The position numbers and the translations under genes are program-made. 64,000 nucleotides of DNA from Devosia sp. FJ2-5-3. Lineage in GTDB: Bacteria > Pseudomonadota > Alphaproteobacteria > Rhizobiales > Devosiaceae. Each line of letters opens with the position of its first letter. Position 1 is the stretch's first letter. The stretch spans positions 3,568,501 through 3,632,500 of the forward strand of contig NZ_CP104007.1 in NCBI RefSeq assembly GCF_029201545.1. Direction: 5' to 3'. The notes under the pieces were generated by a model. The model ran no database searches. It was not told where the DNA came from and saw only the letters and a list, made by a program, of their open reading frames with translations. Shown piece after piece: positions 1 to 64,000 of this stretch.

Positions 1-3000
1 ACATTAAGGGCAAGCGGGCCGCCGTTTTCGACATAGGCATGGCGGGTGATATGTCCGAGGCCAATGTCGAGGGCCGGACGCAGATAGATGTCGTCGAACC
101 CGAGGGTGTGGGCCACGCGGCCCGTTGCGGAGACGAATGTCACGGTCTGGTCGGACGACAATTCGTAACGCGCGCCCGGGACGACGAGATGGCGCGTGGC
201 GTCGCCTTGCGAGGCGCCGGCATTGATCGCAGCGGAGAAGCTGGTGTTGTCCAGCTGCGTCTTGACCACCGCCCCCGCCTGGACGCGAACACCGTTGATC
301 TGGCCGCTGGCGCCCAGCTGGGTCGAGAACTGCTCTACCCCGAAGCCGAGGCCGGCCTGGATTTGATTGGCAAGCTCGGCCTGAAGGCCTCCCATCAGCG
401 CGAGGCTGTTGTGGGTGAAGCCTTCGGTATGCCCATGGGCACCTTGCCGGGTTCGGCTGGCGTCGAGACTGCCCCAGGCGCATTGGCCCTCGGCATCGAA
501 CCGATTTGGCCCATCCGCCTGCTTGCAGCTCATCATGGCATTGGTGAAGTGCTGTCCCGAAGCCATAGTCGTGTGCGTAATTGCCGTGAAATCGGCGGGC
601 TCGATGGTGGACAGCGCCTCCGCATAGGGCTCGTCCCCATCAATGGTCATGAGACCCCGCATGACCGCTTCCAGTTCCGGCGCGAGCGGGGCGGACAGGA
701 GCGCGTTGAGGTAGTCGCCCACCGAATTGTCGCTTGTCAGCAAATTGTCGTCGCGGAAGTCCACGGTGTAGCCGAGATTGAGCTGCGAGCCGGTATTGGT
801 GAGCACAAAATCCACCGCGGGCCGATCGACGACGGTGAGGCTGGCGCTGTCGAGCTTGCCGGTGCTGGTCGCAATGATGGACGAATAATTGCCGATGGTG
901 CCGGCACTGTTGAGGAACTGCACCTCGACGACGCCGGCGAGCCTCGCCGCCCCGGCAAAGTCGAGGCGATCGGAGAGCTTGATATTCCCCTGGCTGGCGA
1001 GGTCGATGTCGACGGCATATTTGCCGGTGGCCGTCTGCTCGAAACCGCCGGAGACGGACGTCGTCATGATAATCCCCGCGCCGCCGGGCGAGATTGTGCC
1101 ATTATTGACGATGCTGCCCTTAGCCATGGAGAGGGTCTGGCCGGTGGCGAGAAGGCCGTGGGTGTCGTTGACCAGCCGGCCCAGCGTTTCATTGAGCGCG
1201 ATATTGCCGGTGATAACGCCCGAATTGGTCAAGGCAAGTGTCGGCCGGACGTCTGGAACACCGGGACTGGGCGCCTTGGCCGTGCGCTTGGGGTCGGCCG
1301 CGACGTAGATGGCATAGCCGCCATTGACGCCATCGGCGGTGGATAGGGTGCCGTGGTTCTCGATAGTGTTGTTGGCGCCGCCCACCAGCATCAGTCCGAT
1401 GGAGGTATTTTCGAGGCTGGCTCCAAGCTGGGTGCGGCCCGCCTGGATGGATGAATTTTCCGCCAGATAAACCGAAATATCCCCGCCCGCCTTGGGGCCG
1501 GTGCTCTTGGCCAGCACGCCGATTGTGGATGCAGGTGCGCCCGTCTCTCCCTTGGCGATAACCCCGGCATTCACCTCGCCGGCGATCTCGATATCGACTT
1601 CGCCGCCTGTCCCCGAGCCGCTGTCGCTCTGGGCGAAAATGCCGGTCGAGAAATTGCCCGACGTCCGGATGGAGCCATCAACGACAATGGTGATCGGGCC
1701 GCCCTCGCCCTCGTCTCCGGCAGTGCCCGAATAGAATATCGAGCCATTGCCGGCCGCGCCGCCGCCGCCGCCGATGGACTGCGCAAAAATGCCGTTCGAC
1801 TTGAGGCCAGTCGTCACGATGGAGCCATCGAGGGCTATGTTGACTTCGTCGCCGGAGCCACCGCCGCCACCATTCTGGGTGAAGGACAGGATGCCGAGCC
1901 CCGCCCAGGCATTGCCGGCCTTGGCAATGGAGCCGGCGATGCCGCCGCCGCCACCGATGGATTGGGCAATGATGGCGTCGGCGCCTGCTCCATGGGTAGT
2001 GAGCACGGCGTCGTCGGTGATCTTGAGCGTGACCGTACCGCCATTGCCGCCGTCGCCACCGCCGCCGCCGATGCCGATCTTGCCAGTGGGGCCCTGGTCG
2101 GCCTCGCCGCCGGCACCGCGGCGACCGGCCGTGCCGCCACCGCCGCCAATCGATTGCGCGATGATGGCGTTGGAAATGAGTTCGTGGGTAGTGATATCCG
2201 CCGAGGTCGAGACATCAACCGCGGCGCCATCGCCATCGGCCCCGCCCGTGCCCCCGACCGCAAGGTTGAGCGATTTGTAGATCGGCGCCTGGTCGAAGAC
2301 ATAAAAGCCGATTCCCATGGGGATCGAAGCGGCCGCGGGCAGGATTTCGCCCCAGCCGAGGTGGCCGTTACCGCCATCGCCGCCCCCGCCGCCGATGGAT
2401 TGGGCATAGATGCCGAGTGCATGAATGCCATGCGTGACGAGTTCGCCGCTATTGTTGACCGTGACCGCCGCTCCGTGCCCGGCGTCGCCGCCATTGCCGC
2501 CAACTGCCGCAGTCAGCGAGAGATTGTTCTTAGCGTTGGGGACGCCTTCGCAAACCTTGGGCACGGTGCATTTTTGGCCGAACATCAAATTGATGGCGTT
2601 GGCGCGGCCACCAATACCGCCGCCCCCGCCGATCGACTGGGCGTAGATGGCATGCGAATTGCCGCCGCTCAGCTCCGTGCTCGACTTGAACCCCGTGGTG
2701 ATGTCGCCCGAATTGGCGATGGTGACAGTGCTGGCGACGTTGCCATTGCCGCCCACACCGCCCACGGATGCGTTGACATTGATCGACTTTGCATCGGCCT
2801 GAGCGATGTTGGTGATGGTCGCCAGACCGGTAATCGAGCCGCCGCCATCACCGCCGCCGCCGCCGATCGACTGGGCGAAGATACCGATGGCGCTGTTGCC
2901 CCTGATGGCGATGTCTTCGGCATTGGTGATTTTGACGGCAGCCGCCGCGCCGCCCGAGCCGCCATTGCCGCCGACGCTGACGCCGACATTGACGGAGGTC

Positions 3001-6000
3001 TGTTCGCCGCTGACGCCCAGCATGGCGGTCAGGGCCAGGCCGCCCTTGCCGCCGCCGCCGCCAATCGACTGAGCCTGGATGCCATGCGCGCCAAAGCCCG
3101 ATGTGGTGAGCACGCCCCCGGCAGCGTTGGAAACGTCCACCGTGCCGGCCTTGGCCCCGGTGCCGCCCTTGCCGCCCACTGTGACGCCGATCTGCGCCGA
3201 ACTGGTGGTGGTGTTCATGACGCTGCCGACGATCGCGGCGCCGCCATTGCCGCCGCCGCCGCCGATCGACTGGGCGAGGATGGCCACGGAATCGGCGCCT
3301 GTCGTGGTTACTTGTCCCTCGTTCTTGAGGTTGACGAGCCCGGCCGTGTTTCCCGCGCCGCCATTGCCGCCAACGGAGACCGATGCCTGGGCGCCGGAGC
3401 CGTTAAGGGTCATATTGCCGGTTACCGCGAGGCCGCCACTGCCGCCACCGCCGCCGATGGACTGCGCCTTGATGCCGAGCGCATTGGCGCCGGAAGTGGA
3501 GATGTCGCCCGAATTGTCGACCCAGACCTGATCGCTGACGCCGCCGCTGCCCCCTGCACCGCCCAGGGCAATGCCGACGCGGGCGGTGGGGATGTCGGTG
3601 GCCACGGACAGGTTTGCGCTGAGGCCCATGCCGCCATCGCCGCCGCCACCCCCAATGGATTGGGCATAAATGCCATGGGCACCATTGCCGAGCGTCACGA
3701 GCCTGCCGTCATTGTCCACTTCGACCGAGTTCGCAGCGCCCCCCGTGCCACCCGATCCGCCGAGGCCGAGCGAGAAATTAAAGCCCTTACTGCCCACGCT
3801 GAGGCTGCCGGCGCCGGCAAAACCGCCGGAACCACCGCCGCCGCCAATGGACTGGGCGAAGATGGCATGCGCGCCATTGCCGGTGAGCGGGGCCGATCTG
3901 GTCGCCGCCTGCCCGGTCTTGATGGTACCCGTATTTGTCACCTCGACGGCGGCGCCGACATTGCCCTCGCCACCCTTGCCGCCCACCGCAACGGCGACGG
4001 CGCCGCTGATATTGGCCACGGAGATACTGTAGCTCGCCGCGACCGCACCGCCGCCCGTGCCACCGCCGCCGCCGATCGACTGCGCCAGCAGGCCATGGGA
4101 GAGATCGCCGATCGTGGCGATGGAGCCACTATTGGTGACGGTGACGTCCTCTGCGGAACCGCCGGTGCCGCCGGTGCCACCGACCGCAGTGGAGATGGTC
4201 AATTGCCCCATGGAGCCGGCAAAGCTGAAGCCACCCTTGCCGCCGCCGCCACCCACAGACTGGGCATAAATGGCGGCCGCGTTCGCGCCCTTGGTCGAAA
4301 GGCCATGAGCGTTGTTGACGCTGACCTTTTCGGCATTGCCGCCGCCCCCGCCCGAGCCACCAATCGCAACGGAAATTCCCACGGGCTGGAGTGCGCCGGC
4401 CGAAACGGCCAGTGAACCGACGCCGCCCCCGCCGCCGATCGATTGGGCAAAGATGGCATTGGCGCCTTCGCCATCGGTGGCGATGGACTTGCCGCTGCCC
4501 GTCGTGACGACGCTGACCGCGGAGCCGTTGCCGCCCGACCCACCCGATCCGCCGACGGCCACACTGACCGGCAGAACGACGCTGGTTGCGACCGTCCGCC
4601 CGCCATCGCCACCTCCGCCGCCGATCGACTGGGCAAAGATGCCGTGGGATTTCTGCCCCTGGGCAAGCAGATTGCCGGCGGACGTGACGGAGACGACGCC
4701 GCCATGGCCACCATTGCCGCCCGAGCCGCCAATGCTGACCAGCCCCGATGAATTGCCGCCATCGCCGCCCCCGCCACCGATGGACTGAGCGTAGATCGCG
4801 GTCGAATCCCTGTCATGCGTGGTGACGGTCTGGCTGTTGGTGACTGTCACCGTGCCGCCGTTGCCGCCAGCGCCCGCAGCGCCGCCAATGCCGACCAAGG
4901 CACCGGTGGAACTGCCATCGCCGCCGCCGCCGCCAACGGACTGGGCGTAGATGCCGTCGCCATTTTCGCCATAGGTGGTGATGTGGCCCGAACCGGAATT
5001 GTTGACGACGACCTTACCCCCATTGCCGCCATGGACACCGCTGGCGCCAAGCGCAACGAGACCGGAGGCCGAGCCGGCATGGCCGCCACCGCCACCGATG
5101 GATTGCACCAGCAGGCCGCGGGCGACGTCGTTCTCGATTTCGATAGTACCGGTGTTGGTGACCTTTACGGTGCCGCCATTGCCGGCGCTGGAGCCGCTGC
5201 TTCCATAGGCGACCAATCCGCTGGCGCTGCCGCCCCGGCCGCCGAAGCCGCCAATCGATTGGGCGAGAATGCCATCGGCCCCGACGCCCTGCGTAACTAT
5301 CCTGCCCGATTGCGAGATTTCGACGGTGTTGCCATCGGCGGCGGGGTCACCACCACCGGACTTCGACCAGAGGCCACTGGCACTGCCGCCGGCGCCGCCA
5401 TTGCCACCGACGCTCTGGGCGAGAATACCGACGGCATCCTCGCCGCGCGTGCTGATCTGCGCCGCCGAGACAATATTGATTGCGCCGCCCATGCCGGCTG
5501 GGCCGCCGTCGCCGGCCTTGCTGCTGATCGCCCCGCTGGCGCGGCCGCCATTGCCACCGCTGCCACCCACGCTCAGCGCGAAGATGCCATAGGAATCGTC
5601 GCCCTGGGTGGTGATCACGCCCGATGCATTTACGGCCACATTTCCGCCTGCTGCAGCGCCGCCGCCATGCCCGCCGCGGGCCGAGAACACCCCTGAATCA
5701 CTGTAGCCATCGGCGCCAAAGCCGCCAATGCTGGCTGCATAGATACCGTAGGCTTCATCGCCCTTGGTGAGGATGGCAAAGGTGCCGGTGCTGACGTTGA
5801 GGACGATGTTGCCCGAGGGCTGGGCATAGCCGCCGGACTGTCCGGAGCTCCTGGGAATTGCGCCGTTGCGGGGCGGCGCATTGAAATTGACGCCGATCTT
5901 GTCGGTGACGGCGATATTGGAAGTGATGTCCTGAACATTAACCGACGGCACCGGGTTTTGCACCGGCTGGTTGGTCTGGGTGACGCCACCCGTCAGGTCG

Positions 6001-6119
6001 CCGCTGCAATTAACCTGCCCATCAGGTCCGGAAACGCAGGCGGCCAGGGCCGGCATGGAAACGCTCGAGGCCAATATCGCCAGCGTGAGCGACAGCACAC
6101 TCCCAGCCCTGAGCACCAT
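1..6119 (-). CDS. Giant repeat-rich autotransporter, C-terminus cut by window edge
   Basis: Reading frame open from the ATG at 6119 to the left edge, about 2040 residues, with no stop. The N-terminus is a clear signal peptide (MVLRAGSVLSLTLAILASS, then SMPALAA). The passenger carries about 22 copies of a GI(F/Y)AQSIGGGGG-type motif spaced 50-80 residues apart between roughly 5730 and 1770; the first copies are degenerate (AASIGG, ALSVGG). Below about 480 the sequence becomes barrel-like: a CAWGSLDASRTRQG stretch, then LRPALDIGLGHITRHAYVENG, typical of the autotransporter beta-domain (type V secretion). The rest of the barrel lies outside the window. An in-frame ATG at 6131 is an alternative start; GGGGATAAGA precedes 6119. 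Long ORFs on the plus strand in the antiparallel frame are mirror images of this repeat. Likely a surface adhesin or structural fibre; substrate unknown. Confidence 0.88.
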   Translation of the reverse strand, partial: MVLRAGSVLSLTLAILASSVSMPALAACVSGPDGQVNCSGDLTGGVTQTNQPVQNPVPSVNVQDITSNIAVTDKIGVNFNAPPRNGAIPRSSGQSGGYAQPSGNIVLNVSTGTFAILTKGDEAYGIYAASIGGFGADGYSDSGVFSARGGHGGGAAAGGNVAVNASGVITTQGDDSYGIFALSVGGSGGNGGRASGAISSKAGDGGPAGMGGAINIVSAAQISTRGEDAVGILAQSVGGNGGAGGSASGLWSKSGGGDPAADGNTVEISQSGRIVTQGVGADGILAQSIGGFGGRGGSASGLVAYGSSGSSAGNGGTVKVTNTGTIEIENDVARGLLVQSIGGGGGHAGSASGLVALGASGVHGGNGGKVVVNNSGSGHITTYGENGDGIYAQSVGGGGGDGSSTGALVGIGGAAGAGGNGGTVTVTNSQTVTTHDRDSTAIYAQSIGGGGGDGGNSSGLVSIGGSGGNGGHGGVVSVTSAGNLLAQGQKSHGIFAQSIGGGGGDGGRTVATSVVLPVSVAVGGSGGSGGNGSAVSVVTTGSGKSIATDGEGANAIFAQSIGGGGGVGSLAVSAGALQPVGISVAIGGSGGGGGNAEKVSVNNAHGLSTKGANAAAIYAQSVGGGGGKGGFSFAGSMGQLTISTAVGGTGGTGGSAEDVTVTNSGSIATIGDLSHGLLAQSIGGGGGTGGGAVAASYSISVANISGAVAVAVGGKGGEGNVGAAVEVTNTGTIKTGQAATRSAPLTGNGAHAIFAQSIGGGGGSGGFAGAGSLSVGSKGFNFSLGLGGSGGTGGAANSVEVDNDGRLVTLGNGAHGIYAQSIGGGGGDGGMGLSANLSVATDIPTARVGIALGGAGGSGGVSDQVWVDNSGDISTSGANALGIKAQSIGGGGGSGGLAVTGNMTLNGSGAQASVSVGGNGGAGNTAGLVNLKNEGQVTTTGADSVAILAQSIGGGGGNGGAAIVGSVMNTTTSSAQIGVTVGGKGGTGAKAGTVDVSNAAGGVLTTSGFGAHGIQAQSIGGGGGKGGLALTAMLGVSGEQTSVNVGVSVGGNGGSGGAAAAVKITNAEDIAIRGNSAIGIFAQSIGGGGGDGGGSITGLATITNIAQADAKSINVNASVGGVGGNGNVASTVTIANSGDITTGFKSSTELSGGNSHAIYAQSIGGGGGIGGRANAINLMFGQKCTVPKVCEGVPNAKNNLSLTAAVGGNGGDAGHGAAVTVNNSGELVTHGIHALGIYAQSIGGGGGDGGNGHLGWGEILPAAASIPMGIGFYVFDQAPIYKSLNLAVGGTGGADGDGAAVDVSTSADITTHELISNAIIAQSIGGGGGTAGRRGAGGEADQGPTGKIGIGGGGGDGGNGGTVTLKITDDAVLTTHGAGADAIIAQSIGGGGGIAGSIAKAGNAWAGLGILSFTQNGGGGGSGDEVNIALDGSIVTTGLKSNGIFAQSIGGGGGAAGNGSIFYSGTAGDEGEGGPITIVVDGSIRTSGNFSTGIFAQSDSGSGTGGEVDIEIAGEVNAGVIAKGETGAPASTIGVLAKSTGPKAGGDISVYLAENSSIQAGRTQLGASLENTSIGLMLVGGANNTIENHGTLSTADGVNGGYAIYVAADPKRTAKAPSPGVPDVRPTLALTNSGVITGNIALNETLGRLVNDTHGLLATGQTLSMAKGSIVNNGTISPGGAGIIMTTSVSGGFEQTATGKYAVDIDLASQGNIKLSDRLDFAGAARLAGVVEVQFLNSAGTIGNYSSIIATSTGKLDSASLTVVDRPAVDFVLTNTGSQLNLGYTVDFRDDNLLTSDNSVGDYLNALLSAPLAPELEAVMRGLMTIDGDEPYAEALSTIEPADFTAITHTTMASGQHFTNAMMSCKQADGPNRFDAEGQCAWGSLDASRTRQGAHGHTEGFTHNSLALMGGLQAELANQIQAGLGFGVEQFSTQLGASGQINGVRVQAGAVVKTQLDNTSFSAAINAGASQGDATRHLVVPGARYELSSDQTVTFVSATGRVAHTLGFDDIYLRPALDIGLGHITRHAYVENGGPLALN

Positions 6120-6163
6120 TCTTATCCCCATCCCCAAAAAGTGAACCCTAGGGGGCGGAGTGC

Positions 6164-6179
6164 TTAACGTTCCGTTAAC
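6164..6179 (-). promoter_or_regulatory. Perfect CtrA-type box upstream of the autotransporter
   Basis: Reads TTAA-CGTTCCG-TTAAC on the plus strand, an exact match to the alphaproteobacterial CtrA consensus TTAA-N7-TTAAC. It lies 45-60 nt upstream of the autotransporter start in the 106-nt gap after nanK. It sits inside a larger inverted repeat (GAGTGC at one end, GCACTC at the other). Position suits activation or repression of the autotransporter promoter. Confidence 0.7.
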
Positions 6180-6225
6180 CGAGCACTCGGGGGAGGTGAG
6201 CTATTTTTCTCTTGGCATCAGTGAT

Positions 6226-7101
6226 TTATCGAAAGGGCGCCTCGCGCCCCGCCTGCTGCGCCATCAGAAGGGCACCGATGAGCCCGCTATCATGGCCAAG
6301 GGTTGCCGCGACAAGCGCGGGCTGGAAAAGATCGGGCTCCTGACTGAGGTGGGTCGCGACGCGAGCGAGATAGCCAGGAGCGAGGCCGATGCTGCCGCCG
6401 ATGGCGACGCGGTCGAGGCCAAGGATCGTCGTGAGATCGGCAATCAGCGTCGCAACGGCGCGGGCGGAGCGATCGATGATGGCGTCATGGGCGCCGCTCT
6501 CGAACACGGCGCGGGCATCGGGAAGGTTTGCAGCGGCGGCAATGCCCCGACCACCGGCAACGCTTTCGACCGTGCCGAAACGACCGGAGCCGCAGATTGT
6601 TTCGCCCAGCGGCGAGGAGACGAAGCCGACGTGACCGGCAAGGCCATTGGCGCTTTCAATCAGCCGGCCGCCGAGCACGAGGCCGCCGCCAATGCCGGTG
6701 GACACAGTAAGATAGGCGAAATTGAAGGTGCCCTGCCCTGCCCCCAATTGCGCCTCGGCCCAGGCGGCAGCGGCGGCGTCATTGACGGCCTTGGTGCGCG
6801 CGCCGAAACGAGCGGCGAGTTCTGCGCCGAGCGGCGCAGCACTTATGGCGCTCAGGGTCGTTTTGTTGACGGCGTGCCAATTGCCTTCGCGATCGACGCG
6901 ACCGGCGACAGCGACGCCGAGAGGTTCGCCGTGTCTGTAGCCGGCCTCGGCGAGCAGGGTTTCGATGGCGGTCAGCTGGTCGGCCAGCGCAGCACCTGCG
7001 TCGGTGGGCTGCTGCAGGCGGCGGGTGACGACGCCGTTCTCGATCTGGGCGACGGCGGTCTTGGTGCCGCCGAGATCGACGGAAAAGCCATCAAGGCTCA
7101 T
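6226..7101 (-). CDS. nanK: ROK-family kinase, N-acetylmannosamine kinase
   Basis: 291 residues. The N-terminal phosphate-binding motif DLGGTKT and the ROK core GIGGGLVLGGRLIESANG are present. Expected to phosphorylate ManNAc at C6 with ATP in the cytoplasm, the step before NanE. The usual ROK zinc motif (CxCGxxGCxE) is degenerate here: TICGSGRFGTVES keeps one cysteine. The ATG overlaps the nanE stop by 4 bp (ATGA), so the two are translationally coupled. It is the last gene of the sialic acid operon. The ROK family also contains sugar kinases for glucose and GlcNAc; adjacency to nanE and nanA supports the ManNAc assignment. Confidence 0.85.
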   Translation of the reverse strand: MSLDGFSVDLGGTKTAVAQIENGVVTRRLQQPTDAGAALADQLTAIETLLAEAGYRHGEPLGVAVAGRVDREGNWHAVNKTTLSAISAAPLGAELAARFGARTKAVNDAAAAAWAEAQLGAGQGTFNFAYLTVSTGIGGGLVLGGRLIESANGLAGHVGFVSSPLGETICGSGRFGTVESVAGGRGIAAAANLPDARAVFESGAHDAIIDRSARAVATLIADLTTILGLDRVAIGGSIGLAPGYLARVATHLSQEPDLFQPALVAATLGHDSGLIGALLMAQQAGREAPFR

Positions 7102-7772
7102 TTTGTGCCCCGGATTGCATCGGCGAACCAGGAGGTGACGTGCTCGAGCCGGGTCAGCGCGCTGCCGACCGTGACGGCATCCGCGCCGGCGGCCATGGCG
7201 GCGGCAGCGAGCTCTGGGGTGTTGAGCCGGCCTTCGGCCATGACGAAACCGCCCAGGGCCTTAAAACCGCGGATCAGCTCGAAATCGGGGCCAACATTGA
7301 GCCCTTCGGTTTCGGCGGTGTAGCCGGACATGGTGGTGCCCAGGATTTGCGCGCCCGAGGCGAAGGCGATGCGGCCGTCTTCCAGCGTGGAGCTGTCGGC
7401 CATGGCGATCTTGCCGGCGCCGAGAATGGCTTTCAGAATGTCCTCGCGGCTGTCCGGGCGCGGCCGGTTGGTCGCATCATAGGCGATGATGTCGGCACCG
7501 GCATCGGCCAGCGCCAGAGCCTCGGCGATGCGGACAGTGATGCGGACCGGCGTATCGTCGAGGTCGGATTTGACGATGCCGATGATCGGGACGTTCACAT
7601 GCGGGCGCGTGGCGCGGAGATTGTCGACGCCTTCGATACGGAGGGCAACTGCACCGCCGGCGACGCAGGCCTGGGCCATGGCCGCGACGATCTCGGGGCG
7701 ATCCATCGGACCGTCATCGACGGGCTGGCACGAGGCCACGAGGCCTCCACGGATGCGGCTGAGAATGTCCAC
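7098..7772 (-). CDS. nanE: N-acetylmannosamine-6-phosphate 2-epimerase
   Basis: 224 residues, GTG start. Converts ManNAc-6-P to GlcNAc-6-P, feeding amino-sugar catabolism. Family landmarks run in order: GGLVASCQPV near the N-terminus, AVALRIEGVDNLRATR, VPIIGIVKSDLDDTPVRIT, ADIIAYDATNRPRP, and C-terminal AEGRLNTPELA and AVTVGSALTRLEH. All align by eye with E. coli NanE at normal length. It overlaps nanK by 4 bp and follows nanA after 69 nt. Very secure assignment. Confidence 0.95.
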   Translation of the reverse strand: MDILSRIRGGLVASCQPVDDGPMDRPEIVAAMAQACVAGGAVALRIEGVDNLRATRPHVNVPIIGIVKSDLDDTPVRITVRIAEALALADAGADIIAYDATNRPRPDSREDILKAILGAGKIAMADSSTLEDGRIAFASGAQILGTTMSGYTAETEGLNVGPDFELIRGFKALGGFVMAEGRLNTPELAAAAMAAGADAVTVGSALTRLEHVTSWFADAIRGTK

Positions 7773-7841
7773 GCTGAAAACGCCTTTGTCTGGAAAGAGT
7801 GCCGGCAGCGACCGCAGTCTCTGCCGGAATCGGTCGGGAGC

Positions 7842-8765
7842 TTACGCGCCCAGGCCCAAATCGCGCACGATCTTTTCGACCTTGGCGGTGGCCTCGGCAT
7901 CAAGGGTCTTGAGCGGAGCGGTCATGGTCGCCGAGCTGATGATGCCACGGGCAACCATGGCTGTCTTGAAGGCCCCCACGCCGGCGGCATCGCCGGAGCG
8001 GCCGGTCGGCTGGAAGACGATCTCGAAGAGCTCGTTGATGAATTTCTGCTCCTTGACGGCGGTGACGTAGTCACCGGCCTTGGCAGCATCCCAGAGACGG
8101 ACATAGGCGGCAGCCTCGACGTTGGCGGCACCGGGAACGGCACCGTCAGCGCCGATCAGCGCCATGGCGTCGACGATCATCTCGTGGCCGGTGAACAGAA
8201 CCAGCGGCTTGCCGGCGGCTTCGTTCATGGCGATGAGGCGGCGGAAGCTGACGTCGTCGCCCGAGGAGTCCTTGACGCCGGCGATGACGCCTTCCTTGCC
8301 CAGCTGGACCAGCAGGCCCGGGGAGAGCTTCTTGTGGACGCGAACCGGAATGTCATAGGCAAAGAGCGGCACCGAAATGCCGGCGGCAATTGCGCGGAAA
8401 TGATCGGCCACTTCGGCTTCATCGTTGATCGTATACATCGGGGCCGTGGTGACGATGCTGTCGGCGCCGGCCTCGATCATCTTCCTGGCGGTGCGGATGA
8501 CGCTCTGCGAAGAGACTTCCATGGCGCCGGCGATCACCGGCACGCGGCCGGCGTTGGCCTTGACGATGCATTCGACGACGGCGACGCGATCTTCCTCGGA
8601 GAGGTAGCAGACCTGGCCGGTGGAGCCGAGGGCGAAGAGGCCATGCACGCCCGAGGCGATGAGGTGCTCGACCAGCTTGGTGAGATCACCGAAATTCACC
8701 GTGCCATCGGTATTGATCGGGGTGACAACGGGCGGGACGATGCCGTGATAGATATGCTTGGACAT
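7842..8765 (-). CDS. nanA: N-acetylneuraminate lyase (DHDPS superfamily)
   Basis: 307 residues, a (beta/alpha)8 class I aldolase. The Schiff-base lysine is Lys165 in GVKDSSGD and the catalytic tyrosine is Tyr137 in AYDIP, the same numbers as in E. coli NanA (Tyr137/Lys165). The carboxylate-binding loop is LGSTGQ at residues 47-51. Cleaves sialic acid to ManNAc and pyruvate. The surrounding transporter, nanE and nanK make the lyase role much more likely than dihydrodipicolinate synthase. The strand after the tyrosine reads VRVHKK, unlike textbook NanA, so a modified sialic acid or another 2-keto sugar acid remains possible. Confidence 0.85.
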   Translation of the reverse strand: MSKHIYHGIVPPVVTPINTDGTVNFGDLTKLVEHLIASGVHGLFALGSTGQVCYLSEEDRVAVVECIVKANAGRVPVIAGAMEVSSQSVIRTARKMIEAGADSIVTTAPMYTINDEAEVADHFRAIAAGISVPLFAYDIPVRVHKKLSPGLLVQLGKEGVIAGVKDSSGDDVSFRRLIAMNEAAGKPLVLFTGHEMIVDAMALIGADGAVPGAANVEAAAYVRLWDAAKAGDYVTAVKEQKFINELFEIVFQPTGRSGDAAGVGAFKTAMVARGIISSATMTAPLKTLDAEATAKVEKIVRDLGLGA

Positions 8766-8803
8766 TGAAGTTCCGGTAGCAGGAGGGAGAGGGGGAAGAG
8801 GGT

Positions 8804-9625
8804 TCAGGCCGCGCCCGCGTGCAGCAGGCTCGGCGCCGCTGCCAGCAGGGTTCGGGTATAATCCTGTGAGGGCGAGCCCAGCACCTGTGCGCCGGGACCG
8901 AATTCGATGACCTTGCCGCGATGCATGACGGCGATATCGTCAGATATGTGCCGCACGGTCTGGATGTCGTGGGAAATGAACACCATGCCCAGGTCGAGTT
9001 CGCGCTTGAGATCCTGCAGAAGATTGAGGATCTGGGCGCGCACGGAGACGTCGAGGGCGGAGGTGGGTTCGTCGGCGACGATGACCTGCGGCTCGAGCGT
9101 CAGCGCACGGGCAATGGCGACGCGCTGGCGCTGGCCGCCGGACAATTGGGCCGGAATGGCGTCGAGTACCGATTGCGGCAGGCCGACGAGATTGACCAGC
9201 TCGGACACGCGGGCGCGGCGGCTCTGAGCGTCGCCAATGCCGTGGACATTGAGCGGATCGGTCAGGGCATCGCGCACCAGCATGCGGGCATTGAGTGCGG
9301 TAGCCGGATCCTGGAAGACCACGGAGACGACGCGTCCGATCCGCTTGCGGGTGGCAGCGTCGAACTTCTTGACCTCTTCGCCGCCGAAGAAAATCTGACC
9401 TTCGCTGGGAGCCAGGAGCCCGATCAGCACTTTTGCGGCCGTCGACTTGCCCGAACCGGATTCGCCGACCACGCCCAGCGTGCGGCCACGGTGCACGGCG
9501 AGGGACACAGTGTCCAGCGCGCGCAGGGCGACGGGTTTCAGCAGCGAGGAGCGGATGCGGAAGTCGACGCAGACATCCCGCAACTCGATCAGAGCCTCGG
9601 GGCTTTTCCTGGTGTTCGCGTTCAT
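8804..9625 (-). CDS. Oligopeptide-type ABC transporter ATPase (SatD/DppF-like)
   Basis: 273 residues. Walker A GESGSGKST, signature LSGGQRQRVAIARAL, Walker B VIVADEPTSALD and switch HDIQTVRH are all intact. Second ATPase of the peptide/nickel-type importer. The start overlaps the stop of the upstream fused gene (ATGA at 9622-9625). Placed between the importer and nanA, it most likely energises sialic acid uptake, comparable to the SatABCD system described in Haemophilus ducreyi. Confidence 0.9.
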   Translation of the reverse strand: MNANTRKSPEALIELRDVCVDFRIRSSLLKPVALRALDTVSLAVHRGRTLGVVGESGSGKSTAAKVLIGLLAPSEGQIFFGGEEVKKFDAATRKRIGRVVSVVFQDPATALNARMLVRDALTDPLNVHGIGDAQSRRARVSELVNLVGLPQSVLDAIPAQLSGGQRQRVAIARALTLEPQVIVADEPTSALDVSVRAQILNLLQDLKRELDLGMVFISHDIQTVRHISDDIAVMHRGKVIEFGPGAQVLGSPSQDYTRTLLAAAPSLLHAGAA

Positions 9626-11622
9626 GCGCGGACCTCGATCGGCTGGACGATGTCATCGTCGGGGTGAGCGGCGTAGAAATGCTCGGTTCCGGGGATTTGG
9701 CGGAAGACGCGCGTCACTCCCGCATTGCGCGCGGGATCAGACGAGCGCGGGGCAAAGCGGTCGCCCTTGGGGAATTCCCGCGGCGAAGGCACGGTGCCGC
9801 GCACCTGATGCAGCCGGCTCGCGCTGGCCTCGATGCTGAGCACAGCGCCGAGCAGGCCACGGGTATATTCGTGCACGGGCTGGGTGAGGATCTCGCGGGT
9901 CTTGCCCTGTTCGACCATCTGGCCGGCATACATGACCGAGATGCGGTGCGAAATTTCAGCCACCAGTGCCAGATCGTGCGAGACGAAGAGCATGGCGAAA
10001 CCCAGTTCCTCGCGCAGGCGATTGAGGAGGTCGACCACCTGCTTCTGGACGGTCACGTCGAGGGCCGTGGTCGGCTCGTCAGCGATGACCAGCTTGGGAT
10101 TACGCGTCAGGGCCATGGCGATGAGAACGCGCTGGCGCTGACCACCCGATAGCTCGTGCGGATAGGAGTTGAGCGTGCGAGAGGGGTCGAGGCCCACCAT
10201 GGTCAGCAGGTCCTCGGCGGAACGGGTGCCGCCGCGCGAGGTGAGCTGCGCCATTTGCGAGCGGATCAGCATGGCCGGGTTGAGCGAGGACAGCGCATCC
10301 TGGTAGATCATGGCGATGCCCTTGCCGCGCAGGGCATTACGCTCCTTCTCACTCATGGTGAGGAGGTTCTTGCCCTCGAAGAGGATCTCGCCGCGAATGC
10401 GCGCCTTGGGATCGAGCAGGCCCATAATGGCCAGCGAGGTGATGGACTTGCCGCAGCCGCTTTCGCCGACCAGGGCCACGGTCTCACCGGGGCGAACGGA
10501 GAAGGAGATATTGTCCACCACGTCGACAGTGCCGTGGCGCGGGAAGCCAATGGAGAGATTGCGCACTTCGAGGATGGGCGCGACCGTCTCGTCCATGGTG
10601 AGGCGGTCGGTGCGGGCAAGTTCGACCCGGCGCAGTTCCGCAAGACGCTGCTCGAGCGCAATTGCGGCGCTGGCTTCGTGCGCGGTGTCGACTGCCTTGG
10701 GCGCCTCGAGCTTTTCGATGGCGGCCTCGACCTCGGCCGCATTGACCTGAGCGCGGGCGCGCGGGGCGGCCATGGCGTCGGTCATGCCTTCGGCCAGGAC
10801 ATTGAGCGCCAGAACGGTGACGGTAATCAGCGCACCGGCAAACAGCGTCGACCACCAGGCGCCTGACATGACCAGTTGACGGCCGGATGCCATGACATTG
10901 CCCCAGGAGGGTTCGGGATCGGGCACGCCGGCCTGGATAAAGGAGAGCGAGGCCTCAAAGACAATGGCGTCGGCCACGAGAATGGTGGCGAACACCAGCA
11001 CCGGGGCAAGGCAATTGCGGGCCACATGCTTGAGCAGGATATGCGGGGTGGACGCGCCCATGACCCTGACGGCCGCAACATAGTCCTCGCCATATTGGCC
11101 AATGATATTGGCGCGGATGACGCGGGTGAGCTGGGGCACATAGAGAAAGGCGATGGTCAGCACCAGGACCGGCAGCGACTGGCCGAAAACGGTGACGAAC
11201 ACCACGGCAAGCGCGATGCCGGGAAAGGACATGACCATGTCCAGCACGCGCATCAGCACTTCGGAGACCCATTTGCCCGAAGTGGCCGCGATGGCGCCGA
11301 GGATGGAGGCCGCGACGAGGGCCACGCCAGTGGCGGCGAGGCCGATAATGAGCGAATAGCGGGCGCCATAGGCGAGGCGCGAGAAGATGTCGCGTCCCTG
11401 CCGGTCGGTGCCGAACCAGTTTGCAGCATCGGGCGCGGCGGGACCGCGGGTGAGGCCTGTCGCCAGCGGGTCAAACGGGGCAATCAGCGGCGCGAACACT
11501 GCCGCCAGGCACACGACGGCCAATATGCCCAGGGCGATGCGCGAGGTGAGCGACAATTGCCGCAGGCCGGAAAGGCTGAGACCCGGGATGGAGAGTTTTT
11601 TGGTGGTTTCGGTTCTGATCAC
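9622..11622 (-). CDS. Fused ABC permease and ATPase (DppC-DppD type)
   Basis: 666 residues from a GTG at 11622, one base past the stop of the preceding permease; the longer frame to 11754 would overlap that gene and has a low-complexity N-terminus, so it is rejected. Residues of about 1-300 form a DppC-like permease (NWFGTDRQGRDIFSRL, then the EAA loop near GEDYVAAVRVMGAS). A linker follows, then an ATPase with Walker A GESGCGKS, signature LSGGQRQRVLIAMAL and Walker B LVIADEPTTALD. The domain fusion is contiguous, with no frameshift. A permease-ATPase fusion is a known arrangement of sialic-acid-type Sat transporters and some rhizobial peptide importers. Confidence 0.88.
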   Translation of the reverse strand: MIRTETTKKLSIPGLSLSGLRQLSLTSRIALGILAVVCLAAVFAPLIAPFDPLATGLTRGPAAPDAANWFGTDRQGRDIFSRLAYGARYSLIIGLAATGVALVAASILGAIAATSGKWVSEVLMRVLDMVMSFPGIALAVVFVTVFGQSLPVLVLTIAFLYVPQLTRVIRANIIGQYGEDYVAAVRVMGASTPHILLKHVARNCLAPVLVFATILVADAIVFEASLSFIQAGVPDPEPSWGNVMASGRQLVMSGAWWSTLFAGALITVTVLALNVLAEGMTDAMAAPRARAQVNAAEVEAAIEKLEAPKAVDTAHEASAAIALEQRLAELRRVELARTDRLTMDETVAPILEVRNLSIGFPRHGTVDVVDNISFSVRPGETVALVGESGCGKSITSLAIMGLLDPKARIRGEILFEGKNLLTMSEKERNALRGKGIAMIYQDALSSLNPAMLIRSQMAQLTSRGGTRSAEDLLTMVGLDPSRTLNSYPHELSGGQRQRVLIAMALTRNPKLVIADEPTTALDVTVQKQVVDLLNRLREELGFAMLFVSHDLALVAEISHRISVMYAGQMVEQGKTREILTQPVHEYTRGLLGAVLSIEASASRLHQVRGTVPSPREFPKGDRFAPRSSDPARNAGVTRVFRQIPGTEHFYAAHPDDDIVQPIEVRA

Positions 11623-11623
11623 G

Positions 11624-12589
11624 TCAAATATCCCGGATGCGCGGATTGACCAGCACGTAGAGCAGATCGACGATGGCGTTGATGACGATGAAGGCGACCG
11701 CCACCGTGAGGGTGACGCCCTGGACGAGATTGGGCTCGTTATTGGTGACGCCATTCATGATCAGCATCCCCATCCCGTTGATGTTGAAGATGATCTCGAT
11801 GATCACCGCGCCGCCCATGAGGTAGCCGATGCGCAGGCCGAGGACGGTGATGGGGGTGATGAGCGCATTGCGCAGCACGTTGCGACCGACCACGACATGG
11901 CGCGGAATGCCGGCGCCGAGGGCGGTGCGCACGTAATCCCGATCCAGTTCTTCAACCACGGCAGTGCGAACCACGCGGGAGAGCTGGCCGATAACGGGCA
12001 CGGCCAAGGCCACGGCCGGTAGCACCATGCGCAGGAACCAGCCGCCGAAATTGTCGAACATGCCCGGCAAGCGGCCCGAGGTCGGCAGCAGGGAGAAAAT
12101 GCCGACCTTGTGCCCGAGCAGCTGGATCAGCAACACAGCGAGCCAGAAGGATGGTGTCGACAGGGAGGCAATAGAGAAGATGCGGATGACCTGATCCGGC
12201 CATCGGTCACGATAGATCGCTGCGAAGACGCCGAGCAACAGCGAAAAGGTCACCGCTATGACAAGGCCGAGGAAGGTCAGCTGCAGGGTGATCGGGAAGG
12301 CGCGAGCGACTTCGTCGATAACCGGCAGCTGGCGGGCGGAATACGTGCCCATATCGAGCTGGACCAGGCCGCCGACGAAGGAAACATAGCGGGTCAGCAA
12401 CGGCTCATTGAGGCCGTGCACTTCGCGATATTGCTCTCGCGCTTCCAGTGAGGCGCCCTCGCCCAGCGCGGTGATCGCGGGATCAACGCTGGAAAAGGAC
12501 ATGACGAAAAAGACGAGAAAAGTGATCCCGAGGATCATGATCGGCAATTGCACCAGACGGCGCCCGATCAGGTTGAGCACGTTTAGCAT
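11624..12589 (-). CDS. Oligopeptide-type ABC permease (DppB/SatB-like)
   Basis: 321 residues, six predicted membrane segments starting with RRLVQLPIMILGITFLVFFV. It has the DppB-type EAA loop (RDYVRTALGAGIPRHVVVGR) before the last helices and the C-terminal VNPRIRDI typical of this family. It pairs with the permease half of the next gene to form the channel. It ends one base before the start of the fused gene, so translation is coupled. It follows the binding-protein gene across a gap holding a strong hairpin. Confidence 0.92.
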   Translation of the reverse strand: MLNVLNLIGRRLVQLPIMILGITFLVFFVMSFSSVDPAITALGEGASLEAREQYREVHGLNEPLLTRYVSFVGGLVQLDMGTYSARQLPVIDEVARAFPITLQLTFLGLVIAVTFSLLLGVFAAIYRDRWPDQVIRIFSIASLSTPSFWLAVLLIQLLGHKVGIFSLLPTSGRLPGMFDNFGGWFLRMVLPAVALAVPVIGQLSRVVRTAVVEELDRDYVRTALGAGIPRHVVVGRNVLRNALITPITVLGLRIGYLMGGAVIIEIIFNINGMGMLIMNGVTNNEPNLVQGVTLTVAVAFIVINAIVDLLYVLVNPRIRDI

Positions 12590-12633
12590 GGCCGTCTGGC
12601 TCGCTTGTTTGAACGGTGTTGCAGGTTGACTGC

Positions 12634-12661
12634 CAGGTTCCGGGCCTGGGCCCGGAACCTG
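12634..12661 (-). terminator. Stem-loop between binding-protein and permease genes
   Basis: Perfect 12-bp stem (CAGGTTCCGGGC / GCCCGGAACCTG) with a 4-nt loop and no following T-run. Such hairpins after a binding-protein gene usually stabilise the upstream mRNA or partly terminate it, giving excess binding protein over membrane components. Confidence 0.65.
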
Positions 12662-12679
12662 CGGATTAGTCGGCGGCGC

Positions 12680-14254
12680 TTACTTCTTGACGCCGACGTC
12701 GAGGAAGGAGAGGCCGGTCGTGGGAACCGGGGCAAAGCCTTCCAGCTCGTCGGGGTTCCAGGCGGTCGGCAGCTGGCGGTGCAGGAGCGGATAGAGCGGA
12801 ACCTCGACCGAGATCAGGTCCATGGCTTCGTTCCACTTGGCCTGCTGCTCATCACCCGAAAGGCGCAGCGCGTCGTTGAGGATTTCGGTCAGCTTGGCAT
12901 AGCCTTCGCTGCCCGCCCAACGGTAGCGCGTGGTGGGCCAGATATTGTCGCCATACCACCACTGCATCAGGATGTCGGGGTCGTTGCCGAACACGGACGG
13001 ATCGCCGGGGGCAATCATGACCTGCATCTCGTTGGCATCGACCTTCACATATTGCCCACCGGACTGGCCGATATCGAGCGTGGTGTTGAAGCCGACGGCA
13101 TCGAGGGATTCCTTGATGATCGGCGCCACGTCCTTGACCCAGCCGTGGTCGGTGCTCATCAGCGTGATGTCGAGCGATGGCACGCCGGCTTCAGCGAGCA
13201 GTTCGCGCGCCTTTTCGGGGTTGTTGCCATAGACATTGGTCGCCCGATGGTAGTTCGGGTGCGTCTCGGGCAGGAAGGAGCTGGCGGCGGTGGCATTATC
13301 GAGCATGCCGGTGCCGATCACCTTGTCCATGTCGATGGCATACATGAATGCCTGGCGCACGCGCACGTCGTTGAACGGCGCGGTCTCGGTGTTGAACATG
13401 GCAAAGAGCAGGCCGAAGGACTGAGCCTTCTCAAGCTCGGCCATAGCCGCAACCGCGTCCACGTCCACATAGGGAACGTCTTCGATAGCCATTACGGTGC
13501 CCGAGGAGAGCGCGTTCACACGGGCGGTCGGATCGGCGATCAGGTTCCAGACCATTTCCTTGGCGAGAGCCGGACGATTGCCGGTGTAGTCCTCGTTGCG
13601 CTCGAAGACGATCTCGGCTTCGGGAACGGCGGAAACGAGCTTGTAGGGGCCGGTGCCGGTCGGCAGCTTGCCGAAGGCTTCCGGATCGGCTTCGACGAGG
13701 GCCTTGGGCACGATCTTGATCGAACCGATGCGCTCGTTGAACAGCGAGAACGGGAATTTATTGGTGAACTTGACGGTCGTCTCGTCGACAGCTTCGACCT
13801 TGTCGATGAACGACACGAAGGAGCGGAACAGCGAGTTGGATGCCGGGTCAAGAACGCGCTCGACAGAGAACACCACGTCTTCGGCGGTTACCGGGGTGCC
13901 ATCATGGAACACCGCGCCGTCGCGCAGCTTGATGACATATTCGATGCCATCGGCACTGGTCGGCATTTCAGCGGCCAGGGCGGCGTAGGGCTGGCGCGTG
14001 ACCGGATCCAGATCGACCAGGCCTTCCATCGTGTGCCAGTTGACCGAAACGGTCACCGCACCAGAGGCGCTAAGCGGGTCGAAAGTGCCGGACAGGCCAT
14101 AGGCGATGCCGGCCTGAATGGTGGCATCGAGATCGATATTGTCGGTGGCAGGCTGGGCCTGCGCAGCACTCATCCCCAACAGGGACAAGGAGGCAAAAGC
14201 CCCCGCAGCCATGAAGAGTGCGCGGCGGGATACGCCGAAATTGACAATACGCAT
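12680..14254 (-). CDS. ABC substrate-binding protein, family 5 (SatA/DppA-like)
   Basis: 524 residues. The start is set by GGAGG at 14261-14265, six bases before the ATG at 14254, rather than the ATG at 14272. The signal sequence has a twin-arginine look (SRRALFMAAGAFASL) and ends near AAQAQP. The body is a family-5 solute-binding protein (VKLRDGAVFHDGTPVTAEDVVFS motif, shortened here as KLRDGAVFHDGTPVTAEDV). First gene of the operon. By context it binds sialic acid or a sialoside, but the family mostly binds peptides, so ligand identity is inferred from nanA, nanE and nanK downstream. Confidence 0.88.
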   Translation of the reverse strand: MRIVNFGVSRRALFMAAGAFASLSLLGMSAAQAQPATDNIDLDATIQAGIAYGLSGTFDPLSASGAVTVSVNWHTMEGLVDLDPVTRQPYAALAAEMPTSADGIEYVIKLRDGAVFHDGTPVTAEDVVFSVERVLDPASNSLFRSFVSFIDKVEAVDETTVKFTNKFPFSLFNERIGSIKIVPKALVEADPEAFGKLPTGTGPYKLVSAVPEAEIVFERNEDYTGNRPALAKEMVWNLIADPTARVNALSSGTVMAIEDVPYVDVDAVAAMAELEKAQSFGLLFAMFNTETAPFNDVRVRQAFMYAIDMDKVIGTGMLDNATAASSFLPETHPNYHRATNVYGNNPEKARELLAEAGVPSLDITLMSTDHGWVKDVAPIIKESLDAVGFNTTLDIGQSGGQYVKVDANEMQVMIAPGDPSVFGNDPDILMQWWYGDNIWPTTRYRWAGSEGYAKLTEILNDALRLSGDEQQAKWNEAMDLISVEVPLYPLLHRQLPTAWNPDELEGFAPVPTTGLSFLDVGVKK

Positions 14255-14273
14255 GAAATTCCTCCGTGACATC

Positions 14274-14288
14274 AGACGTCAGACGTCT
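14274..14288. promoter_or_regulatory. 15-bp perfect palindrome, candidate operator of the FadR-type regulator
   Basis: AGACGTC-A-GACGTCT is a perfect inverted repeat 20 nt upstream of the binding-protein start and about 93 nt from the divergent regulator start. Size and central single base fit GntR/FCD operators. Overlap with the leader of the transport operon suggests repression relieved by a sugar ligand. Confidence 0.5.
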
Positions 14289-14380
14289 ATTATCTTCTCA
14301 CGTGCCGTTACGCAAGTCTTGTCTCGCGGCCACAAGCATGATCGTTGGATGCGGGCAAACTACGGGGGAATTGCAGGACA

Positions 14381-15133
14381 ATGAGTGGACCGACTGACAG
14401 CCCAACTGGCCAGTCCCGCATGTTGCGCAGCACGACTGCTGAAGACATCAAACGCCTGATCCTGCGGTCGGGCCTCAGGCCGGGCGACGCCATCCCGACC
14501 GAGATCGAGCTGTGCCAGGAACTGGGCGTGTCGCGCTCTTCCGTGCGCGAGGCGATCCGGACGCTGGCCACACTCGACATCGTCGAAGTCCGCCACGGCC
14601 TCGGCACGATCGTGGGCAATATGAGCCTGGCGCCGCTTGTCGAAACGCTGGTTTTCCGCGGCGTACTGTCACCCGGTGACGAACTCGAAGCGCTGCGGGA
14701 AGTGGTGGATTTGCGCTGCGCCTTTGACCTGGCACTCGCAGACCGGGTGGTGGACGCCCATCAGGGCCGGATCAATCCGACAATGCAGGCGCTCGTCGAC
14801 AAGATGATGGACAATGCCGAGCGCGGAGAGCCCTTCCTCGCCGAAGACCGGCAGTTCCACTCCGAATTGCTGGCGCCCGTCGGCAATCAACTGGCGGGCC
14901 AGCTCGTCGCGGCGTTTTGGGACATTCACTCGGCCGTGCTGCCGAAACTCGATCTGGCCCTGCCGGCCGATATCCAGATCACCGCGAAGGCGCATGGGGA
15001 CTTGCTCGCAGCCGCCCAATCTGGCGACCGCGAAGGATATCGCCGGGCCGTGGTTGACCACTACGCCCCGTTGATGCGCATGCTGGACACCAAGAAAAAG
15101 GCCAGCGCCGAGAAACGCGCCAGCGTCGGCTAG
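14381..15133 (+). CDS. GntR/FadR-family transcriptional regulator (FCD domain), probable nan operon regulator
   Basis: 250 residues from the ATG at 14381 (AGGA and GGGGGA lie just upstream; a TTG at 14345 would extend it by 12 residues). The N-terminal winged helix has the GntR pattern: GLRPGDAIPTEIELCQELGVS then SSVREAIRTL and VRHGLGTIV. The C-terminal FCD domain includes the metal/ligand-type residues of EDRQFHSEL and a final HG/H region around AKAHGDLLAA and VDHYAPL. Divergent from the sialic acid operon, it most likely binds the palindrome between them, as NanR does in function (not necessarily in sequence). Confidence 0.85.
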   Translation: MSGPTDSPTGQSRMLRSTTAEDIKRLILRSGLRPGDAIPTEIELCQELGVSRSSVREAIRTLATLDIVEVRHGLGTIVGNMSLAPLVETLVFRGVLSPGDELEALREVVDLRCAFDLALADRVVDAHQGRINPTMQALVDKMMDNAERGEPFLAEDRQFHSELLAPVGNQLAGQLVAAFWDIHSAVLPKLDLALPADIQITAKAHGDLLAAAQSGDREGYRRAVVDHYAPLMRMLDTKKKASAEKRASVG

Positions 15134-15671
15134 GCCTGCCCGTCCCGAGAAAGATCTGCAACCGCCGGAACCCGGCGCTCCACACCGATTTTCGGTGCGC
15201 TTCGCGCTGGCGGTTCGAACGCCTCTGTCAGATCAGGGGAACGAATTTCCGGTATCGGGCACCAGCCGCGTCGCCCTGCCGGCCTCATCGAGACCCGCCG
15301 CCCGCGAGGTCGCACTTCAGTGCCGAATGGAATCACTGCGCGACGGTATGCCGCTTCTCAAAGCGGCGATCTGTGCAGGATTGTCGCACCATAGACTGCG
15401 ACATTTTGCACTCGACTTTAGTCGAATGTATCGCATCATACATTCTACGTGCGGACCGAGTTTGGAGCCTCTCCCAAGCACACCTAAGCTGGTCATATCA
15501 GGGCTTTTTTTAGGCAATCGTGGTTCGATTATGGCACGCGCATTTCCACCCGCGGAAGCACCTCCCGGAGCTAAACCATTGATGCGCAACTTGACATTCC
15601 GTGACGAATTGGCACACGGTGCGACATTGCACCTCACTTTTTTGTTTTAGCGTTGTTTTTCGGAGGAAGTT
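15134..15671. other. 538-bp regulatory region upstream of the quinoprotein locus
   Basis: No convincing gene; a 151-codon frame (15195-15650) lacks a ribosome-binding site and family resemblance. The region is locally AT-richer. It contains two adjacent palindromes (15412-15445), a direct repeat TGCGACATT at 15397 and 15620, and a TTGACA -35-like element at about 15589. It ends with GGAGGA at 15663-15668 before the TTG start of the cytochrome. It probably carries the main promoter and operators of the locus. Confidence 0.6.
15412..15445. promoter_or_regulatory. Two overlapping perfect palindromes, candidate operators
   Basis: TCGACT-TT-AGTCGA (15412-15425) runs into GAATGTAT-CGCATC-ATACATTC (15424-15445). 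The second is a 22-bp inverted repeat with 8-bp arms. They lie about 230 nt before the cytochrome gene and are not part of any gene. They look like binding sites for a dimeric regulator; none is encoded directly adjacent apart from the FadR-type gene. Confidence 0.5.
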
Positions 15672-16067
15672 TTGAAGCGTGCACTCGCAACTGCGGCCGT
15701 AGTGGCCAGCCTCGCTCTTGCCGGCATGTCCGTCGCTCCAACCATGGCCTTCCAGGCCGCGGAACCGGCCGACGCTGCCGCAGCTGAAATCGACCCGGCC
15801 GTAATGGAACTGGGTGGCACCGTGTACGCCGACAATTGTGCGGCTTGCCACGGTGTGGATGGCATGGCTGAACGCAAGTTCGCTGGCAGCCAGAACATCA
15901 AGCACATCGTGCTGATCGGCTCGCAGGTTTACCACGGCGGTGAATTCATGCCGAAGTTCGACTTCCTTACGGATGAAGAAGCGGCAGCAGTCGCCACCTA
16001 TATCCGTAATTCCTGGGGCAATACCCTGGGTCCGGTCACTCCCGAAGAAATCGGCATTTTCCGCTAG
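15672..16067 (+). CDS. Small periplasmic c-type cytochrome, probable electron acceptor of the quinoprotein dehydrogenases
   Basis: 131 residues, TTG start with GGAGGA 6 bases upstream. Signal peptide MKRALATAAVVASLALAG ending near TMAFQA. One haem motif, CAACH at residues 56-60, and a probable distal Met93 in GGEFMPKFDF. This is a class I cytochrome c of the cytochrome cL/XoxG functional type, which takes electrons from PQQ enzymes in the periplasm. First gene of the locus, separated from the dehydrogenases by a hairpin. The assignment as partner rests on position. Confidence 0.88.
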   Translation: MKRALATAAVVASLALAGMSVAPTMAFQAAEPADAAAAEIDPAVMELGGTVYADNCAACHGVDGMAERKFAGSQNIKHIVLIGSQVYHGGEFMPKFDFLTDEEAAAVATYIRNSWGNTLGPVTPEEIGIFR

Positions 16068-16088
16068 GATTTCCTAGCCGCAACTGGA

Positions 16089-16108
16089 CCGCCCGGCATG
16101 CCGGGCGG
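16089..16108 (+). terminator. GC-rich hairpin after the cytochrome gene
   Basis: Self-complementary CCGCCCGGCATGCCGGGCGG followed by CCCTTCTCTT. No long T-run, so a partial terminator or mRNA-stabilising element between cytochrome and dehydrogenase genes. Confidence 0.55.
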
Positions 16109-16276
16109 GCCCTTCTCTTCCGCATCGAGCATTTTCACAGCTCTCTGTTCGAGACGCTGACTGATGGCCTGCGCGCTCTATTTCGTGCACGCCTTCAGGC
16201 TGTTGGGGGGCGTGCGTCTTGAGGGGCGCTCCAGTCAAAGTAATTTCATAACTAAAAATCTTCACGGAGGTAACAA

Positions 16277-18046
16277 ATGAAGATGAATGCGCTATCAGCG
16301 CTGCTGCTGGGGACGGCTCTCGCCCTGACTTCGCTGCCAGTCGCCGCACAGTCGGACCTGCTGGAGAACATGTCTCCCGTGACCGACGAAATGATCCAGA
16401 ACCCAGATCCCGGTTCCTGGCTCAGCTGGCGTCGTACGCTGGACAACCAGGGCTTCAGCCCGCTTGACCAGATCAACAAGGACAATGTGAGCGACCTGCA
16501 GGTCGTCTGGTCCCGTGGCATGACCGAAGGCTTCCAGGAAGCCGCTCCGCTCGTCCATGACGGCGTGATGTTCCTGCCCCACCCGCGCGATATCATCCAG
16601 GCCCTCGACGCCACCACCGGCGACCTGCTCTGGGAATACAAGCGCGAAGTCCCGGCCAACGCGCCGATGATCATCACCACGCGCAACATCGCGATCTGGG
16701 GCGACCTGCTCGTCTTCAGCTCCAAGGACAACTATCTCGTTGCCCTCAATGCCAAGACCGGCCAGCTGGCCTGGGAAACGCAGCTGCGTGACGAAAACGC
16801 CTGGGCATGGTCCACGCCTGGCCCGATCATCGTCAACGGCAAGGCAATTTCGGGTCGCTCCTGCGCCCAGCAGCCGAGCGGCGACACCCCCGTCGGTGGC
16901 CCCGAGACCTGCTACCTCACCGCTCACGACATGAAGACCGGTGAAGAGCTGTGGCGCTTCCACACCCTGCCCCATGGCGACATGGCCGGCAGCGAAAGCT
17001 GGAACGGCGTCGACGACAGCCTGCGTCACCACGTCGGCAGCTGGATTTCGCCCTCGTACGATCCGGAACTGAACCTGGTCTACTTCGGCACGTCCGTGAC
17101 CTCGCCCTACTCGAAGTTCTACTTCGCCAACTTCGACAGCGTCGAAGAGCTGGAAGAGCAGGAATTCCTGTACCAGACCTCGACCCTGGCCCTCGACGCC
17201 GACACCGGCGAGCTCAAGTGGTACCAGCAGCACATCCGCGACCATTGGGACCTCGACCATCCGTTCGAGCGTATTCTCGTGGACACCGCGATTGCGCCGA
17301 ACGCTGACGAAGTGCGTTGGATCAATCCGGCCGTCACTCCTGGCGAAGAGCGTCGCGTCGTGACCGGTATCCCCGGCAAGACCGGCATCTTCTACTCGAT
17401 GGACGCTGCAACCGGCGAGTTCCTGTGGGCTCGTGAGACGACCTATCAGAACGTCATCTCCGATATCGACACGACCACTGGCCGCGCCACGCACCCGCTC
17501 GACATGATCCCGACCGAAATCGGTCAGTCGCTGCTGGTCTGCCCGTCTGACGCCGGTGGCAAGCGCTGGTTCACCAGTGCCTACAGCCCGCTGACCAATG
17601 CGATCTACTCGCCGCTGGCGAACTTCTGCATGCAGTCGGTGACCCTGCCGAACGACATCCGTCTGTCGCCGGACGTCCTCGCACCGGGCACCAGCGTTGT
17701 TGGCCGCCTGAACGCCATCAGCGTCGAGACCGGCGAGGAACTCTGGAGCCTCGACCAGGAAGACTTCACCACGTCGCTGCTCGCGACCCAGGGTGGCCTG
17801 CTGTTCGGTGGCGACACCAACCGTCGCTTCCGTGCCTATGACCAGACCAATGGCGAAGTACTGTTCGAAACGATCGTTCCGTCCGCCGTTGGTGGCGTTC
17901 CGATCACCTATGAAGTCGGCGATCGTCAGTACGTGGCTGTGCCTGTCGGCTCTTGGCTCGATATGACGCCCTATGTCGACAACACTCCGCGTGACATCCC
18001 GATGGGCGGCAACGCCATCGTCGTCTACGCCCTGCCACAGAAGTAA
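16277..18046 (+). CDS. PQQ-dependent alcohol dehydrogenase-like quinoprotein, copy 1
   Basis: 589 residues. Start fixed by GGAGGT at 16266-16271, five bases before ATG. Signal peptide ends near PVAAQ. The eight-bladed propeller shows repeated tryptophan-docking motifs (ALDATTGDLLWEYKRE, ALNAKTGQLAWETQL, DMKTGEELWRF, SVETGEELWSLDQ). The probable catalytic Asp325 is in HWDLDHPFER; Asp327 at +2 is the position that marks lanthanide enzymes (XoxF, PedH). The vicinal Cys pair of methanol dehydrogenases is absent; Cys196 and Cys212 flank the corresponding loop (GGPETC). The metal-ligand Asn of the GNP motif appears replaced (GTSVTSPYSKF). Oxidises an alcohol in the periplasm; substrate unknown. Devosia strains are known for quinoproteins oxidising the mycotoxin deoxynivalenol, one candidate substrate class. 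Confidence 0.9.
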   Translation: MKMNALSALLLGTALALTSLPVAAQSDLLENMSPVTDEMIQNPDPGSWLSWRRTLDNQGFSPLDQINKDNVSDLQVVWSRGMTEGFQEAAPLVHDGVMFLPHPRDIIQALDATTGDLLWEYKREVPANAPMIITTRNIAIWGDLLVFSSKDNYLVALNAKTGQLAWETQLRDENAWAWSTPGPIIVNGKAISGRSCAQQPSGDTPVGGPETCYLTAHDMKTGEELWRFHTLPHGDMAGSESWNGVDDSLRHHVGSWISPSYDPELNLVYFGTSVTSPYSKFYFANFDSVEELEEQEFLYQTSTLALDADTGELKWYQQHIRDHWDLDHPFERILVDTAIAPNADEVRWINPAVTPGEERRVVTGIPGKTGIFYSMDAATGEFLWARETTYQNVISDIDTTTGRATHPLDMIPTEIGQSLLVCPSDAGGKRWFTSAYSPLTNAIYSPLANFCMQSVTLPNDIRLSPDVLAPGTSVVGRLNAISVETGEELWSLDQEDFTTSLLATQGGLLFGGDTNRRFRAYDQTNGEVLFETIVPSAVGGVPITYEVGDRQYVAVPVGSWLDMTPYVDNTPRDIPMGGNAIVVYALPQK

Positions 18047-18066
18047 TCGGCCGGTTTGAAAGTGAG

Positions 18067-18096
18067 GGATGCGACCCAAGGGCCGCATCCTTTTTT
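18067..18096 (+). terminator. Intrinsic terminator between the two dehydrogenase genes
   Basis: GGATGCG / CGCATCC stem around ACCCAAGGGC, followed by six T. A classical intrinsic terminator or attenuator, implying the second copy is either partly attenuated or has its own promoter in the 76 nt that follow. Confidence 0.75.
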
Positions 18097-18172
18097 GGGT
18101 TGGTGCCGGAAGCGTTGGGACAATCGCGCCCGTACCACGACTACCGAATTTCACATCTTCGAGGAGGTAATG

Positions 18173-19942
18173 TTGAAGGTGAAAGCACTATCTGCGCTTT
18201 TGATCGGGACGTCTCTTGTCCTGACAGCTCTGCCCGCGCTGGCTCAGTCGGACCTGCTGGAGAACATGTCTCCGGTGACCGACGAAATGATCCAGAATCC
18301 CGATCCGGGTTCCTGGCTCAGCTACCGCCGTACGCTGGACAACCAGGGCTTCAGCCCGCTTGACCAGATCACCAAGGAAAATGTTGGCGACCTGCAGGTC
18401 GTCTGGTCCCGCGGCATGACCGAAGGCTACCAGGAAGGTACGCCGCTGGTTCATGACGGCGTCATGTTCGTGCCGCATCCGCGCGACATCATCCAGGCCC
18501 TCGACGCGACCAATGGCGACCTGCTCTGGGAATACAAGCGCGAGCTTCCCGACAACGTCCCGATGATCGTTGCCACCCGCAACATGGCTATCTGGGACAA
18601 TCTGATCGTCTTCAGCTCCAAGGACAACTATCTCGTTGCCCTCGACGCCAAGACCGGTCAGCTCGCCTGGGAAACCCAGCTCCGCGACCAGGACAGCTGG
18701 GCATGGTCCACGCCTGGCCCGATCATCGTCAACGGCAAGGCCATCTCCGGTCGCTCCTGCGCCCAGCAGCCGAGCGGTGACACCCCCGTCGGTGGCCCCG
18801 AGACCTGTTTCCTCACCGCTCACGACATGAAGACCGGCGAAGAAATGTGGCGTTTCCACACGCTTCCGCACGGCGACATGGCCGGCAGCGAAACCTGGAA
18901 CGGCGTCGACGACAGCCTGCGTCACCACGTCGGCAGCTGGATTTCGCCCGCTTACGATCCCGAGCTGAACCTCGTGTACTTCGGCACTTCGGTGACCTCG
19001 CCGTACTCGAAGTTCTACTTCGCGAACTTCGACAGCGTCGAAGATCTGGATGCGCAGGAATTCCTGTACCAGACCTCGACCCTGGCCATCGACGCCGATA
19101 CCGGTGAGCTCAAGTGGTACCAGCAGCATCTGCGCGACCACTGGGACCTCGACCATCCGTTCGAACGTGTTCTCGTCAACACCGCGATCGCACCGAACGC
19201 CGATGAAGTCCGCTGGATCAACCCAAACGTCACCCCGGGTGAAGAGCGTCGCGTCGTGACCGGTATCCCCGGCAAGACCGGTATCTTCTACTCGATGGAC
19301 GCTGCGACCGGCGAATTCCTCTGGGCACGTGAAACCGTCTACCAGAACGTCATCTCCGATATCGACACTGCAACCGGCCGTGCGAGCATCCCACTGGACA
19401 TGATCCCGACCGAAATCGGTCAGTCCATGCTGGTCTGCCCGTCTGCGTCGGGCGGCCGTCGCTGGTTCACCAGCACCTACAGCCCGCTGACCAACGCGAT
19501 CTACACGCCGTTGTCCAACAACTGCATGCAGTCCGTGACCCTGCCGAACGACATACGTCTGTCGCCTCCGGTCATGGCACCGGGCGCCACCAATATCGGC
19601 ACCATCAGCGCGATCAGCGTTGAAACCGGCGAAGAACTCTGGAGCCTCGACCAGGAAGACTTCACCACCTCGCTGCTGTCCACCCAGGGTGGCCTGCTGT
19701 TCGGTGGCGACACCAACCGTCGCTTCCGTGCCTTTGACCAGGACAATGGCGACGTGCTGTTCGAAGCGATCGTTCCGTCTTCGGTCGGTGGCGTGCCGAT
19801 TTCCTACGAAGTCGACGGACGTCAGTACATTGCCGTCCAGGTTGGTTCCTGGCTCGACATTGCCCCCTTCGTGGCGCTTACGCCCCGCGAAGTGGTGACA
19901 GGCGGCAACGCAGTGGTCGTTTTCGCCCTTCCGCAGAAATAA
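18173..19942 (+). CDS. PQQ-dependent alcohol dehydrogenase-like quinoprotein, copy 2
   Basis: 589 residues from a TTG at 18173. GAGGAGG at 18161-18167 is five bases before this TTG but only two before the ATG at 18170; the TTG start also makes the protein the same length as copy 1 and aligns MKVKALSALL with MKMNALSALL. Residue numbers then match: Asp325 and Asp327 in HWDLDHPFER. The paralogue is very similar to copy 1 along its whole length, with scattered substitutions (for example LSYRR for LSWRR, FEAIVPSSVG for FETIVPSAVG), so this is a tandem duplication that has begun to diverge. Same expected role: periplasmic alcohol oxidation with PQQ. Confidence 0.9.
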   Translation: MKVKALSALLIGTSLVLTALPALAQSDLLENMSPVTDEMIQNPDPGSWLSYRRTLDNQGFSPLDQITKENVGDLQVVWSRGMTEGYQEGTPLVHDGVMFVPHPRDIIQALDATNGDLLWEYKRELPDNVPMIVATRNMAIWDNLIVFSSKDNYLVALDAKTGQLAWETQLRDQDSWAWSTPGPIIVNGKAISGRSCAQQPSGDTPVGGPETCFLTAHDMKTGEEMWRFHTLPHGDMAGSETWNGVDDSLRHHVGSWISPAYDPELNLVYFGTSVTSPYSKFYFANFDSVEDLDAQEFLYQTSTLAIDADTGELKWYQQHLRDHWDLDHPFERVLVNTAIAPNADEVRWINPNVTPGEERRVVTGIPGKTGIFYSMDAATGEFLWARETVYQNVISDIDTATGRASIPLDMIPTEIGQSMLVCPSASGGRRWFTSTYSPLTNAIYTPLSNNCMQSVTLPNDIRLSPPVMAPGATNIGTISAISVETGEELWSLDQEDFTTSLLSTQGGLLFGGDTNRRFRAFDQDNGDVLFEAIVPSSVGGVPISYEVDGRQYIAVQVGSWLDIAPFVALTPREVVTGGNAVVVFALPQK

Positions 19943-19975
19943 TCTGCTGATACGCGCCTGTTAAAGGCTTGATCG

Positions 19976-19999
19976 GGAGGTGGCCCAAGGGCCGCTTCC
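19976..19999 (+). terminator. Strong hairpin after dehydrogenase copy 2
   Basis: 11-bp stem (GGAGGTGGCCC / GGGCCGCTTCC) with a 2-nt AA loop, then CTCTTT. It resembles the element after copy 1 (shared CCCAAGGGCCGC core), so the spacer was probably duplicated with the gene. Likely limits read-through into the downstream maturation genes. Confidence 0.6.
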
Positions 20000-20016
20000 C
20001 TCTTTGGAGGAAAAAC

Positions 20017-20853
20017 ATGTTCGTACGCAGCCTAACCGGTGCCCTGATCCTGTCAGTGGCTCTTCTCGGATCTGTCCTCCCCTCCTCTGCCCAATTCCGT
20101 CGTGTCGTTCCCGACAACATGGTGAACACCGCGGTCTACGCGGGCGGAAATATCCGCTTTTGCATAAATCCCGTCAGTTCGCTGGCACAATTCGACCGTG
20201 CCCTGGGCCAGACCCTGGCCGACATGCTGCTGGTTCCGGCCGAGTTCTACGAACTCAAATATGCCGTCGCGCCTGCGCCCTGGGGTTATGATCTTGCCCT
20301 CGGGGAAGAAGATCTGTTCATCCAGCTCAGCGAGAACTGCGACGCGGTACTGGGCTTTCCCATGCCGTTCATGGACCTGACCTACTCCTGGCTGACGACG
20401 ACGTCGCCCTATTACACGCCACGCTTTGCGCTTGCCTTTGCCAAGGACGCCCCGCCGGCACTCGATCAATTGCCCGAAGGTTCTCAGTTCGGCAGCCGCG
20501 TCGGCACGCTTTCGGACATGCAGGTGCGCGCCTATGCAAGGAGCTCGGCCAACAAGCTCAAGCGCCGGGTCTATGCATCCAATGTCAGCCTCATTCGCGC
20601 CCTCGCATCCGGCGACCTGCTGGCCGCAGTGGTCTGGGAGCCTGCCGTGGCCATCGCCGCGCAGACCGAGCCGGGCGCTGCCGATATCCAGATCGTGACG
20701 CCGCCATTCGGTGTCGAGCCGCAGCCCTTTGCCATCGCGCTGCCGTCCAACCAGACCTATCTGCGCGAAATGCTGGATACTGCGATCAACCAATTGCGCG
20801 CGAGCGAGGAGTTTTCCGCCCTCCTGGCTGAGTTCGAACTCCCCGAGGAATGA
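20017..20853 (+). CDS. Family-3-like periplasmic binding protein, XoxJ/MxaJ-like
   Basis: 278 residues; the ATG at 20017 is chosen because GGAGG lies six bases upstream, giving signal peptide MFVRSLTGALILSVALLGS. The fold is that of periplasmic solute-binding proteins (NIRFCINPVSSLAQFDRALG near the N-terminus, VGTLSDMQVRAYA and VWEPAVAI in the second lobe). In methylotroph clusters a protein of this type (MxaJ/XoxJ) follows the dehydrogenase and cytochrome and is thought to help activate the apo-dehydrogenase. Position directly after two quinoproteins supports that role. No ABC gene is immediately attached to it. Confidence 0.75.
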   Translation: MFVRSLTGALILSVALLGSVLPSSAQFRRVVPDNMVNTAVYAGGNIRFCINPVSSLAQFDRALGQTLADMLLVPAEFYELKYAVAPAPWGYDLALGEEDLFIQLSENCDAVLGFPMPFMDLTYSWLTTTSPYYTPRFALAFAKDAPPALDQLPEGSQFGSRVGTLSDMQVRAYARSSANKLKRRVYASNVSLIRALASGDLLAAVVWEPAVAIAAQTEPGAADIQIVTPPFGVEPQPFAIALPSNQTYLREMLDTAINQLRASEEFSALLAEFELPEE

Positions 20854-20929
20854 GCATGGGCCTTCTGACCGCCGCCCTGCCTCACTCTAGTCCAGCCGCC
20901 AAAAGCATCAGGGCGCCAAAGGATTTTGC

Positions 20930-21544
20930 GTGTTCGATCTAACCTTTCCGCAGGTCCTGTCGCGCCTTATCGCAGCGACCATCGTGTTGACGATCCTCGG
21001 GGTTTCGTTCGCCGCCGCCGCGCGCCTGCTCGGCGACAAGGGTGTTGGTTATGAAGGCAGGTTGAAGCCGAATCCCATCCTTCATGTGGATCTCTTCGCC
21101 ATCGTATCCAGCGTCTTCGGACGCGTAGGCTGGATCAAGCCACTGCGCATCGACCCGGCGGAATGCCGGGGTGGGCGATGGGCCCCGGCCATTGCCGCAC
21201 TCGCGGCAGCGGTGGTGACGCTGGTGGCCAGCAAGCTCGCCCTGCTGCTCCTGCCCTATGTGGCAAGCTACTGGCCCGCCAGCAGCGCCGGCTTCGTCGA
21301 CTGGACCATTCGCGAGATCGCGCAGATCGCGGCCTGGACACTGGCATTCAATGTCGTCCCGCTCCCACCCTTCCTGGCCGGCTATGCGCTGCAGGGCGTC
21401 GCTCCCCAGGCGCATGCCTTTTTGGTCAAACGGCACTTCCTGATCTCGATCGCAATTACCGCACTTGTCGCCGTGTTTCACAAGAGCCTGCCGCAAACGC
21501 CGTTCAACGCCCTGGCGACGCTGTTTTTGACCGGTGCGATGTGA
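20930..21544 (+). CDS. Degenerate site-2-protease-like (M50) membrane protein
   Basis: 204 residues, GTG start with AAAGGA 7 bases upstream. About four membrane segments. The middle reads GRLKPNPILHVDLFAIV, then VGWIKPLRIDP, the hallmark of bacterial M50B site-2 proteases (GRLTLNP-HxDP ... FGWAKPVPVNP). But the HExxH position reads VSFAAA and the second motif, usually NLLPIPPLDGG, reads NVVPLPPFLAGY, so the metal-binding His, Glu, His and Asp are all lost. Expected to be proteolytically dead; perhaps a membrane scaffold or chaperone for the dehydrogenase. Overlaps the next gene at ATGTGA. The assignment is by motif recognition only. Confidence 0.6.
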   Translation: MFDLTFPQVLSRLIAATIVLTILGVSFAAAARLLGDKGVGYEGRLKPNPILHVDLFAIVSSVFGRVGWIKPLRIDPAECRGGRWAPAIAALAAAVVTLVASKLALLLLPYVASYWPASSAGFVDWTIREIAQIAAWTLAFNVVPLPPFLAGYALQGVAPQAHAFLVKRHFLISIAITALVAVFHKSLPQTPFNALATLFLTGAM

Positions 21545-22929
21545 CCAATCTGGAGGTCACCTACGCCTCGATCCTGGCGCCGCTCAGCGTCGTTGCGAGA
21601 CGGCGCAGTATTCGCAATGTCATCCATGCCGCGCTGGCCGGCGCTGTCGCGGCGTGTGCCACCTATCTCATAGTGCTCATGGCGGCGCGCATGGGGTTTT
21701 TTGCCGTCTCTCCGGCTCTCCCAACGCTGATTGTCGGCGGCGTGACCGTCGCGGCCTGGCTGCTGATCACCGAAAGCCTGCGCCCATCGCCGCTTGCCGA
21801 AGCCTTCCATCTGGACAAGGCGGGCGGACTGGAAGAGGGATTTGGCACGGCGGTCGAATTGGCGCGCGCTTCCGCGCCGGTCGACGGACCGGTGGTCGCG
21901 AAGTTCATCAAAATGATCGAGGCGCGTCTGGGCGCCCTCCCCGATGCCGGGATCGTGACGGTTTTCACCACGGGCTTCTGGGCTGGTCTCGTTGCGCTGG
22001 CCCTGCTGGCTGGTGCCGTCGTCTCCGTCCAACGATTGCCTGCGCCCATGATCGTGGCGGCGCCGGACGCCAGTGATCAGCAGGAGATCGCGGAGATGGC
22101 CACGATCGAAAGCATCGCCGAAATGCTGGCCACGGATGCCGAGCTGCGTGACGATGCCCTGCTTGAGGCGATTGCCCAGACCCTTGCCGACAAGATCGTC
22201 GAAGCGGCGGATGGCCCCCTCGACGAGGAGATGGCCCGCCAGATCAACGATCTTCTCGACCAGGCCTCTGCCAGTTATGGCGAGAAGGCGCCCAGCTGGC
22301 TCGGTTCGACCGAGGGTTCTCGGCTACTCGAACTGGACGAAGCGCTCGCGGCGATGGACCCGGCTGATGCGCCGGGCGCGCAACCACCTCTGGAGCTGGC
22401 AGTCGACCCCTATTATGTGCCGCCCGAAGAGCGATTTACATCCAGTGGCGGGGACAACGGAATGGCGCTGGATGCCAGCGAAGGCTCCGGCGAGACGGAA
22501 CTGACCGCTGCCGATCCGGAGGCCTCGGGCAATCTCGAGGGCCTCACTCTCGGGCAGAACCCACAAGCCATGACTGACGAAGAGATATCGGCAATGGGGG
22601 CCACCCCTGTCGGCGCCGCACTGGATTCGGGACGCGGCGTCTCTCACGCGGCAGGCCTCGGCGAGGAAGATTTCCGCGCTGACAATGAATTTGCCCGGCT
22701 GGGTTTCGAGCCCACGGAAGACATGCTGCTCAGTGCAGAACCGCAGGCAGAGGGCGCACGCATTCGTATCGAGATCGTGCCGGACGCAAACCTCACCAAT
22801 GTCGCCGGCGCCGCCACCGGCATTGGCGGACAGGCCGGAACAGGGTCGACCGAGCCGGTTGACCGCGAGTTCATTCCCCTTTCGGCACGCAGTGTCGCCG
22901 CGCGCTACTTTGAACGGACCGCACAATGA
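21541..22929 (+). CDS. Unrecognised membrane protein with long acidic C-terminal region
   Basis: 462 residues from a GTG at 21541 overlapping the previous stop (ATGTGA); the open frame extends upstream only as a shadow of that gene. Three predicted membrane helices: about residues 26-48, 57-77 and 147-167. The rest is an acidic, Ala/Glu-rich soluble part (helical region EIAEMATIESIAEMLATD, then low-complexity) ending in IPLSARSVAARYF, a tail seen in membrane proteins that accompany MoxR/VWA genes. The stop overlaps the VWA gene start (ATGA). No family recognised; by position an accessory component of the MoxR-VWA complex. Confidence 0.7.
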   Translation: MTNLEVTYASILAPLSVVARRRSIRNVIHAALAGAVAACATYLIVLMAARMGFFAVSPALPTLIVGGVTVAAWLLITESLRPSPLAEAFHLDKAGGLEEGFGTAVELARASAPVDGPVVAKFIKMIEARLGALPDAGIVTVFTTGFWAGLVALALLAGAVVSVQRLPAPMIVAAPDASDQQEIAEMATIESIAEMLATDAELRDDALLEAIAQTLADKIVEAADGPLDEEMARQINDLLDQASASYGEKAPSWLGSTEGSRLLELDEALAAMDPADAPGAQPPLELAVDPYYVPPEERFTSSGGDNGMALDASEGSGETELTAADPEASGNLEGLTLGQNPQAMTDEEISAMGATPVGAALDSGRGVSHAAGLGEEDFRADNEFARLGFEPTEDMLLSAEPQAEGARIRIEIVPDANLTNVAGAATGIGGQAGTGSTEPVDREFIPLSARSVAARYFERTAQ

Positions 22930-25900
22930 TGGGTTTTGCGGCTCCGCTATTTGGGCTTCTGGTCCTCGCGGCCGGATATGTGTGGTTTCTGCACAGCCGA
23001 CGCGAATATCGACAGGTGGTACCCAGCCTCGCCATCTGGCAGCAGCTGCGCGGCAATGCCGGTTTCAAGCGCAAGGCACGGCTGATCCCCCCGATCACCC
23101 TCGCGCTTGTGCTCCAATTGATCGCTGTCGGCCTGCTTGCCGCCGCACTCGCCGCGCCGTTTTGGGGCCGGCAGGATGTCGCCGATCATTTGGTCGTGGT
23201 TGTGGACACGAGTGCGGCTGAGGGCGACGCAAGCGCACAGGCGCGCCAATTGACCGAGGCTTTAGCCTCGCTGACGGCGGATTTTACCGGGCGTGGCGGG
23301 CCGACGCCCAAGACCCTCACAATTATCGCCGGCGGGCCTCTTCCACACTATGTCGCCGCCCGTTGGTCCTGGCAGGATGAGCGGCTGCACCAGGCGCTTG
23401 CCGGCTTGCGGCCCACTGATGGGGCAACCGACTGGCCAGAAATAGTTCGCCTGATCGAGACGACGCTCATTGACCAGGAGCGCGCCGAAATCCTGACGAT
23501 CGGCGCGCCGGGCCAAGTGGAGCCGCTGGCGCAGGCGTGGCCGGAGCTCACATTTGCCCACCGGCCGCTGGCTGCGGCCGAACGGGGCCCGAAGATCGTC
23601 GCAAATCTCATCCTCACCGACGCGGACAAGAACGCCTGGACGCTCGAGGGCGAGGCCATTGGCGATGGGACCGGTACCGAGACGCTCTTTGTCCACTATG
23701 CCACTGCAGCCGAGCGTACGCCGCTCGACTGGGCCAAGCGGGACATCAAGCTGGGCACGTCGGGCCGGGCAAATATCTCCATCCCGCTGGAGTTCCCTGG
23801 CCCGGGCATTGTCACTGTTACGATTGGGACCGGTGGCGCGCAGACGCCACTCCGCTTCATCGCCGATGCAAAGCCGCAGGCCCTTGAAGTTGTCTATGTC
23901 GGCGAGCGCGACCAGCAATTGCTCAGGGCGCTCAATGCGGTCGACGGTATCGAGATTTCTCGCGACCCCGCGCTGACCGGTGATGCCGGCAAGTACGGCC
24001 TCGTCCTTGTGGACGGGACAAGTGACACCACGGGATTGCGGACCAATGTGCTTAGCGTCGAGGCCGATGGCGCCGCGCTGGACGATGTCGATCCCGATTT
24101 CTGGGTCAGCGACCATCCTCTGTCGCGCGATATTGACTGGTCTTCCCTCACCATCCGCGTGGGCTCTGGCCTTGCCCCGACGCCGGATGATGTCGTGCTT
24201 CTGGCGGCCAATGGCGTGGCGCTGATCACGGCCGCAACCACGGAGCACGGGCGCAAAGTGCGACTGGGCTTTGACCCGGCGGCCTCGAACTGGCCCGATC
24301 TCTACGCTTTTCCGGTGTTCGTTTCCAATCTCATCGACTGGATGGGGGCCCATCCCGGTTTGAGTACGGCGCCGAACTGCGTGGCGGGGCGTCCGTGCCA
24401 ACTCGATGCCCGCCTCATTGGCCAGCCGATCATCAGCCTCGACAACTCCGGTGCTCCGGCTGAAATCGTACCGGATGGGGCGTTCGTTCCGCTGCGAGCC
24501 GGCCTGTTCCAGATCGGGGATGACGACCAGGCAAAGCTGCTTGCCGTCAATGCACCGCATGTCGAGGCCCCGGTTTCCCACACCGAAGACGAGGCCCTGC
24601 CCTATCCAAAGCTGCCCTATGGCCTCGCGCCCTGGCTCGTGGGCCTGGCGCTCATCATATTGGCAGCCGAGGCCGTCATTACCGCGCGGCGCAGAGGCCG
24701 GTTGCCGCAGATTTCACTGCTTCGGGTGGCGACGCTCGCATTGCTTTTCGCGGCGATGATCAATCTGCCCCTGCCGTGGGTGCACAATGCCAACGGGCTG
24801 GTCGTGATTTCACCGGTTGACGGGGCGTCTCCAGACCTTGTCGGCCCCGTTCTCGCCAGCGGCCCGGTGACCAATGTTACCGGCGTTGAGGAGCAGAGCT
24901 TCACCAGCAGCGGACCCGCCCGGATTGCCCATCTCGGAAGCGGGTATGATCTGGCCGCAGCGATGATCCCACCCGATCAGCAGGCGCATATCATTCTGTC
25001 CGGTGACGCCCAGCGGGATGCCGAGCTGGAACGCAAGGCCTCAAGTGGACAGGCGATCGTGCACCATCTGGCCTCCGTGGCACCTGGTGCGGACGAGATC
25101 TACGTCCAACGGCTCGACATTCCGCATGTGATCCTGCCCGGTGAGCCGATGACGCTGACGGCCCTGGTTCACAGTGCTGCGGCCCGCACCGTTGAGATAG
25201 AGCTGGTGGTGGATGGCGAGATCATTGCGAGCCAGGAGCAGATGCTGGCCGCAGGGGGCAATCGGATCGAGACGGTTTTGCCGGGGCTCGACAACGAGGA
25301 CGCGCTCGTGGAACTGCGCGTTATCCATGACGATGCCTATCCGCAGAACAATGTGGCAGGCCGTTATGTCAACGCGACCCCAGCCCGCCCAATCGCCATC
25401 GTCACCGCGGACCCCGCCCATGGCGAGGCCTTTGCCCGCCTCCTGGCGGACCAGGGGATCGAAGCCAACATACTGACATCGGGCAAGATGCCCTTCTACG
25501 CCGAAGACTGGCTGGGCTATGGCGGCATCGTCTTGCTCAACACGCCGGCCCTTGCCCTGACCACCTCCCAGCAGGCGCTGGTCGAACAAATGGTGGCCGA
25601 GCACGGCATGGGTCTGGTCATCCTTGGCGGACCCAACAGCTATGGCCCCGGCGGCTATTTCGGCACGCCGCTGGAGGCCTTGTCGCCGCTCTCGAGCCGC
25701 GTGCCGCAGGACGCGCCCGAGGTGGCCATGGTTTTCGTGCTCGACCGCTCCGGCTCGATGCAGCAGGCCGTCGGCCAGGCCAATCGCCTCGACGTCGCCA
25801 AAATGGCCACTGTGTCGGCGACGGAACTGCTCAACCCGCAGAGCAAGGTCGGGATCATCGTCTTCGACGCAGAGGCCCGCACGGTCCTCCCAATGACCCG

Positions 25901-27113
25901 CCTGTCGGATTCTCCCGGCGCGGTGCAGGCGGCGTTGAGCGGGTTCGACCCGGGCGGCGGCACCGATATTCTGCCCGGCCTCAAGGAGGCCGTCGAATTG
26001 CTGGCCAGCGTTGATGCGCAGGCAAAGCATGTGGTGGTGATGACCGACGGTTTGAGCCAGCCGGCGGACTATACTGCAGTGGTCGGAGAATTGCGTGGCG
26101 TTGGCGCGACCGTGTCAGCCGTCGCCATTGGACAGGGCGCCGATTCTGCAGCGGCTCGCACCATTGCCGAACTGGGCGGGGGCGCTGCGCATATCTCTAC
26201 AGACTTTGCAGCACTGCCCTCGATCCTCTCCCAGGAGGCGATGCTGTTGAGCTCGCCGGTCGAGGAAGGCATGACCCAACCGGTCTGGACGCGGCAGGGC
26301 GCCAATTTTCTTTCCGCCTTACCCCGCCAGCTGCCGCCGCTATTCGGCTTTGTCGGGACGACGGCCAAGGACGACGCGCAGCTCTTCGTCACCGCTCGGG
26401 ACAGCAAGGAACGGGACATGCCGATCCTGGCTTCCTGGCGCTATGGCAATGGCCGGGTGCTGGCGCTGGCGACGGACGCAACGGGAATTTGGTCCGAGGC
26501 CTGGCAACGGCTGCCGCAATATGGGGCACTGTGGAAGGACATTCTGACCCAGTTCCAGCCCATCACCCCACGTCCCGGCGAAACGCTCGCGCTCGCAAGC
26601 GACGGGGAGTACCTGACTATAGATGTCAGCGCGCTGGATAAAGGCGGGCTACCGCTCCGTGATCAGACCCTTGTCGCCATGGTGACGCGTCCGGATGGCA
26701 GCACGACCCCACTGACCTTGACGGAAGTCAAACCCGGTCAGTACGAGGGGCGCGCAATGCTGGGCGCCACTGGTCGGTATGAAGTCGCCCTGGGGGGCGA
26801 TGCGACCGACGCGGCCCAGCGTGCCGTCCACTATCACTCCTACAGCCCGATCTATGACTTCTCGCGCGCTGGCGGCGCTGCTGCATTGGCCGCCGCGACC
26901 GGAAGTGGAGAAATCTCTGCTGCGGCCGCTTCGGATCTTGCCGGACGTCTCGACTTTGCCTGGGAGCGTAATTGGCCGGTGTGGTGCCTTATCGCCTTTG
27001 CCCTCTTCCTCCTCGAACTGACACTCCGCTATCGCGGCTTCTCATCTCGCCGACCTGCGACAGCTTCGGTCCGCGCCCCCAATGGCCTGCGCCCAGAAGG
27101 AACTATCCGATGA
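22926..27113 (+). CDS. Very large double-unit VWA membrane protein (BatA-like plus GATase-VWA)
   Basis: 1395 residues. Unit one: BatA-like N-terminus (FAAPLFGLLVLAAGYVWFLH, then a second helix at about 55-80), a degenerate VWA (LVVVVDTSAAEGD, MIDAS incomplete) and a return to the membrane at about 570-590 and 605-625. Unit two: a beta-rich region, a glutamine-amidotransferase-like fold (GMGLVILGGPNSYGPGGYFG) and an intact VWA domain with MIDAS DRSGSM at about residue 940, ending in a C-terminal helix near 1355. Two proteins that are normally separate appear fused. Methylotroph clusters carry MxaC/MxaL VWA proteins needed for calcium insertion in methanol dehydrogenase, so a maturation role is plausible. 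Overlaps both neighbours by 4 bp. Confidence 0.8.
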   Translation: MMGFAAPLFGLLVLAAGYVWFLHSRREYRQVVPSLAIWQQLRGNAGFKRKARLIPPITLALVLQLIAVGLLAAALAAPFWGRQDVADHLVVVVDTSAAEGDASAQARQLTEALASLTADFTGRGGPTPKTLTIIAGGPLPHYVAARWSWQDERLHQALAGLRPTDGATDWPEIVRLIETTLIDQERAEILTIGAPGQVEPLAQAWPELTFAHRPLAAAERGPKIVANLILTDADKNAWTLEGEAIGDGTGTETLFVHYATAAERTPLDWAKRDIKLGTSGRANISIPLEFPGPGIVTVTIGTGGAQTPLRFIADAKPQALEVVYVGERDQQLLRALNAVDGIEISRDPALTGDAGKYGLVLVDGTSDTTGLRTNVLSVEADGAALDDVDPDFWVSDHPLSRDIDWSSLTIRVGSGLAPTPDDVVLLAANGVALITAATTEHGRKVRLGFDPAASNWPDLYAFPVFVSNLIDWMGAHPGLSTAPNCVAGRPCQLDARLIGQPIISLDNSGAPAEIVPDGAFVPLRAGLFQIGDDDQAKLLAVNAPHVEAPVSHTEDEALPYPKLPYGLAPWLVGLALIILAAEAVITARRRGRLPQISLLRVATLALLFAAMINLPLPWVHNANGLVVISPVDGASPDLVGPVLASGPVTNVTGVEEQSFTSSGPARIAHLGSGYDLAAAMIPPDQQAHIILSGDAQRDAELERKASSGQAIVHHLASVAPGADEIYVQRLDIPHVILPGEPMTLTALVHSAAARTVEIELVVDGEIIASQEQMLAAGGNRIETVLPGLDNEDALVELRVIHDDAYPQNNVAGRYVNATPARPIAIVTADPAHGEAFARLLADQGIEANILTSGKMPFYAEDWLGYGGIVLLNTPALALTTSQQALVEQMVAEHGMGLVILGGPNSYGPGGYFGTPLEALSPLSSRVPQDAPEVAMVFVLDRSGSMQQAVGQANRLDVAKMATVSATELLNPQSKVGIIVFDAEARTVLPMTRLSDSPGAVQAALSGFDPGGGTDILPGLKEAVELLASVDAQAKHVVVMTDGLSQPADYTAVVGELRGVGATVSAVAIGQGADSAAARTIAELGGGAAHISTDFAALPSILSQEAMLLSSPVEEGMTQPVWTRQGANFLSALPRQLPPLFGFVGTTAKDDAQLFVTARDSKERDMPILASWRYGNGRVLALATDATGIWSEAWQRLPQYGALWKDILTQFQPITPRPGETLALASDGEYLTIDVSALDKGGLPLRDQTLVAMVTRPDGSTTPLTLTEVKPGQYEGRAMLGATGRYEVALGGDATDAAQRAVHYHSYSPIYDFSRAGGAAALAAATGSGEISAAAASDLAGRLDFAWERNWPVWCLIAFALFLLELTLRYRGFSSRRPATASVRAPNGLRPEGTIR

Positions 27114-28120
27114 CAGCATCACAGCCGCAGCTTGACGCTGCAATTGCCGACCTCGAGCGGCTGAGGGAAACGCTGAAAGCGGCACGAACTGCTGTTGGCA
27201 GCGCCGTTGTGGGCCAGGAGAGTGTCGTCGACCTGATGCTCATCGCCATGATGGCGGGCGGGCATGTGCTGCTTGAAGGTCCGCCGGGCGTCGGCAAGAC
27301 ACTCCTCGTCCGCACCCTGGCCACGGTCGCAGGGCTGAGCTTTGCGCGCGTACAGTTCACGCCCGACCTCATGCCGGCCGACATCACGGGGGCATCCGTG
27401 CTGGTGCCCAATGCGGATGGACGCGCGCATCTCGAGTTCCGCAAGGGCCCGATCTTCTCCCAGCTTCTGCTTGCCGACGAGATCAACCGCGCCACCCCGC
27501 GCACCCAGTCCGCATTGCTCGAGGCGATGCAGGAGGGCACGATTTCGGCCGCGGGCGCCACGATGGAACTGCCGAAGCCATTCTTTGTGCTGGCAACGCA
27601 AAACCCGATCGAGATGGAAGGGACCTATACGCTTCCAGAGGCGCAGATCGACCGCTTCCTGTTCCGCATCGACGTGGCCTATCCAAGCGAGGATGTGCTG
27701 ACGCGCATTCTGACGGCCACCACCGGCGCCGACCACGCCAAGGTCGAGCAGGCAATCACGCCGGAGGAATTGCTGACGCTGCAATTGCACACCCGCACGG
27801 TGCCCACGGCGCTGACCCTGCAGCAGGCCATTGCGCGCTTCTGTATCGCGACGCAGCCGAAGGGCGCGTCTGGCGACAGGGACGTGGCCAAATATGTCCG
27901 CTTCGGTGTCAGCCCGCGCGGCGCGCAGGCGCTCACCGTGGCAGGCAAGGCCCACGCCCTGCTGTCCGGACGCAACCATGTTTCCGTGGCCGATCTTCGC
28001 GCCGTGCTGCTGCCGGTCATGCGCCATCGCGTGCAGCTCAATTTCGAAGGTCGGGCCGCAAACATCGACATCGATGCGCTGCTGCTGCGGGTCTTCGACC
28101 AGACCGTCGGAAAGCTCTGA
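27110..28120 (+). CDS. MoxR-family AAA+ ATPase
   Basis: 336 residues from the ATG at 27110, overlapping the preceding stop (ATGA) with AAGGA upstream. Walker A GPPGVGKT, Walker B LLLADEINRA, sensor-1 ATQNPIE and the MoxR motif GTYTLPEAQIDRFLF are all present. MoxR proteins work as chaperones with VWA partners, and MxaR/MoxR is the founding example, required for active methanol dehydrogenase. Flanked by the VWA giant and a DUF58 protein, as in mxaR-mxaS. Very secure family call; the client is inferred to be the two quinoproteins. Confidence 0.93.
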   Translation: MTASQPQLDAAIADLERLRETLKAARTAVGSAVVGQESVVDLMLIAMMAGGHVLLEGPPGVGKTLLVRTLATVAGLSFARVQFTPDLMPADITGASVLVPNADGRAHLEFRKGPIFSQLLLADEINRATPRTQSALLEAMQEGTISAAGATMELPKPFFVLATQNPIEMEGTYTLPEAQIDRFLFRIDVAYPSEDVLTRILTATTGADHAKVEQAITPEELLTLQLHTRTVPTALTLQQAIARFCIATQPKGASGDRDVAKYVRFGVSPRGAQALTVAGKAHALLSGRNHVSVADLRAVLLPVMRHRVQLNFEGRAANIDIDALLLRVFDQTVGKL

Positions 28121-28121
28121 C

Positions 28122-28997
28122 ATGCGACCGCCCGCCCCGCTGCTTGAACGCCTGTCCCGATCGAGGATGCTGCCGGCTTCCGCGCAGCCTTCCGTCGGCA
28201 TGGGGGAAAGGCTGTCACGGCAGAAGGGCGCGGGCATGGAGTTTTTGGACTTCCGCCCCTATCAGGCCGGCGACGACACCCGCAATCTCGACCCCTATCT
28301 CTACGCCCGAACCGGCGAATTCGTGGTGCGCGAATATGCGCGCAGCCAGCAATTGCCGGTGACCATCGCGCTCGATCTCTCGGCCTCGATGCTGTCGGAC
28401 CCCAGTGGGAAATTCGAGCGCGCCAAGCAGATCGCGCAATTGTTCGGCTTCATTGCGCTCGCCAGCGGCGATCGTGTGCAGCTGGCCGTGACGGAAGCCG
28501 ACAAGACCCTCTTGTCGCCACGCTGGCACGGCGCGGCCCGGGCCGACTACATGTTTGACTGGGTAGACAAGCGCGAGGCCCGCAATGAGGGCAACTTCAT
28601 CGACACGCTGCGCGCCCTGCCCCAGCATCTGCCGTCCCGAGGCCTCGTCATCGCCGTCAGCGACTGGTGGGATGATGATTTCGAGCCTGTGCTCAACATG
28701 CTGCGCGCGCTGGACCAGGAAGTCATCGCCATACAGGTTCTCAGCCCGCACGAGATTGACCCTTCGGGCATGGATCAGGGTATCGTGACCCTTGAGGATG
28801 CCGAAACCGGCCAGGAGATTGAACTGTCGATAGATGCACAATTGCTCGACCAGTACCGTGCCGTGTTCGCCGAGCGACAGGACCGGCTACACGGACTGTT
28901 CACTGCCAGACACTGGCATTTGCTGACCGTTTCCACCCAAGATGACCTTGGCCAGCTGTTCACCCACACGCTGCGCGCCAAAGGAGTTCTGTCATGA
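28122..28997 (+). CDS. DUF58 protein (MxaS-like)
   Basis: 291 residues from the ATG at 28122, one base after the moxR stop. The DUF58 signature is clear: GMEFLDFRPYQAGDDTRNLD, then VREYARSQQLPVTIALDLSASM, a VWA-like region with a DLSAS MIDAS-type motif. No membrane helix is seen. Partner of MoxR ATPases; equals MxaS in methanol dehydrogenase clusters. Ends at an ATGA overlap with the ABC ATPase, so the maturation and transport genes are one transcription unit. Confidence 0.9.
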   Translation: MRPPAPLLERLSRSRMLPASAQPSVGMGERLSRQKGAGMEFLDFRPYQAGDDTRNLDPYLYARTGEFVVREYARSQQLPVTIALDLSASMLSDPSGKFERAKQIAQLFGFIALASGDRVQLAVTEADKTLLSPRWHGAARADYMFDWVDKREARNEGNFIDTLRALPQHLPSRGLVIAVSDWWDDDFEPVLNMLRALDQEVIAIQVLSPHEIDPSGMDQGIVTLEDAETGQEIELSIDAQLLDQYRAVFAERQDRLHGLFTARHWHLLTVSTQDDLGQLFTHTLRAKGVLS

Positions 28998-29956
28998 GCG
29001 ACTCCGCCAACTCGCCGGCCATTCTGGTCGAAGGCGTATCCAAGCGTTTCGGCCGCGTGCTGGCGCTCGACGAAGTTTCACTGTCGGTGCCGCAGGGACA
29101 GATGTTCGCCCTGCTCGGCCCCAATGGCGCCGGCAAGACGACGCTCATCGACATTCTCTGTACCATCCAGAAGCCGGACAGTGGCCGTGCCGAAGTGGCT
29201 GGCATCGATGTGGCCAAGCACCCGCTGAAGGTGCGCCACCATCTCGGCGTCGTATTCCAGGAAGCAACCCTCGACACGCGCCTGTCCGTCGAAGAGAACC
29301 TCGATTTCCATGGTCTTGTCTATCAGATGAGCCGCGCCGACCGCCGCCGCCGCATCGACGAGATGCTGGCGCTGGTCGAGCTCTCGGACTGGCGGGACGC
29401 TTTGGTCAAGACGCTTTCGGCCGGCATGCGGCGCCGGCTCGAGATTGCCCGCGGGCTCATGCACAGTCCCCGCATTCTGTTCCTCGATGAGCCGACAGTC
29501 GGCCTCGACGCCCAGTCCCGCGCGAAAATCTGGTCCTATCTGGATACATTGCGCAAGAGCGAGGACCTGACGATCGTCGTGACGACCCACTACATCGAGG
29601 AAGTGGACGCCTGCGACACTATCTGCATCATCGACCATGGAAAGATTCTGGCGCATGGTACGCCGGACGCGCTCAAGCAGGCCCATGCCGAGCCGCTCCT
29701 GCGCGTCGGCCCGCGAACGCCACAAGCCCACGCGGCCCTCATGGAGCGGTTCACCGGCACGGTTCAGGCCGCCGACGGGCAATTGGTGATCCGCTCGAGC
29801 GAAATCACCGTCGACGCCATTTTGGAGGAATTCGGCAACCAGCTCCGGCAGGTTACCGTCGACCAACCAAGCCTTGAAAGCGTTTTCCTGACCCTGACGG
29901 GCCGAGACTTGCGCGAGGCCCGCGCCACCCCGGCGAAAAAGCGGGGACGCGGCTGA
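28994..29956 (+). CDS. ABC-2-type exporter ATPase
   Basis: 320 residues, AAGGAG seven bases before ATG. Walker A GPNGAGKTT, signature LSAGMRRRLEIARGL, Walker B RILFLDEPTVGLD, switch His in TTHYIEE. The C-terminal extension (SSEITVDAILEEFG ... SLESVFLTLTG) is the DrrA/NodI kind. Its membrane partner is the ABC-2 permease at 32653, separated by three genes of a different importer. Similar ABC-2 pairs sit near PQQ-alcohol dehydrogenase genes in pseudomonads (ped clusters). Substrate unknown. Confidence 0.9.
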   Translation: MSDSANSPAILVEGVSKRFGRVLALDEVSLSVPQGQMFALLGPNGAGKTTLIDILCTIQKPDSGRAEVAGIDVAKHPLKVRHHLGVVFQEATLDTRLSVEENLDFHGLVYQMSRADRRRRIDEMLALVELSDWRDALVKTLSAGMRRRLEIARGLMHSPRILFLDEPTVGLDAQSRAKIWSYLDTLRKSEDLTIVVTTHYIEEVDACDTICIIDHGKILAHGTPDALKQAHAEPLLRVGPRTPQAHAALMERFTGTVQAADGQLVIRSSEITVDAILEEFGNQLRQVTVDQPSLESVFLTLTGRDLREARATPAKKRGRG

Positions 29957-29957
29957 C

Positions 29958-30740
29958 ATGGCCGGCTTCTCGATGACAGCGCGGGATGGCACCGAGCCCA
30001 TTTGGCTCATCGCCCTGACACGTCTGGGCTTTCTGGCCCTGTTGATCCTGCTCTGGTGGATTGCATCCATCAATGTGGCACGAAACCTCATCCCGTCGCC
30101 GATGGCCACGCTGGCCGCTGCCGGCAAATTGCTGGAAGAGGGGCGCTTGCAGAAGGGGCTGATGGAGTCGCTGACCATCTATCTCTCCGGCTTTGGCCTC
30201 GCCATCGCCGTCGCCATACCACTCGGCGTGATAATGGGCGCCTTTGGCCTCTTTGGCCGGACGATCGAAATTTTCGTTTACGCGCTCTCGGCTACGCCGC
30301 GTGTTGCCTTCATCCCGCTCATCATCGTGCTGCTGGGGCTCGGACTGCAGGCGAAGGTGTTCATCGTCTTCCTCGGCGCGGTCATGCCTGTCCTGCTCAA
30401 CACCTACGCCGGTGTCCGACAGGCCGATCCCGAGCTGATCGAAATGGGCCGTTCCGTCGGCGCCGGCCGGTTTCGCATTTTCACGCGCATCGTCCTCCCG
30501 GGGGCCGTGCCTTATGTGATCACAGGGCTTCGGCTGGGCGCCACGATTGGGCTCATCAATACAGTTGTGGCCGAACTCTACACCGCCGTCGGCGGCCTCG
30601 GAGGCCTTCTGGCCATCTACGGCAACACATTCAGAATGGCGGAATATTTCGTCATCGTTCTTTCCCTCGCGGCTATCGGCGTCGTTGTTACCGAGACCCT
30701 GAGATTCGTCGAATTGCGCCTCGCGAGATGGCGGCGCTAA
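29958..30740 (+). CDS. ABC importer permease (SsuC/TauC/NrtB type)
   Basis: 260 residues with about six membrane helices and the EAA loop EMGRSVGAGRFRIFTRIVLPGAVP. The family imports taurine, nitrate, sulphonates, thiamine precursors or aromatic acids. It starts one base past the ATPase stop. It pairs with the binding protein and ATPase that follow. Because it interrupts the ABC-2 exporter genes, the two transporters are co-transcribed. Confidence 0.9.
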   Translation: MAGFSMTARDGTEPIWLIALTRLGFLALLILLWWIASINVARNLIPSPMATLAAAGKLLEEGRLQKGLMESLTIYLSGFGLAIAVAIPLGVIMGAFGLFGRTIEIFVYALSATPRVAFIPLIIVLLGLGLQAKVFIVFLGAVMPVLLNTYAGVRQADPELIEMGRSVGAGRFRIFTRIVLPGAVPYVITGLRLGATIGLINTVVAELYTAVGGLGGLLAIYGNTFRMAEYFVIVLSLAAIGVVVTETLRFVELRLARWRR

Positions 30741-30756
30741 TTAGGAGAAGATTGTC

Positions 30757-31788
30757 ATGTTGAAATCGCTTTTGGCGTCGCTCGGCGGCGGTATTGCCGT
30801 AATGACCCTGATGACCGGTGCGAGCCTGGCCCAGTCCGACGCGCCGTTCCGGCTTATCGTGACCCATCTCGAGGCCCCGCTGGTGCCCAATTCGGTCATG
30901 GATCTGGCCGTCGAGCTCGGCTATTTCGAGGCCGAGGGCGTCAATGTCGAGCTGGTCCGCGTGCAGCAGACCCCGTCGGCCATCGCGGCGCTGCAGTCCG
31001 GCGAAGGCGAAATGGCCAATATCGGCGTCGACGCGCTGCTGCAGGTCATCCACAATGGCGCCACCGACTTCCGCGCCGTGACCTCGCCCAACAAGTCCCT
31101 GCCCTTCCTCATCGCCTCCAAGGAAGACATCGCAACACCGGCAGATCTCAAGGGCCGCAGCTTTGGCGTCGGCCGCGTCGGAAGCCTTGACCACTCGCTC
31201 TCGAGCAAGGTGCTTTCGAGCCTTGGCCTCTCGCTCGATGATTCCGAAGTGATCGCCATCGGCCAGCCGGACGTCCGTGGCCAGGCCCTGCTGGCCGGCC
31301 AGATCGACGCGACAACCATTTCCATCGGCGTCTGGAGCGAACTGCCCGACACCGAAGGCCTGCATGTCCTCGTCGACCAGGACGCCTATTATGAAGGCGC
31401 GCCGGTGGTTAACAAGGTCAATGCCGTGTCCGGTGACGTCCTTGCAAACCGCCCCGAGGACGTCGAGGCCGTTATCCGTGCTCTGACCAAGCTGTCGCGC
31501 GAATTTGCGGCCGATCCGCAGAAATGGGTCGACGCCATGGCCAAGGCCCGCCCCGATGTCGAGCTCGACACGCTTGAACTGCTCTCGAAGGCTTTCGTGG
31601 GCAGCTGGAGCGTCAACGGCGGCATGAGCGCATCCGAGCTGAACTTCACCGCCGACTGGCTCTACGACACCCCGGATTTCGAAGGGATGGAGAAGCTCCC
31701 GCTCGACCAGTGGGTGAACTTCGCCCCCGTCGATGCCGTGCTGGCCGAAATCGGCACCGAAGATGGCATGGACCCTGCTGATCGATGA
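30757..31788 (+). CDS. ABC importer substrate-binding protein (NMT1/SsuA type)
   Basis: 343 residues, AGGAGAAG before ATG. Signal peptide ends near ASLAQ. NMT1/THI5-like pattern: LAVELGYFEAEGVNVELV, GEMANIGVDALLQ, LKGRSFGVGRVGS. Binds a small anionic or metal-complexed ligand for the adjacent permease. In this locus candidate ligands are the dehydrogenase substrate, PQQ or a lanthanide chelate; the sequence does not decide between them. Overlaps the next ATPase by 4 bp. Confidence 0.87.
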   Translation: MLKSLLASLGGGIAVMTLMTGASLAQSDAPFRLIVTHLEAPLVPNSVMDLAVELGYFEAEGVNVELVRVQQTPSAIAALQSGEGEMANIGVDALLQVIHNGATDFRAVTSPNKSLPFLIASKEDIATPADLKGRSFGVGRVGSLDHSLSSKVLSSLGLSLDDSEVIAIGQPDVRGQALLAGQIDATTISIGVWSELPDTEGLHVLVDQDAYYEGAPVVNKVNAVSGDVLANRPEDVEAVIRALTKLSREFAADPQKWVDAMAKARPDVELDTLELLSKAFVGSWSVNGGMSASELNFTADWLYDTPDFEGMEKLPLDQWVNFAPVDAVLAEIGTEDGMDPADR

Positions 31789-32642
31789 GTGACAGCTCTT
31801 CCCCCGGAACCCCCCGGGGCCCAACGGACATGCAAGGGCAAAAGCCCCTGCTCAGCTTCGACAAGGTCGAAAAGCGCTTTGCCCGCCCCGACGGCTCAGT
31901 CAGCACGGCGGTGGGCGGGGTGTCCCTCGACATTGCCGAGCACGAGTTCGTGGCCCTGATCGGACCTTCCGGTTGTGGGAAGACCACGCTTTTGCGCCTC
32001 GCCAATGGCTTGATCGAGCCCGATAAGGGCTCGGTCCTCATCGGTGGAAAGACACCCCGTCCCGGCCCCGATATGGGATTTGTCTTCCAGGCGTTCCGCC
32101 TCATTCCCTGGGCCAGTGTCCAGGACAATGTTGCCTTTGCGCTCGAAAGCCTGCCCCTGTCGAAGGCGGAGCGGGCCGAACGCGCGCTGCACTATCTCGA
32201 CCTGGTTGGCCTTTCCCGCTCGGCAAAATCCTGGCCATCGCAGCTTTCGGGCGGCATGAAGCAGCGCGTCGCTCTCGCCCGGGCTCTCGCCAGCGAGCCG
32301 CGCGTGCTGCTCATGGACGAACCCTTCGCCAGCCTTGACGCGCAGACGCGCGAACTGATGCAGGGCGAACTACTGTCCATCTGGCGGCAGCGCACGCCCA
32401 CCGTGATGTTCGTGACGCACAGTGTCGACGAAGCCCTGGTGCTGGCCGATCGCGTCGTGGTCATGGGTGCCGGAAAAATTCTTGAAACGCTTGAAGTCGA
32501 CCTGCCACGCCCTCGCAATTCTGCGCAGATGCGTTCGGACGGCCGCTTTATCGAAATGCGCAATTACCTGTGGAACCGTATCCGCGACCTGGTCCTCAGC
32601 GACCCGGCATCGGAATTTTACGGCCGCAATCTCAGTGAATAG
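31785..32642 (+). CDS. ABC importer ATPase (SsuB/TauB type)
   Basis: 285 residues. Walker A GPSGCGKTT, Q-loop VFQAFRLIPWASV, signature LSGGMKQRVALARAL, Walker B VLLMDEPFASLD and switch VTHSVDEAL all intact. Energises the permease at 29958 with the binding protein at 30757. ATGA overlap with the preceding gene. Confidence 0.93.
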   Translation: MSDSSSPGTPRGPTDMQGQKPLLSFDKVEKRFARPDGSVSTAVGGVSLDIAEHEFVALIGPSGCGKTTLLRLANGLIEPDKGSVLIGGKTPRPGPDMGFVFQAFRLIPWASVQDNVAFALESLPLSKAERAERALHYLDLVGLSRSAKSWPSQLSGGMKQRVALARALASEPRVLLMDEPFASLDAQTRELMQGELLSIWRQRTPTVMFVTHSVDEALVLADRVVVMGAGKILETLEVDLPRPRNSAQMRSDGRFIEMRNYLWNRIRDLVLSDPASEFYGRNLSE

Positions 32643-32652
32643 GAAAAGCCAG

Positions 32653-33465
32653 ATGGGTAGCGTTCTGGGGCAGTTGGGCGGCGTCTACGCGATCTGGCTG
32701 CGAGAGGTGAAACGGGCCCTGCGCGACAAGGGGCAACTCATTGGCGGCGTCAGCCGACCACTGCTTTGGGTGCTCATCCTCGGGATCGGGCTCAACCCCT
32801 ATTTCCGGGGCGAGGTCTATGGCGAAGTGCGGTTCGTCGTGCCCTACACCTATATCCAGTTCATCTTCCCCGCCGTCGTCGTGCTCAACATCCTTTATAC
32901 CTCCGTCCAGTCGGCGGTTTCGCTCATCTGGGACCGCGAGTTTGGCTTCATGCGTGAAGTCATGGTGGCCCCGATCTCCAGGAACCTCGTCCTCCTGGGC
33001 AAGGTGCTGGGCGGGGCAACAACCGCCGTCATCCACGGCTGCATGGTGCTGGCCGTAGCCCATTTCGTGGGCATCGGGTTGACGCTGGAAACTATAATCA
33101 AGGCCTTGGGCCTCATGTTTCTCCTGTCTTTCGGGCTCACGGCGTTCGGCATCATCATCGCCAATTATGTGCGCGGCTTTGAAGGCTTTGGCGTCTTTTC
33201 CAACGCCGTGATCCTGCCGCTCTATTTTACCGCCAGCTCGGTGTTTCCGCTTGATCCGGCGCTGACTCGCGCCCAGACGCTCGTGACCTACCCGGAGTGG
33301 CTGGTCGTGATCGTCGAGCACAATCCCATGACCTACGCGGTCGATGCGATGCGGGGCATTCTGATCCGGTTCAACCAGTTTGATCCCGCGATGGGCTTTG
33401 CCGTGGTGGCGGGCATGGCCGCGAGCCTCTTTGCGCTGGCCATGTGGGAATTCAGGAAGATCTGA
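32653..33465 (+). CDS. ABC-2-type permease
   Basis: 270 residues from the ATG at 32653 (an open frame extends upstream through the ATPase gene as a shadow). Six helices and the ABC-2 pattern: YAIWLREVKRALRDKGQL at the N-terminus, WDREFGFMREVMVAPISR, and HNPMTYAVDAMRG near the C-terminus. Works with the DrrA-like ATPase at 28994. Ends in TGATG overlap with the next gene. Confidence 0.9.
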   Translation: MGSVLGQLGGVYAIWLREVKRALRDKGQLIGGVSRPLLWVLILGIGLNPYFRGEVYGEVRFVVPYTYIQFIFPAVVVLNILYTSVQSAVSLIWDREFGFMREVMVAPISRNLVLLGKVLGGATTAVIHGCMVLAVAHFVGIGLTLETIIKALGLMFLLSFGLTAFGIIIANYVRGFEGFGVFSNAVILPLYFTASSVFPLDPALTRAQTLVTYPEWLVVIVEHNPMTYAVDAMRGILIRFNQFDPAMGFAVVAGMAASLFALAMWEFRKI

Positions 33466-34319
33466 TGGCCCGCAACGCCGCCTCTCGCCCAACCGAACGC
33501 AAACGCCACTGGATCTTCGACTTCGTCCCGCTGGCGACATGCTTTGCCCTGCTGATCGGCCTTGGTTTCCTGCCGCCCGATACGTCGAGCGCCGAGGTCA
33601 ACAGCACCGGTCGGCTCAGTGTCTGCATGCCCGCCAATTACCCGCCACTGGTGACCGGCAATGCCGAAGCTCCGGGCTTCGAGGTCGAACTGGTGCGCGA
33701 GATTGCCGATCGCCTCGGCTGGCGGCTGAATATCGTCACCAATGCCGCCATGGGCCGGGACTTCAATCCCCGCAATTGGCGCATCAACCGTGCCCAGTGC
33801 CAGATGCTGGCAGGCGGCATTGTGCTCAGCGCGACGACCCAGTCTTTCCTCGACACGACCCGCCCCCATCTCCAGACGGGTTGGGCGCTGATCACCGCCT
33901 CGGACCTCGACATTACCGCGCTCAAGGGGCCCGTGGGCTTTTATGCCGGCCTTACCGGACTCGATCGGATTGGCCTCGGCCAATATCTGCGCCAACTCGG
34001 ATTGAGTCCGAAAATCGTCAACTCCGCCAACGCATTGCGACAGGACCTCGAGAGGGGCGCCATCGAGGCGGGTGTGTCCGAAGGGCTTCTGGCCGCCTAT
34101 CTGGCCGATGACAACGACCTCACCGTCACCCTGCTCGACGCGCCGCTGGACCGGTTTCGCCTCGGTCTGGGTTTCTGGAAGGGTGACGTCACGCTGCAGC
34201 GCAAGGTCGAGGCAACGCTCGGAGCCATCTGGTCGGACGGCACGATGGCACAAATCGCCGAGCGCTATGGTCTCGACAGCGAATTCCTCTGCGACCCACA
34301 AGAGCAAACCTGCGCCTGA
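33465..34319 (+). CDS. Family-3 periplasmic binding protein with N-terminal anchor
   Basis: 284 residues, start at the ATG of TGATG. N-terminal segment WIFDFVPLATCFALLIGLGFL is a signal anchor or uncleaved signal peptide. The rest is SBP_bac_3: RLSVCMPANYPPLV, FEVELVREIADRLGW, GGIVLSATTQSFLDTT. It lacks the usual adjacent permease of amino-acid transporters, and like the XoxJ-like protein at 20017 may be a dehydrogenase activation factor or sensor rather than a transporter part. Last gene before the terminator. Confidence 0.8.
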   Translation: MARNAASRPTERKRHWIFDFVPLATCFALLIGLGFLPPDTSSAEVNSTGRLSVCMPANYPPLVTGNAEAPGFEVELVREIADRLGWRLNIVTNAAMGRDFNPRNWRINRAQCQMLAGGIVLSATTQSFLDTTRPHLQTGWALITASDLDITALKGPVGFYAGLTGLDRIGLGQYLRQLGLSPKIVNSANALRQDLERGAIEAGVSEGLLAAYLADDNDLTVTLLDAPLDRFRLGLGFWKGDVTLQRKVEATLGAIWSDGTMAQIAERYGLDSEFLCDPQEQTCA

Positions 34320-34371
34320 GGGCGCAGCCTGCGCGGGCAGACAGCGACGACCCAGCAAACCCAGAAAACAA

Positions 34372-34397
34372 AAAACCCCCGGCTTCCCGGGGGTTTT
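34372..34397. terminator. Bidirectional intrinsic terminator
   Basis: 11-bp stem AAAACCCCCGG / CCGGGGGTTTT with CTTC loop; T-runs on both strands. It ends the plus-strand quinoprotein operon and the minus-strand tRNA-Met transcript. Confidence 0.88.
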
Positions 34398-34400
34398 GAT

Positions 34401-34477
34401 TGGTAGCGAAGCCCAGATTTGAACTGGGGACACACGGATTATGATTCCGCTGCTCTAACCAACTGAGCTACTCCGCC
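34401..34477 (-). tRNA. tRNA-Met (anticodon CAT), elongator type
   Basis: 77 nt including an encoded CCA. Acceptor GGCGGAG/CTTCGCT, D-arm GTAGCTCAGTTGGTTAGAGC, anticodon stem-loop GCGGA-ATCATAA-TCCGT with CAT at 34441-34443, T-loop GTTCAAATC. The GCGGAATCATAATCCG arm is that of elongator tRNA-Met in alphaproteobacteria rather than initiator or Ile2. Confidence 0.95.
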
Positions 34478-34551
34478 GCAAGTGGCGTCGGCCCTGAGCC
34501 GATGCGTGCTTTAATTAGGAGCGTGAGCCAAAGCTGTCAAGCGGGGTGGGG

Positions 34552-35991
34552 TCAAATTTCAATCTCTGCCATCAGCTTTCCCACAAGTTGTAGATCTGCC
34601 AAGAACTTAGCCCGTTCCTGGGAATTGGCCTCGGGGTCCGGAATGCGCAGGAGATAGGAGGGATGGTTGGTGACGATAAGGGTCGAACCATCCTGGAGCG
34701 CAATGGGTTCGCCACGCATCCTGGAGATCGAAACTGCTTTTCCCAGAAGGCTTTGGGCGGCAGTGGCGCCGAGGGCAACAACGATGCGGGGCTTTACGAG
34801 GCTCCGCTCCATGTCGAGCCAATACCGGCAGGCGGAAATCTCGCCGGTGTCGGGTTTCTGATGGATGCGGCGCTTGCCGCGCGGCACGAATTTGAAATGC
34901 TTTACCGCGTTGGTAACATAGAGTTTTTTCCGGTCGATGCCGACTTCCTCGATCGCCTCGTCGAAGATTTTTCCGGCCGGGCCGACAAAGGGGCGACCCG
35001 CCAGATCCTCCTGGTCGCCGGGTTGTTCGCCGACGAACATCACTTCCGCCCGTTCGGGGCCCTCGCCGAAGACGGGCTGGGTGGCGTGCTCGAACAAGGG
35101 GCAGCGGCGGCAGCCTTCGATGGCCTCCCTGGCGGCGGGGAGAGACTGGATAACTTCATCTACCGCGCTGATTTCCTTCGCCTTTTGGCGGAGGTGGCGC
35201 GCCGGCGGCTGGGTGGCGGCGCGGGCGATCATGTCCTGTTCCATCTGCCTTGCATTGCGGATCAGGGGGGCAATGCCGGCGGCCTCGGGGAGGTTGCGCC
35301 AATATTTGACCGGCATCTCGGATTTCATCATCGAAATTTTCAACCGGGCGGGATTGAAGATGGCGGCGTAATAGGTGGTCCAATCATCCTCCACCGCGTC
35401 ATGGGCGGGGACATCTTTCTTTGCGCCACCGGGGCCGAAGGACAAATTCTCCAGATCCCAGAAGGCACTAGCATAGGGCGTGACGATGGCCCAATTCATG
35501 CCGGCAAAGCGCCGGGCAAAGAAGGGGGCGGTCGCTTCCAGCACGTAATGATCGGGCTCGAACCAGGCGACATAGCGCTCTTCACCGGCCAGGGGGACGG
35601 TGCGGAAGCGGACGAAGGCCTTCATCTTGTGCGCATCACGATGCACCGCAGAGGCCATATTCGTTAGCAGACTGTTAGCATTATCCGCCGCGTTCATGAG
35701 AATCCGCGAATCCTGCTGCAGACGCCAGAGCATGGTGTAGAGCCGGGCAAAACGCTCGGGATCAGAGTGCTGGATCACGGTCTTGGCGAGGGTGATAAAC
35801 TCGCGGGGAACCGAGCCGATGGCGCCCTCGACAATGGGAAGCATGTCGTCGCCGGCCTCGAAGAGCCCATTGGCTTCATCAGCGCTGCGCCAGACGACAT
35901 CGGTGGGGGCGACACCGGCCGCGAGCAGGCGGCGCGCCTTGTCGCGCCACTCGGCAAAATCATTGCGGCTTTGAAGACGCACCGCGAGCAT
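34552..35991 (-). CDS. udgX: UdgX-family uracil-DNA binding/glycosylase protein with DUF4130 domain
   Basis: 479 residues. The N-terminal half (to about residue 250) is a DUF4130-like domain; the C-terminal half is a family-4/5-like uracil-DNA glycosylase with Fe-S cysteines (CRRCPLFEHATQPVFGEGP) and motif GEQPGDQEDLAGRPFVGPAG. The R-loop KRRIHQKP with His377 is diagnostic of UdgX, which forms a covalent bond to the abasic sugar after excising uracil. The domain fusion matches the TIGR03914 architecture. The ATG overlaps the stop of the radical-SAM gene (TGATG), the usual partner. Confidence 0.92.
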   Translation of the reverse strand: MLAVRLQSRNDFAEWRDKARRLLAAGVAPTDVVWRSADEANGLFEAGDDMLPIVEGAIGSVPREFITLAKTVIQHSDPERFARLYTMLWRLQQDSRILMNAADNANSLLTNMASAVHRDAHKMKAFVRFRTVPLAGEERYVAWFEPDHYVLEATAPFFARRFAGMNWAIVTPYASAFWDLENLSFGPGGAKKDVPAHDAVEDDWTTYYAAIFNPARLKISMMKSEMPVKYWRNLPEAAGIAPLIRNARQMEQDMIARAATQPPARHLRQKAKEISAVDEVIQSLPAAREAIEGCRRCPLFEHATQPVFGEGPERAEVMFVGEQPGDQEDLAGRPFVGPAGKIFDEAIEEVGIDRKKLYVTNAVKHFKFVPRGKRRIHQKPDTGEISACRYWLDMERSLVKPRIVVALGATAAQSLLGKAVSISRMRGEPIALQDGSTLIVTNHPSYLLRIPDPEANSQERAKFLADLQLVGKLMAEIEI

Positions 35992-37226
35992 CAGAAGAGG
36001 CTTAATTGCTGCGGCGGGGGCACGAGGCGCTGGCGCAGCTTTGCGTCATCGATCTGGCCCCCGGGTGTCCAATCGAAGGCGGTGATGAAGGGGCGCACCT
36101 TGTCGATGGAGCCGGCAATGCGGGCAATGTCGGCGAGGCGAAGCCGGGTGAGACGGCGGCTCGAGATGATGCGGTCGACGCTGCGCACGCCGAGGCCCGG
36201 CACGCGGAGCAGCATTTCACGGTCTGCACGATTGACGTCGACCGGGAAGCGCGCGCGCTCCTTGAGGGCCCAGGCCAGTTTTGGATCCACCGCCAGATCG
36301 AGGTTGCCCCCTTCCCCGCCGGCGACGATCTCGGGCACGTCAAAACCATAAAAGCGGATGAGCCAATCGGCCTGGTAGAGACGGTGCTCGCGCATGAGCG
36401 GGGGCGGCGCCAGCGGCAGGCGCGCGGAGGCGTCGGGAATAGGGGAAAAGGCGGAGTAATAGACGCGCTTCAGACGATAGCCGGAATAGAGCCCGGCAGC
36501 GCGGGTGAGGATGGCGTCGTCGTTGGCCTTGTCGGCGCCGATGATCATCTGGGTGGATTGGCCGGCGGGCGCAAACTTCTTCGGCCTGACGCGGCTGTTC
36601 TTTTCGGGCTTGGCCTCATCGAGTTTTCCACGGACCCGCGCCATGGCCGTGCGGATTTCGGCGGGACGCTTTTCGGGAGCGAGACTTTCGAGCGCGCTAT
36701 CGGTGGGCAGCTCGATATTGGTGGAGAGGCGATCGGCCCAGAGGCCGGCCTCGGCCAGAAGTTCGGGCGCTGCGTTGGGAATGACCTTGAGATGGATATA
36801 GCCGGCGAAGAGATGGTCTTCGCGGAGCGACCGGGCCACGCGCACCATCTGCTCCATCGTATAGTCGGGCGAGCGGATAATGCCGGAGGAGAGAAACAGG
36901 CCTTCTATATAATTGCGCTTGTAGAAATCGAGGGTGAGCTGGACCACCTCCTCGACCGAAAACCGCGCCCGCGCCACGTTGGAGGAAGAGCGATTGATGC
37001 AATAGGCGCAATCGTAGATGCAGAAATTGGTCAGCAGCAGTTTCAAGAGGCTGATGCAGCGCCCGTCCGGCGCATAGGAATGACAGATGCCGCTGCCCTC
37101 CGTCGAGCCGATCCCCTTCGTGCCGGCCGAATTGCGCTTCTCGCTGCCGCTGGAGGCGCAGGACGCATCATATTTGGCAGCATCGGCGAGAACCGCCAGC
37201 TTGCGATTTAGGGTAAGAGCGGCCAT
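35991..37226 (-). CDS. UDG-linked putative DNA modification/repair radical-SAM protein
   Basis: 411 residues. Radical-SAM cluster motif CIYDCAYC with Cys69, Cys73 and Cys76. C-terminal helix-hairpin-helix (LLRVPGLGVRSVDRIISSRRL) suggests DNA binding, and the protein ends in QQLSLF. This is the protein family (TIGR03916) found beside UdgX/DUF4130 genes across bacteria. Its reaction is not established. First gene of the two-gene operon. Confidence 0.9.
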   Translation of the reverse strand: MAALTLNRKLAVLADAAKYDASCASSGSEKRNSAGTKGIGSTEGSGICHSYAPDGRCISLLKLLLTNFCIYDCAYCINRSSSNVARARFSVEEVVQLTLDFYKRNYIEGLFLSSGIIRSPDYTMEQMVRVARSLREDHLFAGYIHLKVIPNAAPELLAEAGLWADRLSTNIELPTDSALESLAPEKRPAEIRTAMARVRGKLDEAKPEKNSRVRPKKFAPAGQSTQMIIGADKANDDAILTRAAGLYSGYRLKRVYYSAFSPIPDASARLPLAPPPLMREHRLYQADWLIRFYGFDVPEIVAGGEGGNLDLAVDPKLAWALKERARFPVDVNRADREMLLRVPGLGVRSVDRIISSRRLTRLRLADIARIAGSIDKVRPFITAFDWTPGGQIDDAKLRQRLVPPPQQLSLF

Positions 37227-37391
37227 CTTTTTTGTTCATCCTTTGTTCTGGATGAATACCGGGTCTGGCGCGGCGAGGGAATTGGGAAGTGGCGCGGTGG
37301 AGGGATTGTGATCGGGCCGTCAAAGCGGGGCGCGTGGCGCATGGTGGCGCCATTCGGAAAAAACTCTCCCCGCAAGACGGCTTAGGTGGCG

Positions 37392-37865
37392 TCAGGCCTT
37401 GCCCAGATGGCTTGGCCAGAAATCCTGATGGATTTTGGCGGCATCTTCCTCGAGTTCGGTGGGACCGATGACATCGACCTTACGGGCGCCGGTCTGGAGG
37501 ATTGCGCGCGAGGGCACATCGAGGCCGATGCCGGCGATCTCCCCCAGGCGCGTTTCGGAGCAGGCATAGACCAGCCGGCCGATGCCCGACCAATAGATGG
37601 CGCCGGCGCACATGGCGCAGGGTTCGGTGCTGGAATAGAGCGTGCACGCGGCGAGAGCGTCGGCACCAAAGTGCTGCGCGGCCAGTTTGACGAGGTTCAT
37701 CTCGGCATGATTGGTCATGTCGTGGCCGGTAAAGACGCTGTTTTCCGCCCGCAGGACCACTTTGCCATCCTTGACCAGCACGGCGCCGAACGGCTCGTTG
37801 CCATGGTCCATGGCCGCCTGCGACAATGCAATCGCCTCGCCCAGAAAAGCTGCGTGATCGGTCAT
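37392..37865 (-). CDS. Nucleoside/guanine deaminase family (CDA fold)
   Basis: 157 residues from the ATG at 37865 (GGGGAG upstream); a longer frame to 37940 overlaps the neighbour and is rejected. Zinc site: HAE (His53-Ala-Glu55) and PCAMC (Cys83, Cys86). C-terminal KIHQDFWPSHLGKA differs from tRNA adenosine deaminase. Closest to guanine-deaminase-like nucleoside deaminases; deaminates a purine or cytidine-like base by zinc-activated water. 23 bp after the TraB/GumN-like gene, probably the same transcript. Confidence 0.85.
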   Translation of the reverse strand: MTDHAAFLGEAIALSQAAMDHGNEPFGAVLVKDGKVVLRAENSVFTGHDMTNHAEMNLVKLAAQHFGADALAACTLYSSTEPCAMCAGAIYWSGIGRLVYACSETRLGEIAGIGLDVPSRAILQTGARKVDVIGPTELEEDAAKIHQDFWPSHLGKA

Positions 37866-37888
37866 GTCCGTCTCCCCAAGCCAAATCC

Positions 37889-38995
37889 CTACTCGATGGC
37901 GCCCGACAGGTCCTCGGGCGTGTCGATAGTCCGCATCCATTTCAGCGATCTGATCTCCCAGGCAGGGTCGGCAGCCTGCAGATCGGCCAGCAGCCCAGGC
38001 AGGTGGCCGGCACCATAGGTCATGTAGATGTTCTGGTGGCTGTCAGCCAAGATCCGTTCGGCAAGCTTGCGGTTGCGGAAATCGAGGATGACCGGATCGA
38101 GTGCGCTGGGCCCGGTGCGCCGCGCAAGCGTCATGGTAAGCCAACCACGGCATGCCGTCCCGACCAGACTCCTCTGCTCCGGGGTCGCGCCGCGAAGCAG
38201 GTTGACGATCTGGCCAATCCCCCCGTCGGTGGCGTCGTCCGCTTTCGATTTCGCCTGGTCTGCGTGAACGGCCTGGGCGAAACCGGGGTCGGATGCCTCG
38301 AGACGCTGGTACTCCTGCATCATGTCGGCGGTCGAGACGTCCGCGTTGACATGGCGGTCCGGCCGGGCGGCCATATCTTCCCGTAGAAACTGGAAGTAGT
38401 TCATCTGGAACTGCAGGCCACAGGCATCGCCAAGCATCTCGTAATTGGCGCTCAGATCACCGCCACCTGCCAGAGTTTGGGAGAACCAGGCATCGCCCTT
38501 CGGGTCGCTGACGACACCTTCATAATAGATCACGTTGCCGTCGCTCAACGCCTTCTCGAGATCATATATGACGGACTTGTAGAACCCCTCCGACCCGACA
38601 TGCATCATACCCTGGAAAATGACGGTCTTGGTCCCGTTGGAGAGGGTTGCCTGGGGCACAGTCAAAGGCCGAAGCGCCGTTTGCAGCGCAAGATAATAGA
38701 GCGGGGCCGCCAACAAGGCCGAAAGGGTAAAGAGGGTTGCGACCGCGGCTTTGAAATAGCTTGTCCGCCAGTGCTGCCGCCGTTGACCCGAGAAGCAGCG
38801 CCGGACCAGCCAAGCGATGGGAAATGCCAGCAGGAGCGCCAGCACCACGACGCCCAGCAGGATCCATGGTGACGCTTCGATGAGGACGGGGAGCCCAAGT
38901 AAAAAGCCGAGGAAAAGCAGGAACCAGAGAATGGCGGACAGCCTCAACTTGAACCGTTCGCTGCCCGCGCCCACAATCGTCGCACTGTCGGTCAT
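37889..38995 (-). CDS. TraB/GumN-like membrane protein
   Basis: 368 residues. Three N-terminal membrane helices (about 19-38, 44-64, 85-106) followed by a soluble domain with VIFQGMMHVGSEGFYKSV and IYYEGV, then near the C-terminus IYMTYGAGHLPGL. These are the GX2H-type motifs of the TraB/GumN/TIKI family, whose animal members are metalloproteases. The catalytic nature in this protein is unproven. Topology suggests the domain is periplasmic. Confidence 0.6.
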   Translation of the reverse strand: MTDSATIVGAGSERFKLRLSAILWFLLFLGFLLGLPVLIEASPWILLGVVVLALLLAFPIAWLVRRCFSGQRRQHWRTSYFKAAVATLFTLSALLAAPLYYLALQTALRPLTVPQATLSNGTKTVIFQGMMHVGSEGFYKSVIYDLEKALSDGNVIYYEGVVSDPKGDAWFSQTLAGGGDLSANYEMLGDACGLQFQMNYFQFLREDMAARPDRHVNADVSTADMMQEYQRLEASDPGFAQAVHADQAKSKADDATDGGIGQIVNLLRGATPEQRSLVGTACRGWLTMTLARRTGPSALDPVILDFRNRKLAERILADSHQNIYMTYGAGHLPGLLADLQAADPAWEIRSLKWMRTIDTPEDLSGAIE

Positions 38996-39058
38996 TTACG
39001 CCCCCACGGTACCTGGATGAACGTCATCCTGCAGTGGAGGCCGTCAGTCCGCCATGAA

Positions 39059-39727
39059 CTATTTCAATGAATCGAAGCTGCCATCAAGGGCAAACCAGCA
39101 GTTGAAGAAGGTGGTATCGCCATCGCGGTCAAAATAGCCTTGCGTCACATAGCGATCATCGCTCTGGAATGCCGCATTGACGGTGATCTCCTGGGGCCGA
39201 ACTCCAAACTCGGCTGACGCTTCACCAGCGCAAAAGCGAGGCATCTGGCTCAAGTCCAGCTGAGCCGGGGTGCCATTCTGTGGAGGATTTGCCGGCTGCG
39301 GTGCAGAGGGTGCCTGCTGGCCACTTTCGATGTAAAGCGTGAGCTCGTAGTTGGCAGTTTCACCGCGGCGAGCGGCATTGCGCATCAGGTAGACATCGAC
39401 AACGTAATTGCCGCTGGATGGGACGACAAACGAGGTCCCGTTTCCGGAAATCGAGCCATTGTACAGCGCTTCGCTGGCGCCGGGCGCGGTGATGTTGAAG
39501 TAGCTGCTCGCATTATCCGTATCGAGCTGGACGTCCATTGTCTGGCCCGCCGAAGCGCCGATGCTGTAGCGGACGCTTTGATCACCCGTAATGCTGCCTG
39601 TTATGGTGGTGCCTGAAGTGCCACGGGCGAAGTGGACGGTTTCATTCCTTGCCTGCGCCATTGCAGGGGTGAGGCATGAGCCAGCCAACATGGCCGACAG
39701 TGCCAAGGTGTTCAGTGAGAGCCGCAT
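39059..39727 (-). CDS. Secreted hypothetical protein with PPC-like beta domain
   Basis: 222 residues; start fixed by GGGAGG seven bases before the ATG at 39727. Signal peptide ends at PAMAQ. A region at about 30-125 (VHFARGTSGTTITGSITGDQ to GNYVVDVYLMRNAARRG) resembles bacterial pre-peptidase C-terminal beta-sandwich domains. A Pro-rich linker precedes a C-terminal part with two Cys (PRFCAGEAS and FFNCWF) that could form a disulphide. No enzymatic motif. Confidence 0.7.
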   Translation of the reverse strand: MRLSLNTLALSAMLAGSCLTPAMAQARNETVHFARGTSGTTITGSITGDQSVRYSIGASAGQTMDVQLDTDNASSYFNITAPGASEALYNGSISGNGTSFVVPSSGNYVVDVYLMRNAARRGETANYELTLYIESGQQAPSAPQPANPPQNGTPAQLDLSQMPRFCAGEASAEFGVRPQEITVNAAFQSDDRYVTQGYFDRDGDTTFFNCWFALDGSFDSLK

Positions 39728-39840
39728 CACAATCCTCCCTCGATCCCACGAGGGTGCCGAAGGAATATGACGCAATGTGGACAGATCGACAGACGGACAG
39801 AGCGCGGGGGCTGATGCTGCCTAGTCCTGGCCCAAAATGG

Positions 39841-40317
39841 TCAGGCGCTCGCGGGCTCTTCCGCCAGCTCCGCCATTGCTTGCTGCAAGCGGGTGAAGCC
39901 GAGGCCTGTTCCTTGCTCCCGGACGTCGCCATCGGCAGCGCTCGCAAAAACGGCCTGCTCGGTGAAGGTCATGATCGTCTTGCTCGCGGCGCCCGCGAAC
40001 TCGACGGTGACCAGCGAGGACGAGATGGGCACATCATCGGTTCGCATCGTATAGGCATAGACGATCCGTTGACGCGGATGGATTTCGAGGAAATGAGCCA
40101 GCATCGCCTGGCGGGTGCCATCAGGCATTTGCCAGATCATGCTTTCCTGCCCGTCGATGCGGAAATCGAAGCGATCCTCCATCACGTGCCAATCGGGGTG
40201 ACAGGCATTCCACCGACGCTTGAGCTGGTGATCCGACCAGAAGCGGAAAGCGTGGGCAGGGCTGCCCGGCAATTCCCGCTCGATGACAAAGGACCTGTGA
40301 TCAACAAAAACGCCCAT
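39841..40317 (-). CDS. SRPBCC/AHSA1-family protein
   Basis: 158 residues, hot-dog-like START fold family: VIERELPGSPAHAFRFWSD, later FLEIHPRQRIVYAYTM and TVEFAGAASKTIMTFTEQ. Proteins of this type commonly follow ArsR-like regulators, as here (1-bp overlap). Ligand unknown. Confidence 0.88.
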   Translation of the reverse strand: MGVFVDHRSFVIERELPGSPAHAFRFWSDHQLKRRWNACHPDWHVMEDRFDFRIDGQESMIWQMPDGTRQAMLAHFLEIHPRQRIVYAYTMRTDDVPISSSLVTVEFAGAASKTIMTFTEQAVFASAADGDVREQGTGLGFTRLQQAMAELAEEPASA

Positions 40318-40655
40318 CAGTGGTCCTTTTCTTCCGGAATTTCGGCCATGAGATCGGCCAATCGGTCGAAGGCAGCATGCATCTCCATTTGCCGGCTATC
40401 AATCCAGCCGGAGATATCTGCAAAGGCATCGCGGCGCATGCGGTAGGTTCTGATGCGGCCCGTCTTTTCGCTGACGACCACGCCGCCCTCTTCCAGAATT
40501 TTGAGGTGCTTGAGCACCGCAGGCAATTGCACGTCGGCAGGAGCGGCCAGCTCCTTTACCGAGGCCGGCCCTTTGCAGAGCCTTTCGACGAAGCTGCGAC
40601 GATAGGGATCGGCCATGATCTGGAACAGGCGGTCGAGAGTATTGGTGGCCGTCAT
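40317..40655 (-). CDS. ArsR-family transcriptional regulator
   Basis: 112 residues. Winged helix: LFQIMADPYRRSFVERLCKG, SVKELAAPADVQLPAVLKHLKILE, then the wing VVVSEKTGRIRTYRM. No metal-binding cysteines, so not a classical arsenic sensor. Overlaps the GST gene by 4 bp and the AHSA1 gene by 1 bp; probably autoregulates the three-gene operon. Confidence 0.9.
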   Translation of the reverse strand: MTATNTLDRLFQIMADPYRRSFVERLCKGPASVKELAAPADVQLPAVLKHLKILEEGGVVVSEKTGRIRTYRMRRDAFADISGWIDSRQMEMHAAFDRLADLMAEIPEEKDH

Positions 40656-41338
40656 GCGGAGGGGTCCAGGTAGCGCGTCGGCATGGCATCGCGATAGGGG
40701 AAGAACTTGAAATAGGGCTGGGCCTCCCGCAAGACGCGCTGGACCGATGGGCGGGCCAGAAGACGCTCGAGATAGGCGCCGAGCTGTGGGCGATCATCCC
40801 CCGGGGGATGCACGATGGTGGCGAAGAAGAGGGCCGGCAGCGCCGAGCAATCAGCCATGGAAAAGGTTTTGCCGGTGATCCACGGCCTGTTGTGGAGCTG
40901 GCCTTCGACCATGTCATAGGCGACATCCAGGGTGGCATGCGCTTCTGCAACGCCATGCGGGTCTGCGGTTCCCTCGGGCCGGATGCGGTCTCCCACGATC
41001 TTTTGCATCGGCACGCTGACATAGAGATCGAAGAAGCGGTCCCATAGCCTTGTGTCCAGCTGAAGGGTGGAATCGTTCGGGATGAGGGGTAGTGAGCCGG
41101 GATAGTGCTGCTGCAGATACTCGATGATGATGCTGGTCTCGGCCACGATCCTGTTGTCGCGACTGTCGTGGAGGACAGGAATCTTGCCGACCGGCCAGCG
41201 CTCGATATGCGCCGCTGCCGACCCAGGGTTGGAAAAATCAACAAGACTGGCCTCGAACGCAATGTCGTTCTCATAGAGGGCGATGAGCACCTTGTGACAG
41301 AACGAAGCCAGGGGGTGGAGGTGGAGCGTGAGGGTCAT
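40652..41338 (-). CDS. Glutathione S-transferase family protein
   Basis: 228 residues or so from the ATG at 41338 (a TTG at 41359 would add seven). N-terminal thioredoxin fold (LHPLASFCHKVLIALYEND, cis-Pro region GKIPVLHD, VAETSIIIEYL) and all-helical C-terminal domain (GKTFSMADCSALPALFF). First gene of the GST-ArsR-AHSA1 operon. Conjugates or reduces an unknown electrophile with glutathione. Confidence 0.88.
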   Translation of the reverse strand: MTLTLHLHPLASFCHKVLIALYENDIAFEASLVDFSNPGSAAAHIERWPVGKIPVLHDSRDNRIVAETSIIIEYLQQHYPGSLPLIPNDSTLQLDTRLWDRFFDLYVSVPMQKIVGDRIRPEGTADPHGVAEAHATLDVAYDMVEGQLHNRPWITGKTFSMADCSALPALFFATIVHPPGDDRPQLGAYLERLLARPSVQRVLREAQPYFKFFPYRDAMPTRYLDPSA

Positions 41339-41438
41339 GGCAATCCCATAAGTTTCCAACTACGGAAACCAATATCGCCGCAGCGTGCGCTTGGCAAGAA
41401 ACTTTCCTTCTCTGGAAAGTTATGAGCGCGGGGTGGCG

Positions 41439-42587
41439 CTAGCCCAAAGCCAAACGAGTCAGCTCGACATGGGCGGAATAGACATCGGGGTGATCGATGG
41501 CCCTGCAGCCGAGAATGACTATCGCCGAATTCGACCCGAGTTGGCTGGTCCAGGACGTGCCCAGTCCGCCGGCCCAGCCGACTTCCCCAGCCAGATCGGC
41601 GTTCACCTGGCGGTTCGCATCGACCGAAAGCCCATAGCCCCAGCCTCGCCCATCGAGAAATGGTGCTGAGGCCTCGCGCTGGCTTTGGGTCAGATGGTCG
41701 GAGAGCATCCAGCGCAGATATTGCTGCCCGATGAGCCGGCCCTTGGGACCCAGGCCATCATTGCCCAGCATCTTGGCGAAGGCGAGATAGTCCGACGCGG
41801 TCGAAACCATGCTCACTTCGAACTGCTGCCGGTTCAACCACGCGCTGGACCTGGGCTGGTCGGTCGGGGACATGTCGGCCCGATAGGCTGCGGTCAGGCG
41901 ATCGCGGTCTTGGGGCGGCACGACGAACCCTGTGTCGACCATGCCGAGGGGGATCGTTATGCGCTCGGCGATCTGCGCCGACAGGGGTTTGCCGGCAATG
42001 CGGGACACCAGAATGCCCTGGACCAGGGTCGCAATGTTGTAGAACCAACTGGCTCCCGGTTGCGCCAGGAGCGGCAAGGCGCCGATGTGACCGAGCCACT
42101 CGTCCGGCGTCATGGGATTTGCCGGATCGTCGGGACCAAAGCCGGAGAGGTCCAGTCTGGCTATCTCGCGCTGGATGGGTGTCGCGCCCGGCGGCATGGC
42201 CAATATCCCGGTGCCAAGGCGGGAACTGAGCAGGTGTTCGACGGTGATCGGTGCCGAGGCGGGCATGGTCTCGTCAAGCGGCGCATCGACCCGCTTGAGC
42301 ACAGTGGGATGAGCGAGCTCCGGCAGCCATTTTGCCACCGGCTCGTCCAACCCAACACGCTCATCCTCGATCAATTGCAGCAATGCCAGGGCAATGAGCG
42401 GCTTGCCCATGGACGATATTCTGAAAAGCGCGTCGGTTGAAATTGGCCGCAGACCTTCGCTCTCCATGTGACCGGCGGAAAACAGCCTTACCGCGCCATC
42501 CCGCAGCACACCGACCACGGCTCCCGGCTGGAGCGGCCCGGCCACCAGGCGCTGGAGCAGCGTGTGAAGATCGACGTCGCTGGACAT
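41439..42587 (-). CDS. Serine hydrolase, class C beta-lactamase family
   Basis: 382 residues from the ATG at 42587 (AGAGGA upstream; the frame continues to 42617 without a better site). SxxK is Ser59-Met-Gly-Lys62 in FRISSMGKP; Tyr of the YxN motif lies in WFYNIAT; third-motif region GWAGGLGTSW. No signal peptide, so cytoplasmic esterase or peptidase-like activity is likelier than antibiotic resistance. Confidence 0.85.
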   Translation of the reverse strand: MSSDVDLHTLLQRLVAGPLQPGAVVGVLRDGAVRLFSAGHMESEGLRPISTDALFRISSMGKPLIALALLQLIEDERVGLDEPVAKWLPELAHPTVLKRVDAPLDETMPASAPITVEHLLSSRLGTGILAMPPGATPIQREIARLDLSGFGPDDPANPMTPDEWLGHIGALPLLAQPGASWFYNIATLVQGILVSRIAGKPLSAQIAERITIPLGMVDTGFVVPPQDRDRLTAAYRADMSPTDQPRSSAWLNRQQFEVSMVSTASDYLAFAKMLGNDGLGPKGRLIGQQYLRWMLSDHLTQSQREASAPFLDGRGWGYGLSVDANRQVNADLAGEVGWAGGLGTSWTSQLGSNSAIVILGCRAIDHPDVYSAHVELTRLALG

Positions 42588-42728
42588 GGGGCATTCCTCT
42601 GCGGCAGTTGCTTTCAACGGACCGACGAATGGGCAGCATTCGTTTCGACAGCCCGATGCAGGCCTGCTTTCCCATCATTGTCGTTCGGCGCTATGATCGG
42701 GATAGAGCCCGTATGCGAGGAGTGCCCG

Positions 42729-43088
42729 ATGAAAACCGCCAATTACGACCGCGTGTTCGGCTATTCGATGGCCAGCATTCACAAGCTCTATGTGGAGAAG
42801 GTGGAGCGCAAGGGGCGATCGCCCAAGGATGTGGACCGGGTGATCTGCTGGCTGACCGGGCATGACGACCAAAGCCTCAAAGCCGCCATGGCCGATGGAC
42901 AGAATCTCGGCGAATTCTTTGCCGAAGCGCCGGGGCTCAATCCGGCGCGCGGCCTGATCAAGGGGGTGATCTGCGGGGTGCGGGTGGAAGAAATCGAGGA
43001 CCCGACGATGCAGAACATCCGCTATATGGACAAGCTCGTCGATGAGGTCGCCAAGGGCAAGGCGATGGAGAAGATCCTGAGGGCGTAA
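42729..43088 (+). CDS. DUF2200 family protein
   Basis: 119 residues; AGGAG seven bases before the ATG at 42729 (the frame extends upstream without a start signal). Recognisable by MASIHKLYVEKVERKGR, VICWLTGH and the C-terminal MDKLVDEVAKGKAMEKIL. Function unknown; related to small proteins acting on or binding nucleic acids has not been shown. Divergent from the serine hydrolase gene. Confidence 0.85.
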   Translation: MKTANYDRVFGYSMASIHKLYVEKVERKGRSPKDVDRVICWLTGHDDQSLKAAMADGQNLGEFFAEAPGLNPARGLIKGVICGVRVEEIEDPTMQNIRYMDKLVDEVAKGKAMEKILRA

Positions 43089-43242
43089 CCGGCAGCGACT
43101 GCCGCAGGACGCGAGACTTGCCGCGTCATCGTTCGATTATCGACACCAGTGCGTCGCGATTGGATTTCTAGGCAACAAGGTCGGGTGGGACTACATTTCC
43201 TCTCAACACGGCGCCAGACGCCGCAGCAATTGGGAGACGAAG

Positions 43243-44193
43243 ATGACCCTCGAACTTGGCGGCATCCACCATCTGACGGCCGTTACCGCAGACGCACCGC
43301 GCAATCTGCAGTTTTACACCCAGACGCTGGGCATGCGCCTGATCAAGAAGACGGTGAACCAGGACGACACCACCGCCTATCACCTCTTCTATGGCGATGG
43401 CGTGGCCTCGCCGGGTGCTGACCTGACCTTTTTCGACTTTAACACGCTGGGCGAAACCCGCGGCAATCACAGCGTTGGCCGCACCGGATTGCGCGTGGAC
43501 AGCGAAGAAACGCTGAAGTGGTGGAAGGAGCATCTGGAAGCCAATAAGGTTTCGACCAGCGGCATCAAGGAGCGGTTCGGGCATGTGTCGCTCGATTTCG
43601 AGGATTTCGAGGGCCAGCGCTTCCGCCTCGTGGTCGACGGGACGAACAAGGTAATCCCCTGGGCCAAGTCGCCCGTGCCGGCGGACAAGCAGATCATCGG
43701 GCTGGGACCGATCACCCTGTCGGTGCCGAAACTCGAACCGACCGATGTGATGCTGACCAAGGTGATGAACATGCGCCAGGTGCGCAATTATCCGGCCCGC
43801 GAGCGCAATGGCGAAGTGTTCGTCTATGAAATGGGTCCGGGTGGACCGGCAGCCGAGCTGCATGTTTCGGTCGATCCGAGCCTGCCGCGCGTGCGGCCCG
43901 GCGCAGGGGGCGTGCACCACGTCGCGTTCCGGACGCCCGACCAGGAAAGCCTCCGCCAATGGATCGAGCGGGTGAACAGCTTCGGCGTGCGGTCCTCCGG
44001 GGAAGTCGAGCGGTTCTACTTCACCTCGCTCTATTTCCGCGAGCCAAACGGAATCCTGTTCGAGATTGCCACCGACGTGCCCGGATTTGCCGCGGACGAA
44101 CCGATGGACAGTTTGGGCGAAACGCTGGCGCTGCCGCCCTTCCTCGAGCCACAGCGAGCCCGGATCGAAGCGGGACTGAAGCCGCTGGTCTAA
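43243..44193 (+). CDS. Ring-cleaving dioxygenase of the glyoxalase (VOC) fold, MhqO-like
   Basis: 316 residues, two VOC modules. Metal ligands expected at His of GIHHLTAV near the N-terminus, His of GGVHHVAFRT, and Glu of PNGILFEIAT. Length and spacing match MhqA/MhqO-type hydroquinone dioxygenases, which open substituted hydroquinone or catechol rings. RBS GGGAGACG precedes ATG. Ends in a strong terminator. Substrate not determined. Confidence 0.88.
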   Translation: MTLELGGIHHLTAVTADAPRNLQFYTQTLGMRLIKKTVNQDDTTAYHLFYGDGVASPGADLTFFDFNTLGETRGNHSVGRTGLRVDSEETLKWWKEHLEANKVSTSGIKERFGHVSLDFEDFEGQRFRLVVDGTNKVIPWAKSPVPADKQIIGLGPITLSVPKLEPTDVMLTKVMNMRQVRNYPARERNGEVFVYEMGPGGPAAELHVSVDPSLPRVRPGAGGVHHVAFRTPDQESLRQWIERVNSFGVRSSGEVERFYFTSLYFREPNGILFEIATDVPGFAADEPMDSLGETLALPPFLEPQRARIEAGLKPLV

Positions 44194-44210
44194 GCGAGAT
44201 GACCAAGACA

Positions 44211-44239
44211 GAGCCCTCCCTTCGGGGAGGGCTCTTTTT
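44211..44239. terminator. Intrinsic terminator between convergent genes
   Basis: Perfect 10-bp stem GAGCCCTCCC / GGGAGGGCTC with TTCG tetraloop and TTTTT. Ends the dioxygenase transcript; may serve the convergent AraC gene too. Confidence 0.88.
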
Positions 44240-44241
44240 GT

Positions 44242-45135
44242 TTAGGCAGCAACGAGCGGCGACTGGCGGGCCTGACGAATGTCTTGGGCCGGAGGCCGGC
44301 CGAAGAGGCGCGTATATTCGCGGGTGAAATGGGTGACACTCTCATAGCCCACCGCATAGGCGGCCTGGCTGGCGGACATGGCCTCGGCCAGCATGAGGCG
44401 TCGCGCCTCGATGAGGCGCAGCTGCTGCTGGAACTGGAGCGGCGAGAGCGAGGTGACAGCCCTGAAATGGTGATGAAAAGAGGAAAGGCTCATGCCCGCA
44501 AGATGAGCCAGATCTTCCACGGCAAGGGGCTGAACATAGTCGGCGCGGAGTTTTGCGACGGCCCGTCCGATGCGCTCGACATGGCTGTCGGGCCAGCCCA
44601 GCCGGCGGATGGCGGCGCCATGGCGGCCGGCGAGAAGCCAGAAATGGATTTCACGCACCAATTGGCGCCCGAGAATGGGCAAGGCCATGGGCCGGCCGAG
44701 CAGATCGACGAGGCGCAGAGCGGCATTGGCGACTTCGGCGCTGGTTTCATCGACCCGAACGGGCGCGAGGCTGCCAGGCTGCTGGGCGTCCATTTCGCCA
44801 CTCAGCTCGGCGATAAGCGCGGGATCCAGGTCAAGCACGAGCGAATAATAGGGTGATGCGATGCTCGCCTGCGTAATCTGGCTGATGGTGGGGACATCGG
44901 CGGTGATGAAGAGGCTTTCGCCAGCGGAAAAATCATAGGGCACGCCATCCATCGAGACGCGCTTTGCGCCCTGGACCACCAGAACGACCATGGGTTGGGA
45001 AATGGCAAATTGCAGCGCACTGGGCGTGGTGGCGCGGATGAGCGTCAGCCCGGCAATATTGGTGGAGGCGATTCCGGCAGTGTCTGCCTGGGCATCCGCA
45101 TAGCGGGAGATTGCCTGGGTGAGCGCGTTTTCCAT
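44242..45135 (-). CDS. AraC-family transcriptional regulator
   Basis: 297 residues. N-terminal AraC_N-type cupin domain (PMVVLVVQGAKRVSMDGVP, DFSAGESLFITADVPT) and C-terminal two-helix-turn-helix domain (LAHLAGMSLSSFHHHFRAVT; AAYAVGYESVTHFTREYTRLFG). Divergent from the SDR gene across 187 bp, which it probably controls in response to a small aldehyde or redox-active compound. Confidence 0.9.
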   Translation of the reverse strand: MENALTQAISRYADAQADTAGIASTNIAGLTLIRATTPSALQFAISQPMVVLVVQGAKRVSMDGVPYDFSAGESLFITADVPTISQITQASIASPYYSLVLDLDPALIAELSGEMDAQQPGSLAPVRVDETSAEVANAALRLVDLLGRPMALPILGRQLVREIHFWLLAGRHGAAIRRLGWPDSHVERIGRAVAKLRADYVQPLAVEDLAHLAGMSLSSFHHHFRAVTSLSPLQFQQQLRLIEARRLMLAEAMSASQAAYAVGYESVTHFTREYTRLFGRPPAQDIRQARQSPLVAA

Positions 45136-45322
45136 GCCGGGAAGCTAGGCGGGCAAAGCTGCAGACACAAGCCATATTGGAGAAATAGGCAAGATTTCTG
45201 GTCGATCCGGCAAATGTAACAACCTCAAATCCGGCACTTTCCAGTCGAAGCGAGCGGGACACACCCAACGCCCCGTTCGATCAGGCAAGGAGCCACGCGC
45301 TCCCGCAACATGGAGAGACCAA

Positions 45323-46078
45323 ATGAGCAAGATTGCCATCATCACCGGGGCCGGTCGGGGCCTTGGCCGCAATGCGGCCATCAACATCGCCCGCAAGGGG
45401 ATCGACGTCATCCTCACCTATCGCAACAGCCGCGCCGAGGCCGAAGCTGTCGTGGCCGAAATCGAGGCGCTGGGCGGGAAGTCCGTTGCGCTCCAGCTCG
45501 ACGTGGCCAAGACGAACCAGTTCGACGGCTTTGTCGCCGCGGTTGGCGAGGCGCTGAACCGAGTCTGGCAGCGGGAGAGCTTCGACTTCCTGCTCAACAA
45601 TGCCGGGCACGGCGATCTGGTGCCGTTTTCGGACATCACCGAAGAGCAGTTCGACGCCATGTTCAATGTGCATGTGAAGGGCGTGTTCTTCCTCACCCAG
45701 AAGCTGCTGCCGCTGCTGGCCGATGGCGGGCGGATCATCAATTATTCTTCGGGGCTTACCCGTATCACCTTCCCCGGCATGTCGGCCTATATCGCGGCCA
45801 AGGGCGCGGTGGAGGCTCTTTCGCTCAGTCTCGCCAAGGAGCTGGGGCCGCGGCGCATCACTGTCAACACGATCGCTCCCGGTGCCATCGAGACGGACTT
45901 TCTGGGTGGCGCGGTGCGCGACATGCCCGAGCTCAACAAGCAATTTGCAGACATGATCGCCTTGGGCCGGGTGGGCAAGCCGGACGATATTGGCCGCATG
46001 CTGGCGAGCTTCCTGTCGGACGACAATGGCTGGATCACCGGCCAGCGCATCGAGGTGTCGAGTGGGCAGGTGATCTGA
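45323..46078 (+). CDS. Short-chain dehydrogenase/reductase
   Basis: 251 residues. Cofactor motif TGAGRGLG at the N-terminus, NNAG (FLLNNAGHGD), catalytic Ser of YSSG, Tyr-xxx-Lys in AYIAAK, and C-terminal TGQRIEVSSGQVI. NAD(P)-dependent oxidoreductase, substrate unknown. AGGAG-like signal (CATGGAGAG) precedes ATG. Confidence 0.92.
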   Translation: MSKIAIITGAGRGLGRNAAINIARKGIDVILTYRNSRAEAEAVVAEIEALGGKSVALQLDVAKTNQFDGFVAAVGEALNRVWQRESFDFLLNNAGHGDLVPFSDITEEQFDAMFNVHVKGVFFLTQKLLPLLADGGRIINYSSGLTRITFPGMSAYIAAKGAVEALSLSLAKELGPRRITVNTIAPGAIETDFLGGAVRDMPELNKQFADMIALGRVGKPDDIGRMLASFLSDDNGWITGQRIEVSSGQVI

Positions 46079-46377
46079 TCTGCGTTTCGCCCGCACACTT
46101 TTGCGGCGGGAGGAAAGCCGATCGCGTCTTTAGGGGGGCCGAGAAGCCTGACCCTCTCCCCGAAGGGGCGAGGGGACGCAGGAGGCGAGAGTTCGGTGGG
46201 TTCGGAGGGATACCCCCACCGGGCCTCCCCCCCTTGATAGGTGGAGAGATTTTTCGCGTTTGAGATTGGCTCGGTGATTGAAACGAAGGCCCCCACCCTC
46301 ATTCCCTCCCCACAAGGGGGACGGAGGCAGATCGCGCTTGGGGCGCGGGTGGGGATCAAATGTCCAGGGGTTGCGGC
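46079..46377. repeat. Intergenic GC palindromes (REP-like)
   Basis: 299 bp without a gene. Holds runs of C-rich and G-rich inverted repeats such as CCCTCTCCCCGAAGGGGCGAGG and CCTCCCCCCCTTGATAGGTGG, relatives of the 19-mer found at 47262 and 50457. Probably dispersed repeats and transcription terminators. Confidence 0.6.
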
Positions 46378-47103
46378 CTAGACGCCGGGGGGTGGGGAGA
46401 TGGTGTCGTCGGCGGCGCGGCCGCCCACTCCCATTCCCATGCCCATCCCCATGCCGCCGCCACCGGCACCACCGCCGCCGCCCTGCCCGCCGCCGCCACC
46501 TTCGCGGCCCGGACCGCCCTGGCCACTGCGACCGCCGCGGCCGCCGGCGCTGGAGGGACGGGTGGGGCCCTGCATGGGAATGTCGAGATCGGCGGGGATG
46601 GGCGTGAGATCGAGGGCCTGGCGGATGAAATTGCGCAGGGAGACAACGAGCTCGTGGGTGTGGACCTGGTTTCCGGCGACGAGTTCCCGGGCGGCCTTTT
46701 CAGCAAGGCGCACATGTTCGTCGGTGCCGAGCAGGATGATATCGGAGAGGGCCGCCTCCACCGCGTCGCGCACCTGGCGGACACGCTCGAATGTTTCGTC
46801 GCTCATGGAGCGGGGCGGAACAGCCTCGCCGCCGGCCTCGGCAGCCGCCTTCTCGGCGGCGCGGATATCGCGCAGATGCCTGGGATCGACGGAAAGGCGG
46901 CCGGTGAAGGAGCCGCCGAGGACTTTATAGGCGGCGATCAGAGTCTTGAGGCGCTCATTGATCTGGCGGTTCATCCGCTGCTGGCGCTGCTGGATGGTGG
47001 TCATCATGACGAGGCGAATGCCGATGCCGATGAGCGCGAACAGCGCGATGCCGATTAAGGAGGTGAGGACGCCCTGCCAGGAGCTGAAATCTAAGCCGCG
47101 CAA
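46378..47103 (-). CDS. Hypothetical membrane protein with Gly/Met-rich C-terminus
   Basis: About 241 residues from a TTG at 47103 with GGAG nine bases upstream; the frame runs on to 47256 but that part lies in repeat DNA. One N-terminal helix (VLTSLIGIALFALIGIGIRLVMM), a helical middle with NRQINERLKTLIAAYKVLGG, FTGRLSVDPRHLRDI and VRQVRDAVEAALSDIILLGTDE, and a tail of GGRGG/GGGG and a GM dipeptide repeat (GMGMGMGMGVGG). No family function recognised. Start uncertain. Confidence 0.65.
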   Translation of the reverse strand: MRGLDFSSWQGVLTSLIGIALFALIGIGIRLVMMTTIQQRQQRMNRQINERLKTLIAAYKVLGGSFTGRLSVDPRHLRDIRAAEKAAAEAGGEAVPPRSMSDETFERVRQVRDAVEAALSDIILLGTDEHVRLAEKAARELVAGNQVHTHELVVSLRNFIRQALDLTPIPADLDIPMQGPTRPSSAGGRGGRSGQGGPGREGGGGGQGGGGGAGGGGMGMGMGMGVGGRAADDTISPPPGV

Positions 47104-47419
47104 TTTTGTTGTCTCCAATGTAGGGAGAGAGTGGCATGGCGGATGGATGGGGGGAAGGCGGGGGCCGGTGATGGACCCCTCACCCTGGCCCTCTCTCGAG
47201 GGGCGAGGGCACGCAGGAGGCGAGGGGTTTTGTGGTTGGGGAGAGTTTACCCCCACCTGGTCTCCCCCTGATAGGGGGAGGGACGAAGGCCCCCACCCTC
47301 AATCCCTCCCCACGAGGGGGAGGGAGGCCGATCGAGTTTGGGGCGCTGGTGGTGGTGAGCCCCGAGAAGCTCCTCCCCCTTCTTAGGGGGAGGTTGGGTG
47401 GGGTAAGCGGGCGTAAAAC
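47104..47419. repeat. REP-like palindrome cluster
   Basis: 316 bp without a confident gene. Contains the 19-mer CTCCCCCTGATAGGGGGAG at 47262-47280 plus variants at about 47308-47330 (CTCCCCACGAGGGGGAGG) and 47371-47393. The exact 19-mer recurs twice at 50457 and 50522. Confidence 0.7.
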
Positions 47420-49453
47420 TCAGCGCGTGGTGGTCGTGTCGGGTTTGAGCAGGGCTGCCGTCGAGACGAGGCGGAGGAATTCGGCGCGGTAGCCGCCTTC
47501 GTCGTCTCCGCGGCCGGCGCGGGCGAGGGCCTCGATTTCGGCCCAAGACATGGCGGAGCCGTAGGCGCTGGATTTCAACTTTTGGCCGAAGGCGGCGATT
47601 GCGGCGGCGAATTGGGCGTCGGGGCCAGCGGCGGCGATGTCATCATAGACCACATCGGCGGTGACGGGCTGTTCGATGAGCTGGCTGACCGTTTCGCCGG
47701 GGAGCTTGTAGCGCATCTTGAGGAAGGCGAGTTCCTCCCCTGCCCCGCTTGTGGCGGCGTTTTCGCCATAGCGGAGGGGATCGATCTGTTCGCCGCCCGA
47801 GCCGACGGGGGTGATTTCGTAGAACGCAGTGACGGTGTGACCAGCGCCGATATCGCCCGCATCCACCGCGTCATTGTTGAAATCCTCGCGGTTGAGGGCG
47901 CGGGTTTCGTAGCCGATGAGGCGGTATTCGGCGATCATTGCGGGGTTGAACTCAACCTGGATTTTGACGTCCTGGGCGATGGTGTGGAGCGTGCCGCCGA
48001 TTTCCTCGACCAGCACTTTCTTGGCTTCAGCGAAGCTCGAGATGTAGCTGGCATTGCCATTACCGTTCTGGGCCAGGGCCTGCATGGTCGCATCATCGAG
48101 ATTGCCGCGGCCAAAGCCGAGGATGGAGAGGCTGGTGCCGGTCTGGCGCTTGGCGGCGATGAAGTCTTCAAGGGCTTCGGGGTGGTCGATGCCGACATTG
48201 AAATCGCCATCAGTGGCGAGGATGACGCGGTTGGTGCCGTCCACCTTTGCCTCTTCGGCGAGGCGATAGGCCAGTTCGATGCCTTCGGCCCCGGCTGTGC
48301 TGCCACCAGCGGAGAGGCCGTCGAGGGCGGCGAGGATTTTGGCCTTGTTGTCGGCGGAGGTCGGCTCGAGCACGATACCGGCCGAGCCGGCATAGGCGAC
48401 GATCGAGACCGTGTCATTGGCCGAGAGTTTTTCGAGCAGAAGCGCAAAGGCGCGCTTTAAAAGCGGGAGCTTGTCGGGTGCATCCATCGAGCCGGAGGTG
48501 TCGATGAGGAAGACGAGGTTCGACCTCGTGTCGGCGCCGGCGGGTGGCTCAAAACCCTTGATGCCGATCTGGAGCAGCTGGGTCTTGTCGTTCCACGGGG
48601 TTGGGAAGACTTTTAGCGTCGGCTGGAACGGCACATCGGCGCTGGGCGCCGGCGCGTAGTCATAAGGGAAATAATTGAGCAGTTCCTCAATGCGGATGGC
48701 GTCGGGTTCGGGCAGATAGCCGTCTTCGAGGAGCCGCCGTGCATAGGAATAGCTGGCCGTATCGACATCGATGGAGAAGGTCGAGACCGGCTCATCGGCA
48801 ACGGCCTTCAGGCGCTGCTCATCAAAGCTGGTGAAGCTGTCGCCGCTGGGTTCGACCGAAGGGGCATAGCCGAAATTGTCGACGGAATTGCGCATCAGCA
48901 TCTGGTCAGCGGCCGGGCTGGGGACCGCTGCCGTTTGCACCGCGATGGACGGGGAGACCGGCGAAGGCGCGCGCAGCATGGGGGCTTCGGCCAGCTGTTC
49001 CTGTGGCGCGGGCATGACGGCATCGGCCATCATTTCTTCGGCCTCCTGCGCCGGCTGGGGCGGGGCGGGCTGGGTTTCGACGAGCACAGGGGCGGCTGGC
49101 TCGGCGGTTTCGGAGATCAATGCGGGCGCGGGATCTTGCGCCGCGCCACCCAATGGGGTCAGCGCGGTGGAATTGTAATATTGCAGGCCGAGCGGCAGCA
49201 GGAGCAGGGCGATTGCGGCGGTGCCGAGGGGAATGCGGGCGTCCATGATCGAAAATCCCTTGAAGGATGTGATGACGGACATGAGACGGCGGCCCGGGAA
49301 AAATCCTTGGGGCGTGGCCGAGGTTTTTTTGGACTGGGCCTCGTCATAGGCGGCGCGGGCGGCGGCAAGCGCAGCAGTGCGGGCATCCGGACGGGCCGGG
49401 GGCGGCGTGGTTGATTTCAGGGCGTCGAAGGGATCGTGGTCGTGGTGGCTCAT
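47420..49453 (-). CDS. VWA-domain membrane protein (YfbK-like), cognate of the ECF sigma factor
   Basis: 677 residues. Cytoplasmic N-terminal segment of about 65 residues, one helix (IPLGTAAIALLLLPLGLQYY), a Pro/Ala-rich linker, a YfbK-type N-terminal region (DEQRLKAVADEPVSTFSIDVDTASYSYARRLL, shortened core STFSIDVDTASYSY), a VWA domain with MIDAS DTSGSM and TDGDFNVG, and a C-terminal DUF3520-like part. Overlaps the sigma factor gene by 4 bp. The short cytoplasmic segment could act as an anti-sigma domain while the periplasmic VWA senses an envelope signal; that is inference from topology and linkage. Confidence 0.85.
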   Translation of the reverse strand: MSHHDHDPFDALKSTTPPPARPDARTAALAAARAAYDEAQSKKTSATPQGFFPGRRLMSVITSFKGFSIMDARIPLGTAAIALLLLPLGLQYYNSTALTPLGGAAQDPAPALISETAEPAAPVLVETQPAPPQPAQEAEEMMADAVMPAPQEQLAEAPMLRAPSPVSPSIAVQTAAVPSPAADQMLMRNSVDNFGYAPSVEPSGDSFTSFDEQRLKAVADEPVSTFSIDVDTASYSYARRLLEDGYLPEPDAIRIEELLNYFPYDYAPAPSADVPFQPTLKVFPTPWNDKTQLLQIGIKGFEPPAGADTRSNLVFLIDTSGSMDAPDKLPLLKRAFALLLEKLSANDTVSIVAYAGSAGIVLEPTSADNKAKILAALDGLSAGGSTAGAEGIELAYRLAEEAKVDGTNRVILATDGDFNVGIDHPEALEDFIAAKRQTGTSLSILGFGRGNLDDATMQALAQNGNGNASYISSFAEAKKVLVEEIGGTLHTIAQDVKIQVEFNPAMIAEYRLIGYETRALNREDFNNDAVDAGDIGAGHTVTAFYEITPVGSGGEQIDPLRYGENAATSGAGEELAFLKMRYKLPGETVSQLIEQPVTADVVYDDIAAAGPDAQFAAAIAAFGQKLKSSAYGSAMSWAEIEALARAGRGDDEGGYRAEFLRLVSTAALLKPDTTTTR

Positions 49454-50019
49454 AGCAGCCCCCTCAATGTCTTGCGGGCTTCATGAACGTGGAAGGAGAT
49501 TGTGGCCTCCTTGATGCCCATGATGTCGGCGGCTTCGGCGTGGCTCAGTTCCTCGGCATAGACGAGGAGCACGGCGTCGCGCTGTTTTTCGGGAAGGGTA
49601 CGCACCGCAGCCCAGAGCTGGGTGCTGGTTGCGGCGGCCTCCTGGTCGGGTTCGGCTTCGGTGGGCGAAATCTCGGCGTAGCTTCGGGCATGTCTGCCGC
49701 GGCGCTGTCCGGCGCGTTGCCAATCGCGAACGGCATTGAGCGTGATGCGATAAACCCAGGAGGAAAAAGCGCTGCGGCCATCGAAGCCGGCAATGGCGCC
49801 GCCGAGCTTGATGCAGACGTCCTGGGCGATGTCTTCGGCATCATCGCGATTGCCGCACCAGCGCCAGGCGGTGCGATAAATCAGGTCGTAGTGGGTGCCC
49901 ACCAGTTCGGAAAAGGCATCGGGGTCGCCGTTTTGCGCACGGCGCACCAGCGCCTCGGCGAGCGCCGTGGCGGGATCGCGTGGTGGTGCGGCAGTCAGTC
50001 CCATCATGGCAGCATGCAC
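49450..50019 (-). CDS. ECF-type RNA polymerase sigma factor
   Basis: 189 residues from a GTG at 50019 with GAGG six bases upstream. Region 2 (DAFSELVGTHYDLIYRTAWRWC, DAEDIAQDVCIKL, FSSWVYRITLNAVRDWQR) and region 4 (LPEKQRDAVLLVYAEELSHAEAADIM, shortened core AVLLVYAEELSHAEAA, then TISFHVHEARKTLRGLL). Co-transcribed with the VWA membrane protein through ATGA overlap, the standard layout of a sigma factor and its membrane regulator. Confidence 0.92.
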   Translation of the reverse strand: MHAAMMGLTAAPPRDPATALAEALVRRAQNGDPDAFSELVGTHYDLIYRTAWRWCGNRDDAEDIAQDVCIKLGGAIAGFDGRSAFSSWVYRITLNAVRDWQRAGQRRGRHARSYAEISPTEAEPDQEAAATSTQLWAAVRTLPEKQRDAVLLVYAEELSHAEAADIMGIKEATISFHVHEARKTLRGLL

Positions 50020-50157
50020 ATCAGGCCTCGTAAGCGCTATCTAGAGGCTAAGACGCCGGCGCATTGAAGCTCCTTTGGGCCGGTGGTGAGATATTTTTGT
50101 GTGCGCGCAGCCGGCGGCCTATAAGAGGGCACGTCGACGGAGCGAAAGGCCCCCCAA

Positions 50158-50346
50158 ATGACCGACAAGCCTGAGAGCCCCTTCAAATTGAACCGCACGC
50201 GGATTTTCATCCTGGCGATGGGCGCGCTCGTGCTCCTGATCAGCATCTCGATGTTTTCGGGCGGGCTGGGGACGTATAATGCGCTCAAGGAAGCGGCAAA
50301 TGCGGCCAAGACCCCGACCGCCGAGCAGGTGGAGGGGGCGCAGTAG
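50158..50346 (+). CDS. Small single-pass membrane protein
   Basis: 62 residues: MTDKPESPFKLNRTR, a helix IFILAMGALVLLISISMF, then a short polar tail KEAANAAKTP. AAGG lies nine bases upstream. Divergent from the sigma factor gene. Small but has a clear N-in helix and codon pattern; function unknown. Confidence 0.55.
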   Translation: MTDKPESPFKLNRTRIFILAMGALVLLISISMFSGGLGTYNALKEAANAAKTPTAEQVEGAQ

Positions 50347-50686
50347 GGTTGCGGGTCCATGCGCGCTATTAACAGAGGTCCCCGCTTTCGCGGGGATGAC
50401 CTTGGGGACCCTATCGCTCTTGTCCATTCGGGGATGCGCCCTTACCCCCTCCTAGCCTCCCCCTGATAGGGGGAGGGATCGGGCGGTGGCTCGCAAGCGC
50501 TGCGGCAAACTCGATGCGTTCCTCCCCCTGATAGGGGGAGGAATCTGCCGGTGGCTTGCTAGCGGTTTCGCCCCCACGGGGTGGCCCTCGGGTCGAGCCC
50601 GAGGGAAGCTGGTGCGTTATTGAGGCACGGGGGTTAACTCCCCCCACCCCAACCCTCCCGCGAGGGGGAGGGAGTTGGATCGTGGT
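50347..50686. repeat. REP-like palindromes between small membrane protein and mnmA
   Basis: 340 bp without a gene. Two exact copies of CTCCCCCTGATAGGGGGAG (50457-50475, 50522-50540), a variant at about 50653-50675, and a separate hairpin CCCCGCTTTCGCGGGG at about 50380-50395. The latter is a second repeat type. Confidence 0.72.
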
Positions 50687-51838
50687 TCAGGCGACGAGGG
50701 CCTGGGGCACGGCTTCGGCGATGAAACCGCCGCCCAGGACTTCGGAGGTCTGGCTGTCGTCGGCGTAGAAGACGCAGGCCTGGCCGGGGGAGATGCCGTA
50801 TTCGCCCGAGACGAGGGTGACGTAGACTTCGCCATCCTGCATCTGGATGACCGCCGGCTGGGGGCCGCGGGTGGAGCGGACTTTGACTTCCACGGGGGCG
50901 CCGTTGCCGGCGGTGGCTTCGGCGATGGGAAGGCTGCCCAGCCAGTTGACGTCGCGGAGGCGCACAGTGTGGGTCTTCAATGCCTCGCGCGGGCCGACGA
51001 TGACGCGGCCGGTGCGGTGATCGAGTTTGACGACATAGAGCGGTTCGCCGGCGGCGACGCCCAGACCCTTGCGCTGGCCGATCGTGTAATTGACGATGCC
51101 CTCATGGGTGCCGAGGACGCGCCCGTCGAGATGGACGATTTCGCCGGTGGCCATGGCCTCGGGGTGCATCTTGCGGATGATGTCGGCATATTTGCCCTGC
51201 GGCACGAAGCAGATGTCCTGGCTGTCGTGCTTTTCGGCGATCTCGAGACCCATGTCGCGGGCGAGCTCGCGCACTTCGGCCTTGCCCATGCCGCCCAGGG
51301 GGAAGCGCAGGAAATCGAGCTGGTCCTGAGTGGTGGCGAAGAGGAAATAGGTCTGGTCCCTCTCGCTATCGACCGGACGGAAGAGCTGGCGGCGGCCATC
51401 TTCGCCGAGGCGCGACTGGACATAGTGGCCCGTGGCCAGGACGTCCGCGCCGAGGTCGCGGGCAACCGTCATCAGGTCGACGAATTTTACCGACTGGTTG
51501 CAGGCGATGCAGGGGACCGGGGTCTCGCCCTGCTGATAGGCATTGGCGAAGGGCTCGATGACCGAGGCCTTGAAGCGCTCTTCATAGTCGAGCACGTAGT
51601 GGGGAATGCCCAGCTTGGCGGCGACGCGGCGGGCATCATGGATGTCCTGGCCAGCGCAGCAGGCACCCTTGCGATGGGTGGCCTCACCATGATCGTAAAG
51701 CTGGAGGGTGATGCCCACGACCTCATAACCCTGGCGGGCAAGCAGGCCGGCAACGACGGAAGAGTCAACGCCCCCGGACATGGCGACAACAACGCGCGTG
51801 TCCTCGGGACGCTTGGCGATATCAAGCGAATTCATCAT
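50687..51838 (-). CDS. mnmA: tRNA-specific 2-thiouridylase MnmA
   Basis: 383 residues; AGAGGA five bases before the first of two ATGs. PP-loop SGGVDSS, Cys of [18 protein letters not shown] and catalytic Cys pair region ([23 protein letters not shown]). Adds sulphur to U34 of tRNA Glu, Gln and Lys with ATP. Usual family length. Single gene; no neighbour partner. Confidence 0.96.
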
Positions 51839-52038
51839 GTTTGTCCTCTATCCGGTTGGGTTCAAGGGCCAGCGGATTGATGGGGAGTGCTCATACGCGT
51901 TTTGGTGGGATGCTGCAACGGCGGACCCGGCAGGATTTGCCGGTCGGGGCGCGCAAATTGCCTGTGCTGCGAGGGTGGGCAGAAAAGCCCACTCCGGCAA
52001 GTCTCTGATGTTGCAATGAAATCTCGGACTTCTTGAGA

Positions 52039-52056
52039 TTGGCAAGGCGCTTGCAT
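52039..52056 (+). promoter_or_regulatory. Sigma-54 promoter of fliK-flgD
   Basis: TTGGCAAGGCGCTTGCAT: GG at 52041-52042, exactly ten bases, GC at 52053-52054, matching TGGCA-N6-TTGC. Predicted start of transcription at about 52066. FlbD, the sigma-54 activator of flagellar genes, is encoded 7 kb downstream. The position rules out the TTG at 52070 as start codon. Confidence 0.78.
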
Positions 52057-52096
52057 TGCAGCAGGGGAATTGGACTATCGCGAGAGGCGCTCGGCT

Positions 52097-53500
52097 TTGG
52101 CATCACATCTCAAACTCCTCCCCGCATTCGGTGCCGCCCCCGCAAAGTCCGCTCCACCCGCGGCAAACAAGGCGAGCGCCCGCGACGACCTCTTTGCCAG
52201 GATGGTCGAGCCCAAGACCCCGGGTCCCAAGGCGGCCGAGACTGCGCCGGCACCGAAGGCCGGCGCGGACCAGGGCGCACCCGAAGCGGCCCGCAGCGAC
52301 AGGCAGACCGAAATGGCGGGCGAAACGCCCGCAGCAGATGATGTCGCCGCGGCAGCACCAATCGAGGTCGAGAAAGAGGATGCGTCCGGAGCGGAAGTCC
52401 CGCTCTCCGAGGCGCTGCTCGAAGCTCTTGCCGCCGTGGTATCGATGGTCGAAAAGCCGGCCGAGGGCAGCCCCCTTGGGGATATCGAGGATGCGCTCGG
52501 GCAATTGGCCGATGCCCTGGGTATCGACATGTCCAGCCTTATCCAGCAGATCCAGAAACTGGCCGAAGCGGCCGGGCTTGCGGGGGGCGCGGAAGGCGGC
52601 ACCGATGGCGACCTGCTCGCCAAGCTGACGGATTTCCTTGCCAAGACGCTCGGCACGGAGATCGAAAATCTCGATCCCGAAATCCAGGCCAATCTGACCC
52701 GCCTCGTCGATGCGGCCAAGACATTCGCCCAGCCGCTGCCGAGCGAGCCTGACTTGGCCGAACCGATGCTGAAAGTGTCCGAGCCGGTCTTGACCGGCAA
52801 GGCGGAAGCGAGCCCAGACGCGGCCGACGGCAAGGGCAAGGACGCCGTTTCCGAGAAAGATCCGATCAAGGCCGCAGGGCCCCAAGCTGCCCTTCGCCCA
52901 GAGCGGCCGGCCGGCACCGAAGAGGGCCGCCCTGCCCCCAATCCGGCGGCAAACGGCGCCGACGGGGTCGAGCTCAACCTGGTCCAGCAGGGCCAGACCG
53001 ATGTGGCCAGATTGCCGACCGAGAGTTCGGCCGCAGCGCCGCGCGTGGTGCAGGCCGGCTACCAGACCAGCCAGCAGCAGATCAATCTGCCCCAGATCGC
53101 CTTTGAAATGGCGCGGCAGGTGGATGGCGGCAATACGCGCTTCCAGATCCGCCTCGATCCGCCCGAGCTGGGCCGGATCGACGTCAAGCTCGACATCGAC
53201 AGCAATGGCCAGGTCAATGCGCGGCTGACGGTCGAAAAGGCGGAAACGCTTGACCTGATGCAACGCGACCAGCGGGCGCTGGAACGGGCGCTGCAGCAGG
53301 CCGGGCTCGACGCCAACAAGACCAATCTCGAATTCTCGCTCAAGCAGAACCCGTTTGCCGGCGACCACAACGAGCGCGACGACCGCGGCGGTGGCCTCGC
53401 CGAGTCCGGCGAAACCGCTACCGACGAGACCGACGCGGCTCCCGCCGTCACCCTTTATCGCGGCGCGCTGCAAGCCAGCGGCCTCAATATCATCGCATAA
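52097..53500 (+). CDS. fliK: Flagellar hook-length control protein FliK
   Basis: 467 residues from the TTG at 52097 (GAGAGG nine bases upstream). The frame opens at 52070, but that codon lies only about 4 nt after the predicted sigma-54 transcription start. Low-complexity Ala/Glu/Pro N-terminal two thirds act as the molecular ruler; the C-terminal Flg_hook domain is at about 340-430 (TRFQIRLDPPELGRIDVKLD, then VNARLTVEKAETLDLMQRD). Halts hook growth by switching export specificity. Transcribed with flgD 13 bp downstream. Confidence 0.85.
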   Translation: MASHLKLLPAFGAAPAKSAPPAANKASARDDLFARMVEPKTPGPKAAETAPAPKAGADQGAPEAARSDRQTEMAGETPAADDVAAAAPIEVEKEDASGAEVPLSEALLEALAAVVSMVEKPAEGSPLGDIEDALGQLADALGIDMSSLIQQIQKLAEAAGLAGGAEGGTDGDLLAKLTDFLAKTLGTEIENLDPEIQANLTRLVDAAKTFAQPLPSEPDLAEPMLKVSEPVLTGKAEASPDAADGKGKDAVSEKDPIKAAGPQAALRPERPAGTEEGRPAPNPAANGADGVELNLVQQGQTDVARLPTESSAAAPRVVQAGYQTSQQQINLPQIAFEMARQVDGGNTRFQIRLDPPELGRIDVKLDIDSNGQVNARLTVEKAETLDLMQRDQRALERALQQAGLDANKTNLEFSLKQNPFAGDHNERDDRGGGLAESGETATDETDAAPAVTLYRGALQASGLNIIA

Positions 53501-53512
53501 GGAAGAACAATC

Positions 53513-54214
53513 ATGGTTGATGGCGTTTCCGGCACGACCGGCGCGGGCAGTGGAGCCCTTTCAGGTTCGCGCACCACGATTGCCCAGAATTTCGACACGT
53601 TCCTGCAGATCCTGACGACGCAGCTGAAGAACCAGAACCCGCTCGACCCGCTGGATACAAACCAGTTCACCGCCCAGCTGGTGCAGTTCACCGGCGTCGA
53701 GCAGCAGCTCAAGACCAATGAGTTCCTCGAGAGCCTGCTCTCGAGCACGCAGAACTCGCAGCGCTCGGACGCGGTGTCCTATATCGGCAAGCAGGTGACG
53801 GTCTCCGGATCGACCACCCAGCTCAAGGGCAGCCATGCCCTGTGGGCCTACAATGCCGAGGCCAATGTGGCCAACGCCAACATCACCATCAAGAACGCCA
53901 TGGGCGACGTGGTCTACACCCAGACCGGATCGCTGGGGATCGGCGAAGGCACGTTTGCCTGGGACGGTATCGGCTCGGATGGCACGCCGCATCCGGACGG
54001 GATGTATACGATCAAGATCGAGGGTACCAATCTGTCGGGCAAGACCGTCAAGGTGTCCACCTCCTCGGTGGGGACCGTCACCGCCGTCGACTTCTCGGGT
54101 CGCGAGCCAATGGTTACCGTGGGCGCCAGCAAGGTGCCGCTGAGCGACATCTCGGAAGTCCGTGGCACCGAGGCTGCCAAGCCGGCCAAGGACGAGGAAG
54201 CCGACGCGGCTTAA
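53513..54214 (+). CDS. flgD: Flagellar hook assembly scaffold FlgD
   Basis: 233 residues, AAGGAAG before ATG. N-terminal FlgD motif: FDTFLQILTTQLKNQNPLDP then FTAQLVQFTGVEQQ. C-terminal Ig-like region TFAWDGIGSDGTPHPDGMYTI. Caps the growing hook. Ends the operon before a strong terminator. Confidence 0.95.
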   Translation: MVDGVSGTTGAGSGALSGSRTTIAQNFDTFLQILTTQLKNQNPLDPLDTNQFTAQLVQFTGVEQQLKTNEFLESLLSSTQNSQRSDAVSYIGKQVTVSGSTTQLKGSHALWAYNAEANVANANITIKNAMGDVVYTQTGSLGIGEGTFAWDGIGSDGTPHPDGMYTIKIEGTNLSGKTVKVSTSSVGTVTAVDFSGREPMVTVGASKVPLSDISEVRGTEAAKPAKDEEADAA

Positions 54215-54223
54215 AAACCATCC

Positions 54224-54267
54224 GGCCCGGACTGCCGCCCCTCGTGGTGCGGTCCGGGCCTCTTTTT
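54224..54267 (+). terminator. Intrinsic terminator after flgD
   Basis: Stem GGCCCGGAC / GTCCGGGCC enclosing 19 nt, then TCTTTTT. Ends the fliK-flgD transcript. Confidence 0.88.
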
Positions 54268-54397
54268 CGGGAGGCGAGAGGCCATTAGCGGCATCAGCTC
54301 TCCCCAGCCCGCGCTGCGGGCCGGCGCAGGCGAAAACAGCGACCAGCCCCAGAACGGGGCCGTATCCCGGTCAATTGACTGATATTTCATAGCATTC

Positions 54398-54435
54398 TTA
54401 ACCTGTTGTAAGTTTCCCCTTAGGGGTCTCTTAAG
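54398..54435 (+). promoter_or_regulatory. Two CtrA-like boxes upstream of sciP
   Basis: TTAA-CCTGTTG-TAAG at 54398-54412 and TTAG-GGGTCTC-TTAAG at 54420-54435, each close to TTAA-N7-TTAAC with one or two mismatches. They lie 51-88 nt before the sciP ATG. In Caulobacter sciP is activated by CtrA, whose activity SciP then represses. Confidence 0.55.
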
Positions 54436-54485
54436 GCCAATACCCTATTCTCCTCACCATATGGTCAGGTTGAGTAGAGAGTAAA

Positions 54486-54764
54486 ATGACCGTACAAATG
54501 CGTCCTCGCGTAAAGTACGTTATCGGACCGGACGGCAGCCCGCTCACTATTGCGGACCTGCCTCCTCCCAATACGCGCCGCTGGGTGATCCGCCGCAAGG
54601 CCGAAGTCGTGGCCGCCGTGCGTGGTGGATTGCTGAGCCTGGAAGAAGCTTGTGCACGCTATGCTTTAAGCGTCGATGAGTTTCTGAACTGGCAGGCGGC
54701 AATCGACAAACATGGACTGGCTGGTCTGCGGACCACCTGGATCCAGCACTATCGCGAAGGCTGA
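54486..54764 (+). CDS. sciP: CtrA inhibitor SciP (DUF1153)
   Basis: 92 residues. Core pattern MTVQMRPRVKYVIGPDG, then TIADLPPPNTRRWVIRRKAE and the helix-turn-helix LSLEEACARYALSVDEFLNW. This is the usual family length and motif order. SciP binds DNA-bound CtrA and blocks activation of its promoters late in the cell cycle. Here it sits between two flagellar operons. Confidence 0.95.
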   Translation: MTVQMRPRVKYVIGPDGSPLTIADLPPPNTRRWVIRRKAEVVAAVRGGLLSLEEACARYALSVDEFLNWQAAIDKHGLAGLRTTWIQHYREG

Positions 54765-54788
54765 TAGTGTAGCCATATTTCTGGCAGG

Positions 54789-54819
54789 CCCCCGCGGACG
54801 CAAGTCCTGCGGGGGTTTT
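54789..54819. terminator. Intrinsic terminator after sciP
   Basis: CCCCCGC / GCGGGGG stem with GGAC/GTCC inner pairing and TTTT. Between the convergent sciP and GST genes. Confidence 0.82.
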
Positions 54820-54834
54820 GCGTTTCCTTGGGGA

Positions 54835-55455
54835 TCAGGGCGTTTCGGCGCCGAGGGAATTCCGGCTCGCCGGACGCTCGCGCAGGCGATCGTAATAAGC
54901 CTTCGTCGCCGGCAAGTCGGGCTTGTCGAATGGCGTGCCGAACCAGCGATGGATGGACAGGCCCAGCGCGATGTCGGCGATCGTCAGTTCCGATCCGGCA
55001 ATGTAGGGGCGGCCATGGGCCAGTTCGTCCTCCAGAATCCCCATCTTTGACGACCAGCGGGAGATCGATCCCGCAATCTTGTCGGGATCGTCGTAGCCCG
55101 GCGTCTTGCGCATCAGCGCCTGGATCGCATAGCCCCATGCGGGATTGAGCTCGGACGCCTGCCAGCCCAGCCATTGCAGAGCCAGGGCCAGTTCCCCCCG
55201 AGAGGCTGGCAGGAGAGCGCCCCGCGTCTGGGCCAGGTAGACGAGGATGGCGTTGCTCTCCCAGATCGTCGTGCCATCGGCATCGATCAACACCGGCACC
55301 TGGGCGTTGGGATTGAGCGCCAGGAACTCCGGGACATTGGGATCGCGCAGCGGCAGGCCCCAATCCTGTCGCTCATAGGGTTCGCCCAGCTCGTCGAGTG
55401 CCCAGACCAGTTTTCTCACGTTTATCGATGTCAGCCGGCCCAGAACCTGGATCAT
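54835..55455 (-). CDS. Glutathione S-transferase family protein
   Basis: 206 residues from the ATG at 55455 (GGGAG eight bases upstream; the frame to 55512 is rejected). N-terminal thioredoxin fold: LTSINVRKLVWALDELGEPY, AQVPVLIDADGTTIWES; C-terminal helical domain with YIAGSELTIADIALG. A lone metabolic gene inside the flagellar region, inverted relative to it. Confidence 0.9.
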   Translation of the reverse strand: MIQVLGRLTSINVRKLVWALDELGEPYERQDWGLPLRDPNVPEFLALNPNAQVPVLIDADGTTIWESNAILVYLAQTRGALLPASRGELALALQWLGWQASELNPAWGYAIQALMRKTPGYDDPDKIAGSISRWSSKMGILEDELAHGRPYIAGSELTIADIALGLSIHRWFGTPFDKPDLPATKAYYDRLRERPASRNSLGAETP

Positions 55456-55518
55456 GGCGAATTCTCCCAATGAACAACTCGGCAAAAATTGCCGGATATC
55501 CCGCTTTGGCACCAGAGG

Positions 55519-55535
55519 TTAAGACATTGTTTACC
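55519..55535 (+). promoter_or_regulatory. CtrA-like box upstream of fliF
   Basis: TTAA-GACATTG-TTTACC, one mismatch from TTAA-N7-TTAAC, 64-79 nt before the fliF start. In Caulobacter the fliF class II operon is directly CtrA-activated. No N10-spaced GG/GC sigma-54 element is seen here, which agrees with a CtrA-sigma-70 promoter. Confidence 0.6.
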
Positions 55536-55597
55536 ATCTGGTGGGTAATTTTTGCCCAGCGGTCGACGGGGGCTCCGACGGTCGCGCTGGTCCGAAC

Positions 55598-57247
55598 TTG
55601 AGTGGCAGCGTGGAAAGTCTTACCAATCTAATTAATCGCATCGGCCTGCCGCGATTGGCAGCCATGGGCACGGTCGCTGTGTTGATCCTGGGCTTTTTCG
55701 GCTTCCTGGTGCTGCGCGCCCAGACGCCGAACCTGGCGCCGCTCTATAGCGGGCTGAGCCTTGAGGACTCTTCGGCAATCGTCACAGAATTGCAGACGCT
55801 CAACATCCCGTTCGAATTGCGGGGCGAGGGCGACACAATTCTCGTGCCCCGCGACCAGATCACCACGCTGCGCATGAATCTGGCCGGCGAAGGCCTGCCC
55901 AGTCGTGGCCAGGTCGGCTATGAAATTTTCGACCAGCAGTCGACGCTGGGCGCGACCAGCTTCGTCCAGAACATCAACAATGTTCGTGCCCTCGAAGGCG
56001 AACTGGCCCGCACCATCTCCTCGCTGGCCCGCATCAAGAGCGCTCGTGTGCACCTTGTGCTGCCCGAGCGCGAACTCTTCCGCCGTGAGCGCAAGGACCC
56101 CTCCGCCTCCATCGTCCTGTCGGTCCGCGGCTCCCTCTCAACCGGTGAAATCCGCGCCATCCAGCATATGGTGGCCACGGCGATCCAAGGCCTCAATCCG
56201 CAGCGCGTGTCCATCGTCGACGATGCCGGCAATCTCCTGGCCTCCGGCGCCGAGGACAATGCGCTTGGCGCCCTCTCCGGCCAGGCCGAAGAGCGCACGC
56301 TGGGCTTTGAGAACCGCATTCGCACCCGCGTCGAAGACATGCTGGCCAATGTGGTCGGCGCCGGCCGGGCCCGCGTCGAAGTCAGCGCCGAGCTGGACTT
56401 CAACCGTTCGACCGTGACAGCCGAAACCTTCGATCCAGAGGGTCAGGTCGTCCGCTCGACCCAGGTGCGGGAAGCCGCCAATCAATCGGGCACCGCTTCG
56501 GGCCAGGTTTCGGTCGCCAATGAACTGCCCGGCGCCTCCGACGCGGCTGGCGAAGGACAGGGCGAACGCGGCAATTCCACCGAGGAAGTCGTCAATTACG
56601 AGATTTCCAAGAAGACCGAAACCGCGGTTACCGAGGCCGGCTCGCTCAAGCGCCTGTCGGTGGCGGTGGTCGTCGACGGCGCCTATACCGACGACGGCGC
56701 CGGCAATGTCACCTATACCCCCCGCAGCGCGGACGAACTGGCGCAGATCCTGACCCTGGTGCGTTCGGCGGTGGGCTATTCGGTCGACCGCGGCGACAGC
56801 GTCGAAGTGGTCAACATGCAGTTCGCCGAGCGCCCAGAGCTGGCGACGCCGGGCACCGATTCCAATGGCGGCCTGCTGGATTTCACGCGCGACGATCTGA
56901 TGAACGGCGCCGAAATGGCCGTGACCCTCCTCATCGCCCTGGCCCTCCTGTTCTTCGTGCTGCGTCCCCTGCTGCGCAAGGTGATGAGCCCGGAACCCGA
57001 GCCGCTGGCCCTGCCGGCAGCCGTAGAGCTGGGCCAGAACGGCACGCTCGACGCCGATGGCCAGGTGATCCCGGTCGCCGAGCAGATCGAGCATGGCGGC
57101 GCCCCCTCGACCATCGACTGGGTGTCCGACGCCAAGGCCGTGGGCGAGCAGCAGATGCAGGCCCTCAAATCCGTCGGCGAACTCATCGACGAAAATCCAA
57201 AGCAGGCTGCGCTCGTCGTGCGCAACTGGCTCAACAGCGCGGCGTAA
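55598..57247 (+). CDS. fliF: Flagellar MS-ring protein FliF
   Basis: 549 residues from a TTG at 55598 (other candidates: GTG 55541, GTG 55610; start uncertain). Two membrane helices (about 25-45 and 445-465), YscJ-FliF domain with LAPLYSGLSLEDSSAIVTEL, ARVHLVLPERELFRRE, and the C-terminal FliG-binding tail. Forms the MS ring in the inner membrane. First gene of the six-gene class II operon; the FliG gene follows after 6 bp. Confidence 0.94.
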   Translation: MSGSVESLTNLINRIGLPRLAAMGTVAVLILGFFGFLVLRAQTPNLAPLYSGLSLEDSSAIVTELQTLNIPFELRGEGDTILVPRDQITTLRMNLAGEGLPSRGQVGYEIFDQQSTLGATSFVQNINNVRALEGELARTISSLARIKSARVHLVLPERELFRRERKDPSASIVLSVRGSLSTGEIRAIQHMVATAIQGLNPQRVSIVDDAGNLLASGAEDNALGALSGQAEERTLGFENRIRTRVEDMLANVVGAGRARVEVSAELDFNRSTVTAETFDPEGQVVRSTQVREAANQSGTASGQVSVANELPGASDAAGEGQGERGNSTEEVVNYEISKKTETAVTEAGSLKRLSVAVVVDGAYTDDGAGNVTYTPRSADELAQILTLVRSAVGYSVDRGDSVEVVNMQFAERPELATPGTDSNGGLLDFTRDDLMNGAEMAVTLLIALALLFFVLRPLLRKVMSPEPEPLALPAAVELGQNGTLDADGQVIPVAEQIEHGGAPSTIDWVSDAKAVGEQQMQALKSVGELIDENPKQAALVVRNWLNSAA

Positions 57248-57253
57248 TCGATC

Positions 57254-58327
57254 ATGGCACTGGTATCTCAATCTGCCCCCGACGCCGGCGGCGCGGCACC
57301 CCAGCTCAAAATCGGTGGCAATGCCGAACAACGCACCCTTCAGGGCGACGAAAAGGCCGCGGCTCTGATGCTGGCGCTCGGCCCCGATCACGGCCGGCCC
57401 ATCTTCAGCGAGATGGACGAGCACGAGATCAAGGCGCTGTCGCGCGCCATGGTCAAGCTCGGCCCGATCACCCCGCGCATGCTCGATGAGCTGATGAGCG
57501 AATTCGTTTCCTCCATCGCCTCGAACGGCGCGCTGTCGGGCAATACGGACTCGACCGAGCGCCTGCTGCTCAGCTTCCTGTCGCAGGATCGCGTCGACGC
57601 CATCATGGAAGAGATCCGCGGCCCCGCCGGCCGCAACATGTGGGAAAAGCTCTCCAACGTGCAGGCCGACGTGCTCGCCGCCTATCTCAAGAACGAATAT
57701 CCCCAGACCGTGGCGGTGATCCTCTCCAAGATCTCGCCCGACCACGCGTCGGAAGTGCTGGCATCGCTGCCCGAGGAACTGGCCATGGACGTCGTCCAGC
57801 GCATGCTGGGTCTCGACCCCGTGCAGAAGGACATTCTCGAAAAGATCGAAATGACGCTGCGCACCGAGTTCATCTCGACGCTCAACCATTCCAAGCGCCA
57901 GGACAGCCACGAGCAGATGGCGGAGATCTTCAACTCATTCGACCGCCAGACCGAAGCGCGTTTCCTCACCAATCTGGAAGTGCAGAGCCGGGAAGACGCC
58001 GAGCGCATCAAATCGCTCATGTTCACCTTCGAGGACCTGGCCCGGCTCGATATGTCGGCCATCCAGACCTTGCTGTCGCGCTCGGACAAGCGGGAACTGG
58101 CGCTGTGCCTCAAGGGGGCCAGCGACCAGATCAAGGAATATTTCTACAAGAACATGTCCGCCCGCGCCGCCAAGATGCTGCAGGACGACATGGCCGGCAT
58201 GGGCCCGGTGCGCCTGAAGGACGTCGACGAAGCGCAGAGCCGCATGGTGGCCACTGCCAAGGATCTGGCCGCCAAGGGCGAAATCCTCATCGTAAAGTCC
58301 AAGTCCGACGACCAGATGGTGGCCTGA
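57254..58327 (+). CDS. fliG: Flagellar motor switch protein FliG
   Basis: 357 residues. Armadillo-like middle domain (HPQTVAVILS variant YPQTVAVILSKISPDHASEVL, shortened core PQTVAVILSKI) and C-terminal torque domain (FTFEDLARLDMSAIQTLLS; charged KRELALCLKGASD). Couples the motor to stators and CheY-dependent switching. 4 bp from the FliH gene. Confidence 0.95.
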   Translation: MALVSQSAPDAGGAAPQLKIGGNAEQRTLQGDEKAAALMLALGPDHGRPIFSEMDEHEIKALSRAMVKLGPITPRMLDELMSEFVSSIASNGALSGNTDSTERLLLSFLSQDRVDAIMEEIRGPAGRNMWEKLSNVQADVLAAYLKNEYPQTVAVILSKISPDHASEVLASLPEELAMDVVQRMLGLDPVQKDILEKIEMTLRTEFISTLNHSKRQDSHEQMAEIFNSFDRQTEARFLTNLEVQSREDAERIKSLMFTFEDLARLDMSAIQTLLSRSDKRELALCLKGASDQIKEYFYKNMSARAAKMLQDDMAGMGPVRLKDVDEAQSRMVATAKDLAAKGEILIVKSKSDDQMVA

Positions 58328-58331
58328 CGCC

Positions 58332-59018
58332 ATGGCCGCCCTTGCCCGCTTCACATTCGACCTCGACCTGGCGGAGCGCCCGCGCCAGTCCGCGCAGGCT
58401 GCTGCCGAGCCCGAGCCCATCTTCGTGCCCGAGCCGATCGGCGTGCCCGAGGAAGTGGTGGCCCAGCTCGTGGCGCAGGCCCGCGAAGAGGGCCACAGTG
58501 AAGGGCTGAAGGCCGGCGAACGCAACGCTGCCTCGATGGCATCCCAGACCATTGCCGCAGCTGCCGGCACGCTGGCCGCACATACGGCCCGCATGACGAC
58601 GTCTCTCGACGAGGCCATCGCCATGCACCGGCGGGAAGCAATCTCGCTCGCCGCCAGCGTCGGCCGGAAGCTGGCGACCCATCTGATCGAGGCCCAGCCG
58701 ACGGCCGAATTGCGGGCGTTGATCGCCGAGTGCATGCCCAGCATCAGCGGCGTGCCGCACCTGGTCATCCGCTGCCACCCCGACCTCGCCGACAGCCTGC
58801 GCGACATCGCGGCCGAACAGATCACCTCTTCGGGGTTTGCCGGACGGCTGGTGGTGATGGGCGATCCCGATATCCGGCTCGGTGACGGGCGCCTGGAATG
58901 GGTGGATGGCGGCCTCGTGCGCGACAGCGATGCGCTGGCGACCGAAATCGACAAGCAGATCAGCGACTATCTGGCCGCCCTGGGTGGCCCCAACACAATT
59001 GAGAAGGGCGACCAATGA
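58332..59018 (+). CDS. fliH: Flagellar assembly protein FliH (FlbE-like)
   Basis: 228 residues. Acidic N-terminus, coiled-coil-prone helix AQAREEGHSEGLKAGERNAA (EGxxxG pattern) and C-terminal FliH/HrpE domain (LVIRCHPDLADSLRDIA, GRLVVMGDPDIRLGDGRLEW). Regulates the FliI export ATPase. Sequence is divergent from enteric FliH and closer to the Caulobacter gene first called flbE. Overlaps fliN by 4 bp. Confidence 0.85.
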   Translation: MAALARFTFDLDLAERPRQSAQAAAEPEPIFVPEPIGVPEEVVAQLVAQAREEGHSEGLKAGERNAASMASQTIAAAAGTLAAHTARMTTSLDEAIAMHRREAISLAASVGRKLATHLIEAQPTAELRALIAECMPSISGVPHLVIRCHPDLADSLRDIAAEQITSSGFAGRLVVMGDPDIRLGDGRLEWVDGGLVRDSDALATEIDKQISDYLAALGGPNTIEKGDQ

Positions 59019-59365
59019 ACCCGACCGATGCCGAGAGCGAGATGGCAATGAACGAAGAGCTGGGTATTGGCGAGATGGCTGCGCCCGAGCGCGAAGACCG
59101 CCAGCCGGTGTTTGTCGAGCGAACCGCCGCCGATCTCGAGGCCGTCTTCGACGTGCCGGTCCGCGTCTCGGTGGTACTGGGCCGCACCAAGATGCCGGTG
59201 GCATCGCTGCTCAAGATCGACACCGGCACCGTAATCGAGCTCGACCGTCAGGTCGGTGAAGCAGTGGAAATCTTCGTCAACGACCGTCTCGTCGCCCGCG
59301 GTGAAATCGTGCTGGTGGAAAACCGGCTCGGCGTCACCATGACCGAGATCATCAAGGCACAATAA
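59015..59365 (+). CDS. fliN: Flagellar motor switch protein FliN
   Basis: 116 residues. SpoA domain: VFDVPVRVSVVLGRTKMPV, LKIDTGTVIELDRQVGEAVE, FVNDRLVARGEIVLVENRLG. Forms the bottom of the C-ring. Usual length. Followed by flbD after 11 bp. Confidence 0.95.
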   Translation: MNPTDAESEMAMNEELGIGEMAAPEREDRQPVFVERTAADLEAVFDVPVRVSVVLGRTKMPVASLLKIDTGTVIELDRQVGEAVEIFVNDRLVARGEIVLVENRLGVTMTEIIKAQ

Positions 59366-59376
59366 GGAGCCTGACA

Positions 59377-60744
59377 ATGCGCCTCCTCATCGTCGGAGCA
59401 CTGGAAGGCCAGCTCAGCCAGGCCACCAAAATGGCCATGGATGGCGGCGCCCGCGTCGCTCATGCGCCCAGTATCGATATCGCCATGGCGTCCCTGCGCA
59501 CCGGGCGCGGTGCCGATCTGCTTCTCGTCGATGTGATGATGGACATTTCCGGTCTCATCGCGGCGCTGGAAGCCGAACGCATCGCCATCCCCGTCGTCGC
59601 CTGCGGCGTCGAGACCAATGCCGCTGCGGCCGTCAACGCCATCCGCGCCGGGGCCAAGGAATATATCCCCCTGCCCCCCGATGCCACGCTGATCGCCGCG
59701 GTGATCCAGGCTGTGTCGCGCGAGACCGAGGATTTCCTCTATCGCGACCCGGCGATGAGCCGCGTCGTCAAGATGGCCGAACAGATCGCCGGATCGGATG
59801 CGTCCATCCTGATCACGGGTGAGAGCGGCACCGGCAAGGAAGTCATCGCCCGCTTCGTCCACGCCCGTTCAAAGCGCGGCAGCAAGCCGTTCATCTCGGT
59901 CAATTGCGCTGCCATCCCAGAGGCATTGCTGGAATCGGAGCTGTTCGGGCACGAAAAGGGCGCCTTTACCGGCGCCATCGCCCGGCGCGTCGGCAAGTTC
60001 GAGGAAGCCTCGGGCGGCACGCTGCTGCTCGACGAAATTTCGGAAATGGATGTGCGCCTGCAGGCCAAGCTGCTGCGCGCCATCCAGGAGCGCGTGATCG
60101 ATCGCGTAGGCGGCACCAAGCCCGTTCCGGTCGATATCCGGATCCTTGCGACCTCCAACCGCAATCTCAACGACGCTGTGCGCGAGGGCAGCTTCCGCGA
60201 GGATCTGATGTTCCGCCTCAACGTGGTGAACCTCAAGCTCCCTGCCCTGCGGGAGCGGCCGGGTGACATTGTCGCGCTCGCCGATCACTTCGTCGGCAAA
60301 TATTCCAAGGCCAATGGCCTGCCGCATCGCGAATTGTCCGATGAGGCGCGCCAGGCGCTGTTGCGGGCCCCCTGGCCGGGCAATGTGCGCGAGCTCGAAA
60401 ACACGCTGCACCGCGCGGTGCTGCTGGCGACCGGCTCGATGATCGGCACCGACGCCATCGTCCTGCCCGATGGCATGGGTCTTGCCGAGGCCGCCCGGAA
60501 CAATTCGCCGGCCCAGCAACTCGCCCAGACGGCGGAAGCGATGTCGCGGGCGCTGGTTGGCCGCACCGTGGCCGAGGTGGAGCGCGAGCTGATCCTCGAC
60601 ACGCTGGACCATACCTGGGGCAATCGCACCCACGCGGCAAATATATTGGGCATCTCGATCCGTACGCTGCGGAACAAGCTCAACCAGTATTCCGACGAGG
60701 GGATGACCGTTCCCGACCCCGGCGAGCGGCGCAACGTCGCCTGA
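59377..60744 (+). CDS. flbD: Sigma-54-dependent flagellar activator FlbD
   Basis: 455 residues. Receiver-like domain (1-120) without the acidic pair at its start (MRLLIVGALEG) though an Asp52 remains (LLLVDVMM). AAA+ domain: Walker A GESGTGKE, GAFTGA loop that contacts sigma-54, Walker B LLLDEISE, R-finger region RLNVVNLKLPALRERPGDI. C-terminal Fis-type HTH (THAANILGISIRTLRNKLNQ). In Caulobacter FlbD works with FliX rather than a kinase, which suits the incomplete receiver. Activates late flagellar operons such as fliK-flgD here. Confidence 0.93.
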   Translation: MRLLIVGALEGQLSQATKMAMDGGARVAHAPSIDIAMASLRTGRGADLLLVDVMMDISGLIAALEAERIAIPVVACGVETNAAAAVNAIRAGAKEYIPLPPDATLIAAVIQAVSRETEDFLYRDPAMSRVVKMAEQIAGSDASILITGESGTGKEVIARFVHARSKRGSKPFISVNCAAIPEALLESELFGHEKGAFTGAIARRVGKFEEASGGTLLLDEISEMDVRLQAKLLRAIQERVIDRVGGTKPVPVDIRILATSNRNLNDAVREGSFREDLMFRLNVVNLKLPALRERPGDIVALADHFVGKYSKANGLPHRELSDEARQALLRAPWPGNVRELENTLHRAVLLATGSMIGTDAIVLPDGMGLAEAARNNSPAQQLAQTAEAMSRALVGRTVAEVERELILDTLDHTWGNRTHAANILGISIRTLRNKLNQYSDEGMTVPDPGERRNVA

Positions 60745-60754
60745 ACGACCCTGC

Positions 60755-60783
60755 AAGCCTCCCTTCCGAAAGAAGGGGGGCTT
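60755..60783 (+). terminator. Hairpin between flbD and flhA
   Basis: 12-bp stem AAGCCTCCCTTC / GAAGGGGGGCTT with CGAAA loop; no T-run follows, so a partial attenuator rather than a full stop. Confidence 0.6.
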
Positions 60784-60816
60784 TGACTTCAAGACCAGGC
60801 CCACCGGACCCTTATC

Positions 60817-62973
60817 ATGACCGATCTACCCACTGCCTCGCGCCCGGGCTTTTCACTTCCTTCGGTGAAAAGCATCATGGACATGCTGCGCTCGGGCGAC
60901 ATTGCGCTCGCGACCGGCGTGATGGGCCTGATCGTCATCCTCATCGTTCCGCTGCCCCCCCTGCTGGTGGACTTGCTGCTCGCCATCTCGATCGTCTTCT
61001 CGGTGATGATCCTGATGACGTCGCTGTTCATCCAGAAGCCGCTGGAGTTCTCGTCCTTTCCCACGGTGCTGCTGATCGCCACCATGTTGCGCCTCGGTCT
61101 CAACCTTGCGACGACACGGCTTATCCTTTCGGAAGGCCACAATGGCACGGCTGCGGCCGGCCACGTCATCGAGGCCTTCGGCAATTTCGTGACGCGCGGC
61201 AATTTCGTCATCGGTATCGTGATCTTCATCATCCTCGTGATCGTGAACTTCATCGTCATCACCAAGGGCTCGGGCCGTATCGCCGAAGTTGCGGCGCGCT
61301 TCAGCCTCGACGCCATGCCGGGCAAGCAGATGGCCATTGACGCCGATTTGTCGGCCGGCCTGATCGACGAAGACACCGCCAAGAAGCGCCGCGCCGAACT
61401 CGAGGGCGAAAGCGCCTTCTTCGGTAATATGGACGGTGCGTCCAAATTCGTGCGTGGCGACGCCATTGCCGGCCTGATCATTACCTTCATCAACGTCTCC
61501 GCAGGCATGCTGATCGGCATGATGCAGGAGGGGCTGTCGTTTCAGGAAGCGGGCAATGTCTATACGCTGCTGACCATCGGCGACGGTCTCGTCAGCCAGA
61601 TCCCGGCGCTGATCGTCTCGACTGCTGCCGGTATCCTGGTGTCCAAGTCCGGTGTTACCGGCGCGGCCGACAAGGCCCTCTCCACCCAGTTCGCCGGCTA
61701 TCCGCGCGCCCTGGGCATGGCCTCGGCCGTCATGGCGGCCCTCGCTTTCCTGCCGGGCATGCCCATCATTCCGTTCCTGGCGCTGTCGGGTGGCGTGGGT
61801 TATGCCGCATTCCGCGCCGGCAAGTCCAAGACCGCTCGCACCCTGGTGGAAAAAGCCAAGGCCATCGCCGACGCAGCGCCGGCCGGAGCGCCCGGCGCAC
61901 CGGGCCCGGCCAATGCACAGGGCCGCGCCGCCGAGCCGCCGATTTCCGACAGCCTCAAGATCGACGACCTCAAGCTCGAACTGGGCTATGGCCTGCTGGG
62001 TCTCGTCAAGGAAGACGAAACCGGTACAGATCGCCTCACCGAGCAGATCAAGGCGCTGCGTCGCCAGCTGGCGCTGGAGCTGGGCTTCGTCATGCCGCCG
62101 GTGCGCATCCTCGACAACATGCAGCTCGAGCCCAATGACTACAAGGTGCGCATCAAGGAAGTGGAAGCGGGTAACGGCCAGATCCACGCGAACCTGCTGA
62201 TGGTCATGGATCCCTATGGCAACCAGATCGACCTGCCGGGCCACCAGACGACCGAGCCGACCTTCGGCCTGCCGGCAACCTGGATCGATCCGGCGCTGCG
62301 CGACGAGGCCGAATTGCGCGGCCTTTCGATCATCGACCCTTCGACCGTGATTTCGACCCACCTGACCGAAGTGCTCAAGGCCAATGTGGCCGAACTCCTG
62401 AGCTACGCCAATGTGCAGAGCCTCCTCTCAGGCCTGCCTAAGGAACAGCAGAAGCTCGTCGAAGACATCGTGCCCAGCCAGATCACCGTCTCGGGTGTGC
62501 AGCGCGTGCTGCAGGCCCTGCTGGCCGAGCGCATCTCGATCCGCGACCTCTCCACCATCCTGGAAGGTATTGCCGAAGTTGCCGGCCCGGGCCGCTCGAT
62601 CCAGGGCATTACCGAGCATGTGCGCAGCCGCCTCGCCCGCCAGATCTGCGCCACCAATCTGGGGCCGGACGGCAATCTGCCGCTGCTCACCCTCTCGCCG
62701 CAATGGGAACGCGATTTCGCCGAGGCCATGGTGGGCGAAGGCGAGAACCGGCACCTGGCCATGGCCCCGAGCCGGCTGCAGCAATTCATTGCCTCGATCG
62801 GCGCCGCGTTCGAAAAGGCCGCCCAGCAGGGCGAGCTACCGGTGTTGATCACCTCGCCCTCGATCCGCCCGCATGTGCGCTCAATCATCGAGCGCTTCCG
62901 TCCGCAGACGGTAGTGATGAGCCAGAACGAGGTACATCCGCGCGTTCGACTGCGCACGGTGGGCAGCGTCTAG
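60817..62973 (+). CDS. flhA: Flagellar export gate protein FlhA
   Basis: 718 residues. About eight N-terminal helices, FHIPEP signature region (LRLGLNLATTRLILSEGHNG; GRIAEVAARFSLDAMPGKQM; IDADLSAGLIDEDTAKKRR), then the cytoplasmic domain (WIDPALRDEAELRGLSIIDP). Forms the nonameric export gate of the type III flagellar apparatus. Full length. Confidence 0.97.
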   Translation: MTDLPTASRPGFSLPSVKSIMDMLRSGDIALATGVMGLIVILIVPLPPLLVDLLLAISIVFSVMILMTSLFIQKPLEFSSFPTVLLIATMLRLGLNLATTRLILSEGHNGTAAAGHVIEAFGNFVTRGNFVIGIVIFIILVIVNFIVITKGSGRIAEVAARFSLDAMPGKQMAIDADLSAGLIDEDTAKKRRAELEGESAFFGNMDGASKFVRGDAIAGLIITFINVSAGMLIGMMQEGLSFQEAGNVYTLLTIGDGLVSQIPALIVSTAAGILVSKSGVTGAADKALSTQFAGYPRALGMASAVMAALAFLPGMPIIPFLALSGGVGYAAFRAGKSKTARTLVEKAKAIADAAPAGAPGAPGPANAQGRAAEPPISDSLKIDDLKLELGYGLLGLVKEDETGTDRLTEQIKALRRQLALELGFVMPPVRILDNMQLEPNDYKVRIKEVEAGNGQIHANLLMVMDPYGNQIDLPGHQTTEPTFGLPATWIDPALRDEAELRGLSIIDPSTVISTHLTEVLKANVAELLSYANVQSLLSGLPKEQQKLVEDIVPSQITVSGVQRVLQALLAERISIRDLSTILEGIAEVAGPGRSIQGITEHVRSRLARQICATNLGPDGNLPLLTLSPQWERDFAEAMVGEGENRHLAMAPSRLQQFIASIGAAFEKAAQQGELPVLITSPSIRPHVRSIIERFRPQTVVMSQNEVHPRVRLRTVGSV

Positions 62974-63026
62974 CACAGCCGCCGGGAGGTGATTGAGCCA
63001 GACGCGGCGGCGCGCTAAGAGCAGAT

Positions 63027-63485
63027 ATGGACCAGATCACCATTCTTCGCGCGCCCGTATTTTCCACCCTCTGCAACGCCGCCTTCCGGCTGCGCCGTGC
63101 CGTCTTTGTCTGGGAGCAAAAGGTCCCCGAGGAAGAAGAGAACGACAGCTACGACCTCACCGCCACCCATTTCGTGGCGGTGGCCGAGGGCGAGGTGGTC
63201 GGCACGCTGCGCCTGATCGCCATGGACGAGCACGTCAAGATCGGCCGGGTGGCCGTCGACGGGCAATGGCGTGGCAAGGGTATTGCCCGCAAGATGATTG
63301 CCGCGGCGCAGGAGCATTGCCGGGCGCAGGGCCGGGACCGGTTCTATCTCACCGCACAATCGGACAAGCTGGGTCTTTACGAAAAGCTGGGGTTTGTCGC
63401 CTTCGGCCCGGAATTCATGGATGGCGGCATGCCGCACCGGGCCATGCGCGACTATGACAAGGACAGCGCGGTTCTCGTCGATTAA
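63027..63485 (+). CDS. GNAT-family N-acetyltransferase
   Basis: 152 residues. Acetyl-CoA loop Q/RxxGxG/A in VDGQWRGKGIARKMIAAA, RLRRAVFVWEQKVP at the N-terminus and GLYEKLGFVAFGPEFMDGG at the C-terminus, like ElaA-type acetyltransferases. Substrate unknown. Its stop codon lies inside the CtrA-type box that follows. Confidence 0.9.
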   Translation: MDQITILRAPVFSTLCNAAFRLRRAVFVWEQKVPEEEENDSYDLTATHFVAVAEGEVVGTLRLIAMDEHVKIGRVAVDGQWRGKGIARKMIAAAQEHCRAQGRDRFYLTAQSDKLGLYEKLGFVAFGPEFMDGGMPHRAMRDYDKDSAVLVD

Positions 63486-63497
63486 CGATGGCTTAAC
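63482..63497 (+). promoter_or_regulatory. Perfect CtrA-type box upstream of the small-RNA candidate
   Basis: TTAA-CGATGGC-TTAAC, an exact CtrA consensus, overlapping the stop codon of the acetyltransferase gene. A second TTAAC-like element follows at 63501. It lies 35-50 nt before the predicted 5' end of the structured RNA at about 63530, the spacing expected when CtrA covers the -35 region. Confidence 0.7.
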
Positions 63498-63529
63498 GCA
63501 TTAACCCGAGTTCGACTCAACTACCATCA

Positions 63530-63696
63530 AAGGTGCGCTATGGTGGTCTTGTCGCTCGAAGAGCGCGTCCCTTGCCGGGCGGCATCAGTGTGTGGTGTGC
63601 AGGCAAGAACGCGAATTCTTGCCTATCGCAGGGACGCGACTAACCGCCAGGGAGGCGGACAAGGCCGGCACCGCCAAGCGCGGAAGCCGGCCTTTT
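63530..63696 (+). ncRNA. Candidate CtrA-controlled structured small RNA
   Basis: No protein gene in this stretch. Strong nested pairing: TGGTGGT (63541-63547) with ACCGCCA (63643-63649); CGCGTCCCT (63564-63572) with AGGGACGCG (63630-63638); apical hairpin AGGCAAGAA (63601-63609) with TTCTTGCCT (63616-63624) around a CGCGAA loop; then an intrinsic terminator. Perfect CtrA-type box just upstream. Not recognised as 4.5S, tmRNA or RNase P RNA; a long bulged rod like 6S RNA is possible, as is a cell-cycle sRNA like EcpR1 or CcnA. 5' end approximate. Confidence 0.5.
63661..63696 (+). terminator. Intrinsic terminator of the small-RNA candidate
   Basis: AAGGCCGGC / GCCGGCCTT stem with 16-nt loop, followed by TTTT (the last pairs overlap the T-run). 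No gene on the plus strand precedes it closely, supporting an independent small transcript. Confidence 0.75.
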
Positions 63697-63849
63697 CAAT
63701 GGTTCCCACAATCGCCGGAAAATTGCTTCGGAACATCTATTGGTGTCGCGACGTTGTGAAACCATAACGGGCCGCACGGCGCTTTTAACCGGCAAGTTTG
63801 AGCACCGCACGGCCCTGTTCATGTCAACGATGAACCTTTGGAGCCTACT

Positions 63850-64000
63850 ATGATCCGCACGCTTTTGACCACTACCGCTATCGCAGTGCTCATGGGGACG
63901 TCCGCCTTCGCCCAGGCCACGACAACTCCTGCTCCGGCAGCTGGCCAGGCCGTCGAAGCTCCTGCTGTAACCGGCACCGACGTCGATACCGGCGCTGCCC
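63850..64000 (+). CDS. Exported protein, N-terminus only (cut by window edge)
   Basis: At least 50 residues from the ATG at 63850; GGAG six bases upstream. Signal peptide MIRTLLTTTAIAVLMGTSAFA followed by QATTTPAPAAGQAVEAP, a Pro/Ala linker. PRC-barrel proteins of Hyphomicrobiales often begin like this, but the domain would lie outside the window, so no function is claimed. Confidence 0.75.
   Translation, partial: MIRTLLTTTAIAVLMGTSAFAQATTTPAPAAGQAVEAPAVTGTDVDTGAA

Follow-up and report, generated by a model that had tools for sequence, protein, structure and literature searches.

A set of 15 plus-strand genes forms an array at positions 15672-34319 of the window, the whole 64,000-nt stretch of DNA that was analysed from Devosia sp. 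FJ2-5-3 (genome label G000). The array contains a four-gene cassette coding for a 462-aa membrane protein (p462), a giant VWA membrane protein, a MoxR AAA+ ATPase and a DUF58 protein. We think it probable that the genes of this locus provide two periplasmic PQQ dehydrogenases together with what activates and supports them, and that the cassette comes from a generic MoxR-DUF58 operon, is separate from mxaRSACKLD and is paired with several dehydrogenase lineages. A sequence-only reading had proposed a plus-strand array of named gene families, and all of the genes are present on that strand with their families matched.

The array opens with a cytochrome c of 131 aa with one CAACH (15672..16067; PF00034, E 5e-10), which has a TTG start after GGAGGA. 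It is the likely electron acceptor of the dehydrogenases, and in all 14 loci examined an ORF with CxxCH directly precedes the dehydrogenase gene. The first PQQ dehydrogenase, DHa (16277..18046; 589 aa; PF01011, E 1e-57), has a hydrophobic segment at its N-terminus, and its closest PDB kin are 22vi, 4cvb and 4mh1. The second, DHb (18170..19942; 590 aa; PF01011), is 85% identical to DHa and has 4mh1 as its best PDB match (E 4e-119). On TIGR03075 the two enzymes score 308 and 311 bits, below the 480-bit cut-off. They are followed by SBPx (20017..20853), a family-3-like protein of the periplasm that resembles MoxJ/XoxJ/PedG (TIGR03871, E 2.4e-7, below cut-off), and an SBPx homologue follows the dehydrogenase in most alphaproteobacterial loci seen.

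The next gene codes for a 204-aa membrane protein of the M50 (site-2 protease) type (20930..21544). PF02163 is matched by 7 of its 11 homologues, and the window copy itself has no match. The Glu and the second His of HExxH, a motif whose place in these homologues we take from the M50 consensus, are missing in all 11. The Asp ligand is also absent in 11/11, and it is lost in the region aligned with mjS2P. The earlier label of pseudo-protease agrees with these losses, and on these residues the description as a catalytically dead site-2 protease homologue holds. An AF2 model of the protein has a pLDDT of 87.8, and in a fold search nothing in the PDB matched it with E <0.001; the M50 assignment rests on sequence.

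The cassette begins with p462 (21541..22929), which has hydrophobic segments and homologues in other genomes. No Pfam family matches it at better than E 0.07, a family scan of 12 p462 members matched no family in more than one member, and viral contigs yielded no relative when scanned. The structural model (low confidence, mean pLDDT 62) shows helices at the N-terminus and a long tail that is disordered; the protein may resemble DUF4175 proteins. The giant VWA protein (22926..27113; 1395 aa; PF13519, E 4e-21) has one intact VWA domain (935-1102) with DRSGS. The half towards the N-terminus resembles BatA, gives no VWA match and carries the motif in a degenerate form, DTSAA. A GATase-like segment is also present; PF07584 and PF07090 are just under cut-off. 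Of the double VWA structure that had been suggested, one intact domain stands and the N-terminal one does not. The MoxR ATPase (27110..28120; PF07726, E 2e-59) and the VWA-like DUF58 protein with DLSAS (28122..28997; PF01882, E 2e-29) complete the cassette. A MoxR ATPase and MIDAS-bearing VWA partners are both present (PF07726, PF01882, PF13519; MIDAS motifs read from the protein sequence). The array moxR is the only strong PF07726 gene in G000, where three other matches score <23 bits. Its DUF58 gene is likewise the only one found there, the other match being the giant VWA protein.

The rest of the array codes for transport proteins. A PedB-like ABC-2 ATPase (28994..29956; TIGR03864 242 bits, cut-off 302; drrA 301.5, cut-off 312) is separated from its PedC-like permease (32635..33465; PF01061, E 1e-22; TIGR03861 116 bits, cut-off 241) by an importer. 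This importer consists of a NitT/SsuC-like permease (29958..30740; PF00528), an NMT1/SsuA-like binding protein (30757..31788; PF09084, E 7e-18) and an ATPase that is SaoA/NrtCD-like, below cut-offs (31785..32642; PF00005). The last gene codes for SBP3, a second family-3 binding protein (33444..34319; PF00497, E 6e-14). The ABC-2 permease and SBP3 both have GTG starts, and ATG at 32653 and at 33465, respectively, is also possible. The overlap is exactly 4 bp at 5 of the 14 junctions, and two further junctions overlap by 8 and 1 bp, depending on the starts chosen. The others are two 1-bp gaps, one 16-bp gap and the first four gaps of 74-209 bp. Hence 4-bp overlaps do exist, but to call them the rule ('mostly') was too strong. 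Other genomes carry the same gene set, ordered in three different ways, so the array is beyond chance.

The substrate of the two enzymes can be approached through close relatives. DHa and DHb are 95.8% and 96.9% identical to the first and second enzymes, respectively, of a tandem pair in locus L055 (genome G241), which we take as 17DH1/17DH2 of Devosia sp. SD17-2, since the gene sizes agree. 17DH1/17DH2 oxidise deoxynivalenol, a trichothecene and secondary alcohol, to 3-keto-deoxynivalenol, and they strictly require PQQ (PMC10467086). The guess that secondary alcohols, for example those in trichothecenes, are among the substrates is well supported by this match, because a pair 96-97% identical to the window enzymes oxidises deoxynivalenol. 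Another enzyme, DepA, is only ~37% similar to 17DH1/17DH2, unlike the window enzymes (PMC10467086). The SD17-2 enzymes produced in E. coli are active with 100 uM PQQ, 1 mM CaCl2 and PMS (PMC10467086), and the control genomes in which DUF58 was matched do not include E. coli. Therefore the cassette is not needed for in vitro activity, and the activity of the E. coli-made enzymes speaks against an absolute need for it.

The locus had been called self-contained. This is wrong, because G000 has no PqqE over cut-off (best match 47.5 bits, cut-off 381; the only pqq gene searched). PqqE over cut-off is found in 7/75 genus genomes, G000 not among them. A role of the locus in PQQ import was considered and dropped: only G269 of 12 genomes with p462 has PqqE over cut-off, but 68/75 genus genomes also lack it, so p462 genomes are not enriched for its absence.

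The cassette is tied to the dehydrogenases by adjacency in genomes. A PQQ dehydrogenase adjoins it in 18 of the 20 judgeable loci obtained with cassette or DUF58 queries, so the proximity of the maturation block to PQQ dehydrogenases is conserved, and the block is not found mostly without a quinoprotein gene nearby. The two loci without a nearby dehydrogenase are L192 (full cassette) and L186 (partial cassette), and in G182, one of the 18, the cassette genes next to the dehydrogenase are limited to p462- and VWA-like ones. The count leaves out a weak, partial p462 match in G019 (E 8.7e-5; locus L071, no cassette gene around), with which it becomes 18/21. Also outside it are G238 and G256:C321, whose contigs are too short to judge, and the loci from the dehydrogenase query (L141, L151, L163, L170). 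L191, L193 and L194, generic MoxR operons with DUF58 from genus genomes, are not counted either; L191 and L193 show no dehydrogenase and L194 is a 4-kb contig. One cassette search scored at most four candidates per genome, and its 5/385 means at least 5. Homologues of p462 occur in at least 12/75 genus genomes, own included; this is a lower bound because G218 and G237, at least, escaped the single-sequence search. DUF58 matches occur in 15/75 genus genomes, in 12 of the 15 within ~8 kb of a dehydrogenase. Full-length dehydrogenase relatives are present in 12 genus genomes without a DUF58 match, and many alphaproteobacterial and acidobacterial dehydrogenase loci show no cassette gene.

The partners of the cassette are of several kinds. 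They include the window-type dehydrogenase (sorbose-dehydrogenase/ADH-IIG-like by PDB), its D-x-E relatives at ~40% identity, a XoxF-type enzyme in L185 and in L187 (the latter by its place beside the L185 enzyme in the tree), and PedH-like enzymes in L188 and likewise L189. The proposal of a general quinoprotein-activation system fits, because the partners span several dehydrogenase lineages. The dehydrogenase tree held 104 chosen rows (ORFs of >=500 aa and >=150 bits, with flanks judged long enough; shorter or near-identical sequences were dropped). On it the cassette label requires at least 9 changes. Against a shuffled mean of 22.6 the count is 10 changes, so the label is clustered; part of these changes may be losses. 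The gammaproteobacterial locus L135 was labelled as without cassette, as neither p462 nor the VWA protein was seen there. About 7 kb before its dehydrogenase lie a MoxR gene (243 bits) and a weak DUF58 match (33 bits), and in the MoxR tree this protein falls among the generic MoxRs, on a very long branch.

The metal site bears on which enzymes the cassette serves. Both DHa and DHb have D-x-D (WDLDHP), a motif used for lanthanide-type PQQ dehydrogenases in PMC11996626. In PMC10467086 the SD17-2 pair is assayed with Ca2+, and 'lanthan' is absent from the main text. The metal site was surveyed in 52 dehydrogenases, 48 from the genus and four from two genomes of family f15. D-x-E occurs in 9/16 cassette-linked enzymes (8/12 genus, 1/4 f15) and in 0/36 others, all of which have D-x-D; one of the 36 (G218) proved cassette-linked. 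This looked strong for a calcium loader serving only Ca-type enzymes, as mxaRSACKLD pairs with MxaF and not XoxF, and the SD17-2 pair does work with added Ca2+ (PMC10467086). The idea was broken by other loci and is kept as a rival that we regard as quite unlikely. D-x-D is found in the cassette-linked window pair, in both G240 copies, the second G158 copy, both G182 copies, G218, L141, L151 and L170, and also in the XoxF- and PedH-type partners. L154, L164 and L168 have D-x-E yet no cassette gene in their ~10-kb flanks, and the D-x-E pattern is largely that of one enzyme clade.

The origin of the cassette was addressed by the phylogeny of MoxR. Cassette MoxRs form one clade (support 99/96), which joins 24 generic alphaproteobacterial MoxRs (100/99), and the MxaR clade, to which they do not belong, stands apart (100/100). 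The mxaFJGI-RSACKLD cluster resembles the window array in having a PQQ dehydrogenase, an MxaJ-like protein, a cytochrome c, MoxR, DUF58 and VWA in one array. It differs in its separate VWA proteins of ~340 aa, where the array has one giant VWA protein, in its MxaR-clade MoxR, and probably in having MxaA/MxaK/MxaD, which we name by position in the compared loci, where the array has p462. In the ORFs shown for the comparison set, 12 mxa loci with mxaI, p462 has no match and the giant VWA model reaches at most 25 bits. MxaI (PF02315) is unmatched in G000, compared to 31/249 order genomes with a match, and neither DHa nor DHb has CC, the vicinal Cys pair. The earlier view that the locus has the logic of mxa clusters but not their enzyme type, with no mxaI and no vicinal-Cys enzyme, is borne out and becomes sharper with the difference in MoxR clade. 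From the separate position of the cassette MoxRs and the 12 mxa loci without p462 or the giant VWA protein, it looks like a MoxR machine was recruited to quinoproteins separately from mxaRSACKLD.

The generic alphaproteobacterial MoxR-DUF58-DUF4159 operon (Bat-like) holds the nearest MoxR clade and a BatA-like part. DUF58 is found in 3/4 generic operons examined and a BatA/DUF4159 protein in 2/2 scanned, with the GATase-like part under cut-off in 1/2. These likenesses, the sister position of the cassette MoxR and the full cassette without dehydrogenase in L192 are what one would expect if the cassette were an operon for envelope stress or protein quality in general, linked to the dehydrogenases by no more than a common transcription unit. 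We consider this unlikely, as the cassette repeatedly adjoins different dehydrogenase lineages in three gene orders, and a DUF58 match is absent from 60/75 genus genomes, so the cassette meets no housekeeping need in the genus. The generic operon also differs in having two large proteins where the window has a single giant, and the four loci examined have no dehydrogenase and no p462 match.

The transport genes belong to a broader core. The ABC-2 transporter and the two binding proteins, often with the dead site-2 protease, also occur without the MoxR cassette, and the NitT-like importer is optional, none being seen in 20 kb of L058 and L069. The claim that the whole array is one fixed system is thus true in part. 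The ped cluster of Pseudomonas putida (PedA1A2BC, PedE/H, PedF, PedG) shares a PQQ alcohol dehydrogenase, a cytochrome c, a PedG-like protein and PedBC-like ABC-2 genes. Its dehydrogenase subfamily is unlike that of the window, and the parts of the literature consulted describe no MoxR cassette there. PedA1A2BC is needed for lanthanide use in Pseudomonas (PMC12997753). That requirement, the two ABC systems and three binding proteins of the array, and the presence of the ABC-2/SBP3 core in more loci than the cassette could point to a locus devoted mainly to transport, bringing in substrate or metal and letting out product, to which enzyme genes are attached. Such a reading is very unlikely in our view: it leaves MoxR, DUF58, VWA and p462 unexplained, some full loci show no importer, and family scans name no PedA2-like beta-propeller protein in the array.

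We thus return to the activation of dehydrogenases by the cassette, for which related machines offer a model. CoxD/CoxE and CbbQ/CbbO are MoxR and VWA activases. The targets of these pairs and of NorQ/NorD face the cytoplasm or the membrane, whereas the window target is periplasmic and the window VWA protein is membrane-bound. To our knowledge, the mechanism by which mxa accessory genes activate methanol dehydrogenase is still unclear. These genes are described as serving metal insertion (PMC9291206). NorQ/NorD similarly is a MoxR ATPase with a VWA partner, and NorQD drives metal insertion (PMC13036017). XoxJ/MxaJ is thought to hold the apo-enzyme open (PMC12997753), and SBPx may do the same here. 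Driven by ATP, the MoxR hexamer and the cytosolic, VWA-like DUF58 protein would move p462 and the giant BatA/VWA protein, which would serve as arms in the membrane. By acting on the apo-enzyme, the periplasmic VWA domain would then let metal and PQQ enter, or it would revive inactive enzyme, carrying the NorQ/NorD principle across the membrane. We infer metal/PQQ insertion or reactivation as the role of the cassette. PQQ would be supplied by other bacteria. The two dehydrogenases would act on secondary and probably other alcohols, with cytochrome c receiving the electrons. The PedBC-like ABC-2 pair and SBP3 might handle metal or a related signal, with the NitT-like importer as an optional add-on.

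A broader proposal, which we hold more tentatively, is that the cassette is a portable, ATP-driven activase that works through the membrane on any subfamily or metal, including XoxF-type enzymes, and that it was invented once from a generic MoxR operon, independent of mxaRSACKLD. In the open-licence PMC literature (titles and abstract starts), no paper was found on a MoxR cassette that accompanies PQQ dehydrogenases other than those of mxa. If the proposal is true, MoxR-based quinoprotein activation was solved at least twice in nature. A second, independently assembled machine based on MoxR and linked to PQQ enzymes of several kinds, in non-methylotrophs, would be a cleaner system for learning its function: the enzymes are soluble, the dye-coupled assay is simple, in vitro activation serves as a baseline and the host has no other MoxR-DUF58 pair. 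The results also support the view that such bacteria depend on the PQQ of their neighbours, and a published pair of toxin-oxidising enzymes is now placed in its genetic setting.

A 15-gene plus-strand array at 15672-34319 of the window encodes, in order, a cytochrome c, two PQQ dehydrogenases (DHa, 16277-18046; DHb, 18170-19942), a MoxJ/XoxJ-like binding protein (SBPx), an M50-like membrane protein, a 462-residue membrane protein (p462), a 1395-residue VWA protein, MoxR, DUF58, an ABC-2 ATPase, a three-gene NitT-like importer, an ABC-2 permease and a family-3 binding protein (SBP3). These family assignments confirm the sequence-only reading of a quinoprotein array with maturation and transport genes. 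Its genes overlap by 4 bp at 5 of 14 junctions and its G+C content is 63.1%, compared with 63.6% for the remaining window, in a complete genome of 4.19 Mb. By hydropathy, the dehydrogenases, the cytochrome and SBPx carry an N-terminal hydrophobic segment, the M50-like protein, p462, the VWA protein and the permeases have membrane helices, and MoxR and DUF58 have none. Upstream of the array, the minus strand carries an operon for an oligopeptide-type ABC transporter (SBP_bac_5, permeases, ATPase; 9622-14272). After the array, a tRNA-Met gene on the opposite strand is followed by uracil-DNA-glycosylase-like and radical-SAM-like proteins, the latter two judged by eye (34401-37226, minus strand). 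The locus had also been called self-contained, which was not borne out, since PqqE (TIGR02109) is not above cut-off in this genome. Of 75 genus genomes, 7 have PqqE above the cut-off; G241, taken as Devosia sp. SD17-2, is again not among them, in agreement with the published account of SD17-2 as a strain without PqqA-E that receives PQQ from Pseudomonas (PMC10467086).

The genes for p462, the giant VWA protein, MoxR and DUF58 form a cassette that is conserved next to PQQ dehydrogenases. As a single-sequence query, p462 matched 12/75 genus genomes and 5/199 order genomes (one of the five spurious), and its profile matched 5/385 class genomes, the genome itself being counted each time. DUF58 was found in 15/75 genus genomes, and dehydrogenase matches at E <= 0.001, many of them distant, in 71/75. 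The neighborhood check of co-occurrence between maturation block and quinoprotein genes came out positive: in gene maps, a PQQ dehydrogenase adjoins the cassette in 18 of 20 cassette loci (G000, G240, G241, G259, G154, G269, G209, G207, G250, G208, G202, G218, G158, G182, G346, G630:C18, G343, G629), with G182 counted on p462- and VWA-like genes only. No PQQ dehydrogenase adjoins the full cassette of G237 or a partial one near a PhoD-like gene (G630:C22, L186). The 20-kb stretch around the G237 cassette (L192, 2883-10355) contains none; genes for an M20 peptidase, an FtsX-like permease and a glycosyltransferase lie nearby. Outside the count are G238 and G256:C321 (not judgeable), G019 (dropped) and the generic DUF58 operons L191, L193 and L194, which do not represent the cassette. 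Within the genus the genes are arranged in three ways: a single collinear operon (L054, L055, L057, L058), two converging operons with dehydrogenase-SBPx-M50 facing p462 to SBP3 (L059, L061, L063, L065, L067, L068), and two diverging operons (L190).

Core loci without cassette genes exist, so the locus type divides into a broad core (comprising the ABC-2 pair, SBP3, SBPx and often the M50-like gene) and an added cassette. A dehydrogenase-alignment search confirmed 431 loci, the best 80 of which were fetched. Eight of these (L148, L152 of Devosia limi DSM 17137, L153, L156, L159, L160, L161, L162) are alphaproteobacterial loci that have the complete core, M50-like gene included, and show no cassette gene in the roughly 10 kb on either side. 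Within the genus, 12 genomes (G210, G212, G214, G221, G225, G231, G232, G251, G253, G254, G261, G262) have dehydrogenase matches above 340 bits and no DUF58 match. Not every PQQ dehydrogenase of this kind needs the cassette. Among the same best 80 of 431, many acidobacterial enzymes share about 50% identity with DHb, and no cassette genes were seen at acidobacterial loci, some on short contigs. The M50-like protein (20930-21544) is a dead site-2 protease: none of 11 homologues retains the Glu or the second His of HExxH, and its profile finds mjS2P 3b4r (E 0.0033) over a C-terminal region in which another residue occupies the position of the PMDGG Asp. PF02163 matches 7 of the 11 homologues and not the window copy. 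Since its gene is also kept beside alphaproteobacterial dehydrogenases where no cassette is seen (e.g., L152, L160, L162), the pseudo-protease likely acts with the core, as a membrane scaffold or binding partner. L090 has no M50-like gene.

DHa and DHb would be a known toxin-oxidizing enzyme pair, through near-copies in SD17-2. Four SD17-2 dehydrogenases of 589, 589, 586 and 574 residues are described in the main text (PMC10467086); G241 has a tandem pair of 589 residues each, one 574-residue enzyme and a 604-residue ORF whose true start may lie further downstream. The tandem pair, taken as 17DH1/17DH2, shows 83.4% mutual identity as measured here (84.8% "similarity" in PMC10467086). Identity to this pair is 95.8% for DHa and 96.9% for DHb. 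There, 17DH1 and 17DH2 convert deoxynivalenol to 3-keto-deoxynivalenol almost solely with PQQ, and 17DH3 and 17DH4 do not convert it (PMC10467086). Both window enzymes are about 50% identical to acidobacterial enzymes versus about 40% to most other Devosia ones (18170-19942; L094-L131), which suggests lateral transfer. Their metal site is D-x-D (WDLD), a motif read as lanthanide binding in PMC11996626; 17DH1/17DH2 work with Ca2+ added (PMC10467086). Five PDB relatives have D-x-E. Among 52 dehydrogenases (48 genus, 4 family f15), D-x-E occurs in 9/16 cassette-linked and 0/36 other enzymes, Glu two residues after the catalytic Asp being confined to the former and Asp present in every other. As a mark of cassette linkage this pattern breaks in loci beyond the 52, and on that ground the cassette is read as apparently indifferent to metal type.

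Cytosolic MoxR-DUF58 could drive two membrane-bound components, the VWA protein and p462; the periplasmic portions of these would act on apo-enzyme held by SBPx, allowing entry of PQQ and metal or revival of the enzyme. A precedent is NorQ, proposed in PMC13036017 to twist and stretch the NorD linker for iron insertion. The strongest evidence against a need for the cassette is that SD17-2 enzymes expressed in E. coli BL21 show activity in assays supplied with PQQ, CaCl2 and PMS (PMC10467086). As those assays used 100 uM PQQ and 1 mM Ca2+ (PMC10467086), excess cofactor and metal may bypass the machine in vitro. The main text of that paper does not mention "lanthan", "metal", "ABC transporter" or "MoxR".

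On a FastTree dehydrogenase tree (104 rows, 25 cassette-linked, some long branches), the cassette label changes 10 times, at least nine of them forced by well-supported branches, against a shuffled mean of 22.6; the label is therefore clustered, with loss a possible cause of some changes. The cassette's partners include XoxF-type enzymes (L185, best PDB 7o6z/4mae, and its tree neighbor L187) and PedH-like enzymes (L188, best PDB 6zcv, and its neighbor L189). L185 (12438-14330) and L187 (12084-14000) each have a XoxF-type methanol dehydrogenase gene back to back with p462-VWA-MoxR-DUF58, a pairing for which no description was found in the literature searched (titles, abstract openings). In a gammaproteobacterial locus (L135, 868-3259), a distantly related MoxR and a weak DUF58 match precede the PQQ dehydrogenase by about 7 kb, with neither p462 nor the giant VWA protein seen. 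In an IQ-TREE phylogeny of 65 MoxR proteins, midpoint-rooted only, 20 cassette MoxRs form a single clade (99/96) that groups with 24 generic alphaproteobacterial MoxRs (100/99), nine more generic rows falling outside; 12 MoxRs from mxa loci, the Ca-methanol dehydrogenase clusters, form a distant clade (100/100), a separation independent of root placement. Four generic operons examined each encode two large proteins, three with DUF58; in the two scanned, the first large protein is BatA + DUF4159, and in one the second has a GATase-like match under cut-off. The ORFs shown of the 12 mxa loci include no p462 match and score at most 25 bits with the giant VWA model. The separate MoxR clades and these mxa ORFs argue that the cassette was probably recruited to quinoproteins separately from mxaRSACKLD. 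Self-containment apart, the earlier interpretation is partly supported and extended to a single MoxR cassette for quinoproteins, of separate evolutionary origin and with a wide range of partners.
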